Assembly: GCA_900018345.1 (NCBI GenBank)
Contig: FCNA01000087.1
Span: 1 to 64,000, forward strand
From: Clostridiales bacterium CHKCI006
GTDB taxonomy: Bacteria; Bacillota_I; Bacilli_A; Erysipelotrichales; Coprobacillaceae
Length of the DNA stretch: 64,000 nucleotides
Reading direction: 5' to 3'
The notes below the pieces were generated by a model. It was not told where the DNA came from. It was given only the letters and a program-made list of their open reading frames with translations, and made no database searches. Every line of letters starts with the position of its first letter. Positions within the stretch are counted from its first letter, which is position 1. The position numbers and the translations under genes are program-made. This document shows positions 1-64,000 of the stretch, piece by piece.

Positions 1-496
1 ATTTGACTAGTATCATGGATTTATATTCACGTAAAATCATTGCGTGGGTATTAACCCGTGATATGACAGCTGAATCCGTTCTAGAAGTCATCAAAATAGC
101 GAAGAAACGCAGAAAAGTGGATAACCCATTGATCATCCATAGCGATCGTGGGAGGCAGTTTACAAGTTCGTTATATAAGGAACTGACGGAGAAAATGACC
201 AAGAGCTATTCAGAAAAAGGGACGCCATGGGACAATGCATGCATCGAATCTTTTCACTCGTTAATTAAAAGAGAGTGGCTGAATAAGTACAGGATATGGG
301 ATTATGACCAGGCTAAGAGGCTCATATTCGAGTATATAGAGACGTTTTATAACACGGTGAGAATACATGGTCATTGTGAATACAAAAGCCCCAACCAGTA
401 TGAACAGGCTTATTATAAAAAGAAGTCAATACAATGCACTGGTAGCTGAGTATATGAATGCATATTTCTCATTTTAACTGGCACTTTTTCTTGACA
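1..496 (+). mobile_element. Right end of an IS3-type insertion sequence
   Basis: The transposase is followed by about 45 non-coding bases that end at TTCTTGACA (around 488-496). In reverse complement this reads TGTCAAGAAAAAGTGCC, a plausible terminal inverted repeat. Immediately after it the reading frame of a different transposase begins, which suggests this element inserted into the older one. The left end lies outside the window, so the inverted repeat and target duplication cannot be confirmed here. Confidence 0.6.
3..449 (+). CDS. IS3-family transposase OrfB, C-terminal part (cut by window edge)
   Basis: This is the C-terminal half of an rve/DDE integrase-fold transposase that moves an IS3-type element by cut-and-paste through a circle intermediate. 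The frame is open to the left edge, so the Met-like start is not the true start. Visible catalytic landmarks are an Asp in 'MDLYSRKI', a second Asp in 'HSDRGRQFTS' and the Glu in 'CIESFHSLIKRE', which together make a DDE triad. The tail 'YNTVRIHGHCEYKSPNQY' is the usual IS3/IS150 ending. The right end of the element lies about 45 bases downstream. The family is secure; the subgroup is not. Confidence 0.9.
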   Translation: MTSIMDLYSRKIIAWVLTRDMTAESVLEVIKIAKKRRKVDNPLIIHSDRGRQFTSSLYKELTEKMTKSYSEKGTPWDNACIESFHSLIKREWLNKYRIWDYDQAKRLIFEYIETFYNTVRIHGHCEYKSPNQYEQAYYKKKSIQCTGS

Positions 497-502
497 TAGT
501 AC

Positions 503-841
503 CAGCGTATTGAAGAAACCTTCAGGGTCATGAAGAGTGAGTTAGATGCAAGACCGGTGTTTATGCAAAAAGAAGAGACGATCAAGGGACATTTTCTGAT
601 CTGTTATGCTGCAACATTACTTGAAAGAATTTTTCAATTCAAGGTATTGGATGATGCCTGGTCGACCACAGAAATATGTCGTTTTATAAAAGAATTTAAA
701 GTCGTAAAGATCAGTGAACATAAATACATCAATGTAACCAGATCCTCACCATTGATCACCTATTTATCTCACACGTTTAATTTACCTTTCGACAACTATT
801 ATCTTTCGGATAAACAAATTAAAATGATGCATACTCGTTAG
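503..841 (+). pseudogene. IS1634/IS4-like transposase, C-terminal remnant
   Basis: The translation from about 503 (QRIEETFRVMKSELDARP) to the stop at 841 matches the end of IS1634-type DDE transposases, with the Glu of 'RIEETFR' as the expected third acidic residue. The first in-frame ATG is at 530, but homology starts upstream of it with no start codon. Everything 5' of about 500 is replaced by the end of the IS3 element. It is therefore a dead fragment left by a nested insertion. Confidence 0.75.
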
Positions 842-922
842 CCTTGAGTTAGCACCATTTTTTTCCTTAAAACTTCTAAAGTCAGGTATCATAACAAAAC
901 CCATTCAACAAATCAAGTATGA

Positions 923-1273
923 TTAAGAGAGGTTGGAATCACCATCTCCAAACGTCGCTTTAAGCGCTTTTTCTGTTTTGGCGATAACCACCAAAAAAGG
1001 AATGATCTGGACCAATGTCAGCATAGCCAACACGGCATCGGACAAATGCGAAAAGATGACAACCAGACCTAAAGAAAGCAAAAGTAAGATGAAACTGTTT
1101 TTCAGACATAAATGCCCGCAATAGCGATGTGCAAAATCCCAGCTTTCCTGATCCCGCCTTGAACGCGAGGTGCGATAACCATACCAGTCATTGATATGCT
1201 TAGGCGGAAAGAAAGAAAAAATGACCCCCACTGCCAGCATACTTACAGGCACAAGCCAGATGATCCATAGCAT
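923..1273 (-). CDS. SdpI-family small membrane protein
   Basis: The protein has 116 residues and three hydrophobic segments: residues 1-22, about 58-78 and about 82-100. Between the first two is the sequence 'NDWYGYRTSRSRRDQESWDF', which carries the GYRT...W signature of the SdpI family. In Bacillus subtilis SdpI is the immunity and signalling protein against the SdpC killing factor, and many short SdpI-like proteins have no known role. An AAGGAGGAATCAGG ribosome site precedes the ATG. No SdpR or SdpC neighbour is visible, so only the family is called. Confidence 0.75.
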   Translation of the reverse strand: MLWIIWLVPVSMLAVGVIFSFFPPKHINDWYGYRTSRSRRDQESWDFAHRYCGHLCLKNSFILLLLSLGLVVIFSHLSDAVLAMLTLVQIIPFLVVIAKTEKALKATFGDGDSNLS

Positions 1274-1342
1274 CCTGATTCCTCCTTATTTAGTATTACT
1301 AAATATATTATAGCAAAACCCTCGGACATGTCAAGCACAAAC

Positions 1343-1368
1343 AAAAAAACTCAATCATTCCGATTGAG
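1343..1368 (-). terminator. Intrinsic terminator of the membrane-protein gene
   Basis: On the minus strand CTCAATC and GATTGAG form a 7-bp stem with a 5-base loop, followed directly by seven Ts. The stem overlaps the last codons of the gene ending at 1355. Confidence 0.8.
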
Positions 1369-2059
1369 CTATTTTTCGTTCTGACTTTAGGCCAGTCATT
1401 TCTTCTGTTTCCGTCTGGTTTGGATTCTGAAAATTTAAAGTATAAAATTTTCGATTTAAGCGAATGATAAAATTGTCTTTGCCGGTCCGATAATAATGCA
1501 GGATCTCAAGCGTGACACATATGCCTGCGATAAAGGCCATCAGCATATCTGTGATCAAATCATGGACACCGGTCGTATAATGACGGATGGCATCATTATT
1601 TAAGAAGATCAGGCAGCCATATTCAAAGAATTCCCAATAGACCGCAATCTGCATATTAAACGCATTGCAGTAGAAAATGGAGAAGAGCCGTTCGCGCTGA
1701 TTTTGAAAGTCTGTTTTCTTCATAAAATAGGAAAATAGGATGAATCCCAGTAAGGTGATCAAAAAACCACTGCAAAAATGTAAGACCTTATCGAAATAAG
1801 GAATCGCATAGGCATCCAGCATGCTGCCGTCAATGCTGGCAATCGCCGCAATCACAACATTCAGGATATACATTTCAAAGATGCGTTTTAAATGCAGCAG
1901 TTTGAGTGCTAAGGGCACCAGAAAGCAGGTAAAAGCGGCAACCGGTGCCATATCCAGACCATTGAGGCCATGGACAAAACAATAAAGAGAAGCAGCCGCC
2001 AAAAGAAGGTAATAAATAATATAAGCAATACGTACCCATTTTTTCTGTTCAAGACTCAT
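1355..2059 (-). CDS. Multi-pass membrane protein, YjdF/DUF2238-like
   Basis: The protein has 234 residues and about six membrane helices between residues 10 and 190, with a basic cytoplasmic tail. Two conserved-looking stretches resemble the DUF2238/YjdF family: 'YFDKVLHFCSGFL', with a buried Asp and His, and 'YWEFFEYG...HDLITDML', with acidic and His residues in or near helices. The role of that family is unknown. The stop codon lies inside a terminator hairpin, so this is the last gene of its transcript. The family call is by motif resemblance only. Confidence 0.5.
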   Translation of the reverse strand: MSLEQKKWVRIAYIIYYLLLAAASLYCFVHGLNGLDMAPVAAFTCFLVPLALKLLHLKRIFEMYILNVVIAAIASIDGSMLDAYAIPYFDKVLHFCSGFLITLLGFILFSYFMKKTDFQNQRERLFSIFYCNAFNMQIAVYWEFFEYGCLIFLNNDAIRHYTTGVHDLITDMLMAFIAGICVTLEILHYYRTGKDNFIIRLNRKFYTLNFQNPNQTETEEMTGLKSERKIAQSE

Positions 2060-2350
2060 TCATTACTCCCCCTATATCATGTAAAGCATTGATCAGACTG
2101 GATATTCTTTACTTTTATAATAGAACAGATCCATATGAATTGAACATGGACAAATGTCTGTTTTTGTCAGAAAATGGTACAGTTAAAACAATCTGTCCAA
2201 ATTTTCTGCGTTTTTTCCAGAAAGCCATCCCCATGAGACCCTCGTACTAACGAATACCAAAAGACCGAATCAAAGATAGTTACAATAAAGTGCCTACTTA
2301 TCTTCAATCACAAAACACGCTACAATACAGATGAAAAGGAGTTGAAGAAA

Positions 2351-2983
2351 ATGATGCAGCCAATTCGTTTAGACAAAAATCACTTTGAAGCCGTTCATAC
2401 AGCAATCGATAATGTACACGATCACGATGAACAGTTATTGCGTGTCGTGAAATCAGAGAAGATCATGGAATTCGATGAAAATACATATGCGAAATTAAAT
2501 GATTGCCATTTTCATAATGGAATCATCGAGGTAAAGATGCTCAGTCGTCTCTTACCCGATGCCCCTGATTTTGCCCGTGGCTTTATCGGGATCGCTTATC
2601 GAATCAGCGAAGATAACCAGAAATTTGAATCTTTTTATGTGCGACCTACCAATGGGAAAAGCTGCCTGGACGAGGCACGAAAGGCCCATGGATGCCAGTA
2701 TTTCTCCTACCCCCAATATACGTTTGCTTACTTTAGAGAGAACCAGATCACAAAGTATGAAGCACCCGTAGAGATCGATCTGGATGAATGGATCTCACTG
2801 AAAGCCATCATTCAAGATGAGACAGCGATATTCTACATCAACGATATGAATCAGCCCATCCTGACAGTGAAAGATATGAAACACGGAGCCGAGCTCACCG
2901 GTTCAGTCGGTTTTTTCGTAGATATAGGAACTGAAGCTTTCTTTAAAGATCTTCAAATCACTGCTTTCGATGACGCAAAATAA
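2351..2983 (+). CDS. Concanavalin-like (LamG / DUF1080-type fold) cytosolic protein
   Basis: This protein has about 210 residues and no signal peptide or membrane segment. Alternating beta-rich stretches resemble the lectin/glucanase jelly-roll used in DUF1080-type proteins: 'FHNGIIEVKMLSRL', 'ARGFIGIAYRI', 'FESFYVRPTNG', 'IDLDEWISLKAIIQD', 'GSVGFFVDIGTEAFFKDLQI'. I chose ATG 2351 because AAGGAG at 2336-2341 sits nine bases before it; a TTG at 2342 is too close. It stands alone on the plus strand between a possible TACAAT -10 (2321-2326) and a terminator. No catalytic residues can be named. Confidence 0.6.
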   Translation: MMQPIRLDKNHFEAVHTAIDNVHDHDEQLLRVVKSEKIMEFDENTYAKLNDCHFHNGIIEVKMLSRLLPDAPDFARGFIGIAYRISEDNQKFESFYVRPTNGKSCLDEARKAHGCQYFSYPQYTFAYFRENQITKYEAPVEIDLDEWISLKAIIQDETAIFYINDMNQPILTVKDMKHGAELTGSVGFFVDIGTEAFFKDLQITAFDDAK

Positions 2984-3009
2984 AAAGGGGACCGCCCCTT
3001 ATTGACTAG

Positions 3010-3051
3010 ACACATTCATAGATGCCAAGGCTTCGACGAATGTGTTTTTTT
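3010..3051 (+). terminator. Intrinsic terminator after the lectin-fold gene
   Basis: ACACATTC (3010-3017) pairs with GAATGTGT (3038-3045), followed by a run of Ts on the plus strand. Confidence 0.75.
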
Positions 3052-3090
3052 GACCTCTGCCACACCCATCCCAAAGGCTGTTTTCACGTA

Positions 3091-4071
3091 TCATGAGTGT
3101 CTTCTGATATTGTCGCGAACATAGCTGGCTGGGCAATGACATTGGATCCTTTCATTGACTGGAGTGGTCATGATCCTGTCGTCCATATTGACCATGCCCC
3201 AATGATATAACGGATCCTTTCGGCAAACAGCATCAGTCACATCGATATAAAACCAGCCTCCTTTAAGGTAGATCAAATTCCAGCCATGACCATTGCCTTG
3301 ACGCTTGCCTGACACATAACGGCATGGGATGCCTAATTCCTTCATGATCATACACATGGCTAAGGAAAAGCCCATGCAGACAGCCTTGTTTTGTACAAGG
3401 GCACTATAAGCAGTATATTCTGTTCCGGTTCTTTCATAGGTCCAGTGTTCAACACAATAGCAAACGACCCCGTAAGCGCGTTTCCAGTCCTCCTGACCAT
3501 AGCGCCTGGCAAGCTTGGCAATCTCTCGTACCTTTTGCGCCATTTCTGTTTGGCGTCTGCGATATTCCTTATAGGAACAGGAATACGTCAGATCATAGAT
3601 AACGCCTAAATAAGAACAGTCATGCATACGCGTCGAATGAGTCCGATATTTTTCGAGATAGCCCTCTAATATTTCCGGATCCTTAAAAAAAGTATCGGCT
3701 GCACTGTCCAACGCCTGTCTACGTTCTTTTTTAAACACAACATAGATTGCTTTGCGATGCAGGCGAATGGCACGCAAAAAGGCTTGCCGAAGATCATCAC
3801 CATCTTCAATGATCTCCACAAAGGAAGTCATGACCTGGGTATACATCACTTCGATGCGAATTTTTTCCTTATTTCCCACGAGGAGCCTTTCATAGCAAAA
3901 ACGCTCCACGCTCAACATCAGCCGTGGCTCTGCTTCTGTGATTTGCGCCAAAAAGCGTTTTGTATCCAACACCCCTTTGGGTGTCGTCAACGTGATGATC
4001 GGACGACGCGCTTCGACCAATTCATGAACGGTGTAGTTCAAAGCTGCTTGTAAGTTCTGACAGTACATCAT
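3091..4071 (-). CDS. Transglutaminase-like (papain-fold) protein, last gene of unit A
   Basis: About 327 residues. The C-terminal third carries a transglutaminase-core pattern with Cys in 'AVCMGFSLAMCMIM', His in 'GNGHGWNLIYL' and Asp in 'FYIDVTDAVC', the Cys-His-Asp triad of the family. Bacterial members act as peptidases or cross-linking enzymes, often on the envelope. The N-terminal ~170 residues are charged and unassigned, and no export signal is seen. The GGAGGG ribosome site overlaps the end of the upstream gene, and ATG 4071 and 4068 are both possible. Its place at the end of a kinase-phosphatase-SEDS-PBP operon suggests an envelope or processing role, which is inference. Confidence 0.75.
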   Translation of the reverse strand: MMYCQNLQAALNYTVHELVEARRPIITLTTPKGVLDTKRFLAQITEAEPRLMLSVERFCYERLLVGNKEKIRIEVMYTQVMTSFVEIIEDGDDLRQAFLRAIRLHRKAIYVVFKKERRQALDSAADTFFKDPEILEGYLEKYRTHSTRMHDCSYLGVIYDLTYSCSYKEYRRRQTEMAQKVREIAKLARRYGQEDWKRAYGVVCYCVEHWTYERTGTEYTAYSALVQNKAVCMGFSLAMCMIMKELGIPCRYVSGKRQGNGHGWNLIYLKGGWFYIDVTDAVCRKDPLYHWGMVNMDDRIMTTPVNERIQCHCPASYVRDNIRRHS

Positions 4072-4078
4072 ATCCCTC

Positions 4079-5365
4079 CTACCATAACAAAGCAACCACG
4101 ATCAGCAGGATGACAAAACTACTGCCACCCAGATAGACTAGTGGATAAATATACTGTCTCTCTCTGATCAATCTTTTCCAACGCTGGGCATCGTTCTCAT
4201 CAGCTAAAGCTGTTTTCGCATTTCTCAAGAAAAGCGCTAAGAGGTATTTTTGCAGTGGACTGATGGGCATCTCACTGTTTTTTAAATGGTCCGGTGCTTT
4301 TGTTTTCCCGTCGATGTTTCTCTTTTCTTCAATGTCCCGTGATTTCTGCGGTATAAAAATTTTTGTTTTGATCTTTTCATCCACCACTTTCGTAGCGGAT
4401 ACGGCATTCAAACGATGATCGTGCTGCACGCATGCCGCTAATTCATCGAGACTGACTAATGCTCCGATACCATCCAGTCTTACATCAAGATCAAATCTTT
4501 TCCCATAGCTTAACAGTGCCTCCCCTAGATCCAAGGCATTGATAAAACGAAAATGATTCTTTCGCGATGGAAAATCCAGGTATTGTGCTTCATCAATGTT
4601 GAAAAGATGGATCTGACCATCATCACAAAAGACAAAATCCAGATCATAAATTCCCCAGATAGACAAGGCCTGAACTTCCTGAATGAGACGAATGAATTGT
4701 TCGGGTGTGGGGGAGGTGACCACTGCCCCGTGAAACTGTCTTGTCACCACTCCTACAGGCATCTTTTCCTGATTATAGATCAAGGCTAAAGGAAAAGCAT
4801 GCTGCGGGAAATGCTGAGAGACGTGAATAAGTGCCTGCAGTCTGTCGACTTCATGATAATATAAGCCCTGTGAATACAATTTGATCCTTAGCTCAGGAAA
4901 GATAGCCGCATCTTTTCTAAAAAAATGTCTTTGCCCATTCCAGTCAAAATACAATCTGCCCTGATCAGCGTACGGGTATCGTCGGGTATCCAGACCCTGC
5001 ACGCCAAATTGCCAAGACGTTAGATAAGGAAGACTCAAAGGTTGGATATTCTGAAAGATCACTTCGCCGGTAGAATGATTGACACCTTTTAAGACATAGA
5101 CAGGCTGTTGAATCTGTAACAGCGATACCGAAGCAATCAGGACGTTCAAATAAGATAAATTCGACACATAGACAGGTCCGTCCTGATGCGCACGTAAATA
5201 CGCTTCAACACTGTTTTGCTCGCAAGGGGCAATCGGACCTAAATGGGCCATGTAAGCACCCTTTAAACAGACTAGATGATCATTTTCAAGATAAGGCAGA
5301 ATACTGAAGAATAATGCTTCACTGTCGGGTAATAACGTCTGGTTTAAAACAAGGATCTCACGCAT
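4079..5365 (-). CDS. Membrane-anchored kinase-fold protein, probable pseudokinase
   Basis: The protein has 428 residues and one C-terminal membrane helix ('YPLVYLGGSSFVILLIVVAL'). It is a clear paralogue of the protein two genes upstream (6300-7622). Both share the block 'LRIKLY...HEVDRLQ', a hinge-like 'PVGVVTRQFHG' and a loop 'GIYDLDF...IDEAQYLDFP'. The lysine of RIKLY and the loop Asp remain, but the Asn of the catalytic loop is absent and the first Asp of the paralogue's 'IDLDSAQ' is Asn here. I infer a pseudokinase or scaffold. The ATG overlaps the upstream stop by 8 bases behind AAGGAGG, so translation is coupled. Confidence 0.65.
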   Translation of the reverse strand: MREILVLNQTLLPDSEALFFSILPYLENDHLVCLKGAYMAHLGPIAPCEQNSVEAYLRAHQDGPVYVSNLSYLNVLIASVSLLQIQQPVYVLKGVNHSTGEVIFQNIQPLSLPYLTSWQFGVQGLDTRRYPYADQGRLYFDWNGQRHFFRKDAAIFPELRIKLYSQGLYYHEVDRLQALIHVSQHFPQHAFPLALIYNQEKMPVGVVTRQFHGAVVTSPTPEQFIRLIQEVQALSIWGIYDLDFVFCDDGQIHLFNIDEAQYLDFPSRKNHFRFINALDLGEALLSYGKRFDLDVRLDGIGALVSLDELAACVQHDHRLNAVSATKVVDEKIKTKIFIPQKSRDIEEKRNIDGKTKAPDHLKNSEMPISPLQKYLLALFLRNAKTALADENDAQRWKRLIRERQYIYPLVYLGGSSFVILLIVVALLW

Positions 5366-6281
5366 TGGATGGTCCTCCTTTACTGATTGTCATTAATGGT
5401 AGTATTTGATCCTGTAACTGATCGATCCGTTGATCTGTTCTGAATTGATGACTCAGGCTCAGGATCCAAAGGATCAGATTGAGGATACAAAAGAAGATAA
5501 AAAGAAACGTCATCATATGATGGGGCTTTCCAGTTCGTCGATGGATGTCTTGTTCATGTAAGATAGGCGGTTGCGAAAGCTGGATCAAGATGGCGGAAAT
5601 GTCATCTGCTATCATATAATGGTGATCATCCACAAAAGTCTGGAATTCAGCATTGGTGTTTAAACCAAAGACTTCCTTTAATCCATGCGCATCATAAAGG
5701 GCCTCCTGGCCATTTAAATAGCGATCCGTAAAGCCGTCCGTTCCTAAAAGCAGGGCCTTCCACTCCTGGCAATGCACTCTTAAGACACGCATGCGCTCGA
5801 TAGTCTTTTTGGATGAAGCAGGATAGACCTCACCATAGGCATTCTGATCAGGATAGGACAAGATGACAGGACATGTCATTTCGCCGGTATTCGGAAGGCC
5901 AAAGATGGCTCCATCCCCACAATGGATCAACGTAATGTGTCCCTGATCGAGCCAGGCTGCCAGCAAAGTCGAGGCGTAATCATCCGGATGGTTTGATGGT
6001 CCCCCAGAGATAAGTTCCTGCGTGATGGTCTCGATCCATTCCAAAAACCGCACTTTGATCCAGTGATCATCGTGTCTATCCAGATCCTTGATCACTGAAG
6101 GCTCACTCAGCCGTTGGCCAATTTCCTGAACCAGGGTCTTAGCACCTAAAGCGGCATAAGGACTATGGGAAACGCCGTCGGCTAAGACAGCTACACGGTC
6201 TTGAATGAAAAGGGCGTCCTGACATTCCTGCTGATCGATCAGATGGCTTCTGCCCTTTTGCTTAACAGATAAGATACGCAT
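5358..6281 (-). CDS. PP2C-family serine/threonine phosphatase with C-terminal membrane anchor
   Basis: About 307 residues. The metal-binding motifs of the PPM/PP2C family are present in order: 'QECQD' near residue 20, 'VLADGVSHSP' (Asp35-Gly36), 'LIHCGDGAIFG', 'LLGTDGFTD' and 'ADDISAILIQL'. A hydrophobic segment near residue 265 ('MMTFLFIFFCILNLILWILS') anchors it, leaving the catalytic domain in the cytoplasm. It lies between two kinase-fold membrane proteins and beside a vWA protein, which is the composition of TerY-phosphorylation triads. Its likely job is to reverse the action of the neighbouring kinase. AAAGGAGC sits ten bases before ATG 6281; the upstream GTG is too close. Confidence 0.9.
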   Translation of the reverse strand: MRILSVKQKGRSHLIDQQECQDALFIQDRVAVLADGVSHSPYAALGAKTLVQEIGQRLSEPSVIKDLDRHDDHWIKVRFLEWIETITQELISGGPSNHPDDYASTLLAAWLDQGHITLIHCGDGAIFGLPNTGEMTCPVILSYPDQNAYGEVYPASSKKTIERMRVLRVHCQEWKALLLGTDGFTDRYLNGQEALYDAHGLKEVFGLNTNAEFQTFVDDHHYMIADDISAILIQLSQPPILHEQDIHRRTGKPHHMMTFLFIFFCILNLILWILSLSHQFRTDQRIDQLQDQILPLMTISKGGPSNA

Positions 6282-6299
6282 GCTTTTCACGCTCCTTTC

Positions 6300-7622
6300 T
6301 TACATGATTTTCCAGACAGCCACACACAGGATCGTTACTAGAAGTAATATTCCGCCTGCTAGCAGCGGCCAATGACGCTTGGGTGTGGAAACAGGTTCCT
6401 GTACAACCTCTCCTTCTAAAGCCTGCAGCTGTCGATATAAGGATAAGGGTTCTTTGTTTTCAAAAGCCAATCTGACTAGATCAGCCACACGAGCATTCTG
6501 TTTTTCCAGAAGAGCCATGTGGCTCTCAACCAAAGGCACTTCACAGCTGCCAAAGAAGGTCTCATCACTCTGATAGGTACAAATGAGTAAATAGGTGACC
6601 CAATACGATAATTCGATAGCGTTAAAGAAGATATCTGGCAAATAGTATTCCCATGGCAGGCAATCCAGGCCTTGTGCCGGATAAACCATGGCAGGATAAT
6701 CAAGATATTGTGCAGAATCCAGATCGATCAAATGCGCTATGCCGTTTTCTTCTTCACATAGGATGTTATGTGAAAAATCCTTAGGATAAATGCCGAAGAC
6801 AGACAGTTCGATCAGCTGCCTGATAATGGATCTCGCTAATGGAAGTGCCCTGGCTTTCTGATGCAGATCGGGAATATCCATTTCTTCACCTTCAAAGTGT
6901 TTCATCACAATCCCGACAGGCTGATGCGCATAGGTATAAACAAGCGCTAAAGGCATGGCGGAATCCTGAAAAGAGTGAGGGATCTGAACCATCTTTTCCA
7001 ACTTCTCGATCTCATAAGGATGCAGATCCCGAAGATAGAGCTTGATTCGTAAATGAGGACGCTCAGGGCAAAGAAATGTATAGCCCTCCACGCCGGCAGA
7101 GGTAGTTTGGGTATGGGGAACGATGAAGGTTTGTTTCCGACCCTCAAGCATGAAATAACATCTTTTACCTGTCATCCTGGAAAAAGTGATCCGGCTTTGA
7201 TTGTCCATAGAAGCGCACCAACTCTTCTTGTTTTGACTCAAGAGATGAACCATTGAATTCATCTCTTTGAACTGTGGCTTTTTTAAGGTCTGATTGATCT
7301 TATCAAAAATATAGATCCTGCCCTGAAACTTCAGCAGCAAGGCACTCGATAAGAGCATATGCATATATCCCGGATCGCTGATGTAGAGCGTTTCACAAGG
7401 ATGATGGCGCATGTAGGCCTCCAGGCTTTCTTCTGCACAGGTCTCATAAGCTAGATGATTAGCTCTGAGACTGTTAAGAAGCGCATCGTAGCGCCACCCG
7501 ATGCCTGCGATGTCCAGGACCTCCTGACAGTTCTTAAAGAAGACAAAGGTAAACCCTTGAAACATCTCAATGTGCTCAAAACCGACAACAAATGACGACT
7601 CTAAGATGAATAGTTTTTTCAT
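6300..7622 (-). CDS. Membrane-anchored protein-kinase-like protein
   Basis: The protein has 440 residues: an N-terminal ~180-residue module shared with its paralogue, a kinase-like domain (about 185-340) and a C-terminal membrane helix (about 418-438). Candidate active-site residues are Lys194 in 'LRIKLY', Glu204 in the next helix, Asp282 and Asn286 in 'PKDFSHNILC', and Asp300 in 'IDLDSAQYLD'. These correspond to the VAIK Lys, the helix-C Glu, HRD...N and DFG. 'CLPWEYYLPD' resembles an APE-like segment. Sequence is far from Hanks kinases, so activity is inferred. It sits directly upstream of PP2C and downstream of the vWA gene. Confidence 0.7.
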   Translation of the reverse strand: MKKLFILESSFVVGFEHIEMFQGFTFVFFKNCQEVLDIAGIGWRYDALLNSLRANHLAYETCAEESLEAYMRHHPCETLYISDPGYMHMLLSSALLLKFQGRIYIFDKINQTLKKPQFKEMNSMVHLLSQNKKSWCASMDNQSRITFSRMTGKRCYFMLEGRKQTFIVPHTQTTSAGVEGYTFLCPERPHLRIKLYLRDLHPYEIEKLEKMVQIPHSFQDSAMPLALVYTYAHQPVGIVMKHFEGEEMDIPDLHQKARALPLARSIIRQLIELSVFGIYPKDFSHNILCEEENGIAHLIDLDSAQYLDYPAMVYPAQGLDCLPWEYYLPDIFFNAIELSYWVTYLLICTYQSDETFFGSCEVPLVESHMALLEKQNARVADLVRLAFENKEPLSLYRQLQALEGEVVQEPVSTPKRHWPLLAGGILLLVTILCVAVWKIM

Positions 7623-7628
7623 GCGACC

Positions 7629-8411
7629 TCACCCCTCACGATTTTGACTGAAGAAGAACATCATATTGGCAATGAGTACTTCGGAAAGATAACGGCCATA
7701 GGCTTCACGATCCTGTTTATGCGGTCTGATGACCTGTCCAGACATCTCTTTGGTCGCTGCAGCTTCAGTACTGGAAGCCTGACGCATTGCTCTAATACAG
7801 CGGGATACCTGTGATAAGGTCTTAGGGCCATCCAGAGCCAGACGATATCCGCCAAAATCCAGACCATTTTGGACATCGGTACGAACACATTCAATGATGA
7901 TCTTTGCATGATTGACCAGATCATCACTGAGCTTGCGAATGATCTGCTGATAGATTGGCGGATTTTCTGTCGTCAAGGCATCCGAAATGACAAAGTAGAA
8001 AGGAACTGTACAGATCTGCCCGCTAAGATCACAGGCGCTTTTGACCCGGCTTAAGAGTTGATCAGCGGCTTTGATCGAAGTCGCCAGTGGCGATTTCCCA
8101 TAACATTTTTCCGGCAGAGAAGTCAGCCACTGCTCAATGTCAAAAGCATGCAGATCACCTAGATAGACAACCTCACTTTGTCCGTTATAGATCAAAATGA
8201 TCACCAGTGTAAAGACCCGTCGATTGATTCCAAGCATCTGAGTCGTGATGGCTTGAACAACCTGCTCCGCTTTCTTCTGATAGAGATGCATGGAACCAGA
8301 AAAATCTAAGAGAATACTGATGGGGGTGCGCGGTGGTGTTGCTAAACCGGACCTGCTTTGAGCAATCGTATCCAGATAAGTCTCGATCATTGTTTCATTG
8401 TAGACATGCAT
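7629..8411 (-). CDS. von Willebrand factor A protein, TerY-like
   Basis: The protein has 260 residues. The MIDAS metal site is intact: 'ILLDFSGSM' (Asp36, Ser38, Ser40), Thr111 in 'GKSPLATSI' and Asp144 in 'VISDALTTENP'. The spacing fits the short cytosolic TerY class. Known TerY proteins are encoded beside a PP2C phosphatase and a kinase and act as scaffolds in stress signalling; the same three partners lie here in a row. No signal peptide is seen. AAGGAGG precedes the ATG. I regard the vWA call as secure and the TerY-like role as a context inference. Confidence 0.85.
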   Translation of the reverse strand: MHVYNETMIETYLDTIAQSRSGLATPPRTPISILLDFSGSMHLYQKKAEQVVQAITTQMLGINRRVFTLVIILIYNGQSEVVYLGDLHAFDIEQWLTSLPEKCYGKSPLATSIKAADQLLSRVKSACDLSGQICTVPFYFVISDALTTENPPIYQQIIRKLSDDLVNHAKIIIECVRTDVQNGLDFGGYRLALDGPKTLSQVSRCIRAMRQASSTEAAATKEMSGQVIRPHKQDREAYGRYLSEVLIANMMFFFSQNREG

Positions 8412-8426
8412 GAATCTTACCTCCTT

Positions 8427-9893
8427 TTAAGTAGTGATGACTAGATCACTATAAGCCGCTAAACCAAACATGGCACCATAGGAAATGGAAGCCGAAATCC
8501 CATTGCTCAACGCTGGATTAACGACGCCTGTCAGTGGAATGATACTGAAAGTACCGCCTACATTTAAGCAAACGGCAACCATGATTCCTAAACAGCCCAG
8601 CAAACTGAAGACCTGATTTTGTCTTCTTTCCTCTTTGAACTTCTGTAATACGTGAAAAAGAAGCAACACTTCTAAGCCAAGGACCTCCATCATCAAAATA
8701 AAGCCATTCATCTGTCCCAGCCAGGCAACGACAAGATCGCTATGACTGGCAGTGATATTCTGCAAAATATCCAGCTTTGGATTTCCAAACAAGCCGCCAT
8801 TCACAAAGAAAGCCACTATGGCATGCACGCTCTGATAACCATAATTTGAAGCATCCAAAAAGCTTCCGCCTGCAGTCAAACTGGAAAGAAGACTTCCACC
8901 TAACCAGCCAGATAATCGCTCCGCGACCTCAGCGGAGAGTTGTGGCAGCAGCTTTAAGACCAGCAGGGCCAAGAGGATCAGCGTAATGCTTAATAACAGA
9001 GCATGATTTTGAACCAGCACCGCGACCATAAACAATGCCCCTAACTGCACCAGTAGGCCAATGTCTCTGATCAGATAGGCATAAAGAAAACCAATCAGGG
9101 TCATGCTCAAGATCAGGATCTGTTCACCACGTTCCCCTAAATGATGTCCGGCAGGAACCACCAGGATGAATAAATACAAGATCTTAACGATTTCAGAGGG
9201 TTGAAACTGGACACCGCCAATCGTGACCCAGTTATACGCACCATTGATCTTGGAGGCAAGCAGGATATTCATACCAATTAAAAGGAGGATGCCCAGCGCC
9301 GCGATGCGTCGCAGCCATTGATGCCATTCAGCTCTACGCGTAACCTGAATGACTATTCTGATCAGAATAGAGGAAGCCAAATAGCCTATGACGCCTAAAT
9401 AAGGATGACTGGACGCCTGGATATGAAAGCTAAGCAAAATGACGAAAATACAATCCGCCAGGGCCATATGATCGGCCTTCAGCCCATTCATGACGATCAC
9501 ATACAGCATCAGCATCCCAAATAAAGCTGGCTGACCAAGTTCAACCATTCTCAGGATCAAGAATGCGGATGTCAGTAATAAGGGAAGGTAATGATGATCT
9601 AACAGGGGATATCTTTCTGGCAATCCAAAAGAAATAGGCACTGGCTTGCCCTGCCATTGGATCGTCCTGTGTTTGATATCATAAAAAGCGCTGCCCTGCA
9701 TACGACTGGTTTGTCCGGAACGATCCACGATATCGTGAATACCCAAACGACCCACGGTTGTTTCTAAGCCCTGTGACCCATCTAATCGATCGGTCTTTAA
9801 ACCAAAAGTCCAGTCTTTTCTTTCTTTCATCAAATGAAGCATACACCCCATCAGCAACAGTAAGATCACACTTTCCAAAAAATGAAGCATCAT
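8427..9893 (-). CDS. SEDS peptidoglycan polymerase (FtsW/RodA/SpoVE family) with FHA-like loop
   Basis: The protein has about 488 residues and about ten membrane helices. The family signature is clear: 'YNWVTIGGVQFQPSEIVK', 'VAWLGQMNGFILMMEVLGL' and 'IIPLTGVVNPALSNGISA'. SEDS proteins polymerise lipid II glycan and work with a class B PBP, which is the gene just upstream (ATG overlaps the PBP stop). Between helix 1 and the main domain lie about 65 soluble residues. In them 'VGRLGIHDIV' and 'GQTSRMQGSAFYD' resemble the GR...DI...SR pattern of an FHA phosphothreonine-binding domain. Starts at 9893 or 9890 both fit the GGAGGT site. Confidence 0.88.
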   Translation of the reverse strand: MMLHFLESVILLLLMGCMLHLMKERKDWTFGLKTDRLDGSQGLETTVGRLGIHDIVDRSGQTSRMQGSAFYDIKHRTIQWQGKPVPISFGLPERYPLLDHHYLPLLLTSAFLILRMVELGQPALFGMLMLYVIVMNGLKADHMALADCIFVILLSFHIQASSHPYLGVIGYLASSILIRIVIQVTRRAEWHQWLRRIAALGILLLIGMNILLASKINGAYNWVTIGGVQFQPSEIVKILYLFILVVPAGHHLGERGEQILILSMTLIGFLYAYLIRDIGLLVQLGALFMVAVLVQNHALLLSITLILLALLVLKLLPQLSAEVAERLSGWLGGSLLSSLTAGGSFLDASNYGYQSVHAIVAFFVNGGLFGNPKLDILQNITASHSDLVVAWLGQMNGFILMMEVLGLEVLLLFHVLQKFKEERRQNQVFSLLGCLGIMVAVCLNVGGTFSIIPLTGVVNPALSNGISASISYGAMFGLAAYSDLVITT

Positions 9894-11146
9894 TCCACCT
9901 CCCTGACGTAACAATTGACAAATTCAGTCGTGATATCTAAGGCTCGCTGGCTGGAACCGCCTCCCGCAAGCATCGTGACAATGACGATCTCCGGATCATC
10001 GAGACAGCAGACAAACCAGGCATGATCTGTGCCGTCACCCACTTCCGCCGTGCCTGTCTTGCCCCAGCCATCCAAAGCATCTCCATACCAGACATGCATG
10101 CCTTCACGCAGTGCTTCCTGGATCCATCTGGCACTGCCAAGACTCATGATCTCATCTTCTTCCAGTGTCTGTCCCATATTTAAGGTCAGCGGATGGTAGA
10201 TTCCATCATTGGCAATGGCACCATAGAAACAAGCCAACGCTGCAGGCGAAATGAGATCTTTGCCCTGTCCATCCATGGCCCACATCCAGTCCTCAGAAGC
10301 ATCCACAAAACCAGAAGCAATCTCGCAGCCGGCAATTACCGTGTTATCCAATAAATGAAATCTGGCGATGTCCTTTTCCCATTGGCTGGGTGTCAGATAC
10401 GTCTTGCCAAAATAACTAATACCACAATTACAGCTTTCGTATAATGCCTGCTTTAAGTTCACTGAGCCATGCGCAGTTAAACAGGAGACATCCCCATATT
10501 CATCATCTTTATTTCTTATCGTGTTCACTGAGCCATGCGCAGTTAAACAGGAGACATCCCCCTCACGACCGGTACAGTTATAGGTGCCTGAAGCAATGCC
10601 TGCTTCCAACAGACAGGCAATGGTTGCTGTCTTGAAAGTGGATCCAGGCGGAAAGCAGGTGGTCGCTTTATTCAGATAAGCACCTTCTTCGACCTCTGTG
10701 TTATTGAGGACATCGACAGAAGGAGTACTCACCATACAGTAAATCTCGCCTGTTCGAAAATCTGCGGCCAGGATCGTCCCATTCAGCCCAGATTGCTTCA
10801 ACAACTGATAAGCCCCTTTTTGCCAGGAAAGATCGATAGTCAGGGTCTCATCACTCTCAATATCATTTAAAACAGCTCCGGGAACACTGCCATAGGTATC
10901 TCCCAAAACGTGAAAAGTAGCCAAACGCGTCCATTCATCATCGCTATAGCCACCATCGTACAAGTATTCCCCATAACGATCGGATATCTTAACTGACTGA
11001 TAAAGCGCATTGTCAAGATAAATTTCCTGATACGACTGCATTTTGTCATAGTGCAGAAACGGAATACACATCAAGAAGGCCATACCGGATAATGCCACAC
11101 CAATCATCAGATAAATGAATAGACGCATACGTTTGATCATGGACAT
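9890..11146 (-). CDS. Class B penicillin-binding protein (PbpA-like transpeptidase), first gene of unit A
   Basis: The protein has 418 residues: a short cytoplasmic tail, one membrane helix (about 10-30) and a transpeptidase domain. The three active-site motifs are present: SxxK as Ser169-Thr-Phe-Lys172 ('PPGSTFKTATIA'), SxN as Ser238-Cys-Asn240 ('YESCNCGIS') and KTG in 'WGKTGTAEVG'. It cross-links peptidoglycan outside the membrane with the adjacent SEDS partner. It is shorter than cell-division PBPs. Between residues 197 and 230 the 13-residue stretch GDVSCLTAHGSVN occurs twice, from a 39-bp duplication. It is transcribed from promoter A. Confidence 0.9.
   Translation of the reverse strand: MSMIKRMRLFIYLMIGVALSGMAFLMCIPFLHYDKMQSYQEIYLDNALYQSVKISDRYGEYLYDGGYSDDEWTRLATFHVLGDTYGSVPGAVLNDIESDETLTIDLSWQKGAYQLLKQSGLNGTILAADFRTGEIYCMVSTPSVDVLNNTEVEEGAYLNKATTCFPPGSTFKTATIACLLEAGIASGTYNCTGREGDVSCLTAHGSVNTIRNKDDEYGDVSCLTAHGSVNLKQALYESCNCGISYFGKTYLTPSQWEKDIARFHLLDNTVIAGCEIASGFVDASEDWMWAMDGQGKDLISPAALACFYGAIANDGIYHPLTLNMGQTLEEDEIMSLGSARWIQEALREGMHVWYGDALDGWGKTGTAEVGDGTDHAWFVCCLDDPEIVIVTMLAGGGSSQRALDITTEFVNCYVREVE
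10457..10561. repeat. 39-bp direct duplication inside the PBP gene
   Basis: Bases 10457-10495 and 10523-10561 are identical (39 of 39), separated by 27 bases. The 66-bp period keeps the frame and adds 22 residues just before the SxN active-site segment. Confidence 0.95.
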
Positions 11147-11169
11147 AAGACCCTCTCCTTTCTATTTCT

Positions 11170-11221
11170 ATCTTAACAAAACGCCTTACTTCTTTCTTGC
11201 TTCAATCCGAAAGAAAAGTTT
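11170..11221 (-). promoter_or_regulatory. Promoter A: shared 52-bp element upstream of the PBP operon
   Basis: Read on the minus strand, AAACTTTT starts at 11221, followed by three bases and TCGGATT, then an AAGAA tract, and the hexamer TAAGAT at 11175-11170. No TTGACA-like -35 box stands at 16-18 bases from the hexamer. The same arrangement at the same spacing occurs at three other units in this window, which points to an activator-dependent promoter. The PBP ATG lies 23 bases downstream. Confidence 0.85.
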
Positions 11222-11278
11222 CCATCATCAAATCGTGCTAATCTAGTCACCTGCTTCTTCAAATCGGCAATCGTCATC

Positions 11279-11323
11279 AAAAAAACTCCTAAGCAGCATT
11301 GCATTTCATATGCTGCTTAAGAG
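11279..11323 (-). terminator. Intrinsic terminator of unit B
   Basis: AAGCAGCAT (11291-11299) pairs with ATGCTGCTT (11310-11318), extended by flanking CTC/GAG pairs, and is followed on the minus strand by seven Ts. It separates the conjugation unit from the PBP unit. Confidence 0.85.
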
Positions 11324-11376
11324 GGATTCTTTCCTGTCATCGTTTCCTCGCCTGATCTTTAACTTGCCCTATTCCA

Positions 11377-11589
11377 TCAAATCAGAAAATAATCCAGTAA
11401 GGCAAAGACAAGCATATAAGCTAAACTGGTCACAAAGAATTTACGGATCTCTTCTATATCAAAAGGGCGACGTCGGGACATGGCATTGACAACCGAGGCC
11501 AGTAAAAACAAGCCAAAACTGCCTAAAGCAAACAGATACATATAAGCGGATAGGGCATTAAAGCCATTTTCCATGATTTTTTCAATCAT
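11377..11589 (-). CDS. Small two-helix membrane protein, last gene of unit B
   Basis: The protein has 70 residues and two hydrophobic helices, about 15-34 and 51-70, separated by a charged loop 'SRRRPFDIEEIRKFF'. I set the start at ATG 11589 because GGAGGTG lies just upstream and its ATGA overlaps the stop of the preceding gene, so translation should be coupled. I do not recognise a family. Its size and position suggest a membrane partner or anchor for the preceding zinc/membrane protein, which is only inference. Confidence 0.65.
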   Translation of the reverse strand: MIEKIMENGFNALSAYMYLFALGSFGLFLLASVVNAMSRRRPFDIEEIRKFFVTSLAYMLVFALLDYFLI

Positions 11590-12016
11590 TATGAACACCT
11601 CCATGATGGATAACACGTTCAAACTGATGACCGACTTGCGCAACCTGAGCGCTCATCATCTCAAAATCGTGACGGATCGTCGGTTTCTCTTTCATCCCAT
11701 AAGCACCGATCAGTATCAGACAGCCAATCGTCAAGCTGATGCGTAGGGCCCTGATCATCACATTGATCCATGCAAATGACCAAGCCTGACGCAAATGCGA
11801 AACATGTTGATGTAGATAGCGGGATTCTGCAAAATCGCCCAGTTGACAAAGCGTCCGGTACTTATGATCAAAACAGTCCTCGCAGACAAAAAGCAGACCA
11901 TCGACATGGGTATTCTTATATTGAATATAATAGCCATGCTGGGTAAAGCAGCCGCATCCCTGACTGCATTCCCGGGCCTGTGTTAAGGTCACTTTCTTTG
12001 CGATATATCTTGGCAT
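11582..12016 (-). CDS. Cys-rich zinc-module protein with one membrane helix
   Basis: The protein has 144 residues. The N-terminal half has a likely zinc module (Cys17, Cys21, Cys23 ... Cys45, Cys48) in 'ECSQGCGC' and 'FVCEDCFDHKY'. The same layout, including the 'HGYYIQY' segment between the Cys clusters, is found at the start of the next protein upstream (12031-12603). A membrane helix follows near residues 93-113. I infer that the two share a treble-clef-like or ribbon zinc fold, in one case tethered to the membrane. AAAAGGAGG precedes the ATG. Function is unknown. Confidence 0.65.
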   Translation of the reverse strand: MPRYIAKKVTLTQARECSQGCGCFTQHGYYIQYKNTHVDGLLFVCEDCFDHKYRTLCQLGDFAESRYLHQHVSHLRQAWSFAWINVMIRALRISLTIGCLILIGAYGMKEKPTIRHDFEMMSAQVAQVGHQFERVIHHGGVHND

Positions 12017-12030
12017 GCTCCCACCTCCTT

Positions 12031-12603
12031 TTAAACGATCACCAGACCAAAAGCATCTGTCTGATGCTGCTTATCACGAATGGCGATCGATCCTTCATGA
12101 TGTCCGCCAATGACGACATAAATGACTTCCATCAACAGATCATCGACCATCTTATGATCGAGGGCATTGAAGTCAGGACTGCCGCTGGGGCTCGTACGAT
12201 AGAGCCCCACCAAAGACAGATGCTCCTGCAGCCTCTTTTTTCGGATTCGTTTCACATCAGCACCTTCAAAATAACGCACACTCCCTTGTTGACTGCTGGC
12301 ACATTCCAGATAGTCAGTGATCCTGATTGTGTACGTCCTACCATCTCCCTCTTTCTTGCCTAAAAAATACCCTGCCTGAAAGGCTGGTTTCTTGTCCGCT
12401 GGGACGACTTGATCGATGATCCGGCGATCAATGGAAACACTGTATGGACTTAAAGGATAATCCGCTGTCAATTCGGAAAAACATACTTCACAAACAAAAC
12501 GAACCAGATCATTATGTTTAATCACATATCCTTCTTTTGCGTGGCAATGGCATTGACTGCATTCCTGATGCTCGTTTAATTGAGCCCTTGTGGCCAGTTT
12601 CAT
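12031..12603 (-). CDS. Zinc module fused to a degenerate JAB/MPN domain
   Basis: About 190 residues. Residues 13-42 carry Cys15, Cys18, Cys20, Cys38 and Cys41 in the pattern shared with the next protein. The C-terminal ~120 residues resemble an MPN/JAB fold: 'AGYFLG', a beta strand, then 'GLYRTSPSGSPDFNALD' (133-149). In active JAMM proteases the last stretch would hold HxH and Ser/Asp; here both His are replaced (Arg and Ser), so a non-catalytic, scaffold-like MPN is likely. ATG 12603 follows AAGGAGG and overlaps the end of the E1 gene by 86 bases. Confidence 0.6.
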   Translation of the reverse strand: MKLATRAQLNEHQECSQCHCHAKEGYVIKHNDLVRFVCEVCFSELTADYPLSPYSVSIDRRIIDQVVPADKKPAFQAGYFLGKKEGDGRTYTIRITDYLECASSQQGSVRYFEGADVKRIRKKRLQEHLSLVGLYRTSPSGSPDFNALDHKMVDDLLMEVIYVVIGGHHEGSIAIRDKQHQTDAFGLVIV

Positions 12604-14215
12604 CGTTGACGCCTCCTTCAAAGGTAATCTCGACCAGATACTCTCCCTTTTCCCCTTCGACATAATAAATATGACGATCAGGCAAGCGATCAAAGATCGC
12701 ATCCACCCCGGAATTCATGGAAACTTCAATCTTCGCAAGCGCATTGGCATAATCATAAGCGATCGGAATATTCAAGCTCCATTCCAGATTCAAACGATAG
12801 CTGTAAATATTTTCTTTAAAGAGAATGTTCAGTTTTTCCCACAAATACCGTTTAGGTAAAGAGCGGTCAAAACGGATCTTCGCAATCGGTTGCTGCGGAT
12901 CAAAGATCTCATACAGTTCACTTTGGTGTGGCTGACTATATTTAAACGTTCGCAAAGCGACCTTATCTCGCGCATATCCATGACCAAGTGCATTTAAGAT
13001 ATATTTATAGACGGTCTTATCATCGCTGATTTGTCCAAGCAAGACCTTTAACGCCAAATCAATGCTCATCCCGGCAATCTGACTGGAAAAGCTCATGACC
13101 TGAGCCTGGGTCTCTTCGGCAATGTCGGCGCAGCTTCGCCTTTCTTCTAAACGCTGACGATAGCCATTGCCCCAGATATATTCCAGATCGACAACGGCAT
13201 TTTCTGGAAAGAAAAGGATATTGCCGGTAAAATCCCCATCTACGATCCCGGTCCCACAGGTAATATGCGGGATGTGGTACAATTTGCAGCCGCGATCGAC
13301 ATACTGCCGGATGGCCGCATTATCCACGGGGGATAAGATCAGATCGAAATCCTCAAAAAACCCCCAGCCAAGCGCACAGATATCCGCATGGATCCCGGTA
13401 ACTTCTAAGGGAAAATAACACTTCTCGCTCAATGCCTTCGCTAAGGCCAGCGCCTTATGTTTTTCCTGGGCATGTTCGTCGATCATACTTGAACGCGGTA
13501 AGTTCCAGTAATGATAATCATCCTTATCCACAATGCATAAATGTCCGATTCCAGCCTGCATAGCATACTCGGAAAGCAGATTACCAATCGTGCCGGCCCC
13601 AATGATCAGCACTTTCTTATCAGATAATTCAGTAACCGAATGAAGAAATCGCTTGTCGAGCTCTCTTTTCTGGACATCACTGTAATGGCGCTGTGTCCGA
13701 TAAGTCACTTTTGTTGGCGCTTCCTTTCTTTCAATTCTTTTACCAAAAAGATGATCGAGCGCCTGATCATCAGCAATGCTGACCTGACAAGCGTAATAAT
13801 GAAAGTCCATGTCCTTAAAGACCGCATTCCAGGTTCCATAGCGACAAGAGACGACCATATAGAAACTATTGTCGCGAGACTGCTGCATCATCTCCACATC
13901 CTGACTGGACCAAAATGCATCGAACTGCGCATGGGAATGTACATTTCCAACGATATGATAATGAGGATAATGTTTCTTGACATATTTGACTGCATTCATC
14001 AAATAATCCGTCGTAAATTCAAAAGTACTTCTGGACCCTTTACGATCTTCATAGTAGAGATCATGCAGATGGACTGTATACGTCCCTGTGATCTCATCTT
14101 TGGAAATATTGCCAATAAAGATCCCGCCGCATTCATGGCTGGGATCCTGATGGATCAGAAGATTGATCTTTTCAAGAACCTGCCGATCCATTAATACATT
14201 GACCTGATGACTCAT
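12518..14215 (-). CDS. JAB (JAMM) isopeptidase-E1 (ThiF) fusion protein
   Basis: The protein has 565 residues. The N-terminal JAB domain has a complete JAMM motif: Glu28 ('HECGGIFIG'), His93, His95, Ser103 and Asp106 in 'NVHSHAQFDAFWSSQD'. From about 198 an E1/ThiF Rossmann domain follows, with GAGTIG (206-211), Asp230, Arg241 in 'NLPRSSM' and a candidate catalytic Cys362 in 'RRSCADIAE'. Such fusions adenylate and transfer a ubiquitin-like tag and also remove it. The E2-like gene lies directly upstream, completing an E1-E2-JAB module. The last ~120 residues are unassigned. It has a strong AAAGGAG site. Confidence 0.9.
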   Translation of the reverse strand: MSHQVNVLMDRQVLEKINLLIHQDPSHECGGIFIGNISKDEITGTYTVHLHDLYYEDRKGSRSTFEFTTDYLMNAVKYVKKHYPHYHIVGNVHSHAQFDAFWSSQDVEMMQQSRDNSFYMVVSCRYGTWNAVFKDMDFHYYACQVSIADDQALDHLFGKRIERKEAPTKVTYRTQRHYSDVQKRELDKRFLHSVTELSDKKVLIIGAGTIGNLLSEYAMQAGIGHLCIVDKDDYHYWNLPRSSMIDEHAQEKHKALALAKALSEKCYFPLEVTGIHADICALGWGFFEDFDLILSPVDNAAIRQYVDRGCKLYHIPHITCGTGIVDGDFTGNILFFPENAVVDLEYIWGNGYRQRLEERRSCADIAEETQAQVMSFSSQIAGMSIDLALKVLLGQISDDKTVYKYILNALGHGYARDKVALRTFKYSQPHQSELYEIFDPQQPIAKIRFDRSLPKRYLWEKLNILFKENIYSYRLNLEWSLNIPIAYDYANALAKIEVSMNSGVDAIFDRLPDRHIYYVEGEKGEYLVEITFEGGVNDETGHKGSIKRASGMQSMPLPRKRRICD

Positions 14216-14228
14216 AAAATCAGCTCCT

Positions 14229-14822
14229 TTACATATCTCGAGTCAAATACGTGATCTTAGCACACCAGCGTTTATTGATATAACTTTCCAGCTTACGGCG
14301 GTCACTGATCATGGTCTTAGGCTTTAACGCTTTGATGACAGCTTGCTGCTGGGTCTTGGCATTCTTTAAAGCCTCCGTACTGACACCCATGATACCGGAA
14401 GCGCAATGACCAATATTCACAGAATCTCTAGTCACGTTTTGCAAAGACAGTGTTTCAACAATATTGGCGATAAAATCTGTCGCTCTTTCACGTTTGCTGT
14501 TATCCCAGCAAGGATGCCCATCGTTATAAACATGCGGATGAGCAAACTGCTTGCCCAACTGTTCCTGATAATAGTGACACTGCGCCTGTTGGACCGGGGC
14601 AAAACAGATGTCTTTTTTACGTACATAGAAGGTAGAGCGTGGAAACTGCACAAAGGCTTTTCCCTTTCGTCGGCTCTTATAAAGCGGATAACCATCGAAC
14701 TCCATGATGATATGATTGCCATCACTTGAATAACTGTTCTTGACTTTCAAGTTCGAACCCATGACATCATTCACAATGCTTGCTGCAATATTGGCTAGAT
14801 CCATCGCATAATCTCTCATCAT
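14229..14822 (-). CDS. E2 ubiquitin-conjugating-like protein
   Basis: The protein has 197 residues. The central segment 'HPHVYNDGHPCWDNSK' (95-110) followed by a helix 'ATDFIANIVETLSLQ' reproduces the HPN...G..C pattern and trailing helix of E2 folds, giving Cys105 as the predicted thioester residue. Bacterial E2-like proteins pass a ubiquitin-like tag from the adjacent E1. An N-terminal helix and beta strands ('HIIMEFDGYPLYKS') fit the core fold. The C-terminal ~70 basic residues are extra. It is preceded by AAAGGAG and followed by the JAB-E1 gene after 13 bases. Transfer activity is inferred from residues and context. Confidence 0.75.
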   Translation of the reverse strand: MMRDYAMDLANIAASIVNDVMGSNLKVKNSYSSDGNHIIMEFDGYPLYKSRRKGKAFVQFPRSTFYVRKKDICFAPVQQAQCHYYQEQLGKQFAHPHVYNDGHPCWDNSKRERATDFIANIVETLSLQNVTRDSVNIGHCASGIMGVSTEALKNAKTQQQAVIKALKPKTMISDRRKLESYINKRWCAKITYLTRDM

Positions 14823-14837
14823 TAAACACTCCTTTCT

Positions 14838-15176
14838 TTAAGCGACAAGCGAACTGACACTGACCACAAAGGTAGGGGTCTCACCCTCGGCTTCAATACG
14901 CGCCAACTCTTCTTTGATGGCCGGCTGATTACATAATGGGGTCTTCCAGTCAGCACGAATGCTGTCTCCTTCGATCGTAATCAGTTCAAACGCACTCCGA
15001 TCTTCATCGATATGCCCGTCCATCAATTGACCAATGGCCCGTTCGCTTGAGAAGATCTGACTGGCGGCAGTCGCATCCTCCTGATAAAACGCACGAATCG
15101 TATGGATCGGGGTATCTGAGATATTGATCTCTCTAGTCATAGTCATTCCTGTTACCGTTTCAATCATCGCTTTCAT
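14838..15176 (-). CDS. 112-residue protein, tandem copy 1 (candidate tag/substrate)
   Basis: I do not recognise the family. The 112-residue protein is acidic, starts with a likely beta strand ('MIETVTGMTMTREINI'), has a central helix ('EDATAASQIFSSERAIGQL') and more beta ('AFELITIEGDSIRADW'), and ends with '...PTFVVSVSSLVA'. There is no Gly-Gly terminus. It is almost identical to the next gene (109 of 112 residues). Its position just before the E2 gene makes it a candidate ubiquitin-like tag, target or adaptor, but this rests on context. It has AAGGAGG and no membrane or export segment. Confidence 0.7.
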   Translation of the reverse strand: MKAMIETVTGMTMTREINISDTPIHTIRAFYQEDATAASQIFSSERAIGQLMDGHIDEDRSAFELITIEGDSIRADWKTPLCNQPAIKEELARIEAEGETPTFVVSVSSLVA

Positions 15177-15193
15177 ATTTCATTTCCTCCTTT

Positions 15194-15532
15194 TTAAGCA
15201 ACTAGCGCACTGACACTGACCACAAAAGTAGGGGTCCTTCCTTCGGCCTCAATACGCGCCAACTCTTCCTTAATGGCCGGCTGATTACATAATGGGATCT
15301 TCCAGTCAGCACGAATGCTGTCTCCTTCGATCGTGATCAGTTCAAACGCACTCCGATCTTCATCGATATGCCCATCCATCAATTGACCAATGGCCCGTTC
15401 GCTTGAGAAGATCTGACTGGCGGCAGTCGCATCCTCCTGATAAAACGCACGAATCGTATGGATAGGGGTATCTGAGATATTGATTTCTCTAGTCATGGTC
15501 ATTCCTGTTACTGTTTCAATCATCGCTTTCAT
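15194..15532 (-). CDS. 112-residue protein, tandem copy 2
   Basis: This near-duplicate of the preceding protein differs at three residues only: Ile for Thr in 'ADWKIPL', Arg for Glu in 'EGRTPTF' and Ala for Ser in 'VSALVA'. Two of the three changes lie in the C-terminal 15 residues, the part a conjugation enzyme would handle. The ATG overlaps the stop of the 84-residue gene in an ATGA arrangement, with AAGGAGG upstream, so the two are translationally coupled. The high identity at both DNA and protein level indicates recent duplication or gene conversion. Confidence 0.7.
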   Translation of the reverse strand: MKAMIETVTGMTMTREINISDTPIHTIRAFYQEDATAASQIFSSERAIGQLMDGHIDEDRSAFELITIEGDSIRADWKIPLCNQPAIKEELARIEAEGRTPTFVVSVSALVA

Positions 15533-15783
15533 AACAAATTTTCCTCCTTCAAAACATAGTGAATATAGAGCGGAATTTTCTCGATCGTCTTATCTAAACG
15601 AGGATTCTTATTCCATTTTTTATAAGCCAGCAGTTCTCTTTCGGATTTTCCTGCACTGAAGTACTGATAAACTCCTTTAGAAAAAGGCTGCGTGAAAAGA
15701 TAGAAGCGTCCCCGATCTGTCTTAAGATAGAAGTTTAACTTTTTCTCTTCTTTAACGATAGTAATTGTTTTCCGCATGTTCAT
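15529..15783 (-). CDS. Small basic protein, first gene of unit B
   Basis: The protein has 84 residues, is rich in Lys, Arg and Tyr, and has no membrane helix. It begins with a likely beta hairpin ('KTITIVKEEKKLNFYLKTD') and contains 'FSAGKSERELLAYKKWNKN', probably a basic helix. I do not recognise a family; a DNA- or partner-binding role is possible. The GGGAGG site is 3 bases from the ATG and promoter B starts 17 bases upstream, giving a very short leader. Its stop overlaps the next ATG. Confidence 0.6.
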   Translation of the reverse strand: MNMRKTITIVKEEKKLNFYLKTDRGRFYLFTQPFSKGVYQYFSAGKSERELLAYKKWNKNPRLDKTIEKIPLYIHYVLKEENLL

Positions 15784-15800
15784 TCCTCCCTTACACTTCT

Positions 15801-15852
15801 ATGATAATCAAAATAACTGCTGGTTTCTTGCTGGAATCCGATAAAAAAGTTT
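15801..15852 (-). promoter_or_regulatory. Promoter B: shared 52-bp element upstream of the conjugation unit
   Basis: On the minus strand AAACTTTT begins at 15852, then three bases, TCGGATT, an AGCAAGAA tract identical to that of promoter A, and the hexamer TATCAT at 15806-15801. The element overlaps the stop codon of the upstream ATPase gene, so unit B has its own promoter although it follows unit C directly. Confidence 0.85.
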
Positions 15853-17095
15853 ATTCGCTCCTTTCTGTGTTCTTGGCCATCAGCAACCTGAAACTTGGAT
15901 CCTTAAAGATCTCGTATCTGGGACTGATGATCGGCTGATGACCGGACTGCATGATAAAGACATGACCGACCGGTGCATACATGACTTCCTCAAGAGGCAT
16001 ATTCATACGCTCAGAAACACTCTTGCAGGTCACGCGATCCATCCCACCCGGGAAATAAACATAGCGCGCACAGTTATTTAAGATCAGGGTAGCTTTATCC
16101 ATCCCATAAATGCTTTGCAGCATGCTTTCAGACTGGATCAACAGCATCACGCTCAATCCTGCACTGCGAAAGATGCTCATATATTCCGGAAAAGACTGGA
16201 TCGGTGCGGTACAGCCAAAATCATCAAAGAATAACTTGACCTTGACGGGCAGTTTCCCGTCTTCAAAAGTCTGCGCATACTCCATCAGGACTTCAATCCC
16301 ATGATCGTAGATCAAATTGGCATAATGATTTAAGGATGATTTGACCGGTGAGCAGATAATAAACAGCGCTGTTTTTTCCCTTCCTAACTGTCTGAAATCA
16401 AAGGATGGCAGCGTTTGGATGGCTTTACGAACAGTCTCAGGGAAGACCGTATTATAGGCAGCATCCAACGTATCGATAATACAGGCACCGGTCCTTTCAG
16501 AGCGTGTATTCAATTTATCGAAAGCATTGAACTTACGCCAGGCCGCACTTTCCGGATCATTCTCCTTCAAGATTTCAAAGATCTCTCTTAGCTCTGCACT
16601 GACGCCCGTTCCATAGTCAGAGGCCGTTAACTGGTCAAAGAAATCCAGAACATCACACATGTTAGGATGTTGATAAACCTGCAAAGCGGCATCAATCAAA
16701 CAATCAGATAAAGGCAGAGATTTTAAGGCCCAATAGTCATCCCTGGAATTTTGCAGACAGGAATAGACAATCTTATGACTGAGGGCCGTGATATCATCTT
16801 GACTGGCAATATCCTTTAGCGGATCATAAAAGACATCTCCAAGACTTGGTTCGTCCAGATTGATCATGTAAACTTGAAAGCCCTGGCGCTTATAAAAAGC
16901 GGCCATCCGATAGGCCTCGCGGCTCTTACCAAAATTGGCAATAATGCTGGCATCCGTATTGTGAAGCATGGTAGGGTACTCCACGGATAAGGATTTGCCG
17001 CCACCAGAAATGCCAACGACAGCAACATTGTCATTTGGACAATCCCGACTATCGCTGATCCAATGTTGCGCTAAATAAGTTTGATTGGCTGCCAT
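15851..17095 (-). CDS. Soluble VirD4/TraG-like ATPase without membrane helices
   Basis: About 414 residues from ATG 17095, chosen because AAGGAG lies upstream and it abuts the ClpP stop. Walker A is 'GISGGGKS' (28-35) and Walker B is 'LFFDDFG'. 'SVMLLIQSESMLQSIYG' and 'LNNCARYVYFPGGMD' match the conserved C-terminal blocks of type IV coupling proteins. Those proteins usually have two N-terminal membrane helices; here there are none. RecA-type hexameric ATPases of this class move DNA or proteins. Coupling to the ClpP gene suggests an unfoldase or a protein translocase as alternatives to DNA transfer. Confidence 0.8.
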   Translation of the reverse strand: MAANQTYLAQHWISDSRDCPNDNVAVVGISGGGKSLSVEYPTMLHNTDASIIANFGKSREAYRMAAFYKRQGFQVYMINLDEPSLGDVFYDPLKDIASQDDITALSHKIVYSCLQNSRDDYWALKSLPLSDCLIDAALQVYQHPNMCDVLDFFDQLTASDYGTGVSAELREIFEILKENDPESAAWRKFNAFDKLNTRSERTGACIIDTLDAAYNTVFPETVRKAIQTLPSFDFRQLGREKTALFIICSPVKSSLNHYANLIYDHGIEVLMEYAQTFEDGKLPVKVKLFFDDFGCTAPIQSFPEYMSIFRSAGLSVMLLIQSESMLQSIYGMDKATLILNNCARYVYFPGGMDRVTCKSVSERMNMPLEEVMYAPVGHVFIMQSGHQPIISPRYEIFKDPSFRLLMAKNTERSE

Positions 17096-17096
17096 T

Positions 17097-17705
17097 TCAC
17101 ATCTCTCCTTCCAGGATCTCTTTAAAAGTGATGATTCCATCACATAAACCAAATGCCATGGCCTGTTCAGGATCATAAAAGTGGTCATAGCTGATAGCTT
17201 CTTTGATCTTCTCCACACTCTGTCCAGTATGTTTGGCAAATAAAGTAATCATTTTTTGCTTTTCTTTTTCCAGCCTCTCCAGCATGGTCTTCATGGTCTC
17301 TCCATTGCCGGGAACCTGCCCCTCAAACATCGGCTGATGGATCATCAGTTCCGAAGATGGGAGCATGTAGCGGCCATGTCTGCCTGAAGCAAACAACAAC
17401 GCAGCCATACTGTAGGCCTTACCGGCAACCACCAGACGAATCGGTGTCCGGCAGCTCTGTAAAAGATCATACAAGACCATCCCTGGACGCACGCCGCCAC
17501 CTTCTGAATCAAGCAGGATCGTAATCATGGAAGAAGCATCTTCACTGACCAGAATCATGATCTTGGAAATGACCTCGGCAATCAATTCGCCAGTAATCGT
17601 TTGATCATCAATATAGATGATCCTTTTTGACAGTAATCGGGCATCCAGAGGAACCGTGGTAAAGCCATTAGCCGATTTGATCAAACTTGAACTTGTCATA
17701 TGCAT
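17097..17705 (-). CDS. ClpP-family serine protease
   Basis: The protein has 202 residues. The ClpP catalytic triad is visible: Ser99 in 'GKAYSMAALLFASG', His123 in 'SELMIHQP' and Asp174 in 'SYDHFYDPEQA'. The oxyanion region 'DSEGGGVRPGM' is also typical. It differs from the housekeeping ClpP and from phage head proteases only in context: it sits between a small Cys/His protein and a VirD4-like ATPase under promoter C, with no phage genes nearby. It probably forms a barrel protease needing an ATPase partner. AAGGAAAG precedes ATG 17705; ATG 17699 is an alternative. Confidence 0.9.
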   Translation of the reverse strand: MHMTSSSLIKSANGFTTVPLDARLLSKRIIYIDDQTITGELIAEVISKIMILVSEDASSMITILLDSEGGGVRPGMVLYDLLQSCRTPIRLVVAGKAYSMAALLFASGRHGRYMLPSSELMIHQPMFEGQVPGNGETMKTMLERLEKEKQKMITLFAKHTGQSVEKIKEAISYDHFYDPEQAMAFGLCDGIITFKEILEGEM

Positions 17706-17862
17706 ACTTCCTTTCCTTCTTTTGATTTTTATATTTCATTTTTGCCCTGGGAACATATTTTTGACAGTGCTGACAATAGGCCCGATGATGCCCGTCGCGT
17801 CCTTTGGCGCAGCTGCCTTCACAGATATATAATAAACAAGGTGTCTCTCTGTATTTAGCCAT
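17668..17862 (-). CDS. Small Cys/His-rich zinc-binding protein, first gene of unit C
   Basis: The protein has about 64 residues with Cys in 'CLLYICEGSCAKG' and 'HHRAYCQHCQKYVP', enough for one or two zinc sites, then a very basic tail 'KMKYKNQKKERK'. This suggests a nucleic-acid or protein adaptor. I place the start at ATG 17862, behind GAGGTGAG; the ATG at 17871 would lie only nine bases after the -10 hexamer of promoter C. The end overlaps the ClpP gene by 38 bases. No named family is recognised. Confidence 0.6.
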   Translation of the reverse strand: MAKYRETPCLLYICEGSCAKGRDGHHRAYCQHCQKYVPRAKMKYKNQKKERKYAYDKFKFDQIG

Positions 17863-17880
17863 CTCTCTCACCTCAATTAA

Positions 17881-17932
17881 GTTATACTAAAAATTGGGCC
17901 CGGCTTCTTCTTTGAATCCGACCAAAAAGTTT
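17881..17932 (-). promoter_or_regulatory. Promoter C: shared 52-bp element upstream of the ClpP unit
   Basis: AAACTTTT begins at 17932 on the minus strand, with GG before it as in promoters A and D. Three bases and TCGGATT follow, and the hexamer TATAAC stands at 17886-17881, exactly the same distance as in the other copies. Confidence 0.85.
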
Positions 17933-17939
17933 CCAACAC

Positions 17940-17969
17940 AAAAAAAGTGAAGAATCAGCCATTCTTCAC
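17940..17969 (-). terminator. Intrinsic terminator just upstream of promoter C
   Basis: GTGAAGAAT (17947-17955) pairs with ATTCTTCAC (17961-17969), followed by seven Ts on the minus strand. It backs up the terminator at 18051-18083 and insulates promoter C from the WYL gene. Confidence 0.8.
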
Positions 17970-18050
17970 TCCCATACCCCACCGATCATGCAGGTCGGCA
18001 TACATCTAGTCTTATTGTTTTTTTATGCTTCTTAGAATCTCTCAAATACC

Positions 18051-18083
18051 AAAAAAGACGCATCTTATCGTCATAGATGCGTC
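18051..18083 (-). terminator. Intrinsic terminator after the WYL gene
   Basis: GACGCATCT (18057-18065) pairs with AGATGCGTC (18075-18083), followed on the minus strand by six Ts. Confidence 0.85.
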
Positions 18084-18091
18084 AATGTTCG

Positions 18092-19726
18092 TTATACGCC
18101 TGCAAAGGAAGCTTTTGTCTTTTCAATTTCGAGCTGTTCCTTGAGACGCTGTTGATATTCTTGATAAATGTTGCTGTCGCGATCTAAAATTCGGATCACT
18201 GGTCCATAGCTTAATAAACGCGTCACCAGTTCCATCCAGTCATTATCCTGATAATAGATGGTCAGTGTATAGACCTTCTGATTTCTGTCATATCGGCATC
18301 TTTTCTTCCACGGCGATAATTCATAGAGGATGCGGTCAGGTGTATTCTTTTCTTCACTCAATTCAATGGTCAAAGAAGCCTGATGTTCTCCACGATAAGC
18401 TTCCAAAGCTGCATAAGCGCTGTCGTAAGCGAAGGTCTCTTCTTTCAAAACTTGACACGCTTCGATCCTAGCCAGATTCATCAAAGTGATGGTCTGCCGT
18501 TTTTCCGAATAGAAATAACTTCTGAACACATTATCTCTTTGATCATATTCGATCATGATCGGATAAAAAACGCCGCTGAATTCCGGTTGATGTCTAGGAT
18601 TATACTGAATAAAGACTTTTTGGTGATGTTCGATGGCCCCCAGCAACAAATTCATGAAGTTCCTTTCCTGCTGTTTTACCTGATCACTGACGGCAAAGCG
18701 ATCGGTCTGAATGATAGAAGCCAATAATAACGGCTTGTCATCAGCTAAGGTCTGCCGGATGCTTTGAATCTCTTCTTCATTCAGGAATAAAGTCATTTTG
18801 GGATCTGACAAAATCGTCAACAACCAGCGGCATTCCAGCTTCGATAAAGGCAGGATCGCTGTATTGAAAGATCTTTCCTCAGTCTGATATTTCTTTAAAT
18901 AGGCGACAGCCCACCTACCATTTGGCGATGGATCGGGTTTGGCCTGCCACATGCCATACTGGTTTTTGCCTGTCCAAAAGCCCTTGATCTCCATCACGCC
19001 TTTTTTCATAAAGGCCCCTGATTGAATCAATTCCCAGATCGTATCGTGCAATAACGCTTTACTTTGCAAGCCCAGTTGGGCTTCATATGCCTTGATCACC
19101 TCATCCATGATCATCTGAATCTCTTCTTCCAAGAAAGCTTCCCGATCATCACTGTAAATGGTCATCAGGACCGCTCCGATCACCGCATAATAAATACTGA
19201 AGTACTCATTAAAGAGCTGCATATGCGCCTTGGATGGACGGCTTTGATAGTGGCATGTTGGCGGAATGGACCATGGCATCGATGGTGAAAACGAAGTGTC
19301 ATGCTGTCTTAATCCGTTTTCATTGACATCGACCATTTGGGCCAGATCCTCGGCAATATCAAAGTTCAGCCCTTTCAGATCGATCAGCCGTTTATAAAAA
19401 CTGCGCAGCCAGGGACGGAGTTCCCGATCATCCGTTACTTTCACTTTAAATCCAATGGCATCCGGATAAAGCTGAATCTCTCCCATCCTTTTTTCTCTAG
19501 CCAGACGTTCTCGAATAAACCCCTCTTTTTCAAAGTCACAGGCGATCTTCATGTCGATTGCATACAACGGCACTTTTTGTTTGGCATTGCCGATGGGTTC
19601 ATAGGTAGTGGAAGCTCCCCAGCAATATTTCAATGCCTCTCTCACATTCTGAAGATCTGCCTGAACGATTGCCTGATCGATGCCTTCCAGCTTGCTGACG
19701 ATCTCGACATGGTCGATAAATTCCAA
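18092..19726 (-). pseudogene. Double-WYL regulator, C-terminal part after a frameshift
   Basis: This 544-codon frame is the continuation of the protein that starts at 20724. Its beginning is not a real start: reading upstream in the same frame gives 'REYVSFYEPFTRSYSHLRL', the missing strands of the first WYL domain. A second WYL domain lies near residues 375-445 ('VFIQYNPRHQPEFSGVFYP', 'QTITLMNLARIEA'). WYL proteins are ligand-sensing transcription factors, very often regulators of defence loci. With the N-terminal part it would make a protein of about 877 residues. It could be a real mutation, a sequencing error or recoding. Confidence 0.75.
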
Positions 19727-20724
19727 ACGCAGATGCGAATAACTGCGCGTGAAAGGTTCATAAAATGAAACATATTCCCGACCGCTGTAGCACTCGTGCG
19801 GATTTCTAAAGGGAAACAGATCAGTGACCCGCTCTCACCTGTCACCGCATGCCGGTAATCGATCTTGCACCAGTCTTGCTTTTCAATGGCCTCGAGCAGG
19901 TCAAGTAAACTATAATCATTTAAAGACTGCATATAATAGGCGTGTTTGAAACGAAAAGCACTCTTGGATGTTGAAGAGAATCTACCTAACAAAATACTGC
20001 CCACCGTTCCAAGGCTGGCATATTTAGAAAAGAAATCCAGTGCGTCAATGAAATGCGCTTGAAAGTTTGGGTCAACACGTTCACCATTTTTCAACAGCTG
20101 ATCGAGTGTCTTCTCCTTTAACAGCCAGCGATGGGTCGCTTTCTTTCTATGCTCGGAAATATCTGAAATAAATCCCATTTCCTTTAGCTCTTTGAGTTTC
20201 TTATTGATCGTATTATTTTCGCCTTCAAAAAGCGGTGCGCCGTCAGGATAAAAGCATAGTAGTTCTGAAGAAGTCAGTGGATTTCCTCTTTCCAGATCAT
20301 CTTCAAAGCGAAGATAACCGTCGGATAAAGTATCGTTGATCTCTAATGATTCCACCCCTCTCAAAAGCCTCACCTTCTTGCTTAAAGCAAAGATGGTATT
20401 AAAGAAACATTTGGGATCACGCTCATTGTAACGACAAAAACGATAAATACGATGAAACGGATTGACCGGCATGGACCAGGAATCCGCACTCATAAAGAAA
20501 ACCTGTTTTTTATCCACCGACCATTCAAAATAATCCTTTAAGAGATTGTTCAAACGATTCCAGTCATCATTAATGGTTTTGGTGGTTGGCTTTAGTTCCC
20601 CTTTATCATTTTCACTCTGCAATTCCATATATGATTTAAAACCATAAGTATAATAATCACGTATCACGTTTTTAAATTTACTGTCGAAAGACCCTGCCCC
20701 GATCAGTTCATCATGCTTTGCCAT
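19642..20724 (-). pseudogene. Double-WYL regulator, N-terminal part before a frameshift
   Basis: The authentic start (ATG 20724, GGAGGTGAG upstream) and residues 1 to about 300 belong to a WYL regulator: a winged-helix-like region around 'NTINKKLKELKEMGFISD', then the start of WYL domain 1 ('WCKIDYRHAVTGE'). At about 19825-19835 the frame must shift by one base to keep the domain ('RVTDLFPFRNPHECYSGREY'). Without the shift the protein ends in about 45 unrelated residues. The distance 20724-18092 is one base short of a whole number of codons, as expected for a single deletion. Confidence 0.75.
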
Positions 20725-20758
20725 AATGTCTCACCTCCACCACCATCCATTGTAACAT

Positions 20759-20790
20759 AAAAAAGACAGGATGTCTAATTGACACCTGCC
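20759..20790 (-). terminator. Intrinsic terminator after the giant NTPase gene
   Basis: On the minus strand GGCAGGTGTC and GACATCCTGTC fold into a stem with one mismatch or G-T pair and end in six Ts, directly after the stop at 20791. The WYL gene therefore needs read-through or its own promoter; a weak candidate is TACAAT just before its ribosome site. Confidence 0.7.
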
Positions 20791-23700
20791 TTATTGACTC
20801 AGCTCAATGATCCTTAAAAATTCTCCTTCTCTAAATAAGACATCAATCAACCAGGTGAAATTAGCCTGCGTGATCGGGGTCGCTTCATGGGCTGATCGAT
20901 TGCGAATGGCCTGGACCACAGCCAGATCTTGAGCGTGTTTTGACCATTTTTGATTGATTGAAGCACCGTCATCCTCTACCTGGCTTAAGCGGCGGATCTT
21001 CGATCTGATTGGTTTGGCATAGAAGGCCTGAGGCTGGTTGATATCATTGTCTTTTCTGCCGGATACAATACTATGCGAGAAGGACCCGATCGTCAGATCC
21101 TTACAAGGCAGAATCGTCAGACCATCTTCTGCCAACAGTTCGCTAAAGCGTTTGCCTTTCGAATTGAGCGTATCACGTCCCAAGCGTTCGATATAAAGCG
21201 GGGTATGCCATTTCTTCAGGCTGGCTTCCACAACTTTACAATACATCATAGCAACCGGACAGTAATCCAATTCATCAACACTCTCCTGCATATTTTCGCT
21301 GATGCGTTCAAAGACATTATGCAGCATGACGGCAAAGCTTAATGGGGTCACGATTTCTGTTGGCAATTGACGAATACGATCAAGCTCTTCAGATGAATGT
21401 AATCCAAGTAACGCGATCCATCGCGCTTCTGTGACCTCGGTAAAGTCTTCTGTTGCCACTGCAGCCCCGACCGTATCACTGATCAACTGCTGTCTGGCCG
21501 GCTCGGTCAGTTCCTCGATCCGTTCTTCCACATCAATGATATCTTCATTGGTATCACACGCTGCTCTTTCCTGCTTTAATGCCAGCAGTTTCGTTTGATC
21601 CTCATTCGACAGATAGGCACTGACGGTAGGCAGATGGCGTAAAGCCTCTGCAAATTCTCTGGAATCCGCCTGTCCTGCCAGTAAAGTATGAAAAGCATTA
21701 TTGATAGTCTTGGCATTGATGACAAGTTTGTTGCCCTGAACCACATCGCCATGGTAATTCTGGGTGACATTCACGCCTTTACCATATTGTGTTCCAATGC
21801 CCTTGCGGATGTCTTCCGGAAACTTCCCGATGATCTTGATGGCATCACCCAAGTCGAATTTTTCCTGATTTGAGGCAATGATCTCGTTGATCTCTTCCAC
21901 ATAGTTTGGTGTTGCACTTTCTATCTGGTGTTCCTGGTTATCCAGTTCTTTCATCCTGGCTTCTGTTGTCTGACTTTTAAAGAAATCAAAATAGAACATG
22001 GTCGTAAAACGATAACGATCATTTTTGACTTCTAAGATTCCTCTGGCCACCAGGATCTTCAAGGCCAGATCGATCTCCCGAGCACTACGATTGGCAAAGA
22101 AATCACGAATTCGATGATAAGAGATATCGGAACGATCGGGATCGCTTGCCAGTTCGTGAGCAATCAGCAAGAGGTATTTCATTTCTTCATCAAGATTCTT
22201 ATTGTTGTGGGCAATCAGCTGACTGTACACTTTCCCTTCTTTACTGGAAAGCAGGGAGTAAGCGATCTCGGTCATATCCGAAGAATAGATCTTTTGGCGC
22301 TTGGCATATTCGCCCTTGCGCAACCGATCCAGGATCTCATTACCGAAGATCTTCCCACAGATCGCATTGCCGCCGGTATATTGATGCAAAAGCTCTAAAG
22401 CGGGCGTCGAGAAAGGACGGTGATGATGCCATACATGTTCATCTTCCAGCATGGCAATAAAATCTTCTTTTTCCAACTGTCCGACACAAACACTGTTTCC
22501 AGCTGTACGAATGGTAAAATCATTCCATTTAGGATCATCATTGCATTCAAAGACACGCAGCAGATCATCCGAACCACAGAGAACCAGCCTGATGTTTTCC
22601 AAATTGTATTTCACGCTGCTGCATAAATTAGCCAATTCTGATTCCTTACCGGATAGACGGGATAAGGTCTGCTGGAATTCATCATATAGCAGCCAGATCT
22701 CACAATCATATCTTTTGAGCAGGCGGGAAATCGCTGTATATTGACTGAGGATGGACCCGGCATGATTGAGGATATTCTGAATTCCCGCCAGGACCTCAGA
22801 TGGGAAAGTCCTGCCAAAGAACTGATAGCGGCTATCGTACGCTGAAAGCCTGAAAGGCGCTAAGAAAATATATTCCAGCATGTCCTCATGGATCCCCTGC
22901 TGTGGATCAAGCATACTCTTTGTATAATCCTCAGGATGTCCTTCCCCGGCAATCATGATACTTAAGATGGCCCGCTCAGGATGTTCCTTGCAATAAGTAT
23001 CAATATAATCATTATTAATATAATTCATCAAAGAGGACTTACCGGCTCGCGATGGCCCGTAGATCACCACCAGCTGCTGCGCTAACAATTCCTGAATCAG
23101 CGCTTTCTCCTGATGGCGGCCATAGCCCTTGATCATTCGGGTAAAAGCGGGAACCGCTGTTTCATAGCTGGTTCCTAAAGAAACAAGATCACTTGTCAAC
23201 AGATCCGTCCTTTCGGTTTCATATGTTAATCGTCGCTTTTCATTATTGCAGATGATCTCGTCATCCACGATCAAATTGAGGATGACTTCTACCTGATCAT
23301 GATTCTTGATCCTGGAAAGAAGACTTGGGTGAAGAGCATACACCTGTCCACACACATCGCCCGGTCTGAGTTCGACGATACTGCTGAAAGCAGCATTATC
23401 ATAAACGATCGGTGTTTCCCCGTTCAGACCAGCCTTCACTTCCAGGCGAGCCGACTTTAAAGCCAGTGCCTTATTCCCATTGTTCTTGATCTCATAAAAG
23501 ATACGATCATCTTCCACCCGCATGGCTTCATTGCAGACATCAAGGATTAACCGATACCCATTTTCCAACTGCTTCAAGCTCTCGTCTACGGCACTGATAA
23601 AGGCTCTTTCATAATCGGAACAGTTCACGGCTGCATTCAGGTTTTTACGCCATGGTCCCAGCCAATTCAATTGTTTCATCTTTGTATCGCATTGGCGCAT

Positions 23701-26700
23701 CGCCTCCATACATTGCAGGACCGGACGACTGAGATCATCAATGATACGATTCGGATTGCCAATAACCGGATGGGCCATGATGGCTTTGATCCTGTCAAAG
23801 GAAGAAAGCCAGATCGATAAGCTTAGCCTACTGGTTCCTAAAACAAAGCGTTCGGCTCTTTTTAGCTGCTCGCGAATGGTTTCTTTTTCCTTATTGACAT
23901 CGCTCAATAATTCATAAACATCCATGATGCTCAAAAGGATCGCAAACTTCGCGTCATGATCAAAGGTTTCTTCATCCTCCGTGATCAGAAGTGAACCAAA
24001 CGCAATGACCAGTTCATTATAAGTCTTTCTTGTCACTTTCGCTCTTTTACTTTCCAGCTGACGATAGATCTCATAGAGCTGATCTGGATCATGAATGTAG
24101 CTGAAGAGCTTCTTATAAGAACCAAGACTGCCTAAATTCTGATACTGATAAACGGCCTCTTCCAGACTGATGGTCCTGTTGTCGACCGCCTGAGAGATGA
24201 AATCCAGATCCCCGGCCTCTTTTTCAGTAGACAGGGTCGCAACCGTGCGGGAGTTACTGATCAAAACAAAGCGCTCGCTCCGTCCTTCCAGATAAGCTTC
24301 CAGGTCAGTTCGTTCCTGATTCAGCAAAGCAGGCAGTTCACTTTTCGCCACGATCTTGCTATAAGCCTCCCTGGCTTCGTTTCTTTGACGATTCAGGGCA
24401 TACCAGATGGCTAAGAGGTAGTCATATAGAGACATCTGTGAGATGGAGCGGAACACTGGTTCCCAGGCCTGAATCTTTTCTAACGTGCAGCGATGGCGCG
24501 TATTCCGAACATCAGCTCCAAAAAAGTCCACAATGGTTGACGGATAACTTGTTTCCCATAAGGCCGACATGACCAGATCCCAGTGATCCATCAGCAGATC
24601 ATGATGGGTTTTCAAGGCCTGATCCAGCTTTTGATAGGATTCTAAAGGTTGATTCTGTTTTTGAAGACGGCAAATTGCAATAATGATATCGGTCATCTCA
24701 TGGTTATGAAGACGCTGCAGCTCTTTTAAGACATAGCCAAGCTTGGCGGAAAAGGCTGACATCCGCCTTACCTCTTCATCGGTATATACGCCATTGAAGG
24801 TGATCAGGTATTTATCTAATAACTGCATGTTTAATTCACGATAATTCGTATAGGTCATCATCTCGTAAAGATCAGCCAGCGCCACGTCACTGTATGCATC
24901 CATATGAGAGATAAAGTCCTGCCATTGATTCGAGATAATGGATAGAAGAATGATCTTTTGGTGGCGTTCGGTCATCTGAGGACTGGCCAAAAGATGCAGC
25001 AGGCACTCCTTAAAATGCTTATAGTTAGGGTAAACATCTGAAAAATGCTGGTGATTTTGCATCAAGGCAACGATGCCTTCATCATCTTCATGACCAAGCA
25101 GGAGCGAAGCCGCTAAAATGCGATGATAACGGTTTTGCGTCCAGACAAGATAAGGCGTTCGGTCGTTCTGCAGCTGGCGACGATAACAGACATCCATCAT
25201 TTCCACATAAGCCTGGATCTCCTCTGGGCGGCTCGTACCATAATGCGGAACGACAATCAGTCCGGCGTTCTCCATCGCTCTAGGTTCCACCATACTGATC
25301 TGGACCACGTGACGGATCAGCTGATAGCGATAATCAAGCGGATCATTGCGCTCTCTTAAAACATTGATCAATTCCACATTCGGATAATCCGCAAAGACAC
25401 TTAAGAAATCCTGAACAAACTGCTCCTGCCATCCAGGATCAGGAATGTCTATGTCCTTTTGACAGATCTGTTCCAGAGCATGACTCAAACGATTTTCTGT
25501 TTCATTTCTAATCCAGATATCCGACTTGAGAAATTGCTGAATTTCCTGCAAATAGCGATTCTTTTGGATCAGTCTGACCAATCCCTGGAAAAGAAAATTC
25601 TTGGACTGATTACTGTTGCAGTAAGAAAGATATTTATCAAAGTCAGGCTGGATCCACGCTTCGCTTTGTTCAAGCAATTTCACCGCGATCATTAAGAAGA
25701 TGGCCTCACGCGTCTTTACATAACGATCCAGCAGCGCTTCATAAAATGCCTGAAGCGGATAATCTGGCTGTACCCACTGTAAACCCCATAAACCATTTAA
25801 AGTAAACAAATGGTTCTTACATACAGCAATATCATAAAAGAGATTCCAGTAAGTAAGCGGCGCCTCACCAATCAAAGGCAAGTTCAAGGAAAAGATGTTA
25901 CAGCTGTAATAACCATCTAAGAGCCCTTTCCAGATGGATGCATACAAACTCTCATAAGAGCGACTTAAACGACGATCACGTGACAGCTCCAGGATCACTT
26001 TCTCATAAGAAGCCATACCATACCTTCCGATATAACTAGTAATAATCGCATAATGAAGCATATCCATTCGCTCCTGGCGATCTGTCCACAGAGCTTTTTT
26101 GAGCATCTGATTCCAGAAGCGATCCTTCTCACCGCTGGAGAGCAAAAAGCGAATCTCCTGATTAAAAGACGCCACCGGGAGCTTATACTGACTGGAATGT
26201 TCCGGCACAGGAATCTTCCTGGCCCACTCGACAAAAGCATCGAAATCTTCAGAAGACAATGCCCGCAAGGCCTGTTTGACAACCAAAACATGATTGAAAC
26301 CCTGCTGATTGGCATCAATCCCATGACTTCTCAGAACACCATTGATCTCACTATATGGTTTAGGGTGTAGCGTCTGATGCATGGCTCGATAAGGCGCATA
26401 CATATAAGCCACTTTGAGATGATTTCCCAAAAAGAGATATAAAGCAAATAAAGTCTCAATGCCATCGCTATCTGAGGCACTCAATCCTTCTAAAAGAATG
26501 ACTTCCGCCAATTTGGCAGGAATTCCATGCACAAAGATCACATTTCCTTTTTCTGAAAAACCATAAGTCTGATTGTTCGCAATGAGGATCTGGCGCAGCT
26601 TGGCTTTTTTCTCAGCGACATTCATCACATCATTGGTCTGAACATATTTGATGGCCTCGAGAAAACGCCGTTCTCCGATCAGTGCTTCGATGGCTTGCGT

Positions 26701-29283
26701 ATGGGACTGCGGAAACTGCCGCGTGAGGTATGTATGAATAAAAGAAATATCGGTATACTGCTCTAGATCGATCATACCTTCCTGCAGCAAAGGCTGAATA
26801 TAAACTTCACAATAATCAGACTCTAACTGGTGACGGGTCGTCTCATCGTATTTGAAAAGGTTCAGCAGCATGGTCGTTTTCGGATCGGCAGTGAGCTGGC
26901 TTTTGACCTCTTCGATCATCCAAGCCTTGAGCGCCTGCCATTGATCGTTCTTGTCCATAAAATGCGCATAAATATAATTGACCAGAACATAGGTCTTGCG
27001 ATGCGATCTGGTATAAACACAGAGATCATCGAAAGCATCGACCAGGATCTTTCTTTTATGTTCAAAAGTAAAATCAGAGTAAGTTTTATTATATAAGATC
27101 ACTTCGAGATAGCTATCATCATAGTCCCAGCAGATAGAAGTTAAGACCTGGATGATCGTTTCTGATAATGGACAAATATCATGATACCAAAAATAATTGA
27201 CTAATTTCTCTGAAGCCTGTGCATCGATATCTGAATGAAAATAGCTGTATAATCTTTCGCTATCGATGGCTTTTTCTCCTTTCAGATAAGGCGGTAATTC
27301 TTTGGCTTCTTTCATCGTCACTTCATCAAACTGAGCAATGATCTGGATCAAGGTATCAATATCATCCAGATCCAAACAGTTCCCGACCATCATTCTTTTA
27401 TTAGCGAGCGGAATCAGCGGTTTTGCCAGGATCTTTTGCCAGATCTTCAAGACATCAGGCAGGCGTTTCAGATAATTATTTTTCTTCGCTTCGGTCAGAT
27501 AAAAAACCACACATTTTTCCTGCTTTGAGACGATCAGCCAGAGCATATTGATATAAAAGGCCAGATCATTTTTGGCATACCAGAATCGTCCGGTCATCGC
27601 TGGCCAGTTATTATTGAAGGTACCATTTAAACAGAGACCACGAAAGCAATTCTTAAAATCCTCCATACCCATCGGCGCAAAAGACGACTGAAGTCCCTGA
27701 AACAGGAAGGCATCATCCTCCTTATACGGAATCAGATCCCTGGATTGTCCTGTTTCAATCAAAGATCTTTGAAAATCATTCATGATCAAAGGCATTGGAT
27801 CACCTAAAAAAGCTGCCAGCGCTTTGCTTGCTTCCCAAATCCCTTTCCAGCCTAACTTGTCCGGTGTATCTTTCAAATCGCGCAGATAAGCCATGGCATA
27901 ATTTTGAACATTCGTCAGACTTTCATCTATGATCCCAGTTTCCAGTCCCTTTAACGTAATAGGATCTAATTTAAAATACTGCTCTCTTTGTGGATCATGC
28001 CCATATTCTTTGATCATCCGAGTCTTCAGATCCTGCCACTGTTCACTTTCTTCGGGTAAAAACAGATCATGGACTTCGTTGACCAGGACATAGGTCTGTG
28101 GATGACTTTTGGTATATTCACATAAGCGAGCAAAATGCTGTTTGAACAGGCTTCTCTTTTGTTCGATGGTAAAATCCGGATAATGATCATTCACCATCAG
28201 CTCGTCCAGTACTTCTTTATCGTAGGTAAAGGCAATATACCCTAAAACCGTGATCATCATATCCGAAAGTTGTGATTTTTCTACATACCAGAAATAATGG
28301 GTGAGATTCGCCGATGCCTGACGCTCCATCTCAGATTGGAAATAACCCATTAACGTGTCGCTGTCCATCTTCTTTTCCAGGCGTAAATAAGCCGGCAGAT
28401 CCTTGGCTTCTTTCAAGGTCTCGCAATCAAAATAAGAAATGGCACTGCATAACGTATCGATCTCCAATAAGTCTAAACACTTGCCAATGATCTTGCGCTT
28501 TGAACTCAGTGGGAGAATAAAAGGAGCATCCCCGCACTGATTTTTCCAGAGTTTTAAGAAATCAGGCAGGCGATGAAGATCTTTGAGTTTGAACGCTGTG
28601 TCAATATAGAGATCAAAAGACCGCTGTTTATTAGACAGGCGCTTCATCCATAGGGCATTGAGATAAAATGCCAAATGATTTTGAGACAACCAAAAGCGCT
28701 CTACGAGATGCTTCAAATTCTGATTCGAATTATCCTTGATTTGAAAAGCATCAATCAGATAAGCTTTATATTCTGAAACAGACATATGACAGGAAGCAGT
28801 CGCCAACCCCTGAGAGAGTAGGGTTTCATCATCAATTTTTTTTAAGAAATCGTTTAATGTCGGCGCCTCCAGTAAAGTACGCTGAAAATCGTTAAGAACC
28901 ATATGCGTGTCTTCACCAAGCGCTCCGGCTATCTTCCGGATCTCTGACAGGATCTTTTGGCTATTCAGAGGCTCCTGCGTCAATGAAAGAGAGCAAGAAG
29001 CATTTTCATCTGAAGGTGACAACGGGCTGTGACGCAAATACAAACCACACGCACAGCGTTTACCATCTATGATGACATCGGGTACGACCTCAAAGACATC
29101 TGCAAACTCACTTTCCAGAAAAGGACGCAGCTTACCACGGTACTCCTGATAGTCAAATCCGATCGTCTCTTTGAGATAAACAGATACCCCCGCCAGATCC
29201 ATTGCGCCTTTTTGTTCAAGATGCTGCATCAGTATGGCCTTGACTTGTTCACGTGTCACTTCATCCAAAATCTTTTTTGGCAT
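20791..29283 (-). CDS. Giant 2830-residue protein: OST-HTH-like, duplicated helical region, P-loop NTPase, HEPN-like C-terminus
   Basis: Residues 10-70 ('GFDYQEYRGKLRPFLESEF' and flanks) resemble an OST-HTH/LOTUS winged helix, known to bind RNA. Residues ~111-430 and ~482-800 are an internal duplication (shared 'NDFQR', 'DLAFYIN/HLAFYLN', 'RLPD', 'THYFWY/VNYFWY', 'KTYVLVN/QTYVLVN'). A long, apparently alpha-helical middle leads to Walker A 'YGPSRAGKSS' (~2073), Walker B 'IWLLYDEFQ' (~2198) and 'LVLCGSDDL', a STAND/AAA-type NTPase. The C-terminus has 'AIRNRSAHEA' (~2795), an RX4H motif of HEPN ribonucleases. I infer a sensor-NTPase-nuclease. Confidence 0.75.
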   Translation of the reverse strand: MPKKILDEVTREQVKAILMQHLEQKGAMDLAGVSVYLKETIGFDYQEYRGKLRPFLESEFADVFEVVPDVIIDGKRCACGLYLRHSPLSPSDENASCSLSLTQEPLNSQKILSEIRKIAGALGEDTHMVLNDFQRTLLEAPTLNDFLKKIDDETLLSQGLATASCHMSVSEYKAYLIDAFQIKDNSNQNLKHLVERFWLSQNHLAFYLNALWMKRLSNKQRSFDLYIDTAFKLKDLHRLPDFLKLWKNQCGDAPFILPLSSKRKIIGKCLDLLEIDTLCSAISYFDCETLKEAKDLPAYLRLEKKMDSDTLMGYFQSEMERQASANLTHYFWYVEKSQLSDMMITVLGYIAFTYDKEVLDELMVNDHYPDFTIEQKRSLFKQHFARLCEYTKSHPQTYVLVNEVHDLFLPEESEQWQDLKTRMIKEYGHDPQREQYFKLDPITLKGLETGIIDESLTNVQNYAMAYLRDLKDTPDKLGWKGIWEASKALAAFLGDPMPLIMNDFQRSLIETGQSRDLIPYKEDDAFLFQGLQSSFAPMGMEDFKNCFRGLCLNGTFNNNWPAMTGRFWYAKNDLAFYINMLWLIVSKQEKCVVFYLTEAKKNNYLKRLPDVLKIWQKILAKPLIPLANKRMMVGNCLDLDDIDTLIQIIAQFDEVTMKEAKELPPYLKGEKAIDSERLYSYFHSDIDAQASEKLVNYFWYHDICPLSETIIQVLTSICWDYDDSYLEVILYNKTYSDFTFEHKRKILVDAFDDLCVYTRSHRKTYVLVNYIYAHFMDKNDQWQALKAWMIEEVKSQLTADPKTTMLLNLFKYDETTRHQLESDYCEVYIQPLLQEGMIDLEQYTDISFIHTYLTRQFPQSHTQAIEALIGERRFLEAIKYVQTNDVMNVAEKKAKLRQILIANNQTYGFSEKGNVIFVHGIPAKLAEVILLEGLSASDSDGIETLFALYLFLGNHLKVAYMYAPYRAMHQTLHPKPYSEINGVLRSHGIDANQQGFNHVLVVKQALRALSSEDFDAFVEWARKIPVPEHSSQYKLPVASFNQEIRFLLSSGEKDRFWNQMLKKALWTDRQERMDMLHYAIITSYIGRYGMASYEKVILELSRDRRLSRSYESLYASIWKGLLDGYYSCNIFSLNLPLIGEAPLTYWNLFYDIAVCKNHLFTLNGLWGLQWVQPDYPLQAFYEALLDRYVKTREAIFLMIAVKLLEQSEAWIQPDFDKYLSYCNSNQSKNFLFQGLVRLIQKNRYLQEIQQFLKSDIWIRNETENRLSHALEQICQKDIDIPDPGWQEQFVQDFLSVFADYPNVELINVLRERNDPLDYRYQLIRHVVQISMVEPRAMENAGLIVVPHYGTSRPEEIQAYVEMMDVCYRRQLQNDRTPYLVWTQNRYHRILAASLLLGHEDDEGIVALMQNHQHFSDVYPNYKHFKECLLHLLASPQMTERHQKIILLSIISNQWQDFISHMDAYSDVALADLYEMMTYTNYRELNMQLLDKYLITFNGVYTDEEVRRMSAFSAKLGYVLKELQRLHNHEMTDIIIAICRLQKQNQPLESYQKLDQALKTHHDLLMDHWDLVMSALWETSYPSTIVDFFGADVRNTRHRCTLEKIQAWEPVFRSISQMSLYDYLLAIWYALNRQRNEAREAYSKIVAKSELPALLNQERTDLEAYLEGRSERFVLISNSRTVATLSTEKEAGDLDFISQAVDNRTISLEEAVYQYQNLGSLGSYKKLFSYIHDPDQLYEIYRQLESKRAKVTRKTYNELVIAFGSLLITEDEETFDHDAKFAILLSIMDVYELLSDVNKEKETIREQLKRAERFVLGTSRLSLSIWLSSFDRIKAIMAHPVIGNPNRIIDDLSRPVLQCMEAMRQCDTKMKQLNWLGPWRKNLNAAVNCSDYERAFISAVDESLKQLENGYRLILDVCNEAMRVEDDRIFYEIKNNGNKALALKSARLEVKAGLNGETPIVYDNAAFSSIVELRPGDVCGQVYALHPSLLSRIKNHDQVEVILNLIVDDEIICNNEKRRLTYETERTDLLTSDLVSLGTSYETAVPAFTRMIKGYGRHQEKALIQELLAQQLVVIYGPSRAGKSSLMNYINNDYIDTYCKEHPERAILSIMIAGEGHPEDYTKSMLDPQQGIHEDMLEYIFLAPFRLSAYDSRYQFFGRTFPSEVLAGIQNILNHAGSILSQYTAISRLLKRYDCEIWLLYDEFQQTLSRLSGKESELANLCSSVKYNLENIRLVLCGSDDLLRVFECNDDPKWNDFTIRTAGNSVCVGQLEKEDFIAMLEDEHVWHHHRPFSTPALELLHQYTGGNAICGKIFGNEILDRLRKGEYAKRQKIYSSDMTEIAYSLLSSKEGKVYSQLIAHNNKNLDEEMKYLLLIAHELASDPDRSDISYHRIRDFFANRSAREIDLALKILVARGILEVKNDRYRFTTMFYFDFFKSQTTEARMKELDNQEHQIESATPNYVEEINEIIASNQEKFDLGDAIKIIGKFPEDIRKGIGTQYGKGVNVTQNYHGDVVQGNKLVINAKTINNAFHTLLAGQADSREFAEALRHLPTVSAYLSNEDQTKLLALKQERAACDTNEDIIDVEERIEELTEPARQQLISDTVGAAVATEDFTEVTEARWIALLGLHSSEELDRIRQLPTEIVTPLSFAVMLHNVFERISENMQESVDELDYCPVAMMYCKVVEASLKKWHTPLYIERLGRDTLNSKGKRFSELLAEDGLTILPCKDLTIGSFSHSIVSGRKDNDINQPQAFYAKPIRSKIRRLSQVEDDGASINQKWSKHAQDLAVVQAIRNRSAHEATPITQANFTWLIDVLFREGEFLRIIELSQ

Positions 29284-29294
29284 TCTTTCTCACC

Positions 29295-29762
29295 TTACCC
29301 TTCTAACCATTTCAACAATTCTTCCTCAGTCTGTTCCACCTCTCGTTCTTCCTCATGCATGGAAGACGGAACCTCAACACGCTTTGAGAGAGATGAATGC
29401 TGAACCGTTTGATAATCTTCAAGCGTGATGTTCGCAAATGAAGCCGCCTTCTTTTCCTCTTTGAGTGTGAGGGTCAATGAATCATATTGATTTTGTATCG
29501 CCATCCGGTAAGCTCCCAGGATCAGCCGTTCAAAGCCACCTCGAACCTCCGCATTGATGGGATGAACGATATCCTCAAAAGTCTTAAACTTAGTCAAGCG
29601 GCTGGGCATCGCTAAAAACAGCTGTCCTTCCTTTTCGAATGTCTTGTTGGCAATGATCTTGATATCATGAATGGCCAGCATATCATCAATCGTCAGATTG
29701 GCGACGCCCTTCATTCTAGATCCATTTTCAGTACGTTTGATAGAAATAACTGTGATTAACAT
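29295..29762 (-). CDS. SpoVG-family protein, first gene of unit D
   Basis: The protein has 155 residues. Residues 1-90 match the SpoVG pattern closely: 'RMKGVANLTIDDMLAIHDIK', 'LFLAMPSRL', 'FEDIVHPINAEVRGGFE'. SpoVG proteins are small DNA- and RNA-binding regulators in Bacillota. The chromosomal form is about 95 residues; this one has an extra acidic ~60-residue tail ending 'EEELLKWLEG', so it is a paralogue. It is encoded 11 bases before the giant NTPase with a strong AAAGGAGG site, suggesting it works with or regulates that protein. Confidence 0.88.
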   Translation of the reverse strand: MLITVISIKRTENGSRMKGVANLTIDDMLAIHDIKIIANKTFEKEGQLFLAMPSRLTKFKTFEDIVHPINAEVRGGFERLILGAYRMAIQNQYDSLTLTLKEEKKAASFANITLEDYQTVQHSSLSKRVEVPSSMHEEEREVEQTEEELLKWLEG

Positions 29763-29905
29763 GTTGACTTCCTCCTTTCCATCTCATTCATCTTCTATTT
29801 TATCACAGCACTTCCTAAAAAAATACATCTTTCGCAAACTCAGCACTCTTCTTGCATGTATCATAGGATCGGTATTCAGACAGAAAAATGGGTTCTTCAT
29901 ATTTC

Positions 29906-29957
29906 ATTTTATCGATGAGCTCACTAAAAATCATCTCGATATCCGAAATAAAAGTTT
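29906..29957 (-). promoter_or_regulatory. Promoter D: shared element upstream of the SpoVG-giant NTPase unit
   Basis: On the minus strand GGAAACTTTT (AAACTTTT from 29957), three bases, TCGGAT, and a hexamer TAAAAT at 29911-29906, in register with promoters A-C. The AAGAA tract between is not kept. It lies 143 bases upstream of the SpoVG-like ATG. A short open stretch of about 40 codons (in-frame ATG near 29932, stop near 29815) overlaps it and may be a remnant or leader peptide. Confidence 0.7.
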
Positions 29958-30008
29958 CCCATCCCCTCTTTCAATGCACCCACAGCTCTTTTTTTGGCTT
30001 TAATAATG

Positions 30009-30050
30009 AAAAAAGAAGCTTAAGACCGCTCGCCCGGTCTCTAGGCTTCT
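30009..30050 (-). terminator. Intrinsic terminator of the DUF3592 gene
   Basis: AGACCG (30023-30028) pairs with CGGTCT (30035-30040), with outer AGAAGC/GCTTCT pairing, followed by six Ts on the minus strand. The DNA between here and 30161 shows nothing else. Confidence 0.75.
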
Positions 30051-30161
30051 CTTTCACATATAACGGTAAATCATGATGCTTCCTGAAATCTTCATGAGAT
30101 GTTTTCAAACACGGATTGATGGCTATCTAAACCATACTACGATTCCAACAAACAGCCCACA

Positions 30162-30557
30162 TCATACAGCAATGCTTCCTAAGATCAAACAACCAACAGA
30201 AGAAACGGTATCTTCTTTATACCCATCTATGTAGCTAGACTTGGGATCATTTGGATCATACCAGATCTTTACTTGATCACCTCTTTGATATTGACAAACA
30301 GTGGTCCCAAAATGGATTTCAACGCTTATCTCTTCACCATTCACCCCATATTCATAAGTAGGAAAATAGGCTTGACGTCTTTGCATTCGCATGGAATGAA
30401 TGCTTACGATCTTTCCCTCCGTTTGAGATAGACATCGAAGCTTCTTCTCTTTCTTGGTTTTAAAATGCAGATAGCCTTGTCTTGCAAAAAAGCCACCTAT
30501 CGAACAAAACACGAACGGAAAAACGACGCCAAACATTAATCTTTCAAACCATCCCAT
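30162..30557 (-). CDS. DUF3592 membrane protein
   Basis: About 131 residues. A membrane helix near the start ('LMFGVVFPFVFCSIGGFF') and a hydrophobic C-terminus flank a beta-rich domain. Its pattern 'TEGKIVSIHS...YEYGVNGEE...GDQVKIWYDPNDPKSS' is characteristic of DUF3592, a family of unknown function common in Bacillota. I set the start at ATG 30557 behind GAGGAGG rather than at the upstream GTG. It is a single gene with its own terminator and lies between the co-regulated locus and the A/T-rich accessory DNA. Confidence 0.75.
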   Translation of the reverse strand: MGWFERLMFGVVFPFVFCSIGGFFARQGYLHFKTKKEKKLRCLSQTEGKIVSIHSMRMQRRQAYFPTYEYGVNGEEISVEIHFGTTVCQYQRGDQVKIWYDPNDPKSSYIDGYKEDTVSSVGCLILGSIAV

Positions 30558-30623
30558 CAAATGACCTCCTCTTTCAATTCCCACTATCTTGATACGACGT
30601 CTTCAAAATGATCAAGGAGTTCT

Positions 30624-30842
30624 TAATGTGATACTGTTGCTCAATATAAAGCATATCAATGGATTAAAAAGAACTTTGATATAAACTATCTAACGATTAG
30701 CATTCATGATTCTTATAGCTTACTCGTAAAAGATATGCATAAAAATGCCATCATCAGTTACAATAAAAACAAAGTAATGATTCATTACGATGATGGAACT
30801 AAAGAAACATTTAAACTAAAATCACATGAACCATGTCTATGA
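30624..30842 (+). pseudogene. Orphan protein fragment without a start codon
   Basis: The plus-strand frame ending at the TGA of 30840-30842 reads '...QYKAYQWIKKNFDINYLT' and ends '...HYDDGTKETFKLK...'. It is open for about 70 codons after a stop, has no start codon or ribosome site, and has protein-like composition. It looks like the 3' remnant of a lost gene. The rest of 30558-30940 holds nothing I can name. Confidence 0.3.
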
Positions 30843-30940
30843 TGTGGTTCTTTTTGATTGGGTTAAGATTATCCTAAAAAGTATAAGAAAAGAAGAAACT
30901 CAAATAAATTTCCTCTTAATTCCAGTCTAATACACTTAGA

Positions 30941-31267
30941 TTATAAATCATTCTTCTTGATACGCTTTTCTGCTATAGAATAGACTTCCTCGTCTTCTCT
31001 AGCTCCAATCACAACAATCAACATTCTATCTTCTTGCTTAATAACTTTATATACCAATCTTAATCCCGATGCTCTTAATTTGATTTTCAAGAATCCAGTT
31101 AAATCAGTATTTCCTCTTTTTCCAAGTAACTTCCTATAACCACCCTCTTGTTGTGATAATGGATTCTTTCTTACTTTCTCAATTGACTTTAATACTAATT
31201 TTCTTTGACTTCCATCAAGTTCATCTAAATCATCAAGTGCCTCTGGTAAATATTTAACATCCCACAT
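30941..31267 (-). CDS. RelE/ParE-type toxin
   Basis: The protein has 108 residues with the RelE-superfamily pattern: 'VKYLPEALDDLDELD', 'GYRKLLGKRGNTDLTGFLKI', 'ASGLRLVYKV', 'MLIVVIGAREDEEVYSIA'. RelE-type toxins cleave mRNA in the ribosome and are neutralised by a partner. The ATG overlaps the antitoxin stop in a TAATG arrangement, so the pair is coupled with the antitoxin first, the usual order. The family is secure; the subgroup (RelE or Txe-like) is not. Confidence 0.85.
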   Translation of the reverse strand: MWDVKYLPEALDDLDELDGSQRKLVLKSIEKVRKNPLSQQEGGYRKLLGKRGNTDLTGFLKIKLRASGLRLVYKVIKQEDRMLIVVIGAREDEEVYSIAEKRIKKNDL

Positions 31268-31590
31268 TATTCAAACTCAATTTCATCACAATCTTCTAAA
31301 TCAGAAGCTGTAACTCCATATCTTTTCATAACATCTTCATGTGATACAAGTTTGTTTGCATCATATTTTTCCATTCTTTCATTAGCTAAAAGTAGAAGTT
31401 TTGCATCATTAACCTGATCGATTAAAGCAATATAATCTTCTGGTGATAGAAGAACACACTCAGGTTCATTATTTTTCATGACAATTTTAGCTCCATATTT
31501 TTTGACTTCATCAAAAATCTTACCAGCTAAACCACGATTAAATTGTGAAATTGGAACAGTACTTTCTAAAATAGTTCTAACTACGTTCAT
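31267..31590 (-). CDS. Phd/YefM-type antitoxin
   Basis: About 107 residues. 'TVPISQFNRGLAGKIFDEV' and 'KIVMKNNEPECVLLSPEDY' match the Phd/YefM DNA-binding N-terminal domain. The rest is a Glu/Asp-rich tail that would wrap the toxin, ending 'DCDEIEFE'. Such antitoxins repress their own operon together with the toxin. ATG 31590 follows GAGGTG; the earlier GTG lies within the ribosome site. Confidence 0.85.
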   Translation of the reverse strand: MNVVRTILESTVPISQFNRGLAGKIFDEVKKYGAKIVMKNNEPECVLLSPEDYIALIDQVNDAKLLLLANERMEKYDANKLVSHEDVMKRYGVTASDLEDCDEIEFE

Positions 31591-31715
31591 AACATTCACC
31601 TCTTCACTTATAATATATGCTTTATCGTTAGAAATATCAATAAATTTATCGATTTATTTATATATATTTATCTATACTCTTATTATAGCTATTTTTACAT
31701 AAAATTATACTTAAT

Positions 31716-31874
31716 GGTTCTATTTTTTATCCATTTCGTATATCGCCAAGAAAAATAAAACAGAAAGCTCAAAAGACAATATCAAGGACGAACGAAGTGA
31801 GCTTGTTTATCCTTGAAATTGTCTTGCTTTCTGTTGAATAAATAAGGCGATATACAGATGGATAAATACAAACC
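31716..31874. repeat. Large imperfect palindrome (~160 bp)
   Basis: Nested complementary arms read GGTT / AACC, TTTATCCAT (31726-31734) / ATGGATAAA (31858-31866), TATATCGCC / GGCGATATA, CAGAAAGC (31761-31768) / GCTTTCTG, and AAGACAAT..TCAAGGA / TCCTTGA..ATTGTCTT, around a loop near 31791-31810. No protein-coding frame is convincing. It may be a miniature inverted-repeat element or a structured transcript. Confidence 0.75.
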
Positions 31875-31967
31875 ATTTCGGTTGAGCCTCGAAGTCCCAA
31901 GAGCAGGACAAGAATTGGATTGATATATGATAGTTTGCTGCATATATGAGAATTTGAGGTGAGAATA

Positions 31968-31987
31968 TTGTTGCATACGTGTTGCAT
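31968..31987. repeat. 20-bp direct repeat, left copy
   Basis: TTGTTGCATACGTGTTGCAT occurs here and again at 33996-34015, without a mismatch. The two copies bracket the CPBP-protease cassette and may be recombination sites. Confidence 0.75.
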
Positions 31988-32178
31988 ACCGTTTTTAATT
32001 TACAAACATACAAAAAAACTCAAATCGAGTAAAAGCCGATAAATAGCGACTTTTGTTGATTTGAGTTTCTTTGCATTTCTCTGAATAAACGAATAAATTA
32101 ACGTTTTGAGAACTCCGAAGCCTTATAAAACAAAGGCTTTTAAGTCTATTTGTCTCTTACTTGTTGCATTGCCAAAAC
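31988..32178. repeat. ~190-bp imperfect direct repeat, copy 1
   Basis: This segment is repeated at 33834-34024. Both start ACCGTTTTTAATTT, contain an ACTCAAATC...GATTTGAGT hairpin with flanking A and T tracts, share AACGTTTTGAGAACTCC and end TTGCATTGCCAAAAC. The hairpin may act as a terminator. Confidence 0.75.
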
Positions 32179-32305
32179 GACATATCACACCTATTTACGT
32201 TATAGCTAGTATTTTATAGTTTCATAACTACTTTTCAACTCAAAGAAATACCTGTTTTTCTTTATATTGATATAATTTCGATTTTCATACTCTACAAACT
32301 GGAAT

Positions 32306-33064
32306 TTATTGTTTTGCTTCTCCACAATACCATAAATATATTGAATATACAAGCATAGCAATCAGTCCTATTACCAATAGAACATTCACTTTAATTATAA
32401 ATACAGACAAAAGAGTATTTGTCAATCCATGAAAAACACTACAAGCAAAAACACATTTCGTTTTTTTGTAAATTGTCGCCAGCCAAAAGCTCAGTATAAC
32501 AGCTAACGCTAAGAAAAATAGAAATGGCATATTTTGTTGCGATGAGCCATTTACAAACCAAAGGGGAATATGCCAAATTCCCCACACAACACCCGTAATG
32601 ATTGTGGCTATAGGGAAATTCAATTTTTCCTCTAATAAAGGCTGCATAACACCTCTCCAACCTAATTCTTCTTCGCCGCCATATATAAATGTTGCTTGAA
32701 GAAAGATTAAAGGCATCAAATACCATGGTAATGCGGAATTAAATTCCCTTGACGATAAACCTATTGTCAGTATTTCAAAAATAGAAAATAAAAACAAAAA
32801 AATCAATGATTTCTTTCTGTAGCCAAAAATAAAATGTAATATAGATTTAACCGTGTTTTTTTCTTCTAAGACAAAGAAAGTTGCTATTGTCGGTCCGAAT
32901 CCTCCTATAATATGTAAAATAGTGCCTAAAGGATGCGAAAATGGGATAATATTTAAACTCGTTAACACAGCAAGTCCAGACCAGGCTATCCCTGTAATAA
33001 CAAATGTAATTGTAAGAAATTTTGCTAACCGTTTAGTATCCAATTCAGTATATCTCCTTTTCAA
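32306..33064 (-). CDS. CPBP-family intramembrane metalloprotease
   Basis: The protein has 252 residues and about seven or eight membrane helices. The CPBP/Abi motifs are present: 'EEELGWRGVMQPLLEE' (EE...R) and 'VVWGIWHIPLWFVNG' (His in the second motif). Family members cleave substrates within the membrane, for example CAAX-type processing or bacteriocin self-immunity. Base composition is A/T-rich compared with the region before 30 kb. It and the next gene upstream sit between direct repeats, so the pair may have moved as one cassette. Confidence 0.85.
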   Translation of the reverse strand: MKRRYTELDTKRLAKFLTITFVITGIAWSGLAVLTSLNIIPFSHPLGTILHIIGGFGPTIATFFVLEEKNTVKSILHFIFGYRKKSLIFLFLFSIFEILTIGLSSREFNSALPWYLMPLIFLQATFIYGGEEELGWRGVMQPLLEEKLNFPIATIITGVVWGIWHIPLWFVNGSSQQNMPFLFFLALAVILSFWLATIYKKTKCVFACSVFHGLTNTLLSVFIIKVNVLLVIGLIAMLVYSIYLWYCGEAKQ

Positions 33065-33074
33065 ATTACAATTT

Positions 33075-33593
33075 TCAAACCATCTTACTCATTATTAAAG
33101 CAATAATTAAAGCAATTATTGCAAATCCAACTATGGTTCCCAGCCATTTGACTATTTTCATTTTTGTAGGAATATAAGGTTTTAATTCTTCTGTATTGGG
33201 TATATCCCACGCTTTTGTATGTTCTACCCAATACCAGTCAACAAAAAATCTATCAAATAGTCCCATTATATACATTATAAATAAACTTTGAATAAAAATA
33301 TTTCCAAACTCTTTTGCATCATTTATATAGCAAACCATTAATGGCACTAGAATAAAACAAGGTAAGTATAAAACTATAATTGATATAATGGTTTGTTTCT
33401 TTATTTCTTTTTGAGTAGTATATCCTAATTTTATTGCTTTTTCTTGAACATTCTTTTCGTAAAATACAGTAAATTTTTCAGGACCATTTGCTATACCAAT
33501 AACACAAAACATTAAAAGTATAAAACATAATACGATACCTTCCATTAGTAACATTAGAATTAACATTAAAATCAACTCGCTTTCAAATTTCAA
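33075..33593 (-). CDS. Four-helix membrane protein of unknown function
   Basis: The protein has 172 residues with hydrophobic segments near residues 10-35, 68-90, 98-118 and 148-170. Between the last two is the distinctive stretch 'FVDWYWVEHTKAWDIPNTEE', rich in Trp and charged residues. I do not recognise a named family. The gene ends 10 bases before the CPBP protease gene on the same strand, so the two are probably one transcript and one cassette. Confidence 0.6.
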   Translation of the reverse strand: MKFESELILMLILMLLMEGIVLCFILLMFCVIGIANGPEKFTVFYEKNVQEKAIKLGYTTQKEIKKQTIISIIVLYLPCFILVPLMVCYINDAKEFGNIFIQSLFIMYIMGLFDRFFVDWYWVEHTKAWDIPNTEELKPYIPTKMKIVKWLGTIVGFAIIALIIALIMSKMV

Positions 33594-33641
33594 TTTATCT
33601 AACTAAATTATCTCATGTGGAGTTTTTTATTACAAGATAAT

Positions 33642-33790
33642 TTAACTTACATGCTTATTTTTCACAATAGGATGTTTACTGAGATAATCAGATAGAGTAA
33701 TACTTTTTGTATCATGAAATACGATATCCTTATCTTCATCTACATCTCGATACACAAGATGATTTTGTTCATCTATCACATCATAGAGAA
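33642..33790 (-). pseudogene. Gene remnant, C-terminal fragment
   Basis: The minus-strand frame ending at TAA (33644-33642) reads '...DVIDEQNHLVYRDVDED...SITLSDYLSKHPIV...'. 'LSDYLSK' also occurs in the ICE protein at 58568-58825. There is no start codon or ribosome site. Apart from this fragment and the repeat copy, 33594-34069 holds nothing recognisable. Confidence 0.3.
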
Positions 33791-33833
33791 ATAGAGAAAT
33801 ATGGTTAGTTTTTTTGTATCTTACTTGTCGCTT

Positions 33834-34024
33834 ACCGTTTTTAATTTATAAATATACAAAAAAACTCAAATCGAGTTTTAGCCGATAAATAAAGGCTTTT
33901 GCTGATTTGAGTTTCTTTGAATTGTTCTGGGTATTCCCAAAAATTAACGTTTTGAGAACTCCTAGGTACGATAAAATAGGCATTTTAGAGTGGTTTTGTT
34001 GCATACGTGTTGCATTGCCAAAAC
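33834..34024. repeat. ~190-bp imperfect direct repeat, copy 2
   Basis: Second copy of the repeat at 31988-32178. The 20-bp exact repeat lies at the right end of this copy (33996-34015) but at the left outside edge of copy 1, as if the two copies had exchanged ends. Confidence 0.75.
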
Positions 34025-34069
34025 TTTTCAGAACAACTCAAATAGTTATCAAAATAATTTATACAACAC

Positions 34070-34567
34070 TTAATTCTTCAATCTTTTTATTCTTCTGAGT
34101 ATTTTTACCCCCTCTTTAGTCAATTGGTCACTGTCTTTATCTAATACTAATGATTTTGCTTCTAAGATCCTATCTATTGCATTCATTGGATCTAGGGAAT
34201 GATATGCAAAGAATAAATGCCTAAGCTCTGTACCTTTTATAATCTTATAAGCATTTTTACTATCAATTTGATAAACATATGATAGATATCTATAAATATA
34301 CCCTATCCAATACATCTCATTAATTGAAAACTTTATTTTTCCATAATTGGTTTTACCATATTCTATATCAAGTTCTTCAAAAATTTCTTCAATTGTCATG
34401 CTTTCGTTTATAAAGGTTAAATTATCCATTCTAGAAACAAATTTAGAATTCATAAATCGGCGGATAAATATATTTGAACTACATTCTTCTCTAGTAACAG
34501 ATTGTTCAAAAATTTTACCTTGTATATCACATAGTAACAAACCTATTTGATCCATTTCTCTTTTCAT
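34070..34567 (-). CDS. Partner protein of the DUF3990 toxin (putative antitoxin)
   Basis: The protein has 165 residues, apparently helical, with no membrane segment. 'MTIEEIFEELDIEYGKTN' and 'EMYWIGYIYRYLSYVYQIDS' are typical of the small proteins encoded beside DUF3990 genes. Its ATG overlaps the upstream stop, so it is translated with the XRE-DUF3990 protein. Paired genes of this kind are thought to be toxin-antitoxin systems in which the DUF3990 ADP-ribosyltransferase-like domain is the toxin. The antitoxin role is inferred from pairing, and I see no DNA-binding motif in it. Confidence 0.55.
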   Translation of the reverse strand: MKREMDQIGLLLCDIQGKIFEQSVTREECSSNIFIRRFMNSKFVSRMDNLTFINESMTIEEIFEELDIEYGKTNYGKIKFSINEMYWIGYIYRYLSYVYQIDSKNAYKIIKGTELRHLFFAYHSLDPMNAIDRILEAKSLVLDKDSDQLTKEGVKILRRIKRLKN

Positions 34568-35421
34568 AATATTTCGTCAATATATTGACCTCGCCCCCTA
34601 TACTGTCTTCGAGCCATTTTAATTTTAGTATCTCCAACTTTACTATCCTCTAATCTTTTGATTTGATACTTTTCTTTTTCTTTACTACATAAATAGCATC
34701 TTTCAACAATTTTTACCTGACTCAACGCTCTCTCTGTTTTAAAAACATATTGAAATCCTAAATTAGTAGCTGCCAAACAATGTATACATTGTTCATCAGT
34801 AATTTCACCTTCAATAAAACTATCTATAATTCTAAACATCCTGTTATCAGCGATTGGTGCTACTAAATAATCTATGTCTTCTAATTTGTTAATTAACTTT
34901 TTGATAATCGGATGATCTTCATAGCCACTTAGCCTTCCTCTAAAATATGCTATTGTCAGCATCCATTCTTGATTGACTTTATATTCAATGCTAGAAAGGT
35001 TTTGTGGATTAAAACTTAATATATAAACGCTAGATGTATCAAATCCACTTACAAATAATGATGACTGCTCAAAACTTTCACCGCAGTAAAATCCTTTACC
35101 AAAATCATTATTGTTTTTTGAATGCTCAATATCAATATTACCCACTATAATGTTCTTGGCGCCATGGTATAATACTAATTTATTCTCATTTGCTAAATCT
35201 TCATAATAAAGTTGTGCTTTAATCTCATTTATAAAGATATTATTATTTAATGCAAAAGTATATATTTTTTCGATATTATTTTCATTTGTATCCATTTTGC
35301 CAGTTTCCCATCTTGCTACCGTAATCGCATCAACATCTATTTTTTCAGCAAATTGTTTTTGAGATAAATTAAGTATTTCTCTAATTAATTTAACATCCTC
35401 ATCTATTCTATAATTCACCAT
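34564..35421 (-). CDS. XRE helix-turn-helix fused to DUF3990 (ADP-ribosyltransferase-like)
   Basis: The protein has 285 residues. Residues 8-60 form an XRE HTH ('LNLSQKQFAEKIDVDAITVA'). From about 78 the DUF3990 domain begins with 'LVLYHGAKNIIVGNID' and 'NNDFGKGFYCGESFEQ', which resemble the NAD-binding strands of ADP-ribosyltransferases, and continues to about 230. A basic tail follows. DUF3990 proteins are candidate toxins; here the repressor module is on the same chain. The promoter region carries two copies of CATACGCTAGTAAnAAGTT, its likely operator. GAGGTGAT precedes the ATG. Confidence 0.75.
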   Translation of the reverse strand: MVNYRIDEDVKLIREILNLSQKQFAEKIDVDAITVARWETGKMDTNENNIEKIYTFALNNNIFINEIKAQLYYEDLANENKLVLYHGAKNIIVGNIDIEHSKNNNDFGKGFYCGESFEQSSLFVSGFDTSSVYILSFNPQNLSSIEYKVNQEWMLTIAYFRGRLSGYEDHPIIKKLINKLEDIDYLVAPIADNRMFRIIDSFIEGEITDEQCIHCLAATNLGFQYVFKTERALSQVKIVERCYLCSKEKEKYQIKRLEDSKVGDTKIKMARRQYRGRGQYIDEIL

Positions 35422-35447
35422 AGATTCAATATCACCTCACCACTTTA

Positions 35448-35511
35448 TTATAGCATACGCTAGTAAGAAGTTAAATATAAACTTTTTATTATCATACGCT
35501 AGTAAAAAGTT
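35448..35511 (-). promoter_or_regulatory. Promoter and direct-repeat operator of the XRE-DUF3990 operon
   Basis: CATACGCTAGTAA(G/A)AAGTT occurs at 35454-35472 and 35493-35511, 39 bases apart. On the minus strand the first copy overlaps the spacer of a promoter with TTAACT and TATAAT boxes (16-base spacing), an arrangement expected for autorepression by the encoded XRE domain. Confidence 0.65.
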
Positions 35512-35540
35512 TTTTTATACTCTTTACGCTCTGCATTTTT

Positions 35541-35586
35541 AAAAAGAAAAAGAAGTATCTAAACACTCACTGTGTCTAAATACTTC
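35541..35586 (-). terminator. Terminator-like hairpin
   Basis: GAAGTATCTAAACAC and GTGTCTAAATACTTC form a long stem (35552-35586), followed on the minus strand by a T-rich tract. It would end transcription from the LexA-like gene. The rest of 35587-35889 shows no gene. Confidence 0.6.
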
Positions 35587-35889
35587 TCTAATCTTCTCAC
35601 AACAATTATTACTAACGTTTTGGTGTTCTTCAAATCCTTTATTTAAAGGAAATTTTCAAAAAAATTCCGTCGACCGGCGTTCACCCCACAGCTTTTTTTA
35701 CACACTTAGGACATCTTAGCACGTTTATAGGAAATGCAAATCACATGTAATCTTTCAAGTAATTATCTATAATTTTGAGCAATAAGAACTATCTTTTCTT
35801 AACAAACTTAGTCTGACATCTTTAAATTATACGTGTAAATTTTAGCAACTTATTCTTAAGAATTCAATCATTTTTAAGTCAGTATGATT

Positions 35890-36480
35890 TTATATAAAAT
35901 CCCTTCGAACAAACCTTACTTTACCTATAATTCTTACTGGCAGTTCTTCAACTTGACTGAATGTAAACTTTCTATTGTCATATTTTGGATTTGATGCCTC
36001 CAATAAAATACCATCTGATAAAAATTTGACAATCTTAATGGTTACTTCATCCCCAATCATCACTACAGTAATCTTTCCTGATTCCACATTATTGCATTGT
36101 TGAACATATACTAAATCACCCTCATAGATATGTGAATCAATCATAGAATCTCCTGTTACTCTTAAAAAGTAATCACCATTTTGAGCATCACCATGCCCTA
36201 CTTCTACATAGCCCTCAACATCCTGATCAGCCCATAAATCATAACCTGCTTTGACTCTGCCAAGAATAGGTTTGACCCTATTCATATCTTCTATGACTTG
36301 TTCCACATCACAATGTAATACTTCTGACAATTTTTTTATTTTTGTCTTTTTAATATGGGTGCTCTCTCCACTCAGCCATCTATAATATGTTGATAATGAA
36401 ACTCCTATTTCTTCAGCAACTTCAGCATGAGATTTATCGTTTTGTATTTCATATTGAATCAACAATTCTTTTAAAGTCAT
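35890..36480 (-). CDS. LexA/CI-like repressor (XRE HTH plus S24 peptidase)
   Basis: About 196 residues from ATG 36480 (GAGGTGG upstream; the ATG at 36495 overlaps that site). The N-terminal HTH ('SHAEVAEEIGVSLSTYYRWL') is followed by an S24/LexA self-cleaving domain: the Ala-Gly scissile pair in 'GRVKAGYD', nucleophile Ser in 'VTGDSMIDSHI' and Lys in 'DEVTIKIVKF'. Such repressors are inactivated by RecA filaments after DNA damage. It is divergent from a Y-family polymerase, with shared palindromes between them, so it probably represses that gene and itself. Confidence 0.88.
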   Translation of the reverse strand: MTLKELLIQYEIQNDKSHAEVAEEIGVSLSTYYRWLSGESTHIKKTKIKKLSEVLHCDVEQVIEDMNRVKPILGRVKAGYDLWADQDVEGYVEVGHGDAQNGDYFLRVTGDSMIDSHIYEGDLVYVQQCNNVESGKITVVMIGDEVTIKIVKFLSDGILLEASNPKYDNRKFTFSQVEELPVRIIGKVRFVRRDFI

Positions 36481-36505
36481 ATAAATCCACCTCAATTACA
36501 GTTTA

Positions 36506-36584
36506 CCAAAAATATTACTTTTTGGGAATAGTTTATATAAAATTCCCAAATCTATATTGTTTTAGGAATACAAAAGACTATAAT
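36506..36584 (+). promoter_or_regulatory. Operator region and promoter between the LexA-like and polymerase genes
   Basis: Two overlapping palindromes are present: CCAAAAA/TTTTTGG (36506-36525) and TTTGGGAAT/ATTCCCAAA (36521-36529 and 36542-36550). A further half-site TTTAGGAATA follows at 36561. The plus-strand promoter reads TTGTTT (36557-36562), 16 bases, TATAAT (36579-36584), so a repressor on these half-sites would block it. Confidence 0.7.
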
Positions 36585-36608
36585 ATGAAATCACAAGGAG
36601 GGATTTTA

Positions 36609-37865
36609 ATGAATAATAAAGTTTATTTATGTATCGATTTAAAAAGTTTCTATGCAAGCGTAGAATGTGTTGAAAGAGGATTAGACCCTTTCAAAATCAA
36701 TTTAGTTGTTGCTGATCCTACACGAGGAGGTGGTGCAATCACTCTAGCAGCAACTCCAGCTATTAAACAATTGGGTGTACCAAGTCGTGGCAGGATATAT
36801 GAAATACCAAAAGATATAGAATACATTACAGCTACGCCAAGAATGACCTTATATATGAAGTATTCTGCTAAGATTTATAGTATATTTTTAAAATTTATTT
36901 CCAGTGAAGATATTCATGTATATTCTATTGATGAATCCTTTTTAGATATTACATCATATTTATCATTATATAAAATGAATGCAAAACAGCTTGCGAAAAC
37001 CATTATTGATGAAATCTATAATGTTACTGGAATCACTGCAACTGTTGGTATTGGAACAAATTTATTTCTTGCAAAAGTTGCATTAGATATTACTGCAAAA
37101 CACGCTAAAGATTTTATGGGTTATTTAGATGAAGATTTATTTAAGCAACTCATATGGCATCATACACCAATCACTGATGTATGGATGATTGGTCCTGGTA
37201 CAGCAAATCGTCTTGCATCATTAGGTATCAAAGATTTATATGGAGTCGCTCATTATGATGAGAAGATACTATATAAGATATTCGGAGTTAATGCAGAGTA
37301 CTTGATCGATCATGCATGGGGAAAGGAACAAACGGAAATAAGCGATATAAAAGCATATAAGCCTTCGTCCAATTCTATTTCCAACTCTCAAATACTGTTT
37401 GAAGACTATAGTTACAAAGATGCTTACTTGATCATGAAAGAAATGGTAGAAACTAATGTATTACAACTAACTGAAAAGCATTTAGTAACAAGTCATATCG
37501 CATTATATATTGGTTATTCTAAAAATATTATAAAGCCAACAAGGGGAAGTCGAAAAATAACGAATACTACAAATTCCTATCGTATCTTACTAGAGGAATT
37601 TAAATTGCTATATAAAAAGGTCGTAAATCCTAATTATCCCATCCGACAAATAGCAATTTCATTTGGCAATGTTATAGATGAAATATATGAACAATATGAT
37701 TTATTTGCAGATTATAATGATATTGAAAAGGAAAAAAGTGTGCAGAAAGCACTTGTAGATATTCGTTCTAAGTATGGAAAAAATGCTGTATTAAAAGGAA
37801 TGAACTTCTATGACAAAGCAACACAAAGAAAACGCAACGGTTTAGTAGGTGGACATAATGCCTAG
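36609..37865 (+). CDS. Y-family DNA polymerase (UmuC/DinB-like)
   Basis: About 418 residues from ATG 36609 behind AAGGAGG. The Y-family catalytic motifs are clear: 'CIDLKSFYASVECVERG' (first Asp and steric-gate region), 'AATPAIKQLGV', 'YSIDESFLDIT' (the Asp-Glu pair) and 'TVGIGTNLFLAKVALDITAK'. The C-terminal little-finger region follows, with 'EQYDLFADY' as a possible clamp-binding motif. These enzymes copy past DNA lesions. The YolD-like gene overlaps its end and a LexA-like repressor is divergent, the usual arrangement of a mobile SOS-type mutagenesis cassette. Confidence 0.9.
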   Translation: MNNKVYLCIDLKSFYASVECVERGLDPFKINLVVADPTRGGGAITLAATPAIKQLGVPSRGRIYEIPKDIEYITATPRMTLYMKYSAKIYSIFLKFISSEDIHVYSIDESFLDITSYLSLYKMNAKQLAKTIIDEIYNVTGITATVGIGTNLFLAKVALDITAKHAKDFMGYLDEDLFKQLIWHHTPITDVWMIGPGTANRLASLGIKDLYGVAHYDEKILYKIFGVNAEYLIDHAWGKEQTEISDIKAYKPSSNSISNSQILFEDYSYKDAYLIMKEMVETNVLQLTEKHLVTSHIALYIGYSKNIIKPTRGSRKITNTTNSYRILLEEFKLLYKKVVNPNYPIRQIAISFGNVIDEIYEQYDLFADYNDIEKEKSVQKALVDIRSKYGKNAVLKGMNFYDKATQRKRNGLVGGHNA

Positions 37866-38172
37866 AACAAGAGCACAGAGAGCACAAATATTTCAAAGTT
37901 TCGATGCACTAAAAGGATTCAGAGAAATATTAAAGGAACAGGAAAGAATAGTTGTCCCAAAGAAAATCCTTTCTGAAGATGACTTGGCTGAACTAGATTA
38001 TAAAGTCCATCAGATAAAAGCTGGAATGATTATTAACGTCGTTTACTATGATAAAGGACAATATGTTCAACTAGAAGGAAAAGTAGCTAAGTTTAATCTA
38101 GATACAAAAATGATCCAGATTGTAAAAACAAAATTAGATTTAAGAAATGTTATTGAAATTCACTTTAAGTGA
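37858..38172 (+). CDS. YolD-like protein
   Basis: About 104 residues. The pattern '...FDALKGFREILKEQERI', 'LDYKVHQIKAGMIINVVYY' and '...LRNVIEIHF' matches the YolD-like family, which in Bacillus accompanies UvrX/UmuC-type polymerases and is thought to modulate them. ATG 37858 overlaps the polymerase stop and follows AGGTGG, so the two are coupled. The start at 37849 is less likely because it precedes that site. A bidirectional hairpin follows. Confidence 0.85.
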   Translation: MPRTRAQRAQIFQSFDALKGFREILKEQERIVVPKKILSEDDLAELDYKVHQIKAGMIINVVYYDKGQYVQLEGKVAKFNLDTKMIQIVKTKLDLRNVIEIHFK

Positions 38173-38212
38173 AATAGTCATTTAATCATAAAAATATCAT
38201 CACATAAAAAGT

Positions 38213-38262
38213 AAAGGAAATGACAATATTGTATTTGATTTTCAATATATCATTTCCTTTTG
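38213..38262 (+). terminator. Terminator hairpin after the polymerase-YolD operon
   Basis: AAAGGAAATGA (38213-38223) pairs with TCATTTCCTTT (38250-38260), with further pairing inside the loop, followed by TTTT. A/T tracts on both sides allow action in either direction. Confidence 0.7.
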
Positions 38263-38274
38263 CTATAAAAAAAT

Positions 38275-38319
38275 AAAAAACACTAAAATCCATAAGAATC
38301 CTCTTATAAATTCTAGTGT
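38275..38319 (-). terminator. Intrinsic terminator of the first recombinase gene
   Basis: CACTAAAATCCATAAGA and TCTTATAAATTCTAGTG pair with small mismatches (38281-38318). The minus strand then reads TTTTTTATTT. It marks the outer edge of the ICE integration module. Confidence 0.75.
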
Positions 38320-38347
38320 CATTTTCTTGTAAGCTATATTTATCCTT

Positions 38348-39406
38348 TTATAACTGATTGACTGCATCCAATAATTCCTGAACATTAAAATGCGTATATA
38401 CTCTTTCCGTCAAGGTCATAGCACCTGAATGCCCAACAATCTTTTTTATAATCGTCTGTGATATATTCTTTTCAGCCATCATCGAAATAAACGTATGCCT
38501 GCAACAGTGAGGCGTCAAATCTATATCCAATTTTGTGATGAACGGATTATAATAAATACAACGATATTCCATATACTTGATATGCTGACCTCTTTGATCG
38601 AATATTAAATATTCTGACCTGTTGCTTTCATCATAATACCATTCCTTAAAGAAAGGCATGATTTTATCACAAATTGGAACCTCTCTGATTCCATTTTCAG
38701 TCTTGCTCTGCACAACCTCAAAATAGTTTTCGTCTATATGTACATGTTCCTTTTTAAGGTTTAATAATTCGCCGACACGCACACCTGTATAAAGAAGCAT
38801 AAGAACAGTCATATCTCCTTTATTTTCAACTTTTTCCCATGCTTCTGCCACTTTTTCCTTACTGAAACGCTCTCGCTTCATCTTGTTTGGATTTCTTTTC
38901 TTATACCTTAATATATCTACCCAGACTGCAAAATTTTTATCCACAATATCATGCATATATGCAAATTCAAACATCTGCTTATATAAAACTTTCAAAATCT
39001 TTAAGGTTGGATAGTTTTTCCCACAGCTATCAACAACATTCTGCAAATCACTTAGATGTATTTTTGAAATTTTCTTTTTATGCAATGGTGCGGAAAGCTT
39101 AAAGGCATACTCATATGTTTCTACTGATCTCTGTCCTACATATTGAAATTTCCCACTGGACCATCTCTCATATAACTCAGCAAAGGTAATGTTCTGGTTC
39201 TTATAGAATTCCTTCTTTGAATTGTATTCTTCCAATGCTGCTAATGCTTCTCCATACGTTTCATAGTAGCCAAGAGATGGGCGGGAAACTCTTACCCTGT
39301 TCTGTTTCTTATCATATATCAGGACCTCCGGTGCTCTAACATTATATTTTTTACGTACTTTCTTTTTAGATTTTGAAATAGAGCCATAACCGTTTGGAAA
39401 CTTCAT
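38348..39406 (-). CDS. Tyrosine recombinase (integrase) 1 of the ICE
   Basis: The protein has 352 residues. The catalytic set of tyrosine recombinases is complete: Arg in 'LLYTGVRVGELLNLKK', Lys near 'VQSKTENGIREVPI', 'HCCRHTFISMM' (HxxR), 'KIVGHSGAMT' (His) and the nucleophile Tyr in 'ERVYTHFN'. The N-terminal part has an arm-binding segment and a core-binding SAM-like region. It lies at the inner side of the probable left ICE end, oriented toward it. It is a paralogue of the recombinase at 39604-40785. The two may cooperate or have different att sites. Confidence 0.9.
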   Translation of the reverse strand: MKFPNGYGSISKSKKKVRKKYNVRAPEVLIYDKKQNRVRVSRPSLGYYETYGEALAALEEYNSKKEFYKNQNITFAELYERWSSGKFQYVGQRSVETYEYAFKLSAPLHKKKISKIHLSDLQNVVDSCGKNYPTLKILKVLYKQMFEFAYMHDIVDKNFAVWVDILRYKKRNPNKMKRERFSKEKVAEAWEKVENKGDMTVLMLLYTGVRVGELLNLKKEHVHIDENYFEVVQSKTENGIREVPICDKIMPFFKEWYYDESNRSEYLIFDQRGQHIKYMEYRCIYYNPFITKLDIDLTPHCCRHTFISMMAEKNISQTIIKKIVGHSGAMTLTERVYTHFNVQELLDAVNQL

Positions 39407-39452
39407 AATATTTCACCCTTTCTGTTCTATGCTTATTATGTCGTGCTTCAGG

Positions 39453-39719
39453 TTATTTGTCAGTGCTCTTTTCATCAGGAATTGGATTAAAATAGCCAAT
39501 TTCTTCCCATACTTTCCTATCTGAACAGTAGTAACTGTAATTGCACTTTCCTTCTATTTTCATTGCTACACCAAATTTAAGTACACCCATTTGAATCCCA
39601 AATCTAATGAATTTCGGGTCTTTGTGCATTGCTTTTGCTATTTCGCTGATAGGAACATTCCTTCCTGTAAATTGTGGAAGTTCTTCCTTTGCCTTGTCTT
39701 TCTTCTGATTCAAGTTCAC
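39453..39719 (-). CDS. Excisionase-like small HTH protein
   Basis: The protein has 88 residues. 'VPISEIAKAMHKDPKFIRFG' followed by 'MGVLKFGVAMK...YSYYCSDRKVWEEIG' is a pattern I know from small helix-turn-helix proteins encoded beside recombinases in Bacillota phages and ICEs; directionality factors are among them. It lies between two recombinase genes and overlaps the end of recombinase 2 by 116 bases in another frame. The start is a GTG at 39719, or a TTG at 39713, which is better placed behind GGAG. The excisionase role is inferred. Confidence 0.6.
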   Translation of the reverse strand: MNLNQKKDKAKEELPQFTGRNVPISEIAKAMHKDPKFIRFGIQMGVLKFGVAMKIEGKCNYSYYCSDRKVWEEIGYFNPIPDEKSTDK

Positions 39720-40785
39720 TCCATTCTTCCAGCTTATTGACTTCTCTTAGCATTGCTTCTACTTCATAATGTGTATAGATGCGTTCTGTAACAGCCATGT
39801 TTGTACTATGACCTACTATTTTCTTGATCATGACAGGATCTACTTCTGCTTCACTCATAAGAGAAACAAATGTATGTCTGCACCAGTGCGGTGTATAGAT
39901 CTGTTCCAGATCTTCTACCAAAGGCTTAAAGTAACTGTCGTAATAGTTTCTGTATTGGAACTTCTTTCCACCTTCCGTACTGAACAGGTATTCAGACATC
40001 TCATAACGATAGTACCATTCATATACAAAAGGAAATATAACATCCGCAACAGGAATTCTACGAATGCTATTATCATTCTTTCCCTCAACAATATCAATAT
40101 ACTGTCCATCCAGATTAACATCTTCTTTTTTTATATTCAGCATCTCACTCACTCTTACGCCTGTATAAATCATGAAAAGAATCATCTGATAATAGGGAAG
40201 TGAGCTTTTCATCCAGAATATCTTGATATCTTTCTTGCTGATCTTTTCTCTTTTGTAGCTTGGAATTCTCTTTGCCGCGTACTGTCTGATGCTGATTCCC
40301 TTTGCATAGTTCTTTAGACAAAGATCATTCTTGATGGCATAATCATACATCTGTGTCAGCAAGAGCTTGACCTTTCTTAAAGTCGGATAATTCTTGCCGC
40401 TGTGATCAATCAGTTCTTGCAGCATTGCCAGATCAATATTTGCAAAAATCTCATGATGAAGTGGCTTGCATATTTTATAAGCATTTTCGTGTGAATTTTG
40501 AAATGAATCTGAAATAGTCGGAAACTTAAACTTCCTGAATTCCTGATAGACCATTTCAAAAGTCATTCCTGAATAAAATTTGCCTTCCGTTATGTATTTA
40601 TTCAGCATGATGATGCCTTCCTTTTTTGTTTTCGTATAACCTATAATCTTATAGCAGGCTTCCTTCTTTCCTGTTTTTTCATTCTTTCTTGTGCCATCCC
40701 TGACTCTTACCATATAAGGCATATTCCTGTTTCCTGACATTTTGGAAACTGTCCCTTTCCCTTTTTCTCTTCTCACGGCATACAT
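39604..40785 (-). CDS. Tyrosine recombinase (integrase) 2 of the ICE
   Basis: The protein has 393 residues. Catalytic residues are Arg in 'FMIYTGVRVSEMLNIKK', Lys in 'VEGKNDNSIRRIPV', 'TPHWCRHTFVSLM', 'KIVGHSTNMAVTERIYTHY'. Its N-terminus ('GKGTVSKMSGNRNMPYMVRV') resembles the arm-binding AP2-like region. It ends in about 40 Ser/Glu/Arg-rich residues ('ELESEERQGKGRTSTIYRKE'), which arise because its frame runs into the excisionase-like gene. Conserved homology stops near 'EVNKLEEW', so the natural end may have been lost. GAGGAG precedes the ATG. Confidence 0.88.
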   Translation of the reverse strand: MYAVRREKGKGTVSKMSGNRNMPYMVRVRDGTRKNEKTGKKEACYKIIGYTKTKKEGIIMLNKYITEGKFYSGMTFEMVYQEFRKFKFPTISDSFQNSHENAYKICKPLHHEIFANIDLAMLQELIDHSGKNYPTLRKVKLLLTQMYDYAIKNDLCLKNYAKGISIRQYAAKRIPSYKREKISKKDIKIFWMKSSLPYYQMILFMIYTGVRVSEMLNIKKEDVNLDGQYIDIVEGKNDNSIRRIPVADVIFPFVYEWYYRYEMSEYLFSTEGGKKFQYRNYYDSYFKPLVEDLEQIYTPHWCRHTFVSLMSEAEVDPVMIKKIVGHSTNMAVTERIYTHYEVEAMLREVNKLEEWSELESEERQGKGRTSTIYRKECSYQRNSKSNAQRPEIH

Positions 40786-40836
40786 CTCCTCATAAACATT
40801 ATGTCGTGCATTTTCATAAATGTCAGTATCTGTTTT

Positions 40837-41271
40837 TTATCTATCTCTGCCTCTTTCCTTATGATAACTGATCATGTTGATTTTTCTGTTACCATTGATG
40901 AGAACATCCATCTGCGGCAGAAGTTCCATATATACATCAGCGTTTTGAAACTTACCGAAAATCTTTCCATCAAAAGATACTCTTTCAACATAGAAGAGAT
41001 CATTTATATATTTTTGCATATTTCTATCTGCTGAGTCTGTCAGACTGACAATATCTCCTGGATGAACTAAATTGAACAGCTTTTTTAGATTATTCTTATC
41101 GAGATCATCAAATACCTTATGATTTGGTTCTCTTTGTATGATTCTGCTTTTTTTGTAAAACACTTTTCCTGTATTCATATATGAATACAACATCTGTTTT
41201 TGCCAGTCTATTACTGATGATTCCCTTTCTCCTGCATATGTCATTATAGAACCATTAAAGTATCTTTTCAT
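40837..41271 (-). CDS. ICE protein of unknown function
   Basis: The protein has 144 residues, basic, mixed alpha/beta, without membrane segments. The N-terminal half contains 'YMNTGKVFYKKSRIIQREPNHKV' split by charged residues, and the middle has 'LFNLVHPGDIVSLTDSADRN'. No family is recognised. Its start overlaps the end of the methyltransferase gene by 17 bases, and it is the last gene of the ICE operon before the recombinases. The ribosome site (GTGAAGG) is weak, so it probably depends on coupling. Confidence 0.5.
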   Translation of the reverse strand: MKRYFNGSIMTYAGERESSVIDWQKQMLYSYMNTGKVFYKKSRIIQREPNHKVFDDLDKNNLKKLFNLVHPGDIVSLTDSADRNMQKYINDLFYVERVSFDGKIFGKFQNADVYMELLPQMDVLINGNRKINMISYHKERGRDR

Positions 41272-42205
41272 CCTTCACTTTCCCCTTTCTGCTGATTCTT
41301 TCCTTCATTTTATTGAATGTTTCCTTATCTTCCTCAATGAGAATCATATCTCGATTAGATTCCAGTGAAGCTTCACCGGCAACTCCTGAACCTGCAAACT
41401 GATCAAGACCTAATTCATGTTCAACAGATATCAGATCTATGATTTTTTTTAAAAGATCAAGAGGTTTCTCAGCTTGATGAATACTCTCCTTTTTGCTGGG
41501 TGCAGGATATTCAAAAGAGGAAGGCAGCATTCTCTTTGCACCGCTCATTCTATATTCTTTAGATGGATCTGATTTTTCCTTCTTGGCATCACGTCTAAGC
41601 TCTCTTGCCTTTCCTTTGCTGAAGAATACAATATTCTCTCTATCCTTAACCTTTCTTCCTGTATTCCTTCCTGCACCCTTTATCCATGGCACCTGTGCAT
41701 AAAATCGGAATCCTGCTGATATTGCCATTTCTTCAATCTGATTCAGATACACCCTATTTTCCTCATTTTTATCAGGCAGGAACTCTACCAGAAAGCATCC
41801 CGGTTTAAGAACTCTCTTCTTTTCTTGAAAATCTTTGACATCATATCTAAAGCATTTATATTCGGCAAAGTTTCTATTTCCGCCTTTATTGCTTTTAAGA
41901 TCATAAGGATGATCTGTAATGATGAAGTCTATTGAGTTATTGGCAATATATGATAAATCACGTCCATTTCCTTCAATCAGAAGACATGTTGACTGATCCC
42001 TTGTAACACTATATACACCTTTTGAAAAACGCTGAAAGAGTCCTTTATCAATACCCTCATAAATGCGTGCTCTAATGCTTGGCAGCTTTACTTCCTTTTT
42101 CATGAGGTTTAGAACTGCATCCTCAGCTTCCTTCAGTGTAAAATCCTCTGAATCAGAAAAATAATCATATAGGCTCAACTGAATTCCTTGTTCTTTCTGT
42201 ACCAT
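41255..42205 (-). CDS. Site-specific DNA methyltransferase (N4/N6 type, DHPY variant)
   Basis: About 316 residues. Motif IV is 'IDFIITDHPYDLKS', DHPY in place of the usual DPPY. Motif I, placed at the C-terminal side, is 'GLDQFAGSGVAGEASL', followed by 'MILIEED'. 'AEKPLDLLKKIIDLIS' is the usual helix before motif I. This order (IV before I) is the beta class. An N-terminal ~70 residues look like a winged helix ('LPSIRARIYEGIDKGLFQR'). Such solitary methylases may protect the ICE from restriction. ATG 42205 follows GAAAGGA; the GTG at 42208 is less likely. Confidence 0.8.
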   Translation of the reverse strand: MVQKEQGIQLSLYDYFSDSEDFTLKEAEDAVLNLMKKEVKLPSIRARIYEGIDKGLFQRFSKGVYSVTRDQSTCLLIEGNGRDLSYIANNSIDFIITDHPYDLKSNKGGNRNFAEYKCFRYDVKDFQEKKRVLKPGCFLVEFLPDKNEENRVYLNQIEEMAISAGFRFYAQVPWIKGAGRNTGRKVKDRENIVFFSKGKARELRRDAKKEKSDPSKEYRMSGAKRMLPSSFEYPAPSKKESIHQAEKPLDLLKKIIDLISVEHELGLDQFAGSGVAGEASLESNRDMILIEEDKETFNKMKERISRKGKVKDEKIL

Positions 42206-42255
42206 CACAATCCTTTCTTCCTAAACAAACAAGACCGACTATTCAGCCGGTCACG

Positions 42256-42540
42256 TTATTTTACTGCTTCTTTAAATTTTCCTGTAGGTTTAAATATTGG
42301 TTTTCTTTTTGGAGATATAATGATTCTCTCACCCGTTGCAGGATTGATACCATTTCTTTCAGGTCTTTCTTTTACTTCAAATTTACCAAATCCACTAATG
42401 CTTACAATGCCACCATTTTCTACACACTCTCTGATTGTATCAAAAATAGTATCCACTATCTCATCTGCTTCACGTTTCAGCATGCCATGTTTTTCTGCCA
42501 CCAATATAGTTAGATCTTTCTTTGTAATATGACTTATCAT
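42256..42540 (-). CDS. HU/IHF-family DNA-bending protein
   Basis: The protein has 94 residues with the full HU signature: 'ADEIVDTIFDTIRECVENGG', 'VSISGFGKFEVKERPERNG' and 'NPATGERIIISPKRKPIFKP'. The proline-tipped beta arm (RNGINPATG) is intact. HU bends DNA and often assists recombinases and relaxosomes. It has a perfect GGAGG site and lies among ICE genes, so it is probably an element-borne copy rather than the chromosomal one. Confidence 0.92.
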   Translation of the reverse strand: MISHITKKDLTILVAEKHGMLKREADEIVDTIFDTIRECVENGGIVSISGFGKFEVKERPERNGINPATGERIIISPKRKPIFKPTGKFKEAVK

Positions 42541-42611
42541 TTCAATTATCCTCCTTCACTAATAATATAACGTGCTTTCATTATATTCACAACGGTTTAT
42601 TTTCGTATTTT

Positions 42612-43007
42612 TTAGATGATTCTTTCTTCATTGCTTATTGATTTCAATCTTCTTTTCCTATCTATCAGTTTTCTCGCTGTTTTCACTGTATCTTCCCATT
42701 TTACATACTGATTTTGTCCACCTTGCCAGTCCATAAGATGCTTCATGGTTCTTATAAGAACATGATCATACCATTCATTTCTAAAGAAGCGAACATCTGA
42801 TATTGAAATGTAAATATACTCATTGCCTGAATTTAATACAGCAGAAAATTCATAATGATTTTTATTGAAGCTGTACAGTTCCAAATTGTTCTTTCTGCAC
42901 ATTCTTTTCAGATCATTCCTCATCTGCCTTTGAAACTGAAGATAGTCATTGCCTGTTTCAGAACCACTCGAAAACTCATAATTCAGCCATCTGTTATAAT
43001 CCATCAT
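42612..43007 (-). CDS. ICE protein of unknown function
   Basis: The protein has 131 residues, basic, with 'FQRQMRNDLKRMCRKNNLE' near the N-terminus and beta strands 'LYSFNKNHYEFSAVL' and 'YIYISISDVRFFRNEWYDH'. This layout is common to small conserved ICE proteins of Bacillota, but no function is known to me. It follows the methylase stop by five bases with a distant ribosome site (AAAGGG), consistent with coupled translation. Confidence 0.5.
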   Translation of the reverse strand: MMDYNRWLNYEFSSGSETGNDYLQFQRQMRNDLKRMCRKNNLELYSFNKNHYEFSAVLNSGNEYIYISISDVRFFRNEWYDHVLIRTMKHLMDWQGGQNQYVKWEDTVKTARKLIDRKRRLKSISNEERII

Positions 43008-43012
43008 TGTTA

Positions 43013-43471
43013 TTAAAATTCCCTTTCCTCATGAACTCTGCCATTCTTTTTCATCTGTGTTCTGACATGAAGTCTTTCCAGCAATTCCGGATAGTAGATA
43101 TAAGCGGGTGAGGTGATCCAAGAATTTCCGGCATCCAGGAACTCACGCGAATGACTGTTTAAGTCAAGACTATTCCCAACAATCACCAGCCCTACCTGTC
43201 CATGAAGCGACATCTGCACATATGCTGACATTGCCATCATCCAGTCAATATCCTGAGCATAAAAAAAGAAATCCTTCATATTCAGGTTTTTATCCTTTAT
43301 GACATTGCCTGCTGCTATCATCATGCCGCCTGTTCCACAGCATGGATCACAGATGGATATTGGATTATTTCCTCTCTTTCTATCTAATGACAAATCACTA
43401 AGATTTATTTCTGCCATCATATGACTTACATGATATGGAGTCATGAACTGGCCAAAATTCTTATCAAACAT
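43013..43471 (-). pseudogene. N-6 DNA methylase, C-terminal part after a frameshift
   Basis: The protein has 152 residues. 'FGQFMTPYHVSHMMAEI' and motif I 'CDPCCGTGGMMIAAGN' are typical of HsdM-like N-6 adenine methylases. The apparent ATG start lies inside the conserved domain: reading upstream in the same frame gives 'AEIYADLGMFDKNFG', the expected preceding segment. Motif IV (NPPY) is replaced by 'WITSPAYIYYPE', so catalysis is doubtful even if the frame is restored. Short methylase-like proteins of this kind are frequent in ICEs. Confidence 0.75.
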
Positions 43472-43473
43472 TC

Positions 43474-43755
43474 CTAAATCAGCATATATCTCTGCAAAAA
43501 GTCCTGATTTCTATTCAGTTCCAAAGATTCAGTCATAAGATTCAGCATATGCTTCAGTTCATCATTATTCATGCGTGAATTCTTAATCTTCATGTCAATC
43601 TGTTTCGCTCTTTCCTTATCAGTCTTTAATGAACATGCTGGATTCAAGATAGAAAGAGCATAGGCAATAAATCCTTCACATGTCTCTCTTCGTACGACAT
43701 TCATGGAGTGTTTGTTTATCATGGACAGAAATTCTTTTTGCTGATTATCCATCAT
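43474..43755 (-). pseudogene. N-6 DNA methylase, N-terminal part before a frameshift
   Basis: The protein has 93 residues with a real start (overlapping the upstream stop as TGATG). It reads through 'LTESLELNRNQDFLQRYMLI' and stops. One extra T in the five-T run (minus strand; 43500-43496) would change the end to 'NQDFFAEIYADLG' and join the next frame. Together the two parts give about 247 residues. A homopolymer slip or a base-calling error is the simplest cause. Confidence 0.75.
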
Positions 43756-44423
43756 CGCTGTCTGCTTTCTCTGTTCTTTAATTTTGAAATTATATCAGGT
43801 CTTTTCTTATAAGGAATATACTTTCCTTCATGAAATTCAGGCTGCAATTCTTTATAATCCGATTTGGGTTTAACATCTGTAATTTCCAGAGAAGAACTAT
43901 CCTTTGCCCAGGAACCAACCAATTCATGATTATGAGCATAATAATCTCCTCCGCCCTGTCCATTGCCTAACGCCAGCATCAAAGAGAGAGGTGCTATCGT
44001 TGCCGATAAAATCTTACCATTTTCTTCCCAGCTTCCCATGTTTTCCCTGTAAGGGCAATGATCATTATCGATATATTCCTTAGCTGCATGATTCACAATA
44101 TATCGATATTTTTTCAGACCTTCGCGAACTGGCAATTTCTTGAATTCACTATAAACTCTGTCAAAGATAGAATCTCTTTCTGTATCAATGTTCAACTTAT
44201 CTTCTATTTCTTTTAACAGTTCAGTATATCTGCAGTCTGCACCGCTGCCTGCATAATCACCTATCACATAGACATGATCACCCTTCCAGTCCATAGCCAT
44301 GTGATTTTCCATTTCCAGTATCAGATCGTTATAGTTATATGACCATTCCATAAGTTTCACAAAATCAGGACTAATCATATATTCCTTTTTATCAATATTT
44401 GCAACAATATAATATTGACCCAT
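43752..44423 (-). CDS. ICE protein of unknown function, acidic N-terminal domain
   Basis: The protein has 223 residues. The N-terminal 'MGQYYIVANIDKKEYMISPD' and 'DHVYVIGDYAGSG' blocks form a recognisable conserved start found in ICE and phage-like proteins of gut Bacillota. The rest is charged, with a Gly-rich 'LALGNGQGGGDYYAHN' and a basic tail. I know no function. The GAGGAGG site and coupling to the methylase gene place it in the main ICE operon. Confidence 0.55.
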   Translation of the reverse strand: MGQYYIVANIDKKEYMISPDFVKLMEWSYNYNDLILEMENHMAMDWKGDHVYVIGDYAGSGADCRYTELLKEIEDKLNIDTERDSIFDRVYSEFKKLPVREGLKKYRYIVNHAAKEYIDNDHCPYRENMGSWEENGKILSATIAPLSLMLALGNGQGGGDYYAHNHELVGSWAKDSSSLEITDVKPKSDYKELQPEFHEGKYIPYKKRPDIISKLKNRESRQR

Positions 44424-44458
44424 TCATTCCTCCTCTGTTAGATGTTCAAATTTGAACA

Positions 44459-45556
44459 TCATCTTTCTCTTTCTAATTCTGTCATCCTTTTCTTCATCTT
44501 AAGTGTTCCTTTACTGTCATAAAATGTCTTTCCTTTGAATGACATGCTTTCTATATGTGAAAACTCAAAATCACTTCTGTATCCGCTTCTATGATTTTCG
44601 ACAAACTCCCTGACAGGTTCAAATGCCTTTCCAAAATTGAAACTGTCCATAAGTGTAGGATCAGACATTTCCCGAATCAGCTTTTCTCTATCATATTTGA
44701 ATGTCATTCTATCATTATCGTATTCAATTGTAACAGATACATTTTTAGCATTTATATTTGACAGCGACATGATCATTTTTCGTCTTTTATAGAACTGATC
44801 ATATTCATGGTTTCGGTTCTGTATAATTTCATCCATTACGTCCAATGTCCTAAATGCTCTATATACTTTTCTTGAAAGATATTTAAAAATTTTATCATTA
44901 TGAAAAGCCTCTTCCGCCTTTTCAGCAACGATTTTATTCATATCATAAAATGAAGAAATAATATCATCATCATTTAAGGTCAGTTCAGATTTCACAAGAT
45001 CAAAGAAATAATCATCTTCGTCATGCATGTAATCAAGCAATGTCTTTTCATCCATTTTGCTATGGAAATCAGGCTCTTTCATAAACATACGCAATGCTTT
45101 TCTTCTGGCAATCGTATTCATATGTTCATAGTCCTCATTTTCGATACGATGACTAGCAAGATCATGGCGTCTATCAAAAATCAGATTCTTCAATTGTTCA
45201 TTGACCCTTTTTTCAATATCTGCTTCTATGCCTTCAATACCATTTGCCTTCAATGTAAACTCCTCTTGAATCCTCTTATAGTTATGCATCCCATAATAGT
45301 TGCAGTATAAAACATTTTCTTTCATATCTACCAGTCCGACAAATTCCTTCTCTTTTCTTAGCATGAGCCCGCTATTTTCAAATATATGCAGGGTATAGAA
45401 GCGGTCATCAATATATCTTTTCATCAGATAGTCCGATTGCTGTCTGGAATATCTGTTGCGAATGATTCCATATGTAAAGTCATCCATCATAAAATGAAGC
45501 AGCTGCTCTTCACGATTGCCAAAAACATTTCTATAATCAATTGTATTTTCCAACAT
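44459..45556 (-). CDS. Large ICE protein of unknown function
   Basis: About 365 residues, highly charged, mostly helical, with no membrane segment. Features are a Tyr/Arg-rich N-terminus ('RNRYSRQQSDYLMKRYIDDR'), a long coiled region and a C-terminal 'MTFKYDREKLIREMSDPTLM'. I recognise no family. I set ATG 45556 (AGGGGTGATTG upstream). It lies between the DnaN-like gene and the conserved small ICE proteins, so a role in DNA processing or replication of the element is possible. Confidence 0.5.
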   Translation of the reverse strand: MLENTIDYRNVFGNREEQLLHFMMDDFTYGIIRNRYSRQQSDYLMKRYIDDRFYTLHIFENSGLMLRKEKEFVGLVDMKENVLYCNYYGMHNYKRIQEEFTLKANGIEGIEADIEKRVNEQLKNLIFDRRHDLASHRIENEDYEHMNTIARRKALRMFMKEPDFHSKMDEKTLLDYMHDEDDYFFDLVKSELTLNDDDIISSFYDMNKIVAEKAEEAFHNDKIFKYLSRKVYRAFRTLDVMDEIIQNRNHEYDQFYKRRKMIMSLSNINAKNVSVTIEYDNDRMTFKYDREKLIREMSDPTLMDSFNFGKAFEPVREFVENHRSGYRSDFEFSHIESMSFKGKTFYDSKGTLKMKKRMTELERER

Positions 45557-45565
45557 CAATCACCC

Positions 45566-46669
45566 CTAATGTCTTCTGGTAGGCAGAAGCAATTGAATAT
45601 GGCTTTCATCCTGACTGTCCGTAAGAATGAACGGCTTCAAATCCTCATTGAAATGAAGAACACATACTTGTGTATCAAAAGCCTTTAATGCTTCTATCAT
45701 ATACTGCTGATTGCATGAAAAATGGACTTTTCTACTTCCTGATACATTCTCATAGGAAACAGATTCTATAGATGAACCTATTTCTTTGGATTCTGTTGTC
45801 AGAACAATCTCATCATTAAGAAGGTCAAAGGTAACAATTGTAATGCCATCATCACGACAAAAGGATGTTCTATCCAAAGCTTCCAGAAGTGCCATGCGAT
45901 TGAAATAAATTTCTGTATCAAAACGCTTTGGTATCAGAAGTTCCGTATCAGGAAATACGCCATCCAATAGAACACTTTGAATGATGATATTGTCGTTTGC
46001 CATCAATGCCTTGTGCTCATCAAAATAGACATACAGTTCCTCGTCTTCATTAAACAAGGCTGTCTGCATACCCAGCATTTTCTTTGGAATCGTAATGCAT
46101 ATCTCGCTACTGCTGATAACCGATCTGGCAACCTGAGACAATCGATAAGAATCTGTTCCAGTTATGATGCACTTATCTTGATTAACCTTGAAGTTCAGTC
46201 CGCCAAGGACAGGTCGCGTCTGCTGGTCATTGGCTGAAAAAATTGTCTTATTTATTGCTTCTGTCAGCATTCTGGAATATATCTGGAATCTTGTCTTTGG
46301 ATAATCAAAACTGATATGTGGAAATGCCTCACTATCAATAGTGACAAGCTTCATCTCCGCCTTGTCGCTTTTGAGCTTCAGCTGATTATTTTCCTGACGT
46401 ATCCATATGACTGTATCATTCGCCTTTTTGACAATATCATAAAAAAGCCTTCCATCAATGGCGCAGCTTCCTGTTTCGTAAACGGTAATCTCATCTTGAA
46501 TGAACTCTCTCATGCTGACTGTACCATCCGTTACCGTTACAATGATTCCATTCTCTCTGACTTCCAGTAAGATGGAATGATATATGGGCAGAATGACTGT
46601 CACTGAAAACAGCCTTGATATATGCCCCATTACAGTATTGATCTGTTTCTTCGTAATTTTGAAATTCAA
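45566..46669 (-). CDS. dnaN: DNA polymerase III beta subunit-like sliding clamp, ICE copy
   Basis: The protein has 367 residues with the three-domain clamp pattern: 'PIYHSILLEVRENGIIVTVT', 'FYDIVKKANDTVIWIRQENN', 'RPVLGGLNFKV...ITGTDSYRLSQV' and the end 'HIQLLLPTRRH', close to the canonical clamp terminus. Its divergence and ICE position indicate an element-encoded clamp that could load element or repair polymerases during conjugative replication. The start codon is TTG (46669), five bases after AGGAGG, with no better ATG nearby. Confidence 0.85.
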   Translation of the reverse strand: MNFKITKKQINTVMGHISRLFSVTVILPIYHSILLEVRENGIIVTVTDGTVSMREFIQDEITVYETGSCAIDGRLFYDIVKKANDTVIWIRQENNQLKLKSDKAEMKLVTIDSEAFPHISFDYPKTRFQIYSRMLTEAINKTIFSANDQQTRPVLGGLNFKVNQDKCIITGTDSYRLSQVARSVISSSEICITIPKKMLGMQTALFNEDEELYVYFDEHKALMANDNIIIQSVLLDGVFPDTELLIPKRFDTEIYFNRMALLEALDRTSFCRDDGITIVTFDLLNDEIVLTTESKEIGSSIESVSYENVSGSRKVHFSCNQQYMIEALKAFDTQVCVLHFNEDLKPFILTDSQDESHIQLLLPTRRH

Positions 46670-46685
46670 TTATTCCTCCTCGTCT

Positions 46686-47663
46686 TTACTCGAAATAGAG
46701 CTGATCTATTTCTATATTTCTTGTTGTCTGGGAATTGCTCAGCTGTAGAATATAATACTTCACTTCTTCATTTCTGCTGAAAATCAATTCATAGTGACTG
46801 TTGCACTTTTCCTCAGGACATGCCGTTTTCTGTACATCGGCAGCTATCTTTCTTTGATCCTGATCGTACAATCCTATTTGCACCATTTCTTCTCCATCAT
46901 TAACTTCTTCAACGATGATATGGCATCCCTGATCATCTGCATATATCTTGTCTATCGGCAGGATTGTACTTGTTCCCATATCAAGCTGAACATTCAGATT
47001 CCTGTTATGAATGGTCTGCCTGACATTATGCTGCATATAAAAGTAAATCCCACCTGTCAAAAACAGGAGTGTCAGAATGCCTATCATAAGAATAATCAGA
47101 AGCTTTTTCATTCTGCCTGAAAAATAGAGTTTTCGTTTCTGTTTAAGCATTTTAGCTTCGGAAAGCATAATCATATGTCTTTCATAATCTGATTTCAGAT
47201 TTTTATAGAGAATAACATATGCACGATTACCTGCTTTTTCATCCCTGATCAATTTTTGCAGCTTTGAGATTTCTGTATACTCCTCATATGCTATAACAAT
47301 GTCAGCTTTCCTGTGCAGCAGTTCAAAAACCTTTATCAGAAAGGCAACTTCATTGGCATCTGTAAAAGAAGAATAATCAAGAATCAGGCTTCTGACATTA
47401 TCTAGATGATTGACACTGTTCAGATATCTGATATCACTGCAAGTCAGCACATTTTCTAAAGTGCTTCTGATTTCTGTATAATAATTTTCTTTTTCCTCAC
47501 TGCATATAATGATTGTCAGTGGTTCATCAATCTTACTCACAGGCTGTATCATTTGTTCATATTCATCTTCCTTTTCAGAATGTGCTGTATAGATATCTTT
47601 CTTTGTATCTCTCTTTCTTAGAAGCTCGTCAATTTTAGTTTTATCAACCGCTATCTCAATCAC
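46686..47663 (-). CDS. Single-pass membrane protein of the ICE
   Basis: About 325 residues. A cytoplasmic N-terminal domain of about 185 residues has Rossmann-like alternation ('PLTIIICSEEKEN', 'RSLILDYSSFTDANEVAFLI', 'ADIVIAYEEY'), followed by one membrane helix ('KKLLIILMIGILTLLFLTGG') and an external beta domain with Cys residues ('TACPEEKCNSHYEL'). The N-terminal part is reminiscent of ParA/MinD-like or receiver folds, but no P-loop is seen. The start is a GTG or an internal codon; the ribosome site is too close to be decisive. Confidence 0.5.
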   Translation of the reverse strand: MIEIAVDKTKIDELLRKRDTKKDIYTAHSEKEDEYEQMIQPVSKIDEPLTIIICSEEKENYYTEIRSTLENVLTCSDIRYLNSVNHLDNVRSLILDYSSFTDANEVAFLIKVFELLHRKADIVIAYEEYTEISKLQKLIRDEKAGNRAYVILYKNLKSDYERHMIMLSEAKMLKQKRKLYFSGRMKKLLIILMIGILTLLFLTGGIYFYMQHNVRQTIHNRNLNVQLDMGTSTILPIDKIYADDQGCHIIVEEVNDGEEMVQIGLYDQDQRKIAADVQKTACPEEKCNSHYELIFSRNEEVKYYILQLSNSQTTRNIEIDQLYFE

Positions 47664-47672
47664 TCCTTTTCC

Positions 47673-48179
47673 CTAATTAAAATATCTTTCATCAGTGTGC
47701 TTTTCTTCGACATCAATTGTAAAGGTATCTTCTCCAACAACCTTCACTGAATCAACGGAGTCATCAGCATCCAGCATCACTGCTATAAAATCCAGTACAT
47801 TCTTATCACTCCCTGGCAGGATTGCTAGACCATCATTTTTGTATATGACTTCCAGATAGTAATCAAGACCGTATGATAACTGGATTTCCTGATATCTTCT
47901 TTCCTGTATCGCCATGCCAAGCATATATTTTGCCAGCAGGGACAATGCTCTTCCTTTGGAAAAATTCTTAAAGCCTACTGCTCTCACACATTTCTCAGCC
48001 TCCTTTTCGACAGCAGATAAATATTCCTTACCAACTGTTATCTCCATACCTCTGCAATGATCATTCATCTGTTTCATCACTATCATTCCGACATAGACAT
48101 GATTCAACATTAGATCTGCTTCCAGTTCCTTATCGGTTTCCTTTAAATTCATAAGTTCAATTTTTCCTATTTTTGCCAT
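47673..48179 (-). CDS. ICE protein of unknown function
   Basis: About 168 residues, acidic, soluble. 'LSAVEKEAEKCVRAVGFKNF' and 'GRALSLLAKYMLGMAIQERR' suggest helices, and the C-terminal third is beta-rich ('VKVVGEDTFTIDVEEKH'). No family is recognised. I prefer ATG 48179, one base after the upstream stop, over the TTG at 48197, because neither has a good ribosome site and the tight spacing suggests coupling. Confidence 0.45.
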   Translation of the reverse strand: MAKIGKIELMNLKETDKELEADLMLNHVYVGMIVMKQMNDHCRGMEITVGKEYLSAVEKEAEKCVRAVGFKNFSKGRALSLLAKYMLGMAIQERRYQEIQLSYGLDYYLEVIYKNDGLAILPGSDKNVLDFIAVMLDADDSVDSVKVVGEDTFTIDVEEKHTDERYFN

Positions 48180-48180
48180 A

Positions 48181-48927
48181 TCATTTCTGAAGCTCAAGGC
48201 TTCTTTTTCTCTCCTTTCTTTTTACCTTTTTTCTGCATATATCTCGCAGATTTCTGTAATCCAACACAATCTCCTGTTCGTTTCGGTCGTTAAAAAAGGC
48301 AAAGACATCTTCTTTATGTATCTTCGCCTGATATACGTATCCATGTTCACTGAATCGGGTTGCAAACCATTCAGCTGTCTTTTTGTCAAGTGTCCATGAA
48401 AGAGCTTCATGCTGATTATCTTTTTGCCCTGTTCCTCTATATACAGTAAGAATATCCTGAAATGAACCATACATTTCAAGATCCTCTTCGCTCATTAAAT
48501 ATCGAGGATCAGCCTTTTTGAACAGTTTCAGTAACTGGCTTTTCTTTAGATTTGCATCAGCATTGGGAAATTCACAGCTTATCCATGCCTGATGCAGATA
48601 AAGAGATAGATCTTTTTTTGATACATGATCTTTTGTAAATCTCAGAAAAGCCATAAAGTAGGTATCGCATAAAACGGACATGAATCCTGTATAGCTATCA
48701 GTATTATCTATTCTTTTGAGAATAGTCTGACGAAAATAATCCAACGTATCTGCATCATCTACAATGCTGTTCAAATTTCCATTTTCATCAATAATAAATT
48801 CTGATTTAGCATATGGATGATAGATAAACGGTCTTCCAAGCGGATGATTCGTTTCAACATCCATATACAGAAAATGCTTTGCGATTTCTCTGCAGTAGCC
48901 CATATCCGTTCTATCTGCTTCTTTCAT
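48181..48927 (-). CDS. ADP-ribosyltransferase-like ICE protein (tentative)
   Basis: The protein has 248 residues. The C-terminal half has three landmarks in the order expected for R-S-E class ADP-ribosyltransferases: Arg in 'TVYRGTGQ', Ser in 'ALSWTLDKKTAEWFATRF' and Glu in 'RNEQEIVLDYR'. Between them lies 'YVYQAKIHKEDVFAFF'. Phage and plasmid enzymes of this class modify host proteins such as RNA polymerase. The N-terminal half is unassigned. The match is by pattern only, with overall low similarity, so the call is uncertain. It has a basic C-terminus and overlaps the next upstream gene by 17 bases. Confidence 0.45.
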   Translation of the reverse strand: MKEADRTDMGYCREIAKHFLYMDVETNHPLGRPFIYHPYAKSEFIIDENGNLNSIVDDADTLDYFRQTILKRIDNTDSYTGFMSVLCDTYFMAFLRFTKDHVSKKDLSLYLHQAWISCEFPNADANLKKSQLLKLFKKADPRYLMSEEDLEMYGSFQDILTVYRGTGQKDNQHEALSWTLDKKTAEWFATRFSEHGYVYQAKIHKEDVFAFFNDRNEQEIVLDYRNLRDICRKKVKRKERKRSLELQK

Positions 48928-49474
48928 CCACAGTTTTCTCCTTCCTGCTATCCTTTATCAGATGATTATAATAATCCTCATCTTCCTGCAGTTCATTCAA
49001 ATAGGCTTCCGGACTCTGCCAGTCCACAGTACTGAACACTTCATCAGCAACCTTTTCATACCCACAAATATTCATAAAGTCACGATAACAATACGGATCA
49101 TCGCTCAATTCGGGAATATAGCAGACTTCATCAGAATGATTCAGATATGCCCACATATTCTTATAGACAAAACCCTGCTCAGTTGTTCCTCGTTCATAAA
49201 TCGGTTCCCCATATTTATCTATACCTGTTATGTCGCCAATTGTAAGCATTTCATCAAGTGCTCTTTTCATTTCTTTTGTATATAATCCCTGATAAACAAG
49301 TGTTTCTCTTTGATCCATTCCTCTTTTGATTATAAGGATTTCATCTTTTCCCAGTTCAAGAGGAACGTTTCTGCCATAAACCTGAAAGATGTTTCCGTTT
49401 GATAAGATTGTATCAACAATCAGCCTTTTTTTCTCAAGCATGGTATTTATCTTATTGAATTTAACATTATCCAT
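48911..49474 (-). CDS. ICE protein of unknown function, acidic
   Basis: The protein has 187 residues, strongly acidic at the C-terminus ('YLNELQEDEDYYNHLIKD'). Conserved-looking parts are 'GNIFQVYGRNVPLELGKDEI' and 'ICGYEKVADEVFS'. The charge is reminiscent of DNA-mimic antirestriction proteins, but I see no family motif, so this is only a possibility. AAGGTGATG precedes the ATG. It lies just downstream of the coupling-protein gene. Confidence 0.45.
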   Translation of the reverse strand: MDNVKFNKINTMLEKKRLIVDTILSNGNIFQVYGRNVPLELGKDEILIIKRGMDQRETLVYQGLYTKEMKRALDEMLTIGDITGIDKYGEPIYERGTTEQGFVYKNMWAYLNHSDEVCYIPELSDDPYCYRDFMNICGYEKVADEVFSTVDWQSPEAYLNELQEDEDYYNHLIKDSRKEKTVDERSR

Positions 49475-49487
49475 TTTTCATCACCTT

Positions 49488-51635
49488 CTATATCTTCTTA
49501 TTCATTCGTATGTTCAGCAGCGGTTTAGGAATTTCAAATTCATTCCTGATATCAGGAATATATGGTATAAGTGCTTCATCATGTCTTTCCGGTTCTTCCA
49601 GATAATAATCCAAAAGATCATAGAAATCATACTCGCTACAGTCCGGCAGTGTTGTCAGCATAGGATTCATGCGCATGCGTATAACGACAGCTTTTCCATC
49701 CTCCAGCTTCATCAGTTCATTGGCATTTAGAAGCGGTCTTGCCATAAGGGAACGACTGACATTTCCATGTGGCATGATGAATACCGACTCCCCGGTCTGT
49801 TCGCTCACGCTTTCCGTTTCAATCGTCCTGCTTCCAATCTTATCTGAAATTTCCTTAGCTGTTTCAAGATTCTGAGTAGAGATATAAATCATAAGATTGC
49901 AGTTTGCTTTGATTGTCTGTGTTACCTCTTTGCCATAAATTTCTTCCAGCTGCCCAAAATCCTGAAGGTAAAGATGCCACTGCTGATTTCGTCCACGAGA
50001 GATGGAAAGCTTCTTGGGAAGGTCATTCAGCTTACCCGTTGAAGCTGTTTCATCCCAGAAATAATGAAATTTTCTAGGAAGCCTTCCGCCTGTTTCATTG
50101 GCTTCAAATGACAGCACACGATAGATTTCATCTATAAAAAGTCGTGCCAATGAATCCATGCTTGATTTCTCATCAGGATTAATCAAGAAGATAGCAGTCG
50201 GTCTGGAAGAAAACTTTGTAATGTCAAATGAAGATCGTGAGGTCTGTTTAGCAACCAGTGAAGATGAAAACATACCAAGAGTAGCTGAAGCTGATACATA
50301 AAAGCTCATTCGAGTCCTATCTGTAGCCAATGCTGCCGGTCCAAAAGCTGTCCTTGCAACATTGCCCACTGGAAGATTATTGAAGAAATCATTTAACGCT
50401 ACATGATCATCTTCATCCGGCTGTCCTAGTGTGTTCAGAATCTGATAGCAGGTATATAGATTCTTCTGGCTGTCATCACAGTCTGCACCTGCAACTGCAA
50501 GTATAAGTGCTGCAATGATTGCTCTCTCTCCATCTGTCCATAATTTTTCTGACATTTTAGACTCCGGACAGAGTGCTGCTGCGATATCTTTCGCATACAT
50601 ATCTGCCTCATCAGTTTTATTTTCCTTTAGGCATCGAACAACTGAAGTCATTGGGTTCCACTGATCACCGGTCCACTGTTTTCTGAGGTCAAGCAGATAG
50701 ACATCATATCCCTGCTTTACCAGATAGTTTCTCATCATCTTGTACAATTCCTTTTTAGGATCATTGACGAAGAATGACTCCTTGTTGATATCAAGCTTTA
50801 ATCTGACTCTTATCTTTCCTTCTGATGAACAGCACAAAATGCTTTCATCCATCAGCTGTGCATTTCCATCGAAGGAATATCTAACGTTAATATCCTCAAG
50901 ATCTCGTATGTCAAAATAGCTGTTCAGATCTATCTGCTTCCCTTTTTCAATTACGATTTTCTTAGGATAAGCCAGATGAAAAATCTTATATAACTTCTTT
51001 AGTTTTCTCTGTTTCCACTGCATCAGACAGTACAGAACATCAAAGTTTCCAATCCGGAACGTTTCAATGATTTGCATTCTTTCGAGATGCTTTGTATATT
51101 TCCGACTGGAAAGCACTTTAATTCTTAGCACCTTTACTTCACTGGAAACTGCCTGCGAAGCTATCATGATTGATGGAATAAGAGTCTTCCTTGTCTTTCC
51201 CGATGACGTCGTTCCGATGATGATGGAATGAATACACTGCATTTCATACCAAATTGTCTGTCCGAGCTTCTTTACAACCATACCTCCCGGACTTTTCTTT
51301 CCGCCTCGCATTCCCAGACGATAAAGCGATCTCTTATTGAATATTCTGCTGATTTCATGATCAGATGCCCATTTAGCACTTCCATGCTCATCCCTGTTCT
51401 GCAAAAAGCCTAGTCTTCTGGTCATCAGCATAAAGATCATTGCATCCATACAAAAACATACAACTAGATATTTTGTTTCTGAAAATAACTTGACATATAG
51501 ATATAACGGATTCAGATAATCATAGAACGAATGGATGGAAAAAGTAAAACAGTCAAAAAGATAGACCGTTATCATAGGTCCAATGAATAAAAGCAGTACA
51601 GCTAGCGATAATGCTGTTCCAGCATATCTTTTCAA
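49488..51635 (-). CDS. virD4: VirD4/TraG-type conjugative coupling protein
   Basis: The protein has 715 residues. Two N-terminal membrane helices (about 8-30 and 55-75) precede a RecA-like motor: Walker A in 'SIIIGTTSSGKTRKTLIPSI', Walker B region 'FHYFWDETASTGKLNDLP', and coupling-protein blocks 'SISRGRNQQWHLYLQDFGQL' and 'NLMIYISTQNLETA'. It brings the relaxase-DNA complex to the transfer channel in the membrane. The start is a TTG (51635) whose TTGA overlaps the preceding stop, the usual coupling in this ICE. Confidence 0.92.
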   Translation of the reverse strand: MKRYAGTALSLAVLLLFIGPMITVYLFDCFTFSIHSFYDYLNPLYLYVKLFSETKYLVVCFCMDAMIFMLMTRRLGFLQNRDEHGSAKWASDHEISRIFNKRSLYRLGMRGGKKSPGGMVVKKLGQTIWYEMQCIHSIIIGTTSSGKTRKTLIPSIMIASQAVSSEVKVLRIKVLSSRKYTKHLERMQIIETFRIGNFDVLYCLMQWKQRKLKKLYKIFHLAYPKKIVIEKGKQIDLNSYFDIRDLEDINVRYSFDGNAQLMDESILCCSSEGKIRVRLKLDINKESFFVNDPKKELYKMMRNYLVKQGYDVYLLDLRKQWTGDQWNPMTSVVRCLKENKTDEADMYAKDIAAALCPESKMSEKLWTDGERAIIAALILAVAGADCDDSQKNLYTCYQILNTLGQPDEDDHVALNDFFNNLPVGNVARTAFGPAALATDRTRMSFYVSASATLGMFSSSLVAKQTSRSSFDITKFSSRPTAIFLINPDEKSSMDSLARLFIDEIYRVLSFEANETGGRLPRKFHYFWDETASTGKLNDLPKKLSISRGRNQQWHLYLQDFGQLEEIYGKEVTQTIKANCNLMIYISTQNLETAKEISDKIGSRTIETESVSEQTGESVFIMPHGNVSRSLMARPLLNANELMKLEDGKAVVIRMRMNPMLTTLPDCSEYDFYDLLDYYLEEPERHDEALIPYIPDIRNEFEIPKPLLNIRMNKKI

Positions 51636-53053
51636 ATTCCACGTCCTTCCTTCAATCTGTTTGATATTTCAGCATCCCTATCAAGTCGGATTTTTCTGGA
51701 TTCCTTTGCCATCTTCTCCAGCTGAGAAGCTGATACTTCACATATCTGTCCATTATCCTTCCCATACATTACTGCAACTTTCTCAATGTCATAAAAGTCC
51801 TTGTACTCCTTAAGAAATACCTTAAAGTTCTCATTTATATCAAAGGTCAAAATTCCATCGCCTTTCGTGATGGTTTGCAGATTCTCATTCATCAGTTCCA
51901 GAATATTAAAGGAATGATTCAAGAAATAGGTCATTGTTTCTCTCTGTGAAATCAATGTTGCATATTTTTCCATGCAGACGTCCTCCAGAATTCGATGAAA
52001 TGAAACTCTATCAAGATGAAACTGATCTATATGGTATGCTTCAGAAACAGCTTCTAACAGATATCCATTCAATGCCAGTTTTCTTAATCGTTTCTCATCA
52101 CGAAGTGCATCATCAATATACGATTCCAGATAACCTGATTCTAGCAGACGGCTCTCTTTTATTTTTCCTGCTTCGCTCAAAAAAACATCAATCTGTTCAT
52201 CCTTATCCATTTTTGAAAATCCATAAAGATGCAGCAGATAGTCTTCAAAGTTTTTTTCACTTTCAAATCCTTCTACAAGTTCTCTTCTGTCAAGCTCACT
52301 GATATTCGCTACCTTTTTCACAAAGCCAGTATCATGGACTTCGCCCATCAAATCAAGATGAAATTCCAGATGCTTCATGTCCGGTGTCAGAAATGTTTTG
52401 ATTTCTTCATCGTCTAATCCCAAAGAAATACCTTTGACGATAGTATTGAATTGATCTGGCTCATCCGTTACTTCAAGTATCATATGAACTTCTTTTGGAA
52501 GAATTCCCTCTGTCAGTGCATGTATCATTGCAGGATAAAGCTTTGAATAACAGTCAAAAGAACTGATTTCTTCAAAAGGAATCTCCATCATGCAGGCACT
52601 GCGTATAGCTTTCATTGATTCTGCCGGCTTTTCCCTATCGAATATATAGCCATAGTATTCATCAGTGTAGGAGTCCTGTTTCAGAAAAAGTCGAAGTTCT
52701 TCCATCTGATCCGCTTTATATACCTCAGGCTGAGCGTACAGGAGTATGTGTAATTCATCCATTCCATCTTCAAGACCTTTGTTGATTTCATTCAGAACTG
52801 CGACTTCCGTATCAGGATTACGAAACATTGCATACAGAGTTTTATTATCCTTATACGTAGCATTCTTAAAAAAACGGACAAATTCATCTATATGCTGACT
52901 GCTGTAATTTTCTGAAACAAGCTGTTTTAGCACCGTCATATTTATTCCGGATGCAATAGCATTTCTGATGGATTCACGCTGACCTTTATTGAATTTACGA
53001 CCATGAATCAGATCGATATACATCCTGTTTTCTTCTATCTTTCTCAATTTCAT
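51632..53053 (-). CDS. Helical-repeat ICE protein of unknown function
   Basis: The protein has 473 residues and is built largely of repeated helix pairs with a recurring pattern of Gly/Met followed by acidic residues ('DGMDELHILLYAQPEVYKA', 'LRLFLKQDSYTDEYYGYIF', 'LGLDDEEIKTFLTPDMKHLE'). Proteins with such repeats are common beside relaxase and coupling genes in ICEs of gut Bacillota and may be relaxosome accessory factors, but the function is not established. It has a clean GAGGAGG site and is immediately downstream of the small protein at 53054. Confidence 0.55.
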   Translation of the reverse strand: MKLRKIEENRMYIDLIHGRKFNKGQRESIRNAIASGINMTVLKQLVSENYSSQHIDEFVRFFKNATYKDNKTLYAMFRNPDTEVAVLNEINKGLEDGMDELHILLYAQPEVYKADQMEELRLFLKQDSYTDEYYGYIFDREKPAESMKAIRSACMMEIPFEEISSFDCYSKLYPAMIHALTEGILPKEVHMILEVTDEPDQFNTIVKGISLGLDDEEIKTFLTPDMKHLEFHLDLMGEVHDTGFVKKVANISELDRRELVEGFESEKNFEDYLLHLYGFSKMDKDEQIDVFLSEAGKIKESRLLESGYLESYIDDALRDEKRLRKLALNGYLLEAVSEAYHIDQFHLDRVSFHRILEDVCMEKYATLISQRETMTYFLNHSFNILELMNENLQTITKGDGILTFDINENFKVFLKEYKDFYDIEKVAVMYGKDNGQICEVSASQLEKMAKESRKIRLDRDAEISNRLKEGRGI

Positions 53054-53464
53054 TTATCCTCCTCTTTTTGGCATCCTATGATTAAGATAATGGATAACAT
53101 AACGATTCAGTTTTTTTCTTCTGGTTTCACGATGTCTGCCACAGTATGAAAGAAGCTTAGCAATTCCTCTGCTGTTATAGCCAATGAAGTCAAGTGTAAT
53201 CATTCCTGATTTGATTTCAATCAGAAGATTGAACATCAGTACATCAATGCACTCCATCCTCATAGATACAATGCGGATGGATGGGTCATTCAGATAAGAG
53301 AGAAACGTACTGTCAAGATTATATTCACTGTTCATCAGTCTGTTATTTATCATTTCCATACAGTCCAGCCCAAAATAATCATATACACGAAAATAGATGT
53401 TCTTTCGCATATCTTTTAAGGTCATCATGTATCTGACATCATGTATTTCTATGTTCCTCTTCAT
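53054..53464 (-). CDS. Small ICE protein next to the relaxase
   Basis: About 136 residues from ATG 53464 (GGAGAGAG upstream; the earlier GTG at 53479 overlaps that site). It is mixed alpha/beta, with 'EINDR'-free Met-rich stretches such as 'CMEMINNRLMNSEYNLDS' and a basic C-terminus 'RRKKLNRYVIHYLNHRM'. No family is recognised. Overlap with the relaxase end suggests a relaxosome accessory role; this is inference only. Confidence 0.45.
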   Translation of the reverse strand: MKRNIEIHDVRYMMTLKDMRKNIYFRVYDYFGLDCMEMINNRLMNSEYNLDSTFLSYLNDPSIRIVSMRMECIDVLMFNLLIEIKSGMITLDFIGYNSRGIAKLLSYCGRHRETRRKKLNRYVIHYLNHRMPKRGG

Positions 53465-54698
53465 ATTCTCTCTCCTCACGTTCCTTTTCCGTTTCTCTTA
53501 TCATCATTCTCTGGTTTCTCTCTCGAATTCGCTGCATCTGACGAAGCTGCGACAGTTCATGTTTCATAGAGTAGAAAGAAAAACGCATCAGATCATATCC
53601 ATGACATCTCACAAGATTTTTGTTTTCTCTGCGTATATCTTTTGCAGTTAGATACCTTGAAAATCGCATAACGGGCTGTTCACTGACACTCTGACGATAC
53701 ACTTTCAGCATTTTCAGTATGGAATTTCCCAGACTGGCATATAATCTTTTTTTCTGATTATCTAGATACTGCAATTGTCGTTCTCCGCTGCCATATAGTT
53801 CTTCATTGGAGCGGTAGACTTCCTTCAGCATATTGTCGTAAGTACGATAATCATCAGCTAGTCCCTTTTGCTTCAGCATGATTTTAATCATATGGTCAAT
53901 TTCACCCAGATATGGTTCCAAAGCATGGGCATTATAGGACAGTCGTCCAGTTTTTGGCAGTATTTCATCCAGTTTCTGAAACTGATCAAAGAATTCCTTT
54001 GTCAGATGAAATTTTGGATTTACATATCTCTGCACTTCTATTGTCCTGAGCGTTCGATATGACTGAAGCTCTTTTAAAAGCTTGTCATCATTGATGATTT
54101 CTCTCATATGAAGAAGCACCTGTCTGGAAGCGTCTTCCTTTCCTTTCAGCAGTAAACTTCTGTCAACAGCTTCTCTGGCAATGGCAGCTCGTATCCTGCT
54201 GATGCTTCTTGAAGAAAACAGTGTATTGTCAATTGGATTTCTTTTATCATAAAAGTAGAAATGCACATGAGGATGATCCGTATTGACATGATAGAATCCA
54301 CCCCATGCGACATCCTTCAATGGAATATTTTTCTCCTGTGCCATCTTCACAACCACTTTCCTTGTCAGTGCAGCAAAATCACGTTTATCCTTCAATCCAA
54401 AATCAGCAGCATCTTCCTTAGTAAAGGAAATGACACTCTGCCAGATATATGTCGGCTTATACTTTTGATATTCCTCCATGATATTTTCATAAGATTTATC
54501 ACCCTGAAAATCAAAACAGCCGCTGCTTCCTTTACGATAGAAATAATATGAGAACATGTCATTTGCTTCATCATCTTTCATCATTGAAAGCTGGTTCTTA
54601 TCGGCACGATCATCACGATCATAATATCCAATGCATTTATCGAAATCTGCAATTCCGGATAGCTTCTTATATTTCGTATTAAAAAACAAGGTACTCAT
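53439..54698 (-). CDS. MobP-type relaxase
   Basis: The protein has 419 residues. The metal-binding His cluster of relaxases is 'FYHVNTDHPHVHFYFYDKRN'. The preceding 'WQSVISFTKEDAADFGLKD' is typical of MobP/MobL relaxases of Bacillota, which nick oriT and stay bound to the 5' end. The N-terminal segment 'DKCIGYYDRDDRAD' probably carries the catalytic Tyr. The C-terminal part is helical and ends in a Glu/Arg coil. GAGGTG precedes the ATG. The subgroup (MobP2 or MobP3) is not certain. Confidence 0.82.
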   Translation of the reverse strand: MSTLFFNTKYKKLSGIADFDKCIGYYDRDDRADKNQLSMMKDDEANDMFSYYFYRKGSSGCFDFQGDKSYENIMEEYQKYKPTYIWQSVISFTKEDAADFGLKDKRDFAALTRKVVVKMAQEKNIPLKDVAWGGFYHVNTDHPHVHFYFYDKRNPIDNTLFSSRSISRIRAAIAREAVDRSLLLKGKEDASRQVLLHMREIINDDKLLKELQSYRTLRTIEVQRYVNPKFHLTKEFFDQFQKLDEILPKTGRLSYNAHALEPYLGEIDHMIKIMLKQKGLADDYRTYDNMLKEVYRSNEELYGSGERQLQYLDNQKKRLYASLGNSILKMLKVYRQSVSEQPVMRFSRYLTAKDIRRENKNLVRCHGYDLMRFSFYSMKHELSQLRQMQRIRERNQRMMIRETEKEREEREYEEEHRNT

Positions 54699-54710
54699 TA
54701 TGGCACCTCG

Positions 54711-55661
54711 CTAACGGCTTCTTTCTTCTTTAACTTTGTTTTTAGAATAGCGCTGAACTGCTTCCCTTGCACGACTGCCGATTTCCTCTAGTTCGTGTTC
54801 TATATCTATTTTCTGTATATTCTCATATACAAGCCAGTCCGAAAATCCTATAGAATCATCTACGGTAAAATCAAGCGGATGAAATGTCATACGGTGCTTG
54901 ATCAAATCATAATGATGATTGATTTCATATCCAGAGCCATAAGCTGCCATAGCCAGTCCGCCATCTGGACTGATTCCAATATCCATGCCATTTTTTATAT
55001 CATACTGATTCATAATAAAATCCTGCATGGCATGAACATCAGCAAAAGCAAAATAGCTTGTTTCATGACGCTTGGCGATATCATATCGCTCTATCTTTGC
55101 GATAACTGATTTTTCAAATTCCGAAATATCGGATAATTTTTCTAACATTCCAATTATTTCTTTATTGTGAATCTTTTCTTCGGTTTCAGTGCATTCATGT
55201 ACAGGCTTGGAATTCAATAATTTAAAACCGCTTCTTTCTAGAATTGAATCAATAGTTTCATTTTCATCCGGTTCAAACAGTTCTTTTTCAATATTTCTTT
55301 TCATATTTTTTTTTGTTTCCAGACCATTCAGACCATAAAAATGAACTTCAGGGCTCTTAAATCTTTCATAGAATTTTGCTGCCTGATAATCACTGAGATC
55401 AGTAAAATCCTCCTCTGATAAGCCGCAGATAAAAAACGTTCCAGCTACAATATCATAGATATTTCCATCACGTGTTCTAAGTGCGCGATTCAAAGGAAGA
55501 CCCTCCAGTTTTCCTTCATCATTGCATACAAGACCAACCATATCCTCAAATGGATAGGTACATTGAATACTTCCACCCACTATTTCTCTATATGTGCTTA
55601 AATCCTGCCTAATATCCTTAAGGTATGGAAGCTTGTCCGGCTCTACTATTAGAACTTTCAT
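54711..55661 (-). CDS. DUF3846-containing ICE protein
   Basis: The protein has 316 residues. The first ~100 residues match the DUF3846 pattern: 'MKVLIVEPDKLPYLKDI', 'GSIQCTYPFEDMVGLVCNDE', 'LPLNRALRTRDGNIYDIVAG'. The family is found in mobile elements and has no known function. The remaining ~200 residues are charged. 'HYDLIKHRMTFHPLDFTVDD' and the end 'REAVQRYSKNKVKEERSR' resemble the C-terminal module that often follows DUF3846. It is the gene just upstream of the relaxase, with AGAGGTG. Confidence 0.65.
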   Translation of the reverse strand: MKVLIVEPDKLPYLKDIRQDLSTYREIVGGSIQCTYPFEDMVGLVCNDEGKLEGLPLNRALRTRDGNIYDIVAGTFFICGLSEEDFTDLSDYQAAKFYERFKSPEVHFYGLNGLETKKNMKRNIEKELFEPDENETIDSILERSGFKLLNSKPVHECTETEEKIHNKEIIGMLEKLSDISEFEKSVIAKIERYDIAKRHETSYFAFADVHAMQDFIMNQYDIKNGMDIGISPDGGLAMAAYGSGYEINHHYDLIKHRMTFHPLDFTVDDSIGFSDWLVYENIQKIDIEHELEEIGSRAREAVQRYSKNKVKEERSR

Positions 55662-55707
55662 ATACCCACACCTCTTTCTATTGCTTCGCTTTGAACCTTA
55701 TATTGTT

Positions 55708-56313
55708 TCATGAATCACCCTTTCCTTTTCTTCTATAAAAATCTTCCCTAGCCATGTGTCTGATATCTTCAGCCAATGTATCAATTTCAATGCTACTTAG
55801 ATGCAAGGATTCTCTCATAAGATATTTGATCATATAAATACATTCAAGCATCTGAATTGGAATTTCACGATTATGCTGTATATCTTTTTTCATGGCTCGA
55901 CTAACTGCTTCCTGTATCATCACAATGATTGTATCCATTGATTTGGTTATGTACTCTTCATGGATTCCTTTTTCCAGAATCATGCGAATGTATTGGGAAA
56001 CATCCATTTCATTTTTTTCTGCTTCCCTTTTAATTTCAGAGTATAACTGTTCAGGCAATCGAATGGATCTGGATGTCATTGGCATCTTCTTTTCCAAAGG
56101 AGCAAATTCCGTAATATCATATCCAAAGGCTTCATTGTATTTTTGAATATGATATTTCGTCGGTGTTCTGCGTCCAGTTTCATGTGCAGAAATAACTGAT
56201 CTGGGAAGTCCGGTCATGATTGCAAGTTCTTCCTGTTTCAGTTTATTTCTGGTTCTAAGTGTATGTATTACATCCCCAATTTTAAAAGTATCCTCTTTGA
56301 TTTTTTCCTCCAT
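55708..56313 (-). CDS. XRE-family regulator with a ribbon-helix-helix-like segment
   Basis: The protein has 201 residues. Residues 10-65 form an XRE HTH ('LRTRNKLKQEELAIMTGLP'). Residues ~75-115 ('SRSIRLPEQLYSEIKREAEK' and 'MDVSQYIRMILEKG') look like a ribbon-helix-helix, so it may have two DNA-binding modules. It is the first gene of the relaxase operon and probably its regulator. The ribosome site is weak (AAAGA). The 100 bases upstream hold no clear terminator. Confidence 0.75.
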   Translation of the reverse strand: MEEKIKEDTFKIGDVIHTLRTRNKLKQEELAIMTGLPRSVISAHETGRRTPTKYHIQKYNEAFGYDITEFAPLEKKMPMTSRSIRLPEQLYSEIKREAEKNEMDVSQYIRMILEKGIHEEYITKSMDTIIVMIQEAVSRAMKKDIQHNREIPIQMLECIYMIKYLMRESLHLSSIEIDTLAEDIRHMAREDFYRRKGKGDS

Positions 56314-56416
56314 TCTTTAAATTTAAAGGTAAAATCATCTCACCTTTTCAATTCTTCTTTTTCAACATCGAAGAAAATAAAAACAGAGATTGCTCCCTGT
56401 TTCATATTCATTCAAT

Positions 56417-58066
56417 TCACTTTTCCTGCCACTCTATTGCTGCATCCTTGCCATGATGTGCAAGCCCGATATAAACAACTTTTCCATCTATTTCGATATC
56501 ATATTGCCTATCTCTGATTTGGTCAACTGCCTGCTTTGCAGCTGTCTGCAATTTTTCCTGACTGGCTTCGCTGTCTGCTCCAATATACTTGAATTCAAGT
56601 ACAAAGGATGTCTTGTTTCTATCTTTCGCCTGAAGGATGATATCGCATCTGCCTTTTCCTTCTTCTCGATTGCTGATGATTTTATAATCTTTACTTAACC
56701 ATGCACACATGCCTAGAAATAAAACATGATAGCTATTCTCATCCTTTAGGTCATGATATGATGGCAATATTAACAGCATGTTTTGATATCTGTCTTTAAA
56801 GTCTTCTTTCTTTTCAAGTCTTAACGCATTGAATAACCCATTGAAATCTGTTTCCTTTACATCTAGGTAGTAGGCAGTAAGGTTTCTAAATTCCTGCTGA
56901 ACCTCCTGATTTGGTATCTTTAAAACATAGAGGTTATTTTGCCTATCAACTGTTTTTTCAATCGTTAAATAGCCCGCATTGACAAACAATCCCCATAGGT
57001 TTTCTATTTCACTGATTTCAAAAAAACTTGTTTCCAGATACATAGTTGTCTCTAAATATCCAGTCTGAACTAGCTTTTCATAATCTCTATCAAAAGATTG
57101 GTTTCTGATTCTCATAGCCTCTCTGATCATTTTATTGCTGCTGGTATATAGCCAATATGGGCTGTCTTTACCAGTTACAGCATAGTTTAAAACTGACCAT
57201 GGATTATAGATCTGCGTATTCCCAAAATGATAGCCGTTATACATTGTCTTGACAGTATCATTTAACTCTAAATCATAATATTCCAGCAGTTCTTTGACTT
57301 CAAATTCTGTAAATCCAAAATATTGAGAATAATTTTCATCTGCAACGGTACATACCACGAGATTATTCAGATCACTGAATAGATTTTCTTTCGCTACTCT
57401 TTGAATTCCTGTCAGCATGGCATACTGTAAGCTGTTCGATGATTTTAAGGCTTGATGAAGCATAGAGGATAGATTTTCTCTAATCTCATTATAGAATCCA
57501 TTAATATGGGCTTCAATAAACGGCGTATCATATTCGTCGATAAATATCATAACTTTTTTCCTATAGTATCTTTCCATTTGCTTCATTAAAAAAGATAGTG
57601 CATTATCCAGACCATTCAAATCTGTTTTATCAGGCATTGAAAAATTTCTTTTGATGTTTTCAAAAAAAGGTAAATCATATTCATCTAAATCTTTGAATAC
57701 ATCATTGTTTTTCTGATACAGTTCCGCAAGAATCTGCTGAATGTTGTTAATCATCATTTGTTTATTACCCTTAACATCCGCAAAAGAAAGAAAAATGGTT
57801 GGGTACTGATTCATCTCAGAAGCACATTCCGTTTTCATGATTTTGGTATCCCTAAAAAGTTCTTTTGAATCCTTTGTAATATCAAAGAACTCTGCCATCA
57901 TGGACATATTGATTGTCTTTCCAAATCGTCTTGGTCGAGTGATTAAAGTGACTTCATTTCCTTTATCCAAGTAGTCCTTAATCATCAAAGATTTATCGAC
58001 TACATAGTAATTTCCGGTTTTTAATTTTTCATAACTTTTTTGACCTAATGGAACTCTTTTTTTCAT
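56417..58066 (-). CDS. AAA-ATPase-like / PD-(D/E)XK nuclease family protein (cargo)
   Basis: The protein has 549 residues of a family abundant in gut bacteria. The N-terminal ATPase starts 'YVVDKSLMIKDYL', with Walker A 'RPRRFGKTINMSMM' and Walker B 'KVMIFIDEYDTPFIEA'. The C-terminal nuclease fold has 'GRCDIILQ' and 'FVLEFKYIG' (D...ExK), intact. The biological role is unknown. It has its own GAGGTGG site, faces the same way as the ICE genes and is flanked by non-coding DNA, fitting later insertion into the ICE. Confidence 0.85.
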   Translation of the reverse strand: MKKRVPLGQKSYEKLKTGNYYVVDKSLMIKDYLDKGNEVTLITRPRRFGKTINMSMMAEFFDITKDSKELFRDTKIMKTECASEMNQYPTIFLSFADVKGNKQMMINNIQQILAELYQKNNDVFKDLDEYDLPFFENIKRNFSMPDKTDLNGLDNALSFLMKQMERYYRKKVMIFIDEYDTPFIEAHINGFYNEIRENLSSMLHQALKSSNSLQYAMLTGIQRVAKENLFSDLNNLVVCTVADENYSQYFGFTEFEVKELLEYYDLELNDTVKTMYNGYHFGNTQIYNPWSVLNYAVTGKDSPYWLYTSSNKMIREAMRIRNQSFDRDYEKLVQTGYLETTMYLETSFFEISEIENLWGLFVNAGYLTIEKTVDRQNNLYVLKIPNQEVQQEFRNLTAYYLDVKETDFNGLFNALRLEKKEDFKDRYQNMLLILPSYHDLKDENSYHVLFLGMCAWLSKDYKIISNREEGKGRCDIILQAKDRNKTSFVLEFKYIGADSEASQEKLQTAAKQAVDQIRDRQYDIEIDGKVVYIGLAHHGKDAAIEWQEK

Positions 58067-58211
58067 ATAGCCACCTCACTTTTCTAAACTCATTATAACA
58101 TAATCATTAATGGGTTTCAGTAACTATTTATCTTATATCTTCCCAATCTTATTGATTTTTTTTGACATAGATATGCTTTGAAAAAGAAAAAATATCTAAC
58201 TATAATTCTTT

Positions 58212-58302
58212 AAAAAATCACTACATGATTTTTTAGCAGGATAAGGGAATGTGGCGCAAAGATGCACCAATTCCCGACTTGAACAACTCACTAGAAGTGA
58301 GT
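58212..58302. other. Cluster of three hairpins in non-coding ICE DNA (oriT or regulatory candidate)
   Basis: Three stem-loops stand in a row: AAAAAATC/GATTTTTT (58212-58234), GGGAAT/ATTCCC with inner GTGG/CACC (58245-58275) and ACTCAC/GTGAGT (58286-58302). The flanking 58067-58567 contains no convincing gene. It is the largest intergenic space of the transfer region, so it could hold oriT or a promoter/attenuator. Confidence 0.45.
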
Positions 58303-58567
58303 TTTACCTTTTAAATAAAGGGTTTAGTGAAATATGTATCATGTATCGCAGGTATCGTGTTTATCCTTATTTTGGAGTGCATCTCATGCGTATATGCATT
58401 TTCTATCGTGCATTTGAATGGAAGCTGCCGTATGATGCAAGTCATCCCATCATGATACAAGACAGCCTGTATCGCTGATGCATCCTTTCGTTGTATGCAG
58501 TACCATTCTCACGACATATGAACATCTGTCTGCTAATACCATTCATAATAAAAAACATGATACAAAT

Positions 58568-58825
58568 TTACCTTCCTCTTTTATGTTCACAAAGCTTCCT
58601 TCTGCCTTTGCGTATCTGTCTGCCTATCTTGCCATCATTTCTGATAGAATATACGCTACCATCATTCATCTCAATTCTCTTACTAAGATAGTCTGAAAGA
58701 TTGATCTTCTCATCTTCCTGATAGTCTATCGCTGTCAGTTCCTGCGTTTCTGTATCTATAGCCGCAATCCTTTTAATCTTCTCTCCTTTAGAATTCAATG
58801 CATAAAAGTTAACAATCTTAATCAT
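58568..58825 (-). CDS. Small ICE protein
   Basis: The protein has 85 residues with a basic C-terminus. It contains 'TQELTAIDYQEDEKINLSDY' followed by 'LSKRIEMND'. The segment 'LSDYLSK' also appears in the gene remnant at 33642-33790. Function is unknown. The ATG overlaps the upstream stop by four bases, placing it with the next gene. Confidence 0.5.
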   Translation of the reverse strand: MIKIVNFYALNSKGEKIKRIAAIDTETQELTAIDYQEDEKINLSDYLSKRIEMNDGSVYSIRNDGKIGRQIRKGRRKLCEHKRGR

Positions 58826-59148
58826 CTTTCTCTTATCATTTCCTTTTGCTTCCTGTCTTCCAAAACATATCTGACCTTTGGGATTTTCTCTTCTCCCGTC
58901 TGCATAGGAATCAGATATTCAAGAATATCTTTTCTTAAGTTTTCATCAGGAATTCTATCTGCATATTTACCCATTGTTGTTAACAGGAATCTCCCATCCT
59001 GATCATATAGTGCATAGTCCTTTTCATAATCTGCCATCACTATAAAAGCAGCAATATTCTTCGGATCCGCTTCGATTCTCAGGACTGGAAAATCAGAAAT
59101 CGGCTGACGAAATCTGCATTCATAAACATTCAAATATTCTTTTTTCAA
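58822..59148 (-). CDS. Small ICE protein
   Basis: The protein has 108 residues, mixed alpha/beta, with no membrane segment. It has 'VYECRFRQPISDFPVLRIEA' at the start and a Lys/Arg-rich end. No family is recognised. The start is TTG 59148, seven bases after AAGGAG. It follows the M23 hydrolase gene and is coupled to the next small gene. Confidence 0.5.
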   Translation of the reverse strand: MKKEYLNVYECRFRQPISDFPVLRIEADPKNIAAFIVMADYEKDYALYDQDGRFLLTTMGKYADRIPDENLRKDILEYLIPMQTGEEKIPKVRYVLEDRKQKEMIRER

Positions 59149-59197
59149 ATCGCTTCTCCTTTTTCAAATTGGTGATTTCTTTAACACATTGCAATAA

Positions 59198-60136
59198 TCA
59201 ATCAAAATTCCAAAGCAGTCGAGGATTAAAGAAAATACTATCCTTATAGCTGTAGCCTTCTCTTACATCTGCAACATCAGATGACCAAGTTTCAAAATGA
59301 AGATGAGGTCCTGTTACACGTCCAGTAGCTCCGCTATATCCTACAAGATCTCCAGCTTTTACTGTATCACCGGTTTTTAAGAATGACAGTTCTCTCATAT
59401 GACAATAAATAATAATGAGCGTTCCATTACGCATCATGATTGTATTTCCACCTGTTTCCGAATGATAAACCACTTCAACAGTCGCATCAGCAGCAGCATA
59501 GAGAGGAGTGCCGGTCGGCACAGCAATATCCATTCCATAATGCATTCTCCATTCTCCAAATGGATTATACATTCCAACATCCCCTATGCCTGACCAGCTC
59601 CCTTTTTTCACCGGCAAAGAAAGATTCAGTTTCATATATTCTCCCAGCTCTTCTGGAATGTTTCCTATTGTCGTAATATCAGCACTTTCCTCATTTGCTT
59701 CTATGATTTCAATAATCTTTTCCTTATCCAGTTCGCTAAATTCTGGCTGGCTTATGAGTCTTTCAACAAAGCTCACTAGAGATGTTTCTACATACTCTTC
59801 ACCTTCGCTGTCCATTGCCAGCATAACGATTTCTTTCGCTCTGTCATGACTGATCATGAAAGGATCGTCAATCATACAGGAAGGCACGATAACCCATGCG
59901 ATATGAACACTGATATGGGTTTCTTCGTAGACCTCCTGTATCGGTTTTTTCCACACTTCTTCATAAAGTCTTTGTCCTTCCTCAGTCGTTAAAAGCCCCT
60001 TTACTGATGTAAGCTCTTCTGAGGATGACGCTCCAAAGGAACTCATTGCCAGAATGAAAATAAAGACTGTAAAAACAAAGACAATCAAAGGCAGCAGCAT
60101 GACTTTTTTGAGTTCGTTTATGCCAAGTTCCTGCAT
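59198..60136 (-). CDS. M23-family cell-wall endopeptidase of the conjugation machine
   Basis: The protein has 312 residues. An N-terminal membrane anchor ('VMLLPLIVFVFTVFIFILAM') precedes a linker domain and an M23/LytM domain: 'GMYNPFGEWRMHYGMDIAVP' (HxxxD zinc ligands), 'LIIIYCHMREL' and 'GPHLHFETW' (HxH). M23 enzymes cut peptide cross-bridges, opening the wall for the transfer channel. Conjugative elements of Bacillota usually encode one such hydrolase (often paired with a lysozyme-like domain, not seen here). It is directly downstream of VirB4. Confidence 0.88.
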   Translation of the reverse strand: MQELGINELKKVMLLPLIVFVFTVFIFILAMSSFGASSSEELTSVKGLLTTEEGQRLYEEVWKKPIQEVYEETHISVHIAWVIVPSCMIDDPFMISHDRAKEIVMLAMDSEGEEYVETSLVSFVERLISQPEFSELDKEKIIEIIEANEESADITTIGNIPEELGEYMKLNLSLPVKKGSWSGIGDVGMYNPFGEWRMHYGMDIAVPTGTPLYAAADATVEVVYHSETGGNTIMMRNGTLIIIYCHMRELSFLKTGDTVKAGDLVGYSGATGRVTGPHLHFETWSSDVADVREGYSYKDSIFFNPRLLWNFD

Positions 60137-60139
60137 AGA

Positions 60140-62590
60140 TTATGACCTCTGCTCATTCAGAATAAAGCTGTCAAAAAGTTCCTTGCATTTATCCGGAAGG
60201 ACGACTTCAATCTGTAAAGCGTTGGCTCCCAGACTCATATGACACTGACCGATTTCTGCATACTGAAGATATTCAGCATCCTTATCTGAAATGATTTTAT
60301 TTGATTTCAGATACTGGATGCTTTCAGCTTCCTGCTTAAAGAAAAACTTATAATTGCTGTTTCCAATCAGTGCAGTTCCAAATTCCTTCACGGACTCATT
60401 CAGCATATCAGAAATTTCCTGTGTAGATGTTGTCAAACCTCCGTTGTATTTTCGAATCACCTTGATCAGAAGCTTCTGGAACTGCATGACTTCAGGCATA
60501 TTCTTGTTCATCAGAACATGACATTCATCCTCATAGATTTGTATCCATTTTGAAAATCTCCCTGAGATGACTTCCGTAAGAACATAGCTCAAAATATTGT
60601 AATACTGCGTACGAAGCACTGTCGTATCCTTGTTCTGAAGTCCAGCCAGATTAAAGCAGATCGTATCGTTATCAAGAGAGATATTCGTATGACCATTGAA
60701 CATTGGACTGTCAGCACCTACAGCCATTCTTTTAATGAAATTCTTTGCAATTTCCATGCGATTTTTCTTGTCCAGATTATTCCTGTCTGCCTTCTCAAAA
60801 CGTTCTTCCATGATGTCATAAAGATCCTTCATAATAGGAAAGTCTTCAGGTTTCTTTTTGACAATTTCTTCTGCTGTTGTTTCAAATGAATAGCCCCATT
60901 TTTTATAAAGTTCTTCCATAGCATCCTCAACCTCAGATAGAAGAACACGATCCAGACCTGTAAAATACATGCCAAAGAATGTTCTCAAAAACTGAATATG
61001 AGAAGCAAGCGGAAAGATACGATGCAGTGGAATCTTATCTCCTGAGTCATCATCGTCTATCGTGATTCTGATCTGAAGTGGATTGATGATGCCAAGCACC
61101 CCATTAGAACAGTTGATGACTTCACCATTCAGATGTTTTGTCAGCTTGTTCATCTGCTTTCCTTCGACATCGACTATGATTTGCTTCATTCCTCTCGAAT
61201 ATCTATGAAGTATCAGATACATGAGAAAATATGTCTTTCCTGATCCGGTACATCCAAAGACAACCTCATTGGAATTGGTTCTTGATTTGGACTTGACAAG
61301 ATGATTATAGAAGATTGCTCCACCCATGCTTCTTGAACGTCCAATCAGGATTGGAAGATTATCATCGCTCAGTGATTCATATACAAATGGAAAACCCCAG
61401 CTGATGACATTGCATACGACATCTTTGGTATATTCCTTGATTCTGTTACAGCATAATGGTGCAGATGAATAGAAAAGCTCCCTCTGATCAAAAAATCCCT
61501 GTCTGATCAACATGTCTAGATTGCTTGTTTCCTGCACTAAAAGATTCTCTAATTCAACTAATTCTTCAAGAGAACTTGCCTCTAAGCGAAGCGTTACGAC
61601 AAAGCTCACTGCCTTCTTTGTTCCTCTTGAAAGGCTTTCAATCATCAGTTCTACTGATTCCATATCGTTTTTTAGCTTTTCCTGTTCTGAACGCTTAGTT
61701 GCCTTGTCATAATTCTTGCACAGATTATTGTACTGCTTGTCATAGGTCTTCATCAGTCTGGCAGAATCGCAGTCTTCAACATGCAGAGAAAAATCTACAC
61801 CCTTAAATCCTGTCAGATAGGAAAGCCATGCAAAGAAGGGAAAATCCGGATATGAATAAACATGAAAAGTTTTACAGTAGACACCATCAATATATATATA
61901 CTGTGAGAGCTTATCCTTATCTGCCTTGATGCCAATTGGACTGATATAATCGCAGACTTCCAGATCCTTCAGATGACGGATATCCTTTCTTTCGTAAAGA
62001 CTGCGAAAGGGATTGAAATAGCGATAGATTGTCAGCAGATGCTCATAGAAATCCACATCTCTTGCAGAAAACATGGACTTGAACAGATACATGGCATCAT
62101 GTTTCAGACGTTCTAGCTCCTCCTTATCTTCATGACGGAAGATGATATAAAAATATTTGTCAACTAGATCGCGATTTCCTGTCTGCATCTGAATATATTT
62201 CTTTTCATCTTCTATCAGCTCAAAACGAAGGCGATCACTATCATTGCTTAATTCCATTTTCTTTTGCAAATCAGAAAGCTGATGGAGATAGGTATTGATA
62301 TCTGATCCAGTTTCTGAACTAAATATCTGATAGTTGGTAAACTTTCTGTTATTTACGAATGTTTCCAGAACATTGATATATTTTGTCTGTTCCTTTTCCC
62401 TGACTCCAAAGATGTTTAAGGGACTGACAGCTATAGCTCCTATATATTCCTTAGTATCGGCCAGCTGTATGGTCTCATTTTCTTCATCTATCAGCAGATT
62501 CATGAAATCCCTGCTGGTTTCATTTTGCTTTCTCCTCTTGGGTTTGATCTTAATATCAGGTATCTTCAATTTATTCTTCAATTTACACAT
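60140..62590 (-). CDS. virB4: VirB4/TraE-type conjugation ATPase
   Basis: The protein has 816 residues. Walker A is in 'EVVFGCTGSGKTYFLMYLIL'; 'QIIVDVEGKQMNKL' and 'KWIQIYEDECHVLMNK' give the Walker B-type region, and 'NGGLTTSTQEISDMLNESV' is the conserved VirB4 tail block. It powers assembly of the type IV secretion channel at the membrane. The start overlaps the upstream stop (GGATGTGTAA), so translation is coupled and no strong ribosome site is needed. Confidence 0.92.
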   Translation of the reverse strand: MCKLKNKLKIPDIKIKPKRRKQNETSRDFMNLLIDEENETIQLADTKEYIGAIAVSPLNIFGVREKEQTKYINVLETFVNNRKFTNYQIFSSETGSDINTYLHQLSDLQKKMELSNDSDRLRFELIEDEKKYIQMQTGNRDLVDKYFYIIFRHEDKEELERLKHDAMYLFKSMFSARDVDFYEHLLTIYRYFNPFRSLYERKDIRHLKDLEVCDYISPIGIKADKDKLSQYIYIDGVYCKTFHVYSYPDFPFFAWLSYLTGFKGVDFSLHVEDCDSARLMKTYDKQYNNLCKNYDKATKRSEQEKLKNDMESVELMIESLSRGTKKAVSFVVTLRLEASSLEELVELENLLVQETSNLDMLIRQGFFDQRELFYSSAPLCCNRIKEYTKDVVCNVISWGFPFVYESLSDDNLPILIGRSRSMGGAIFYNHLVKSKSRTNSNEVVFGCTGSGKTYFLMYLILHRYSRGMKQIIVDVEGKQMNKLTKHLNGEVINCSNGVLGIINPLQIRITIDDDDSGDKIPLHRIFPLASHIQFLRTFFGMYFTGLDRVLLSEVEDAMEELYKKWGYSFETTAEEIVKKKPEDFPIMKDLYDIMEERFEKADRNNLDKKNRMEIAKNFIKRMAVGADSPMFNGHTNISLDNDTICFNLAGLQNKDTTVLRTQYYNILSYVLTEVISGRFSKWIQIYEDECHVLMNKNMPEVMQFQKLLIKVIRKYNGGLTTSTQEISDMLNESVKEFGTALIGNSNYKFFFKQEAESIQYLKSNKIISDKDAEYLQYAEIGQCHMSLGANALQIEVVLPDKCKELFDSFILNEQRS

Positions 62591-62999
62591 CCAATCTCTG
62601 CTGTCTGCCGATGACTTTTTTCAGTTCAGGAATATTGTCATTATCAGCTTTTTTATGTTCCATGTCCTGATTGCTCTTCATCATATCCTTTAGCTTTCCA
62701 TCATATTGAAACAAATCAATAATAAACTGATTATTCTGCATGATTCTTCGCTGAAGCTCCTCGCATTCATCTGTATTTCCTGTTTCAGCAACAGCAATCA
62801 GTCTTCTCTTCATTGCCAGATTGCATGCCATAAGCTCCTGAATCAATGTTGGCGTGACATCTTCTTCAGCCAGCTCAACATCAACAATCAGAGGCGGTTC
62901 TCCATTCCTTCTTTTTTTCGGTTTTCTTTGCAGATACATGCAGACTATTACTGCTGTCATGACTGCAAGAGAGAGTATCTGTACAAGCATTTCCATCAT
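62583..62999 (-). CDS. Small membrane-anchored ICE protein
   Basis: The protein has 138 residues: one N-terminal membrane helix ('LVQILSLAVMTAVIVCMYLQ') and a cytoplasmic charged region predicted to be helical, with 'EDVTPTLIQELMACNLAMKR' and a Gln/Asn-rich middle. Small proteins of this type are encoded between the PrgI/TcpE-like subunit and VirB4 in many Bacillota ICEs, with unknown function. AAGGTGAAG precedes the ATG. Confidence 0.55.
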   Translation of the reverse strand: MMEMLVQILSLAVMTAVIVCMYLQRKPKKRRNGEPPLIVDVELAEEDVTPTLIQELMACNLAMKRRLIAVAETGNTDECEELQRRIMQNNQFIIDLFQYDGKLKDMMKSNQDMEHKKADNDNIPELKKVIGRQQRLDV

Positions 63000-63277
63000 T
63001 TCTTCACCTTCCCTTTTTCTTTATTTCTTGTATCCTGAAAATAAAGCTTCTGTACAAAAATATACCTTACTGCTTTGACCAGAATATCAAGAAATCTCTG
63101 CTGCGTTGTTGGCACTTCGAGAAGAAGTGCACCTATAAATATAATGGCTGAAACCGTCCATTGATAAGCAAGTCCTTTATCATAAAGCTGTATTGTATAA
63201 AAAAAGACTGCACCGACGACAGCCATGAATAATACTTCCTTTAATGAAAATCCAAGAAGAAAATTATCCTTGATCAT
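62996..63277 (-). CDS. PrgI/TcpE-like conjugation membrane subunit
   Basis: The protein has 93 residues: two membrane helices (about 12-30 and 38-55), then an amphipathic segment and a basic tail ('DTRNKEKGKVKK'). Size, topology and position directly before VirB4 are those of PrgI/TcpE-type (VirB3-like) subunits of Gram-positive transfer channels. The sequence itself is too short and variable for a firm family call. Confidence 0.6.
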   Translation of the reverse strand: MIKDNFLLGFSLKEVLFMAVVGAVFFYTIQLYDKGLAYQWTVSAIIFIGALLLEVPTTQQRFLDILVKAVRYIFVQKLYFQDTRNKEKGKVKK

Positions 63278-63312
63278 TTTCTTCTTAGGAATAAAATATA
63301 TTTCCTTTTCCT

Positions 63313-64000
63313 CTATTTGAACCTCCTTTCCTTGCTGTTTCTGCTTTTGTTCAGCCTTCCGGTTGTATTGATCTTTCCAAAACCATTTTCAGAGCTTCTG
63401 CTCTCTTTCCCATCTCTGGAGAATGAACCCGTCTGTCCAGTCATTCTTTCACTCATGCCTTCCTTAGATTCCGATGAATAATCGGTATCTTTCATTTTCT
63501 GTCCTGATGAATGTATCGTGCGTTCACGAGAAGAAACATCCTTTGAAGTTAACGGACTATCTTTAGAAAACGCTGCTTTCAGATCTGCTTCCTTCTTGCT
63601 TTGCCTAAACTGAGAACCCAATCCTCCAGTTCCTCTGGAAACCTTATCCTTTACAGCATGATAGGCATCACTGCCCAGAATAGTCGCTGCTCCGCCAATG
63701 CCTCCGCCATACTTCATAGCCTCTTTGACATGGGAAGCACTTCGGTTGATGGAATCTTTCATTCCACCTGCATGAGAAACAGCTGTTCCACTCATTCGAG
63801 CAATGTTATTCGGAGCATGAGTCAGCATGGAAACACCGCTTTTCGCCATGTTTCCAATAGCGCCTGCTCCTCCAGCTACTACTTTTGCTGTTGAGATTGC
63901 ACTGCTGGTCATGATCAAAGAGGACTGAAGACTTGACAGACCTTCCATGATACCAGCATTATATCCGCCTATCATTGCAGCGACCTTATTTGGGATAGCT
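63313..64000 (-). CDS. VirB6/TrbL-like conjugation membrane protein, C-terminal part (cut by window edge)
   Basis: The visible part has about 229 residues; the frame is open through the right edge ('AIPNKVAAMIGG' precedes the first Met at 63975), so the gene starts outside the window. The Gly/Ala/Ser-rich region 'SSAISTAKVVAGGAGAIGN' and the long Ser/Lys/Arg tail are typical of the cytoplasmic end of VirB6/TrbL-type channel proteins. The membrane helices would lie beyond the edge. It begins the transfer gene block that continues with the PrgI-like and VirB4 genes. Confidence 0.65.
   Translation of the reverse strand, partial: AIPNKVAAMIGGYNAGIMEGLSSLQSSLIMTSSAISTAKVVAGGAGAIGNMAKSGVSMLTHAPNNIARMSGTAVSHAGGMKDSINRSASHVKEAMKYGGGIGGAATILGSDAYHAVKDKVSRGTGGLGSQFRQSKKEADLKAAFSKDSPLTSKDVSSRERTIHSSGQKMKDTDYSSESKEGMSERMTGQTGSFSRDGKESRSSENGFGKINTTGRLNKSRNSKERRFK

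Follow-up and report, generated by a model that had tools for sequence, protein, structure and literature searches.

A 27-kb gene island with ~22 genes on one (minus) strand was delineated in the 64,000-nt stretch of the Clostridiales bacterium CHKCI006 genome analysed here (the window), where it forms four transcription units, each preceded by a copy of the same promoter element. We tentatively interpret the region as a chromosomal accessory island and one regulon that is built from separable modules and would most likely serve an inducible stress or anti-phage response, a reading to which we give just short of an even chance. The novel part appears to be the core of Ubl, ClpP and ATPase genes, plausibly a tag-and-degrade machine. 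To our knowledge, bacterial ubiquitin-like pathways have so far had no clear link to ATP-dependent proteolysis; the ClpP and ATPase genes directly ahead of the E1/E2/JAB genes make such a link testable in one operon. The island-specific element also offers a handle on the joint control of defence-type, proteolytic and wall-synthesis modules.

Island layout and the common promoter element

The island accounts for 0.8% of the 3.33-Mb genome (Table 1). Unit 1 consists of the SpoVG-like gene, the gene of a giant AAA/STAND NTPase that ends in a HEPN-type RNxSAH motif, and that of a WYL regulator. Unit 2, comprised of Zn-finger, ClpP and VirD4-like ATPase genes, runs into unit 3, which encodes p84, two 112-aa proteins, an E2-like protein, a JAB-E1 fusion, an inactive MPN protein and a membrane protein with a Zn finger. 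Unit 4 has the PBP, SEDS, vWA, kinase, PP2C, pseudokinase and transglutaminase-like genes. The modules named in the initial annotation are real genes and mostly as described, judged by open reading frames, Pfam/NCBIfam matches and motifs, and all are intact long ORFs of the minus strand with the exception of the WYL gene. Its WYL domain was recovered by profile search (5e-9), but the 360- and 544-aa ORFs were rejected as separate WYL proteins, being a single ORF split by a frameshift, with the WYL core reading on across the frame junction. Likewise, the kinase-like protein is present, but there are two such proteins, one of them a pseudokinase. No Rfam elements were found in the region.

Table 1. 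Features of the island, in order of transcription
Feature	Position	Strand	Remarks
Promoter element, SpoVG-giant unit	29939..29957	-	1 mismatch to GGAAACTTTTNNNTCGGATT; ~180 bp upstream of SpoVG; weakest case
SpoVG-like protein, 155 aa	29295..29762	-	NCBIfam SpoVG 3.3e-20, 72 bits, below curated cutoff of 108
Giant AAA/STAND-type NTPase, 2830 aa	20791..29283	-	C-terminal HEPN-type RNRSAH; Pfam ATPase_2 9e-6; homologues
Winged-HTH-like + twin-WYL regulator	18092..20724	-	one gene read as two ORFs; frameshift near 19770
Terminator hairpin closing SpoVG-giant-WYL unit	18045..18095	-	z -4.4
Second terminator hairpin	17943..17973	-	directly upstream of ClpP-unit element
Promoter element, Zn-finger/ClpP/ATPase unit	17914..17932	-	exact
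Cysteine-rich (Zn-finger-like) protein, 64 aa	17668..17862	-	overlaps ClpP start
Accessory ClpP	17097..17705	-	Pfam ClpP 5e-41; Ser-His-Asp triad intact
VirD4/TraG-like ATPase, ~429 aa	15851..17140	-	no membrane anchor; T4SS-DNA_transf 8e-25
Promoter element, p84/Ubl-conjugation unit	15834..15852	-	core exact; overlaps ATPase stop codon; no terminator ahead
p84, small protein	15529..15783	-	no Pfam/NCBIfam family match
Two 112-aa proteins, tandem copies	14838..15532 (14838-15176, 15194-15532)	-	97% identical; candidate ubiquitin-like modifier
E2-like protein	14229..14822	-	motif HPHVYNDGHPCW; candidate catalytic Cys105
JAB-E1 fusion	12518..14215	-	JAMM E28, H93, H95, S103, D106 intact; ThiF/E1 domain with GAGTIG, NLPR
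Zn-finger + inactive MPN protein	12031..12612	-	metal ligands replaced: GLYRTSPSGSPDFNALD
Zn-finger + transmembrane segment protein, 144 aa	11582..12016	-	Zn finger homologous to that of MPN protein (E 2e-7)
Small membrane protein, 88 aa	11377..11643	-	
Terminator hairpin closing conjugation unit	11277..11325	-	-21.5 kcal/mol, z -4.8
Promoter element, PBP-SEDS unit	11203..11221	-	exact to 20-mer
Class-B-like PBP	9890..11146	-	STFK/SCN/KTG motifs; PBP transpeptidase 1e-24
SEDS (FtsW/RodA) protein	8427..9914	-	FTSW/RODA 5e-26
vWA protein	7629..8411	-	DxSxS intact
Membrane-anchored kinase-like protein	6300..7622	-	catalytic motifs KDxxxN, DxDS retained
Membrane-anchored PP2C phosphatase	5358..6290	-	PP2C 5e-24
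Second kinase-like protein, pseudokinase	4079..5365	-	catalytic Asn and metal-binding Asp lost
Transglutaminase-like protein	3091..4095	-	transglutaminase core 1.4e-13
Possible terminator past envelope unit	2985..3000	-	weak, z -1.2

The element is 18-20 bp long, has the consensus GGAAACTTTT-N3-TCGGATT and precedes all four units in one orientation. At two or fewer mismatches, four same-strand copies occur in the island versus 0.1 expected in a Markov control, and the island holds 4 of the 17 matches in the whole genome, including three of the four best. The proposal of shared promoter elements is thereby borne out, with the elements being island-specific. The distance from the element to a -10-like hexamer (TAAGAT, TATCAT, TATAAC) is constant at 27-28 nt in three or four copies. 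No copy was found upstream of the paralogous envelope operon or in the loci of relatives, and IMG/VR gave seven single matches, roughly the chance expectation by our estimate. The placement upstream of all units in one orientation, the concentration in the island and the constant -10 spacing make joint regulation of the four units likely. Copies of a putative activator-type element, placed ~40-58 bp ahead of the start site, would drive them as one regulon, for which the twin-WYL protein is the likeliest candidate regulator; its gene is frameshifted in the present assembly. The SpoVG copy of the element is separated from its gene by a greater distance than the three remaining copies are from theirs.

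Terminators part units 1 and 2 as well as units 3 and 4, and strong ones lie ahead of two elements. Since no terminator was found between the ATPase and p84 genes, the ClpP unit is in physical continuity with the conjugation unit, and the ClpP/ATPase genes are probably co-transcribed with the E1/E2/JAB genes.

Conjugation genes and their ClpP-ATPase neighbours

The JAB-E1 fusion matches the ThiF profile (2.5e-26) and, at its N-terminus, Prok-JAB (1.7e-8). Its E1 domain matches MoeB, SUMO E1 and Cap2 chains in PDB. Matches to the PADLOC models for E1-E2 and JAB and to the NCBIfam model 6A-MBL cap2 were also obtained, at scores far under the curated cutoffs (65 vs 320 bits). The inactive MPN was assigned by motif, the similarity of MPN223 to the JAB domain (E 0.014) and to PADLOC JAB (0.02) being weak. 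For the E2-like protein no profile, sequence or significant fold match was obtained, and the assignment was made by the motif HPHV...C alone; an E2 match in another genome (G497) proved to be DnaG, a false positive. The 112-aa proteins have neither a C-terminal GG nor a C-terminal Gly, and their Foldseek matches are mostly beta-grasp domains, none of them significant (E at least 2; low-confidence model). Single-sequence models of the E2-like and 112-aa proteins have pLDDT of 46 and 44, respectively, too poor for a fold claim; we regard the 112-aa proteins as candidate Ubls, with both the Ubl and E2 folds unproven.

In the proposed pathway, JAB-E1 would activate the Ubl, for which the tandem 112-aa proteins are the best candidate, the E2-like protein would transfer it and the JAMM domain would trim or remove it, while the inactive MPN and Zn-finger proteins would serve as adaptors, one of them membrane-bound. 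The VirD4-like ATPase would then unfold the tagged proteins and feed them to the dedicated ClpP. A second ClpP, encoded on contig C42, shares 37% identity with this one.

The closest sequence matches of the ATPase are T4CPs. Walker A is retained, Walker B reads DDFG versus DEFANIG, and no N-terminal membrane segment was seen in the sequence; the protein thus lacks both T4CP hallmarks, a DEFANIG-type Walker B and an N-terminal membrane anchor. ClpP and a VirD4-like ATPase of soluble size also occur together in another genus (G017), and the DDxG variant of Walker B is common to both ATPases, whereas all T4CPs readable in the test have DE. In G017 the two genes are in decay, with an in-frame stop, an IS insertion and a Walker A in which Asn replaces Lys. 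VirD4 matches in phage records were ordinary T4CPs, with no ClpP in the five records inspected. The DDxG ATPase, which neighbours ClpP in members of two genera, is a candidate for a new unfoldase partner of this protease, and the island copy plausibly acts as unfoldase for its neighbour.

Separable modules and alternative explanations

Three modules recur outside the island. Unit 4 is found as a five-gene operon at a second locus of the same genome (C113) and in another genus (G009), with the vWA, kinase and PP2C genes adjacent and in the same order at all three loci. Within the order, its kinase family was found in no more than 2 of the 316 genomes. The vWA profile matches are weak (0.007), with DxSxS conserved in 3/3 relatives, and the PBP carries a 22-aa in-frame tandem duplication missing from relatives. 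The SEDS/PBP pair, controlled by the vWA-kinase-PP2C proteins, would adjust wall synthesis. Homologues of the giant NTPase occur without the other units in three genomes (G022, G032, G007) and keep the P-loop GPSRAGKS, the Walker B LLYDEF and the C-terminal RNRSAH; the latter, RNxSAH across the three homologues, represents the HEPN R-x4-6-H motif in the C-terminal helical domain. In another genus the giant stands by itself. It is suspected to be RNA-cutting and would act as a threat-activated RNase. The ClpP-ATPase pair stands without the other units in one genome.

The genomes searched, 43 from the family, 392 from the phylum and 395 from the class, contained no relatives of JAB-E1 beyond generic ThiF, and none turned up in plasmids, phages or IMG/VR. 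Two motif-directed scans of 84,980 GTDB genomes, which used artificial query alignments (one real row plus altered rows steering the pattern choice) and make visible only motif-keeping relatives, also gave none, and a plasmid search with the vWA, kinases, E2, MPN and p112 was negative. As no relative was found, the links of the conjugation unit rest on one genome.

The initial annotation viewed the genes as one system, an idea that independently occurring units would contradict. Such occurrence was observed for the envelope operon, the giant and the ClpP-ATPase pair, the conjugation unit not being found elsewhere; joint regulation through the shared element remains likely, but an obligate single system is not supported, since three units occur without the rest. 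A considerable, if minority, chance must be given to unrelated accessory modules (a giant NTPase of defence type, a Ubl system, a ClpP-ATPase pair in decay and a wall-signalling operon present in duplicate) that piled up in the island and later came under a single regulator of the island or the host, being co-induced but working independently. This would agree with the units found alone in relatives, the second envelope operon devoid of the element, and signs of decay such as the WYL frameshift, the pseudokinase and the PBP duplication, but not readily with an element common to four units and scarce in the rest of the genome, or with the missing terminator between the ClpP-ATPase and conjugation genes. 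That the conjugation unit is an antiphage Bil/CBASS-Cap2-like system, with the ClpP, ATPase, envelope and giant genes as mere neighbours, is quite improbable: its E1 domain does match the PADLOC and cap2 models, and an N-terminal JAB on E1 is the class 6e architecture (Iyer et al. 2006, PMC1779556), but the scores are far under cutoffs, the island has no CD-NTase, metallo-beta-lactamase or Bil-type genes, and the promoter element is held in common with the neighbouring units.

At 8-34 kb from the island there is an ICE that encodes a T4CP of its own, and the ATPase is closest to T4CPs in sequence, so the ClpP and VirD4-like genes might be remnants of a conjugative element and not a protease-unfoldase pair. 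We consider this very improbable given the absence of a membrane anchor, the Walker B change, which is shared with the one further copy linked to ClpP, and the GC content of the island (0.443), near that of other host loci (mostly 0.39-0.45) versus 0.366 in the ICE. The island as cargo of this ICE was also rejected, as the GC differs and the integrases lie beyond the island. Within the preferred reading of one regulon from separable modules, the earlier suggestion of a phage- or stress-triggered programme that would tag proteins and remodel the envelope may apply. A bolder version, a bacterial ubiquitin-proteasome analogue in which E1-E2-Ubl and an MPN+/MPN- pair would be coupled to ClpP with a VirD4-derived ATPase, in one inducible regulon including a phospho-controlled wall-synthesis operon and the giant HEPN NTPase, seems unlikely.

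Relation to described systems

Class 6e of Iyer et al. (2006, PMC1779556), who found the ties of bacterial Ubl pathways to ATP-dependent proteolysis less clear, combines polyUbl, JAB-E1, an E2/RWD-like protein and a metal-binding protein. The island resembles it in having a JAB fused N-terminally to E1, a separate UBC-like protein, a metal-binding protein and tandem Ubl candidates in one operon. In contrast to class 6e, the E2-like protein keeps an H-x-H...Cys motif, the Ubl candidates, which lack a C-terminal Gly, come from separate genes in tandem, and an inactive MPN and the probably co-operonic ClpP-ATPase are added. With Bil (BilABCD) and CBASS Cap2/Cap3 the island shares, at weak similarity, E1, a candidate E2, a JAMM peptidase and a Ubl candidate. 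However, Bil has separate E1 and JAB genes and a CEHH-type E2 (the motif order of BilB; PMC11354881), whereas in the island JAB and E1 are fused and HPHV lies ahead of the Cys. No CD-NTase was detected among 20 island proteins scanned with Pfam, so the island does not qualify as type II CBASS.

Kinase-PP2C-vWA and vWA-Ubl combinations are known in conflict systems (Kaur et al. 2020, PMC7159879). The island is similar to the vWA-MoxR/FtsH ternary and GAP1-N2 systems in that a Ubl-conjugation cassette is combined with both a vWA and an AAA protease, and in its kinase-PP2C-vWA triad; it differs in having ClpP with a VirD4-like ATPase and an attached SEDS/PBP pair, and no MoxR, FtsH or EAD domains were noticed. 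Its adjacent vWA, kinase and PP2C genes are TerY-P-like, and no Ter family (TerB/TerD/TerF, the tellurite-resistance proteins linked to that triad) appeared in the island Pfam scans.

The actinobacterial PknA/PknB-PstP-RodA-PbpA operon brings together a kinase, a PP2C phosphatase, SEDS and PBP. In the island, vWA replaces the FHA proteins, and the kinase is of a different family with a C-terminal membrane anchor. Defence islands contain large STAND/AAA NTPases that end in a HEPN RNase, and the giant resembles them in its AAA P-loop core, C-terminal RNxxAH motif and sporadic, stand-alone occurrence, whereas the giant and its homologues, at 2,600-2,800 residues, stand apart in having no PADLOC or Pfam family of their own.

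Promoter element shared by the four units

The island was initially described as a candidate single system with shared promoter elements, and the elements are borne out by our analysis. A repeat search revealed a sequence common to three intergenic stretches, and a pattern search yielded a fourth copy; read along the minus strand, its sequence is GGAAACTTTT-N3-TCGGATT. With up to two mismatches, the 27-kb island contains 4 copies, where a first-order Markov control predicts 0.1 and never gave more than 1 in 60 simulations. The 17 genome-wide matches at two mismatches do not exceed the reversed control (19); the island holds four of them, including three of the four with at most one mismatch. 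By eye, three copies have a -10-like hexamer 27-28 nt past the element, and the fourth plausibly does too; two elements are preceded by strong hairpins, each followed by a T run. The element was not found at the paralogous operon that this genome carries on contig C113, or at related loci. A terminator search between the genes for the ATPase and p84, the small first protein of the conjugation unit, came up empty; the ClpP genes are therefore probably joined to the conjugation genes in one long operon that has a further promoter inside it.

A 39-codon ORF directly after the fourth element resembles, by eye, the start of an AbiEi-type antitoxin and is a possible remnant.

Features of the window and of related loci
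Feature	Position	Strand	Remark
Island gene run	29762 down to 3091	minus	~22 genes
Element copies (n=4)	upstream of PBP, p84, Zn-finger/ClpP unit, SpoVG	minus	repeat and pattern search
Second kinase-like protein	4079-5365
PBP tandem duplication	10457-10561		66 bp (22 aa)
Two WYL ORFs	18092-20724		frameshift near 19770
39-codon ORF	29815-29935
HTH-DUF3990 protein	34564-35421		Pfam 2.5e-29
Integrative conjugative element	38348-64000 and further
Stand-alone giant homologue	L011:6039-13886 (G022:C39)		2615 aa
ClpP/ATPase pair	L070:9112-13078 (G017:C8)

Protein assignments and the predicted regulon

Profile searches uphold the transglutaminase, PP2C, SEDS, PBP transpeptidase, JAB-ThiF, VirD4-like, ClpP, SpoVG and WYL assignments, and the initial observation is confirmed. 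The two WYL ORFs are actually a single frame broken by a frameshift; the WYL core runs on past their junction in the other frame. An assembly error, a mutation or a programmed frameshift are the alternatives. Of the kinase-like assignments, the second needs correction, its catalytic Asn and metal-binding Asp being lost. The MPN protein aligns weakly with the JAB domain, has a weak PADLOC JAB match and retains a readable but destroyed metal motif, which supports its prediction as an inactive MPN; its Zn finger is homologous (2e-7) to the one in the 144-aa membrane protein encoded alongside. The sole basis for the putative E2-like assignment is HPHVYNDGHPCW. The giant NTPase has a P-loop, a Walker B motif and, at its C-terminus, RNRSAH; three homologues keep all of them. 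The in-frame PBP duplication, directly ahead of the SCN motif, is absent from both paralogues.

The most economical reading of the island sequence is a regulon. Its candidate regulator is the twin-WYL protein, given that WYL proteins carrying winged-HTH domains act as activators, PafBC being an example; the element occupies a putative activator-binding position. The core would be tag-and-degrade: JAB-E1, the E2-like protein and two 112-aa proteins (candidate Ubl) would perform tagging, an MPN+/MPN- pair would be analogous to the Rpn11/Rpn8 pair of that type, and the ATPase and ClpP would act afterwards. Parallel outputs may be wall synthesis, controlled by kinase, phosphatase and vWA proteins, and the HEPN-type giant. 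We infer the binding, conjugation and degradation steps; what is shown lies at the level of sequence. Foldseek matches to a poor model of the 112-aa protein, none significant, are mostly beta-grasp domains (PI3K RBD, FERM F1, CRAF RBD, SUMO-3), a likeness that is suggestive only.

Separable modules, precedents and surroundings

The claim of one system is partly supported, as one regulon assembled from separable modules; three units also occur apart. In one case of INDEPENDENCE of units, the PBP-SEDS-vWA-kinase-PP2C order is repeated on C113 and in another genome (G009:C166), at 30-46% identity and with no conjugation genes beside either copy. The giant homologue in genome G022 stands alone, with the other units absent from the surrounding 27 kb; genomes G032 and G007 have homologues on short contigs. 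Genome G017 has a ClpP and a VirD4-like ATPase in the window's order, now separated by an IS200/605-type element and adjoining a type I restriction locus. The ATPases of G017 and of the window share DD-x-G, replacing the DE(F/A)AN(I/V) signature of conjugative coupling proteins with readable Walker B. Decay of the G017 copy shows in a Lys-to-Asn change of Walker A and an in-frame stop. The conjugation unit was not found elsewhere: JAB-E1 searches gave nothing other than generic ThiF in 43 family, 392 phylum and 395 class genomes and no relative in plasmids, phages or IMG/VR, nor did two motif-directed scans of 84,980 GTDB genomes, whose artificial query alignments detect only motif-keeping relatives.

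Class 6e operons combine a JAB fused N-terminally to E1, UBC-like and metal-binding proteins and tandem Ubls; links with ATP-dependent proteolysis were judged less clear (Iyer et al. 2006, PMC1779556). Also described are vWA systems in which Ubl conjugation and FtsH take part, triads of kinase, PP2C and vWA, and effectors of JAB and of Clp-like type (Kaur et al. 2020, PMC7159879), and therefore every pairing in the island has precedent. The literature searched gave no match for the complete four-unit set or for ClpP and a VirD4-like ATPase combined with Ubl conjugation. The island fails as a CBASS member, with no CD-NTase among the 20 island proteins scanned with Pfam, and as a Bil member, with the JAB fused to E1 and an E2-like protein without the CEHH-type motif.

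The window constitutes the initial 64 kb of the 81-kb contig C56 (genome 3.33 Mb, 164 contigs). Its integrative conjugative element encodes two integrases, a DnaN-like clamp, a T4CP, a TraG/VirB4-like ATPase and a DNA methylase, with a GC content of 0.37 versus 0.44 in the island. An adjoining AT-rich stretch encodes an HTH domain fused with DUF3990. In the stand-alone giant homologue, the N-terminus shows, by eye, repeated segments with OST-HTH/LOTUS-like modules.
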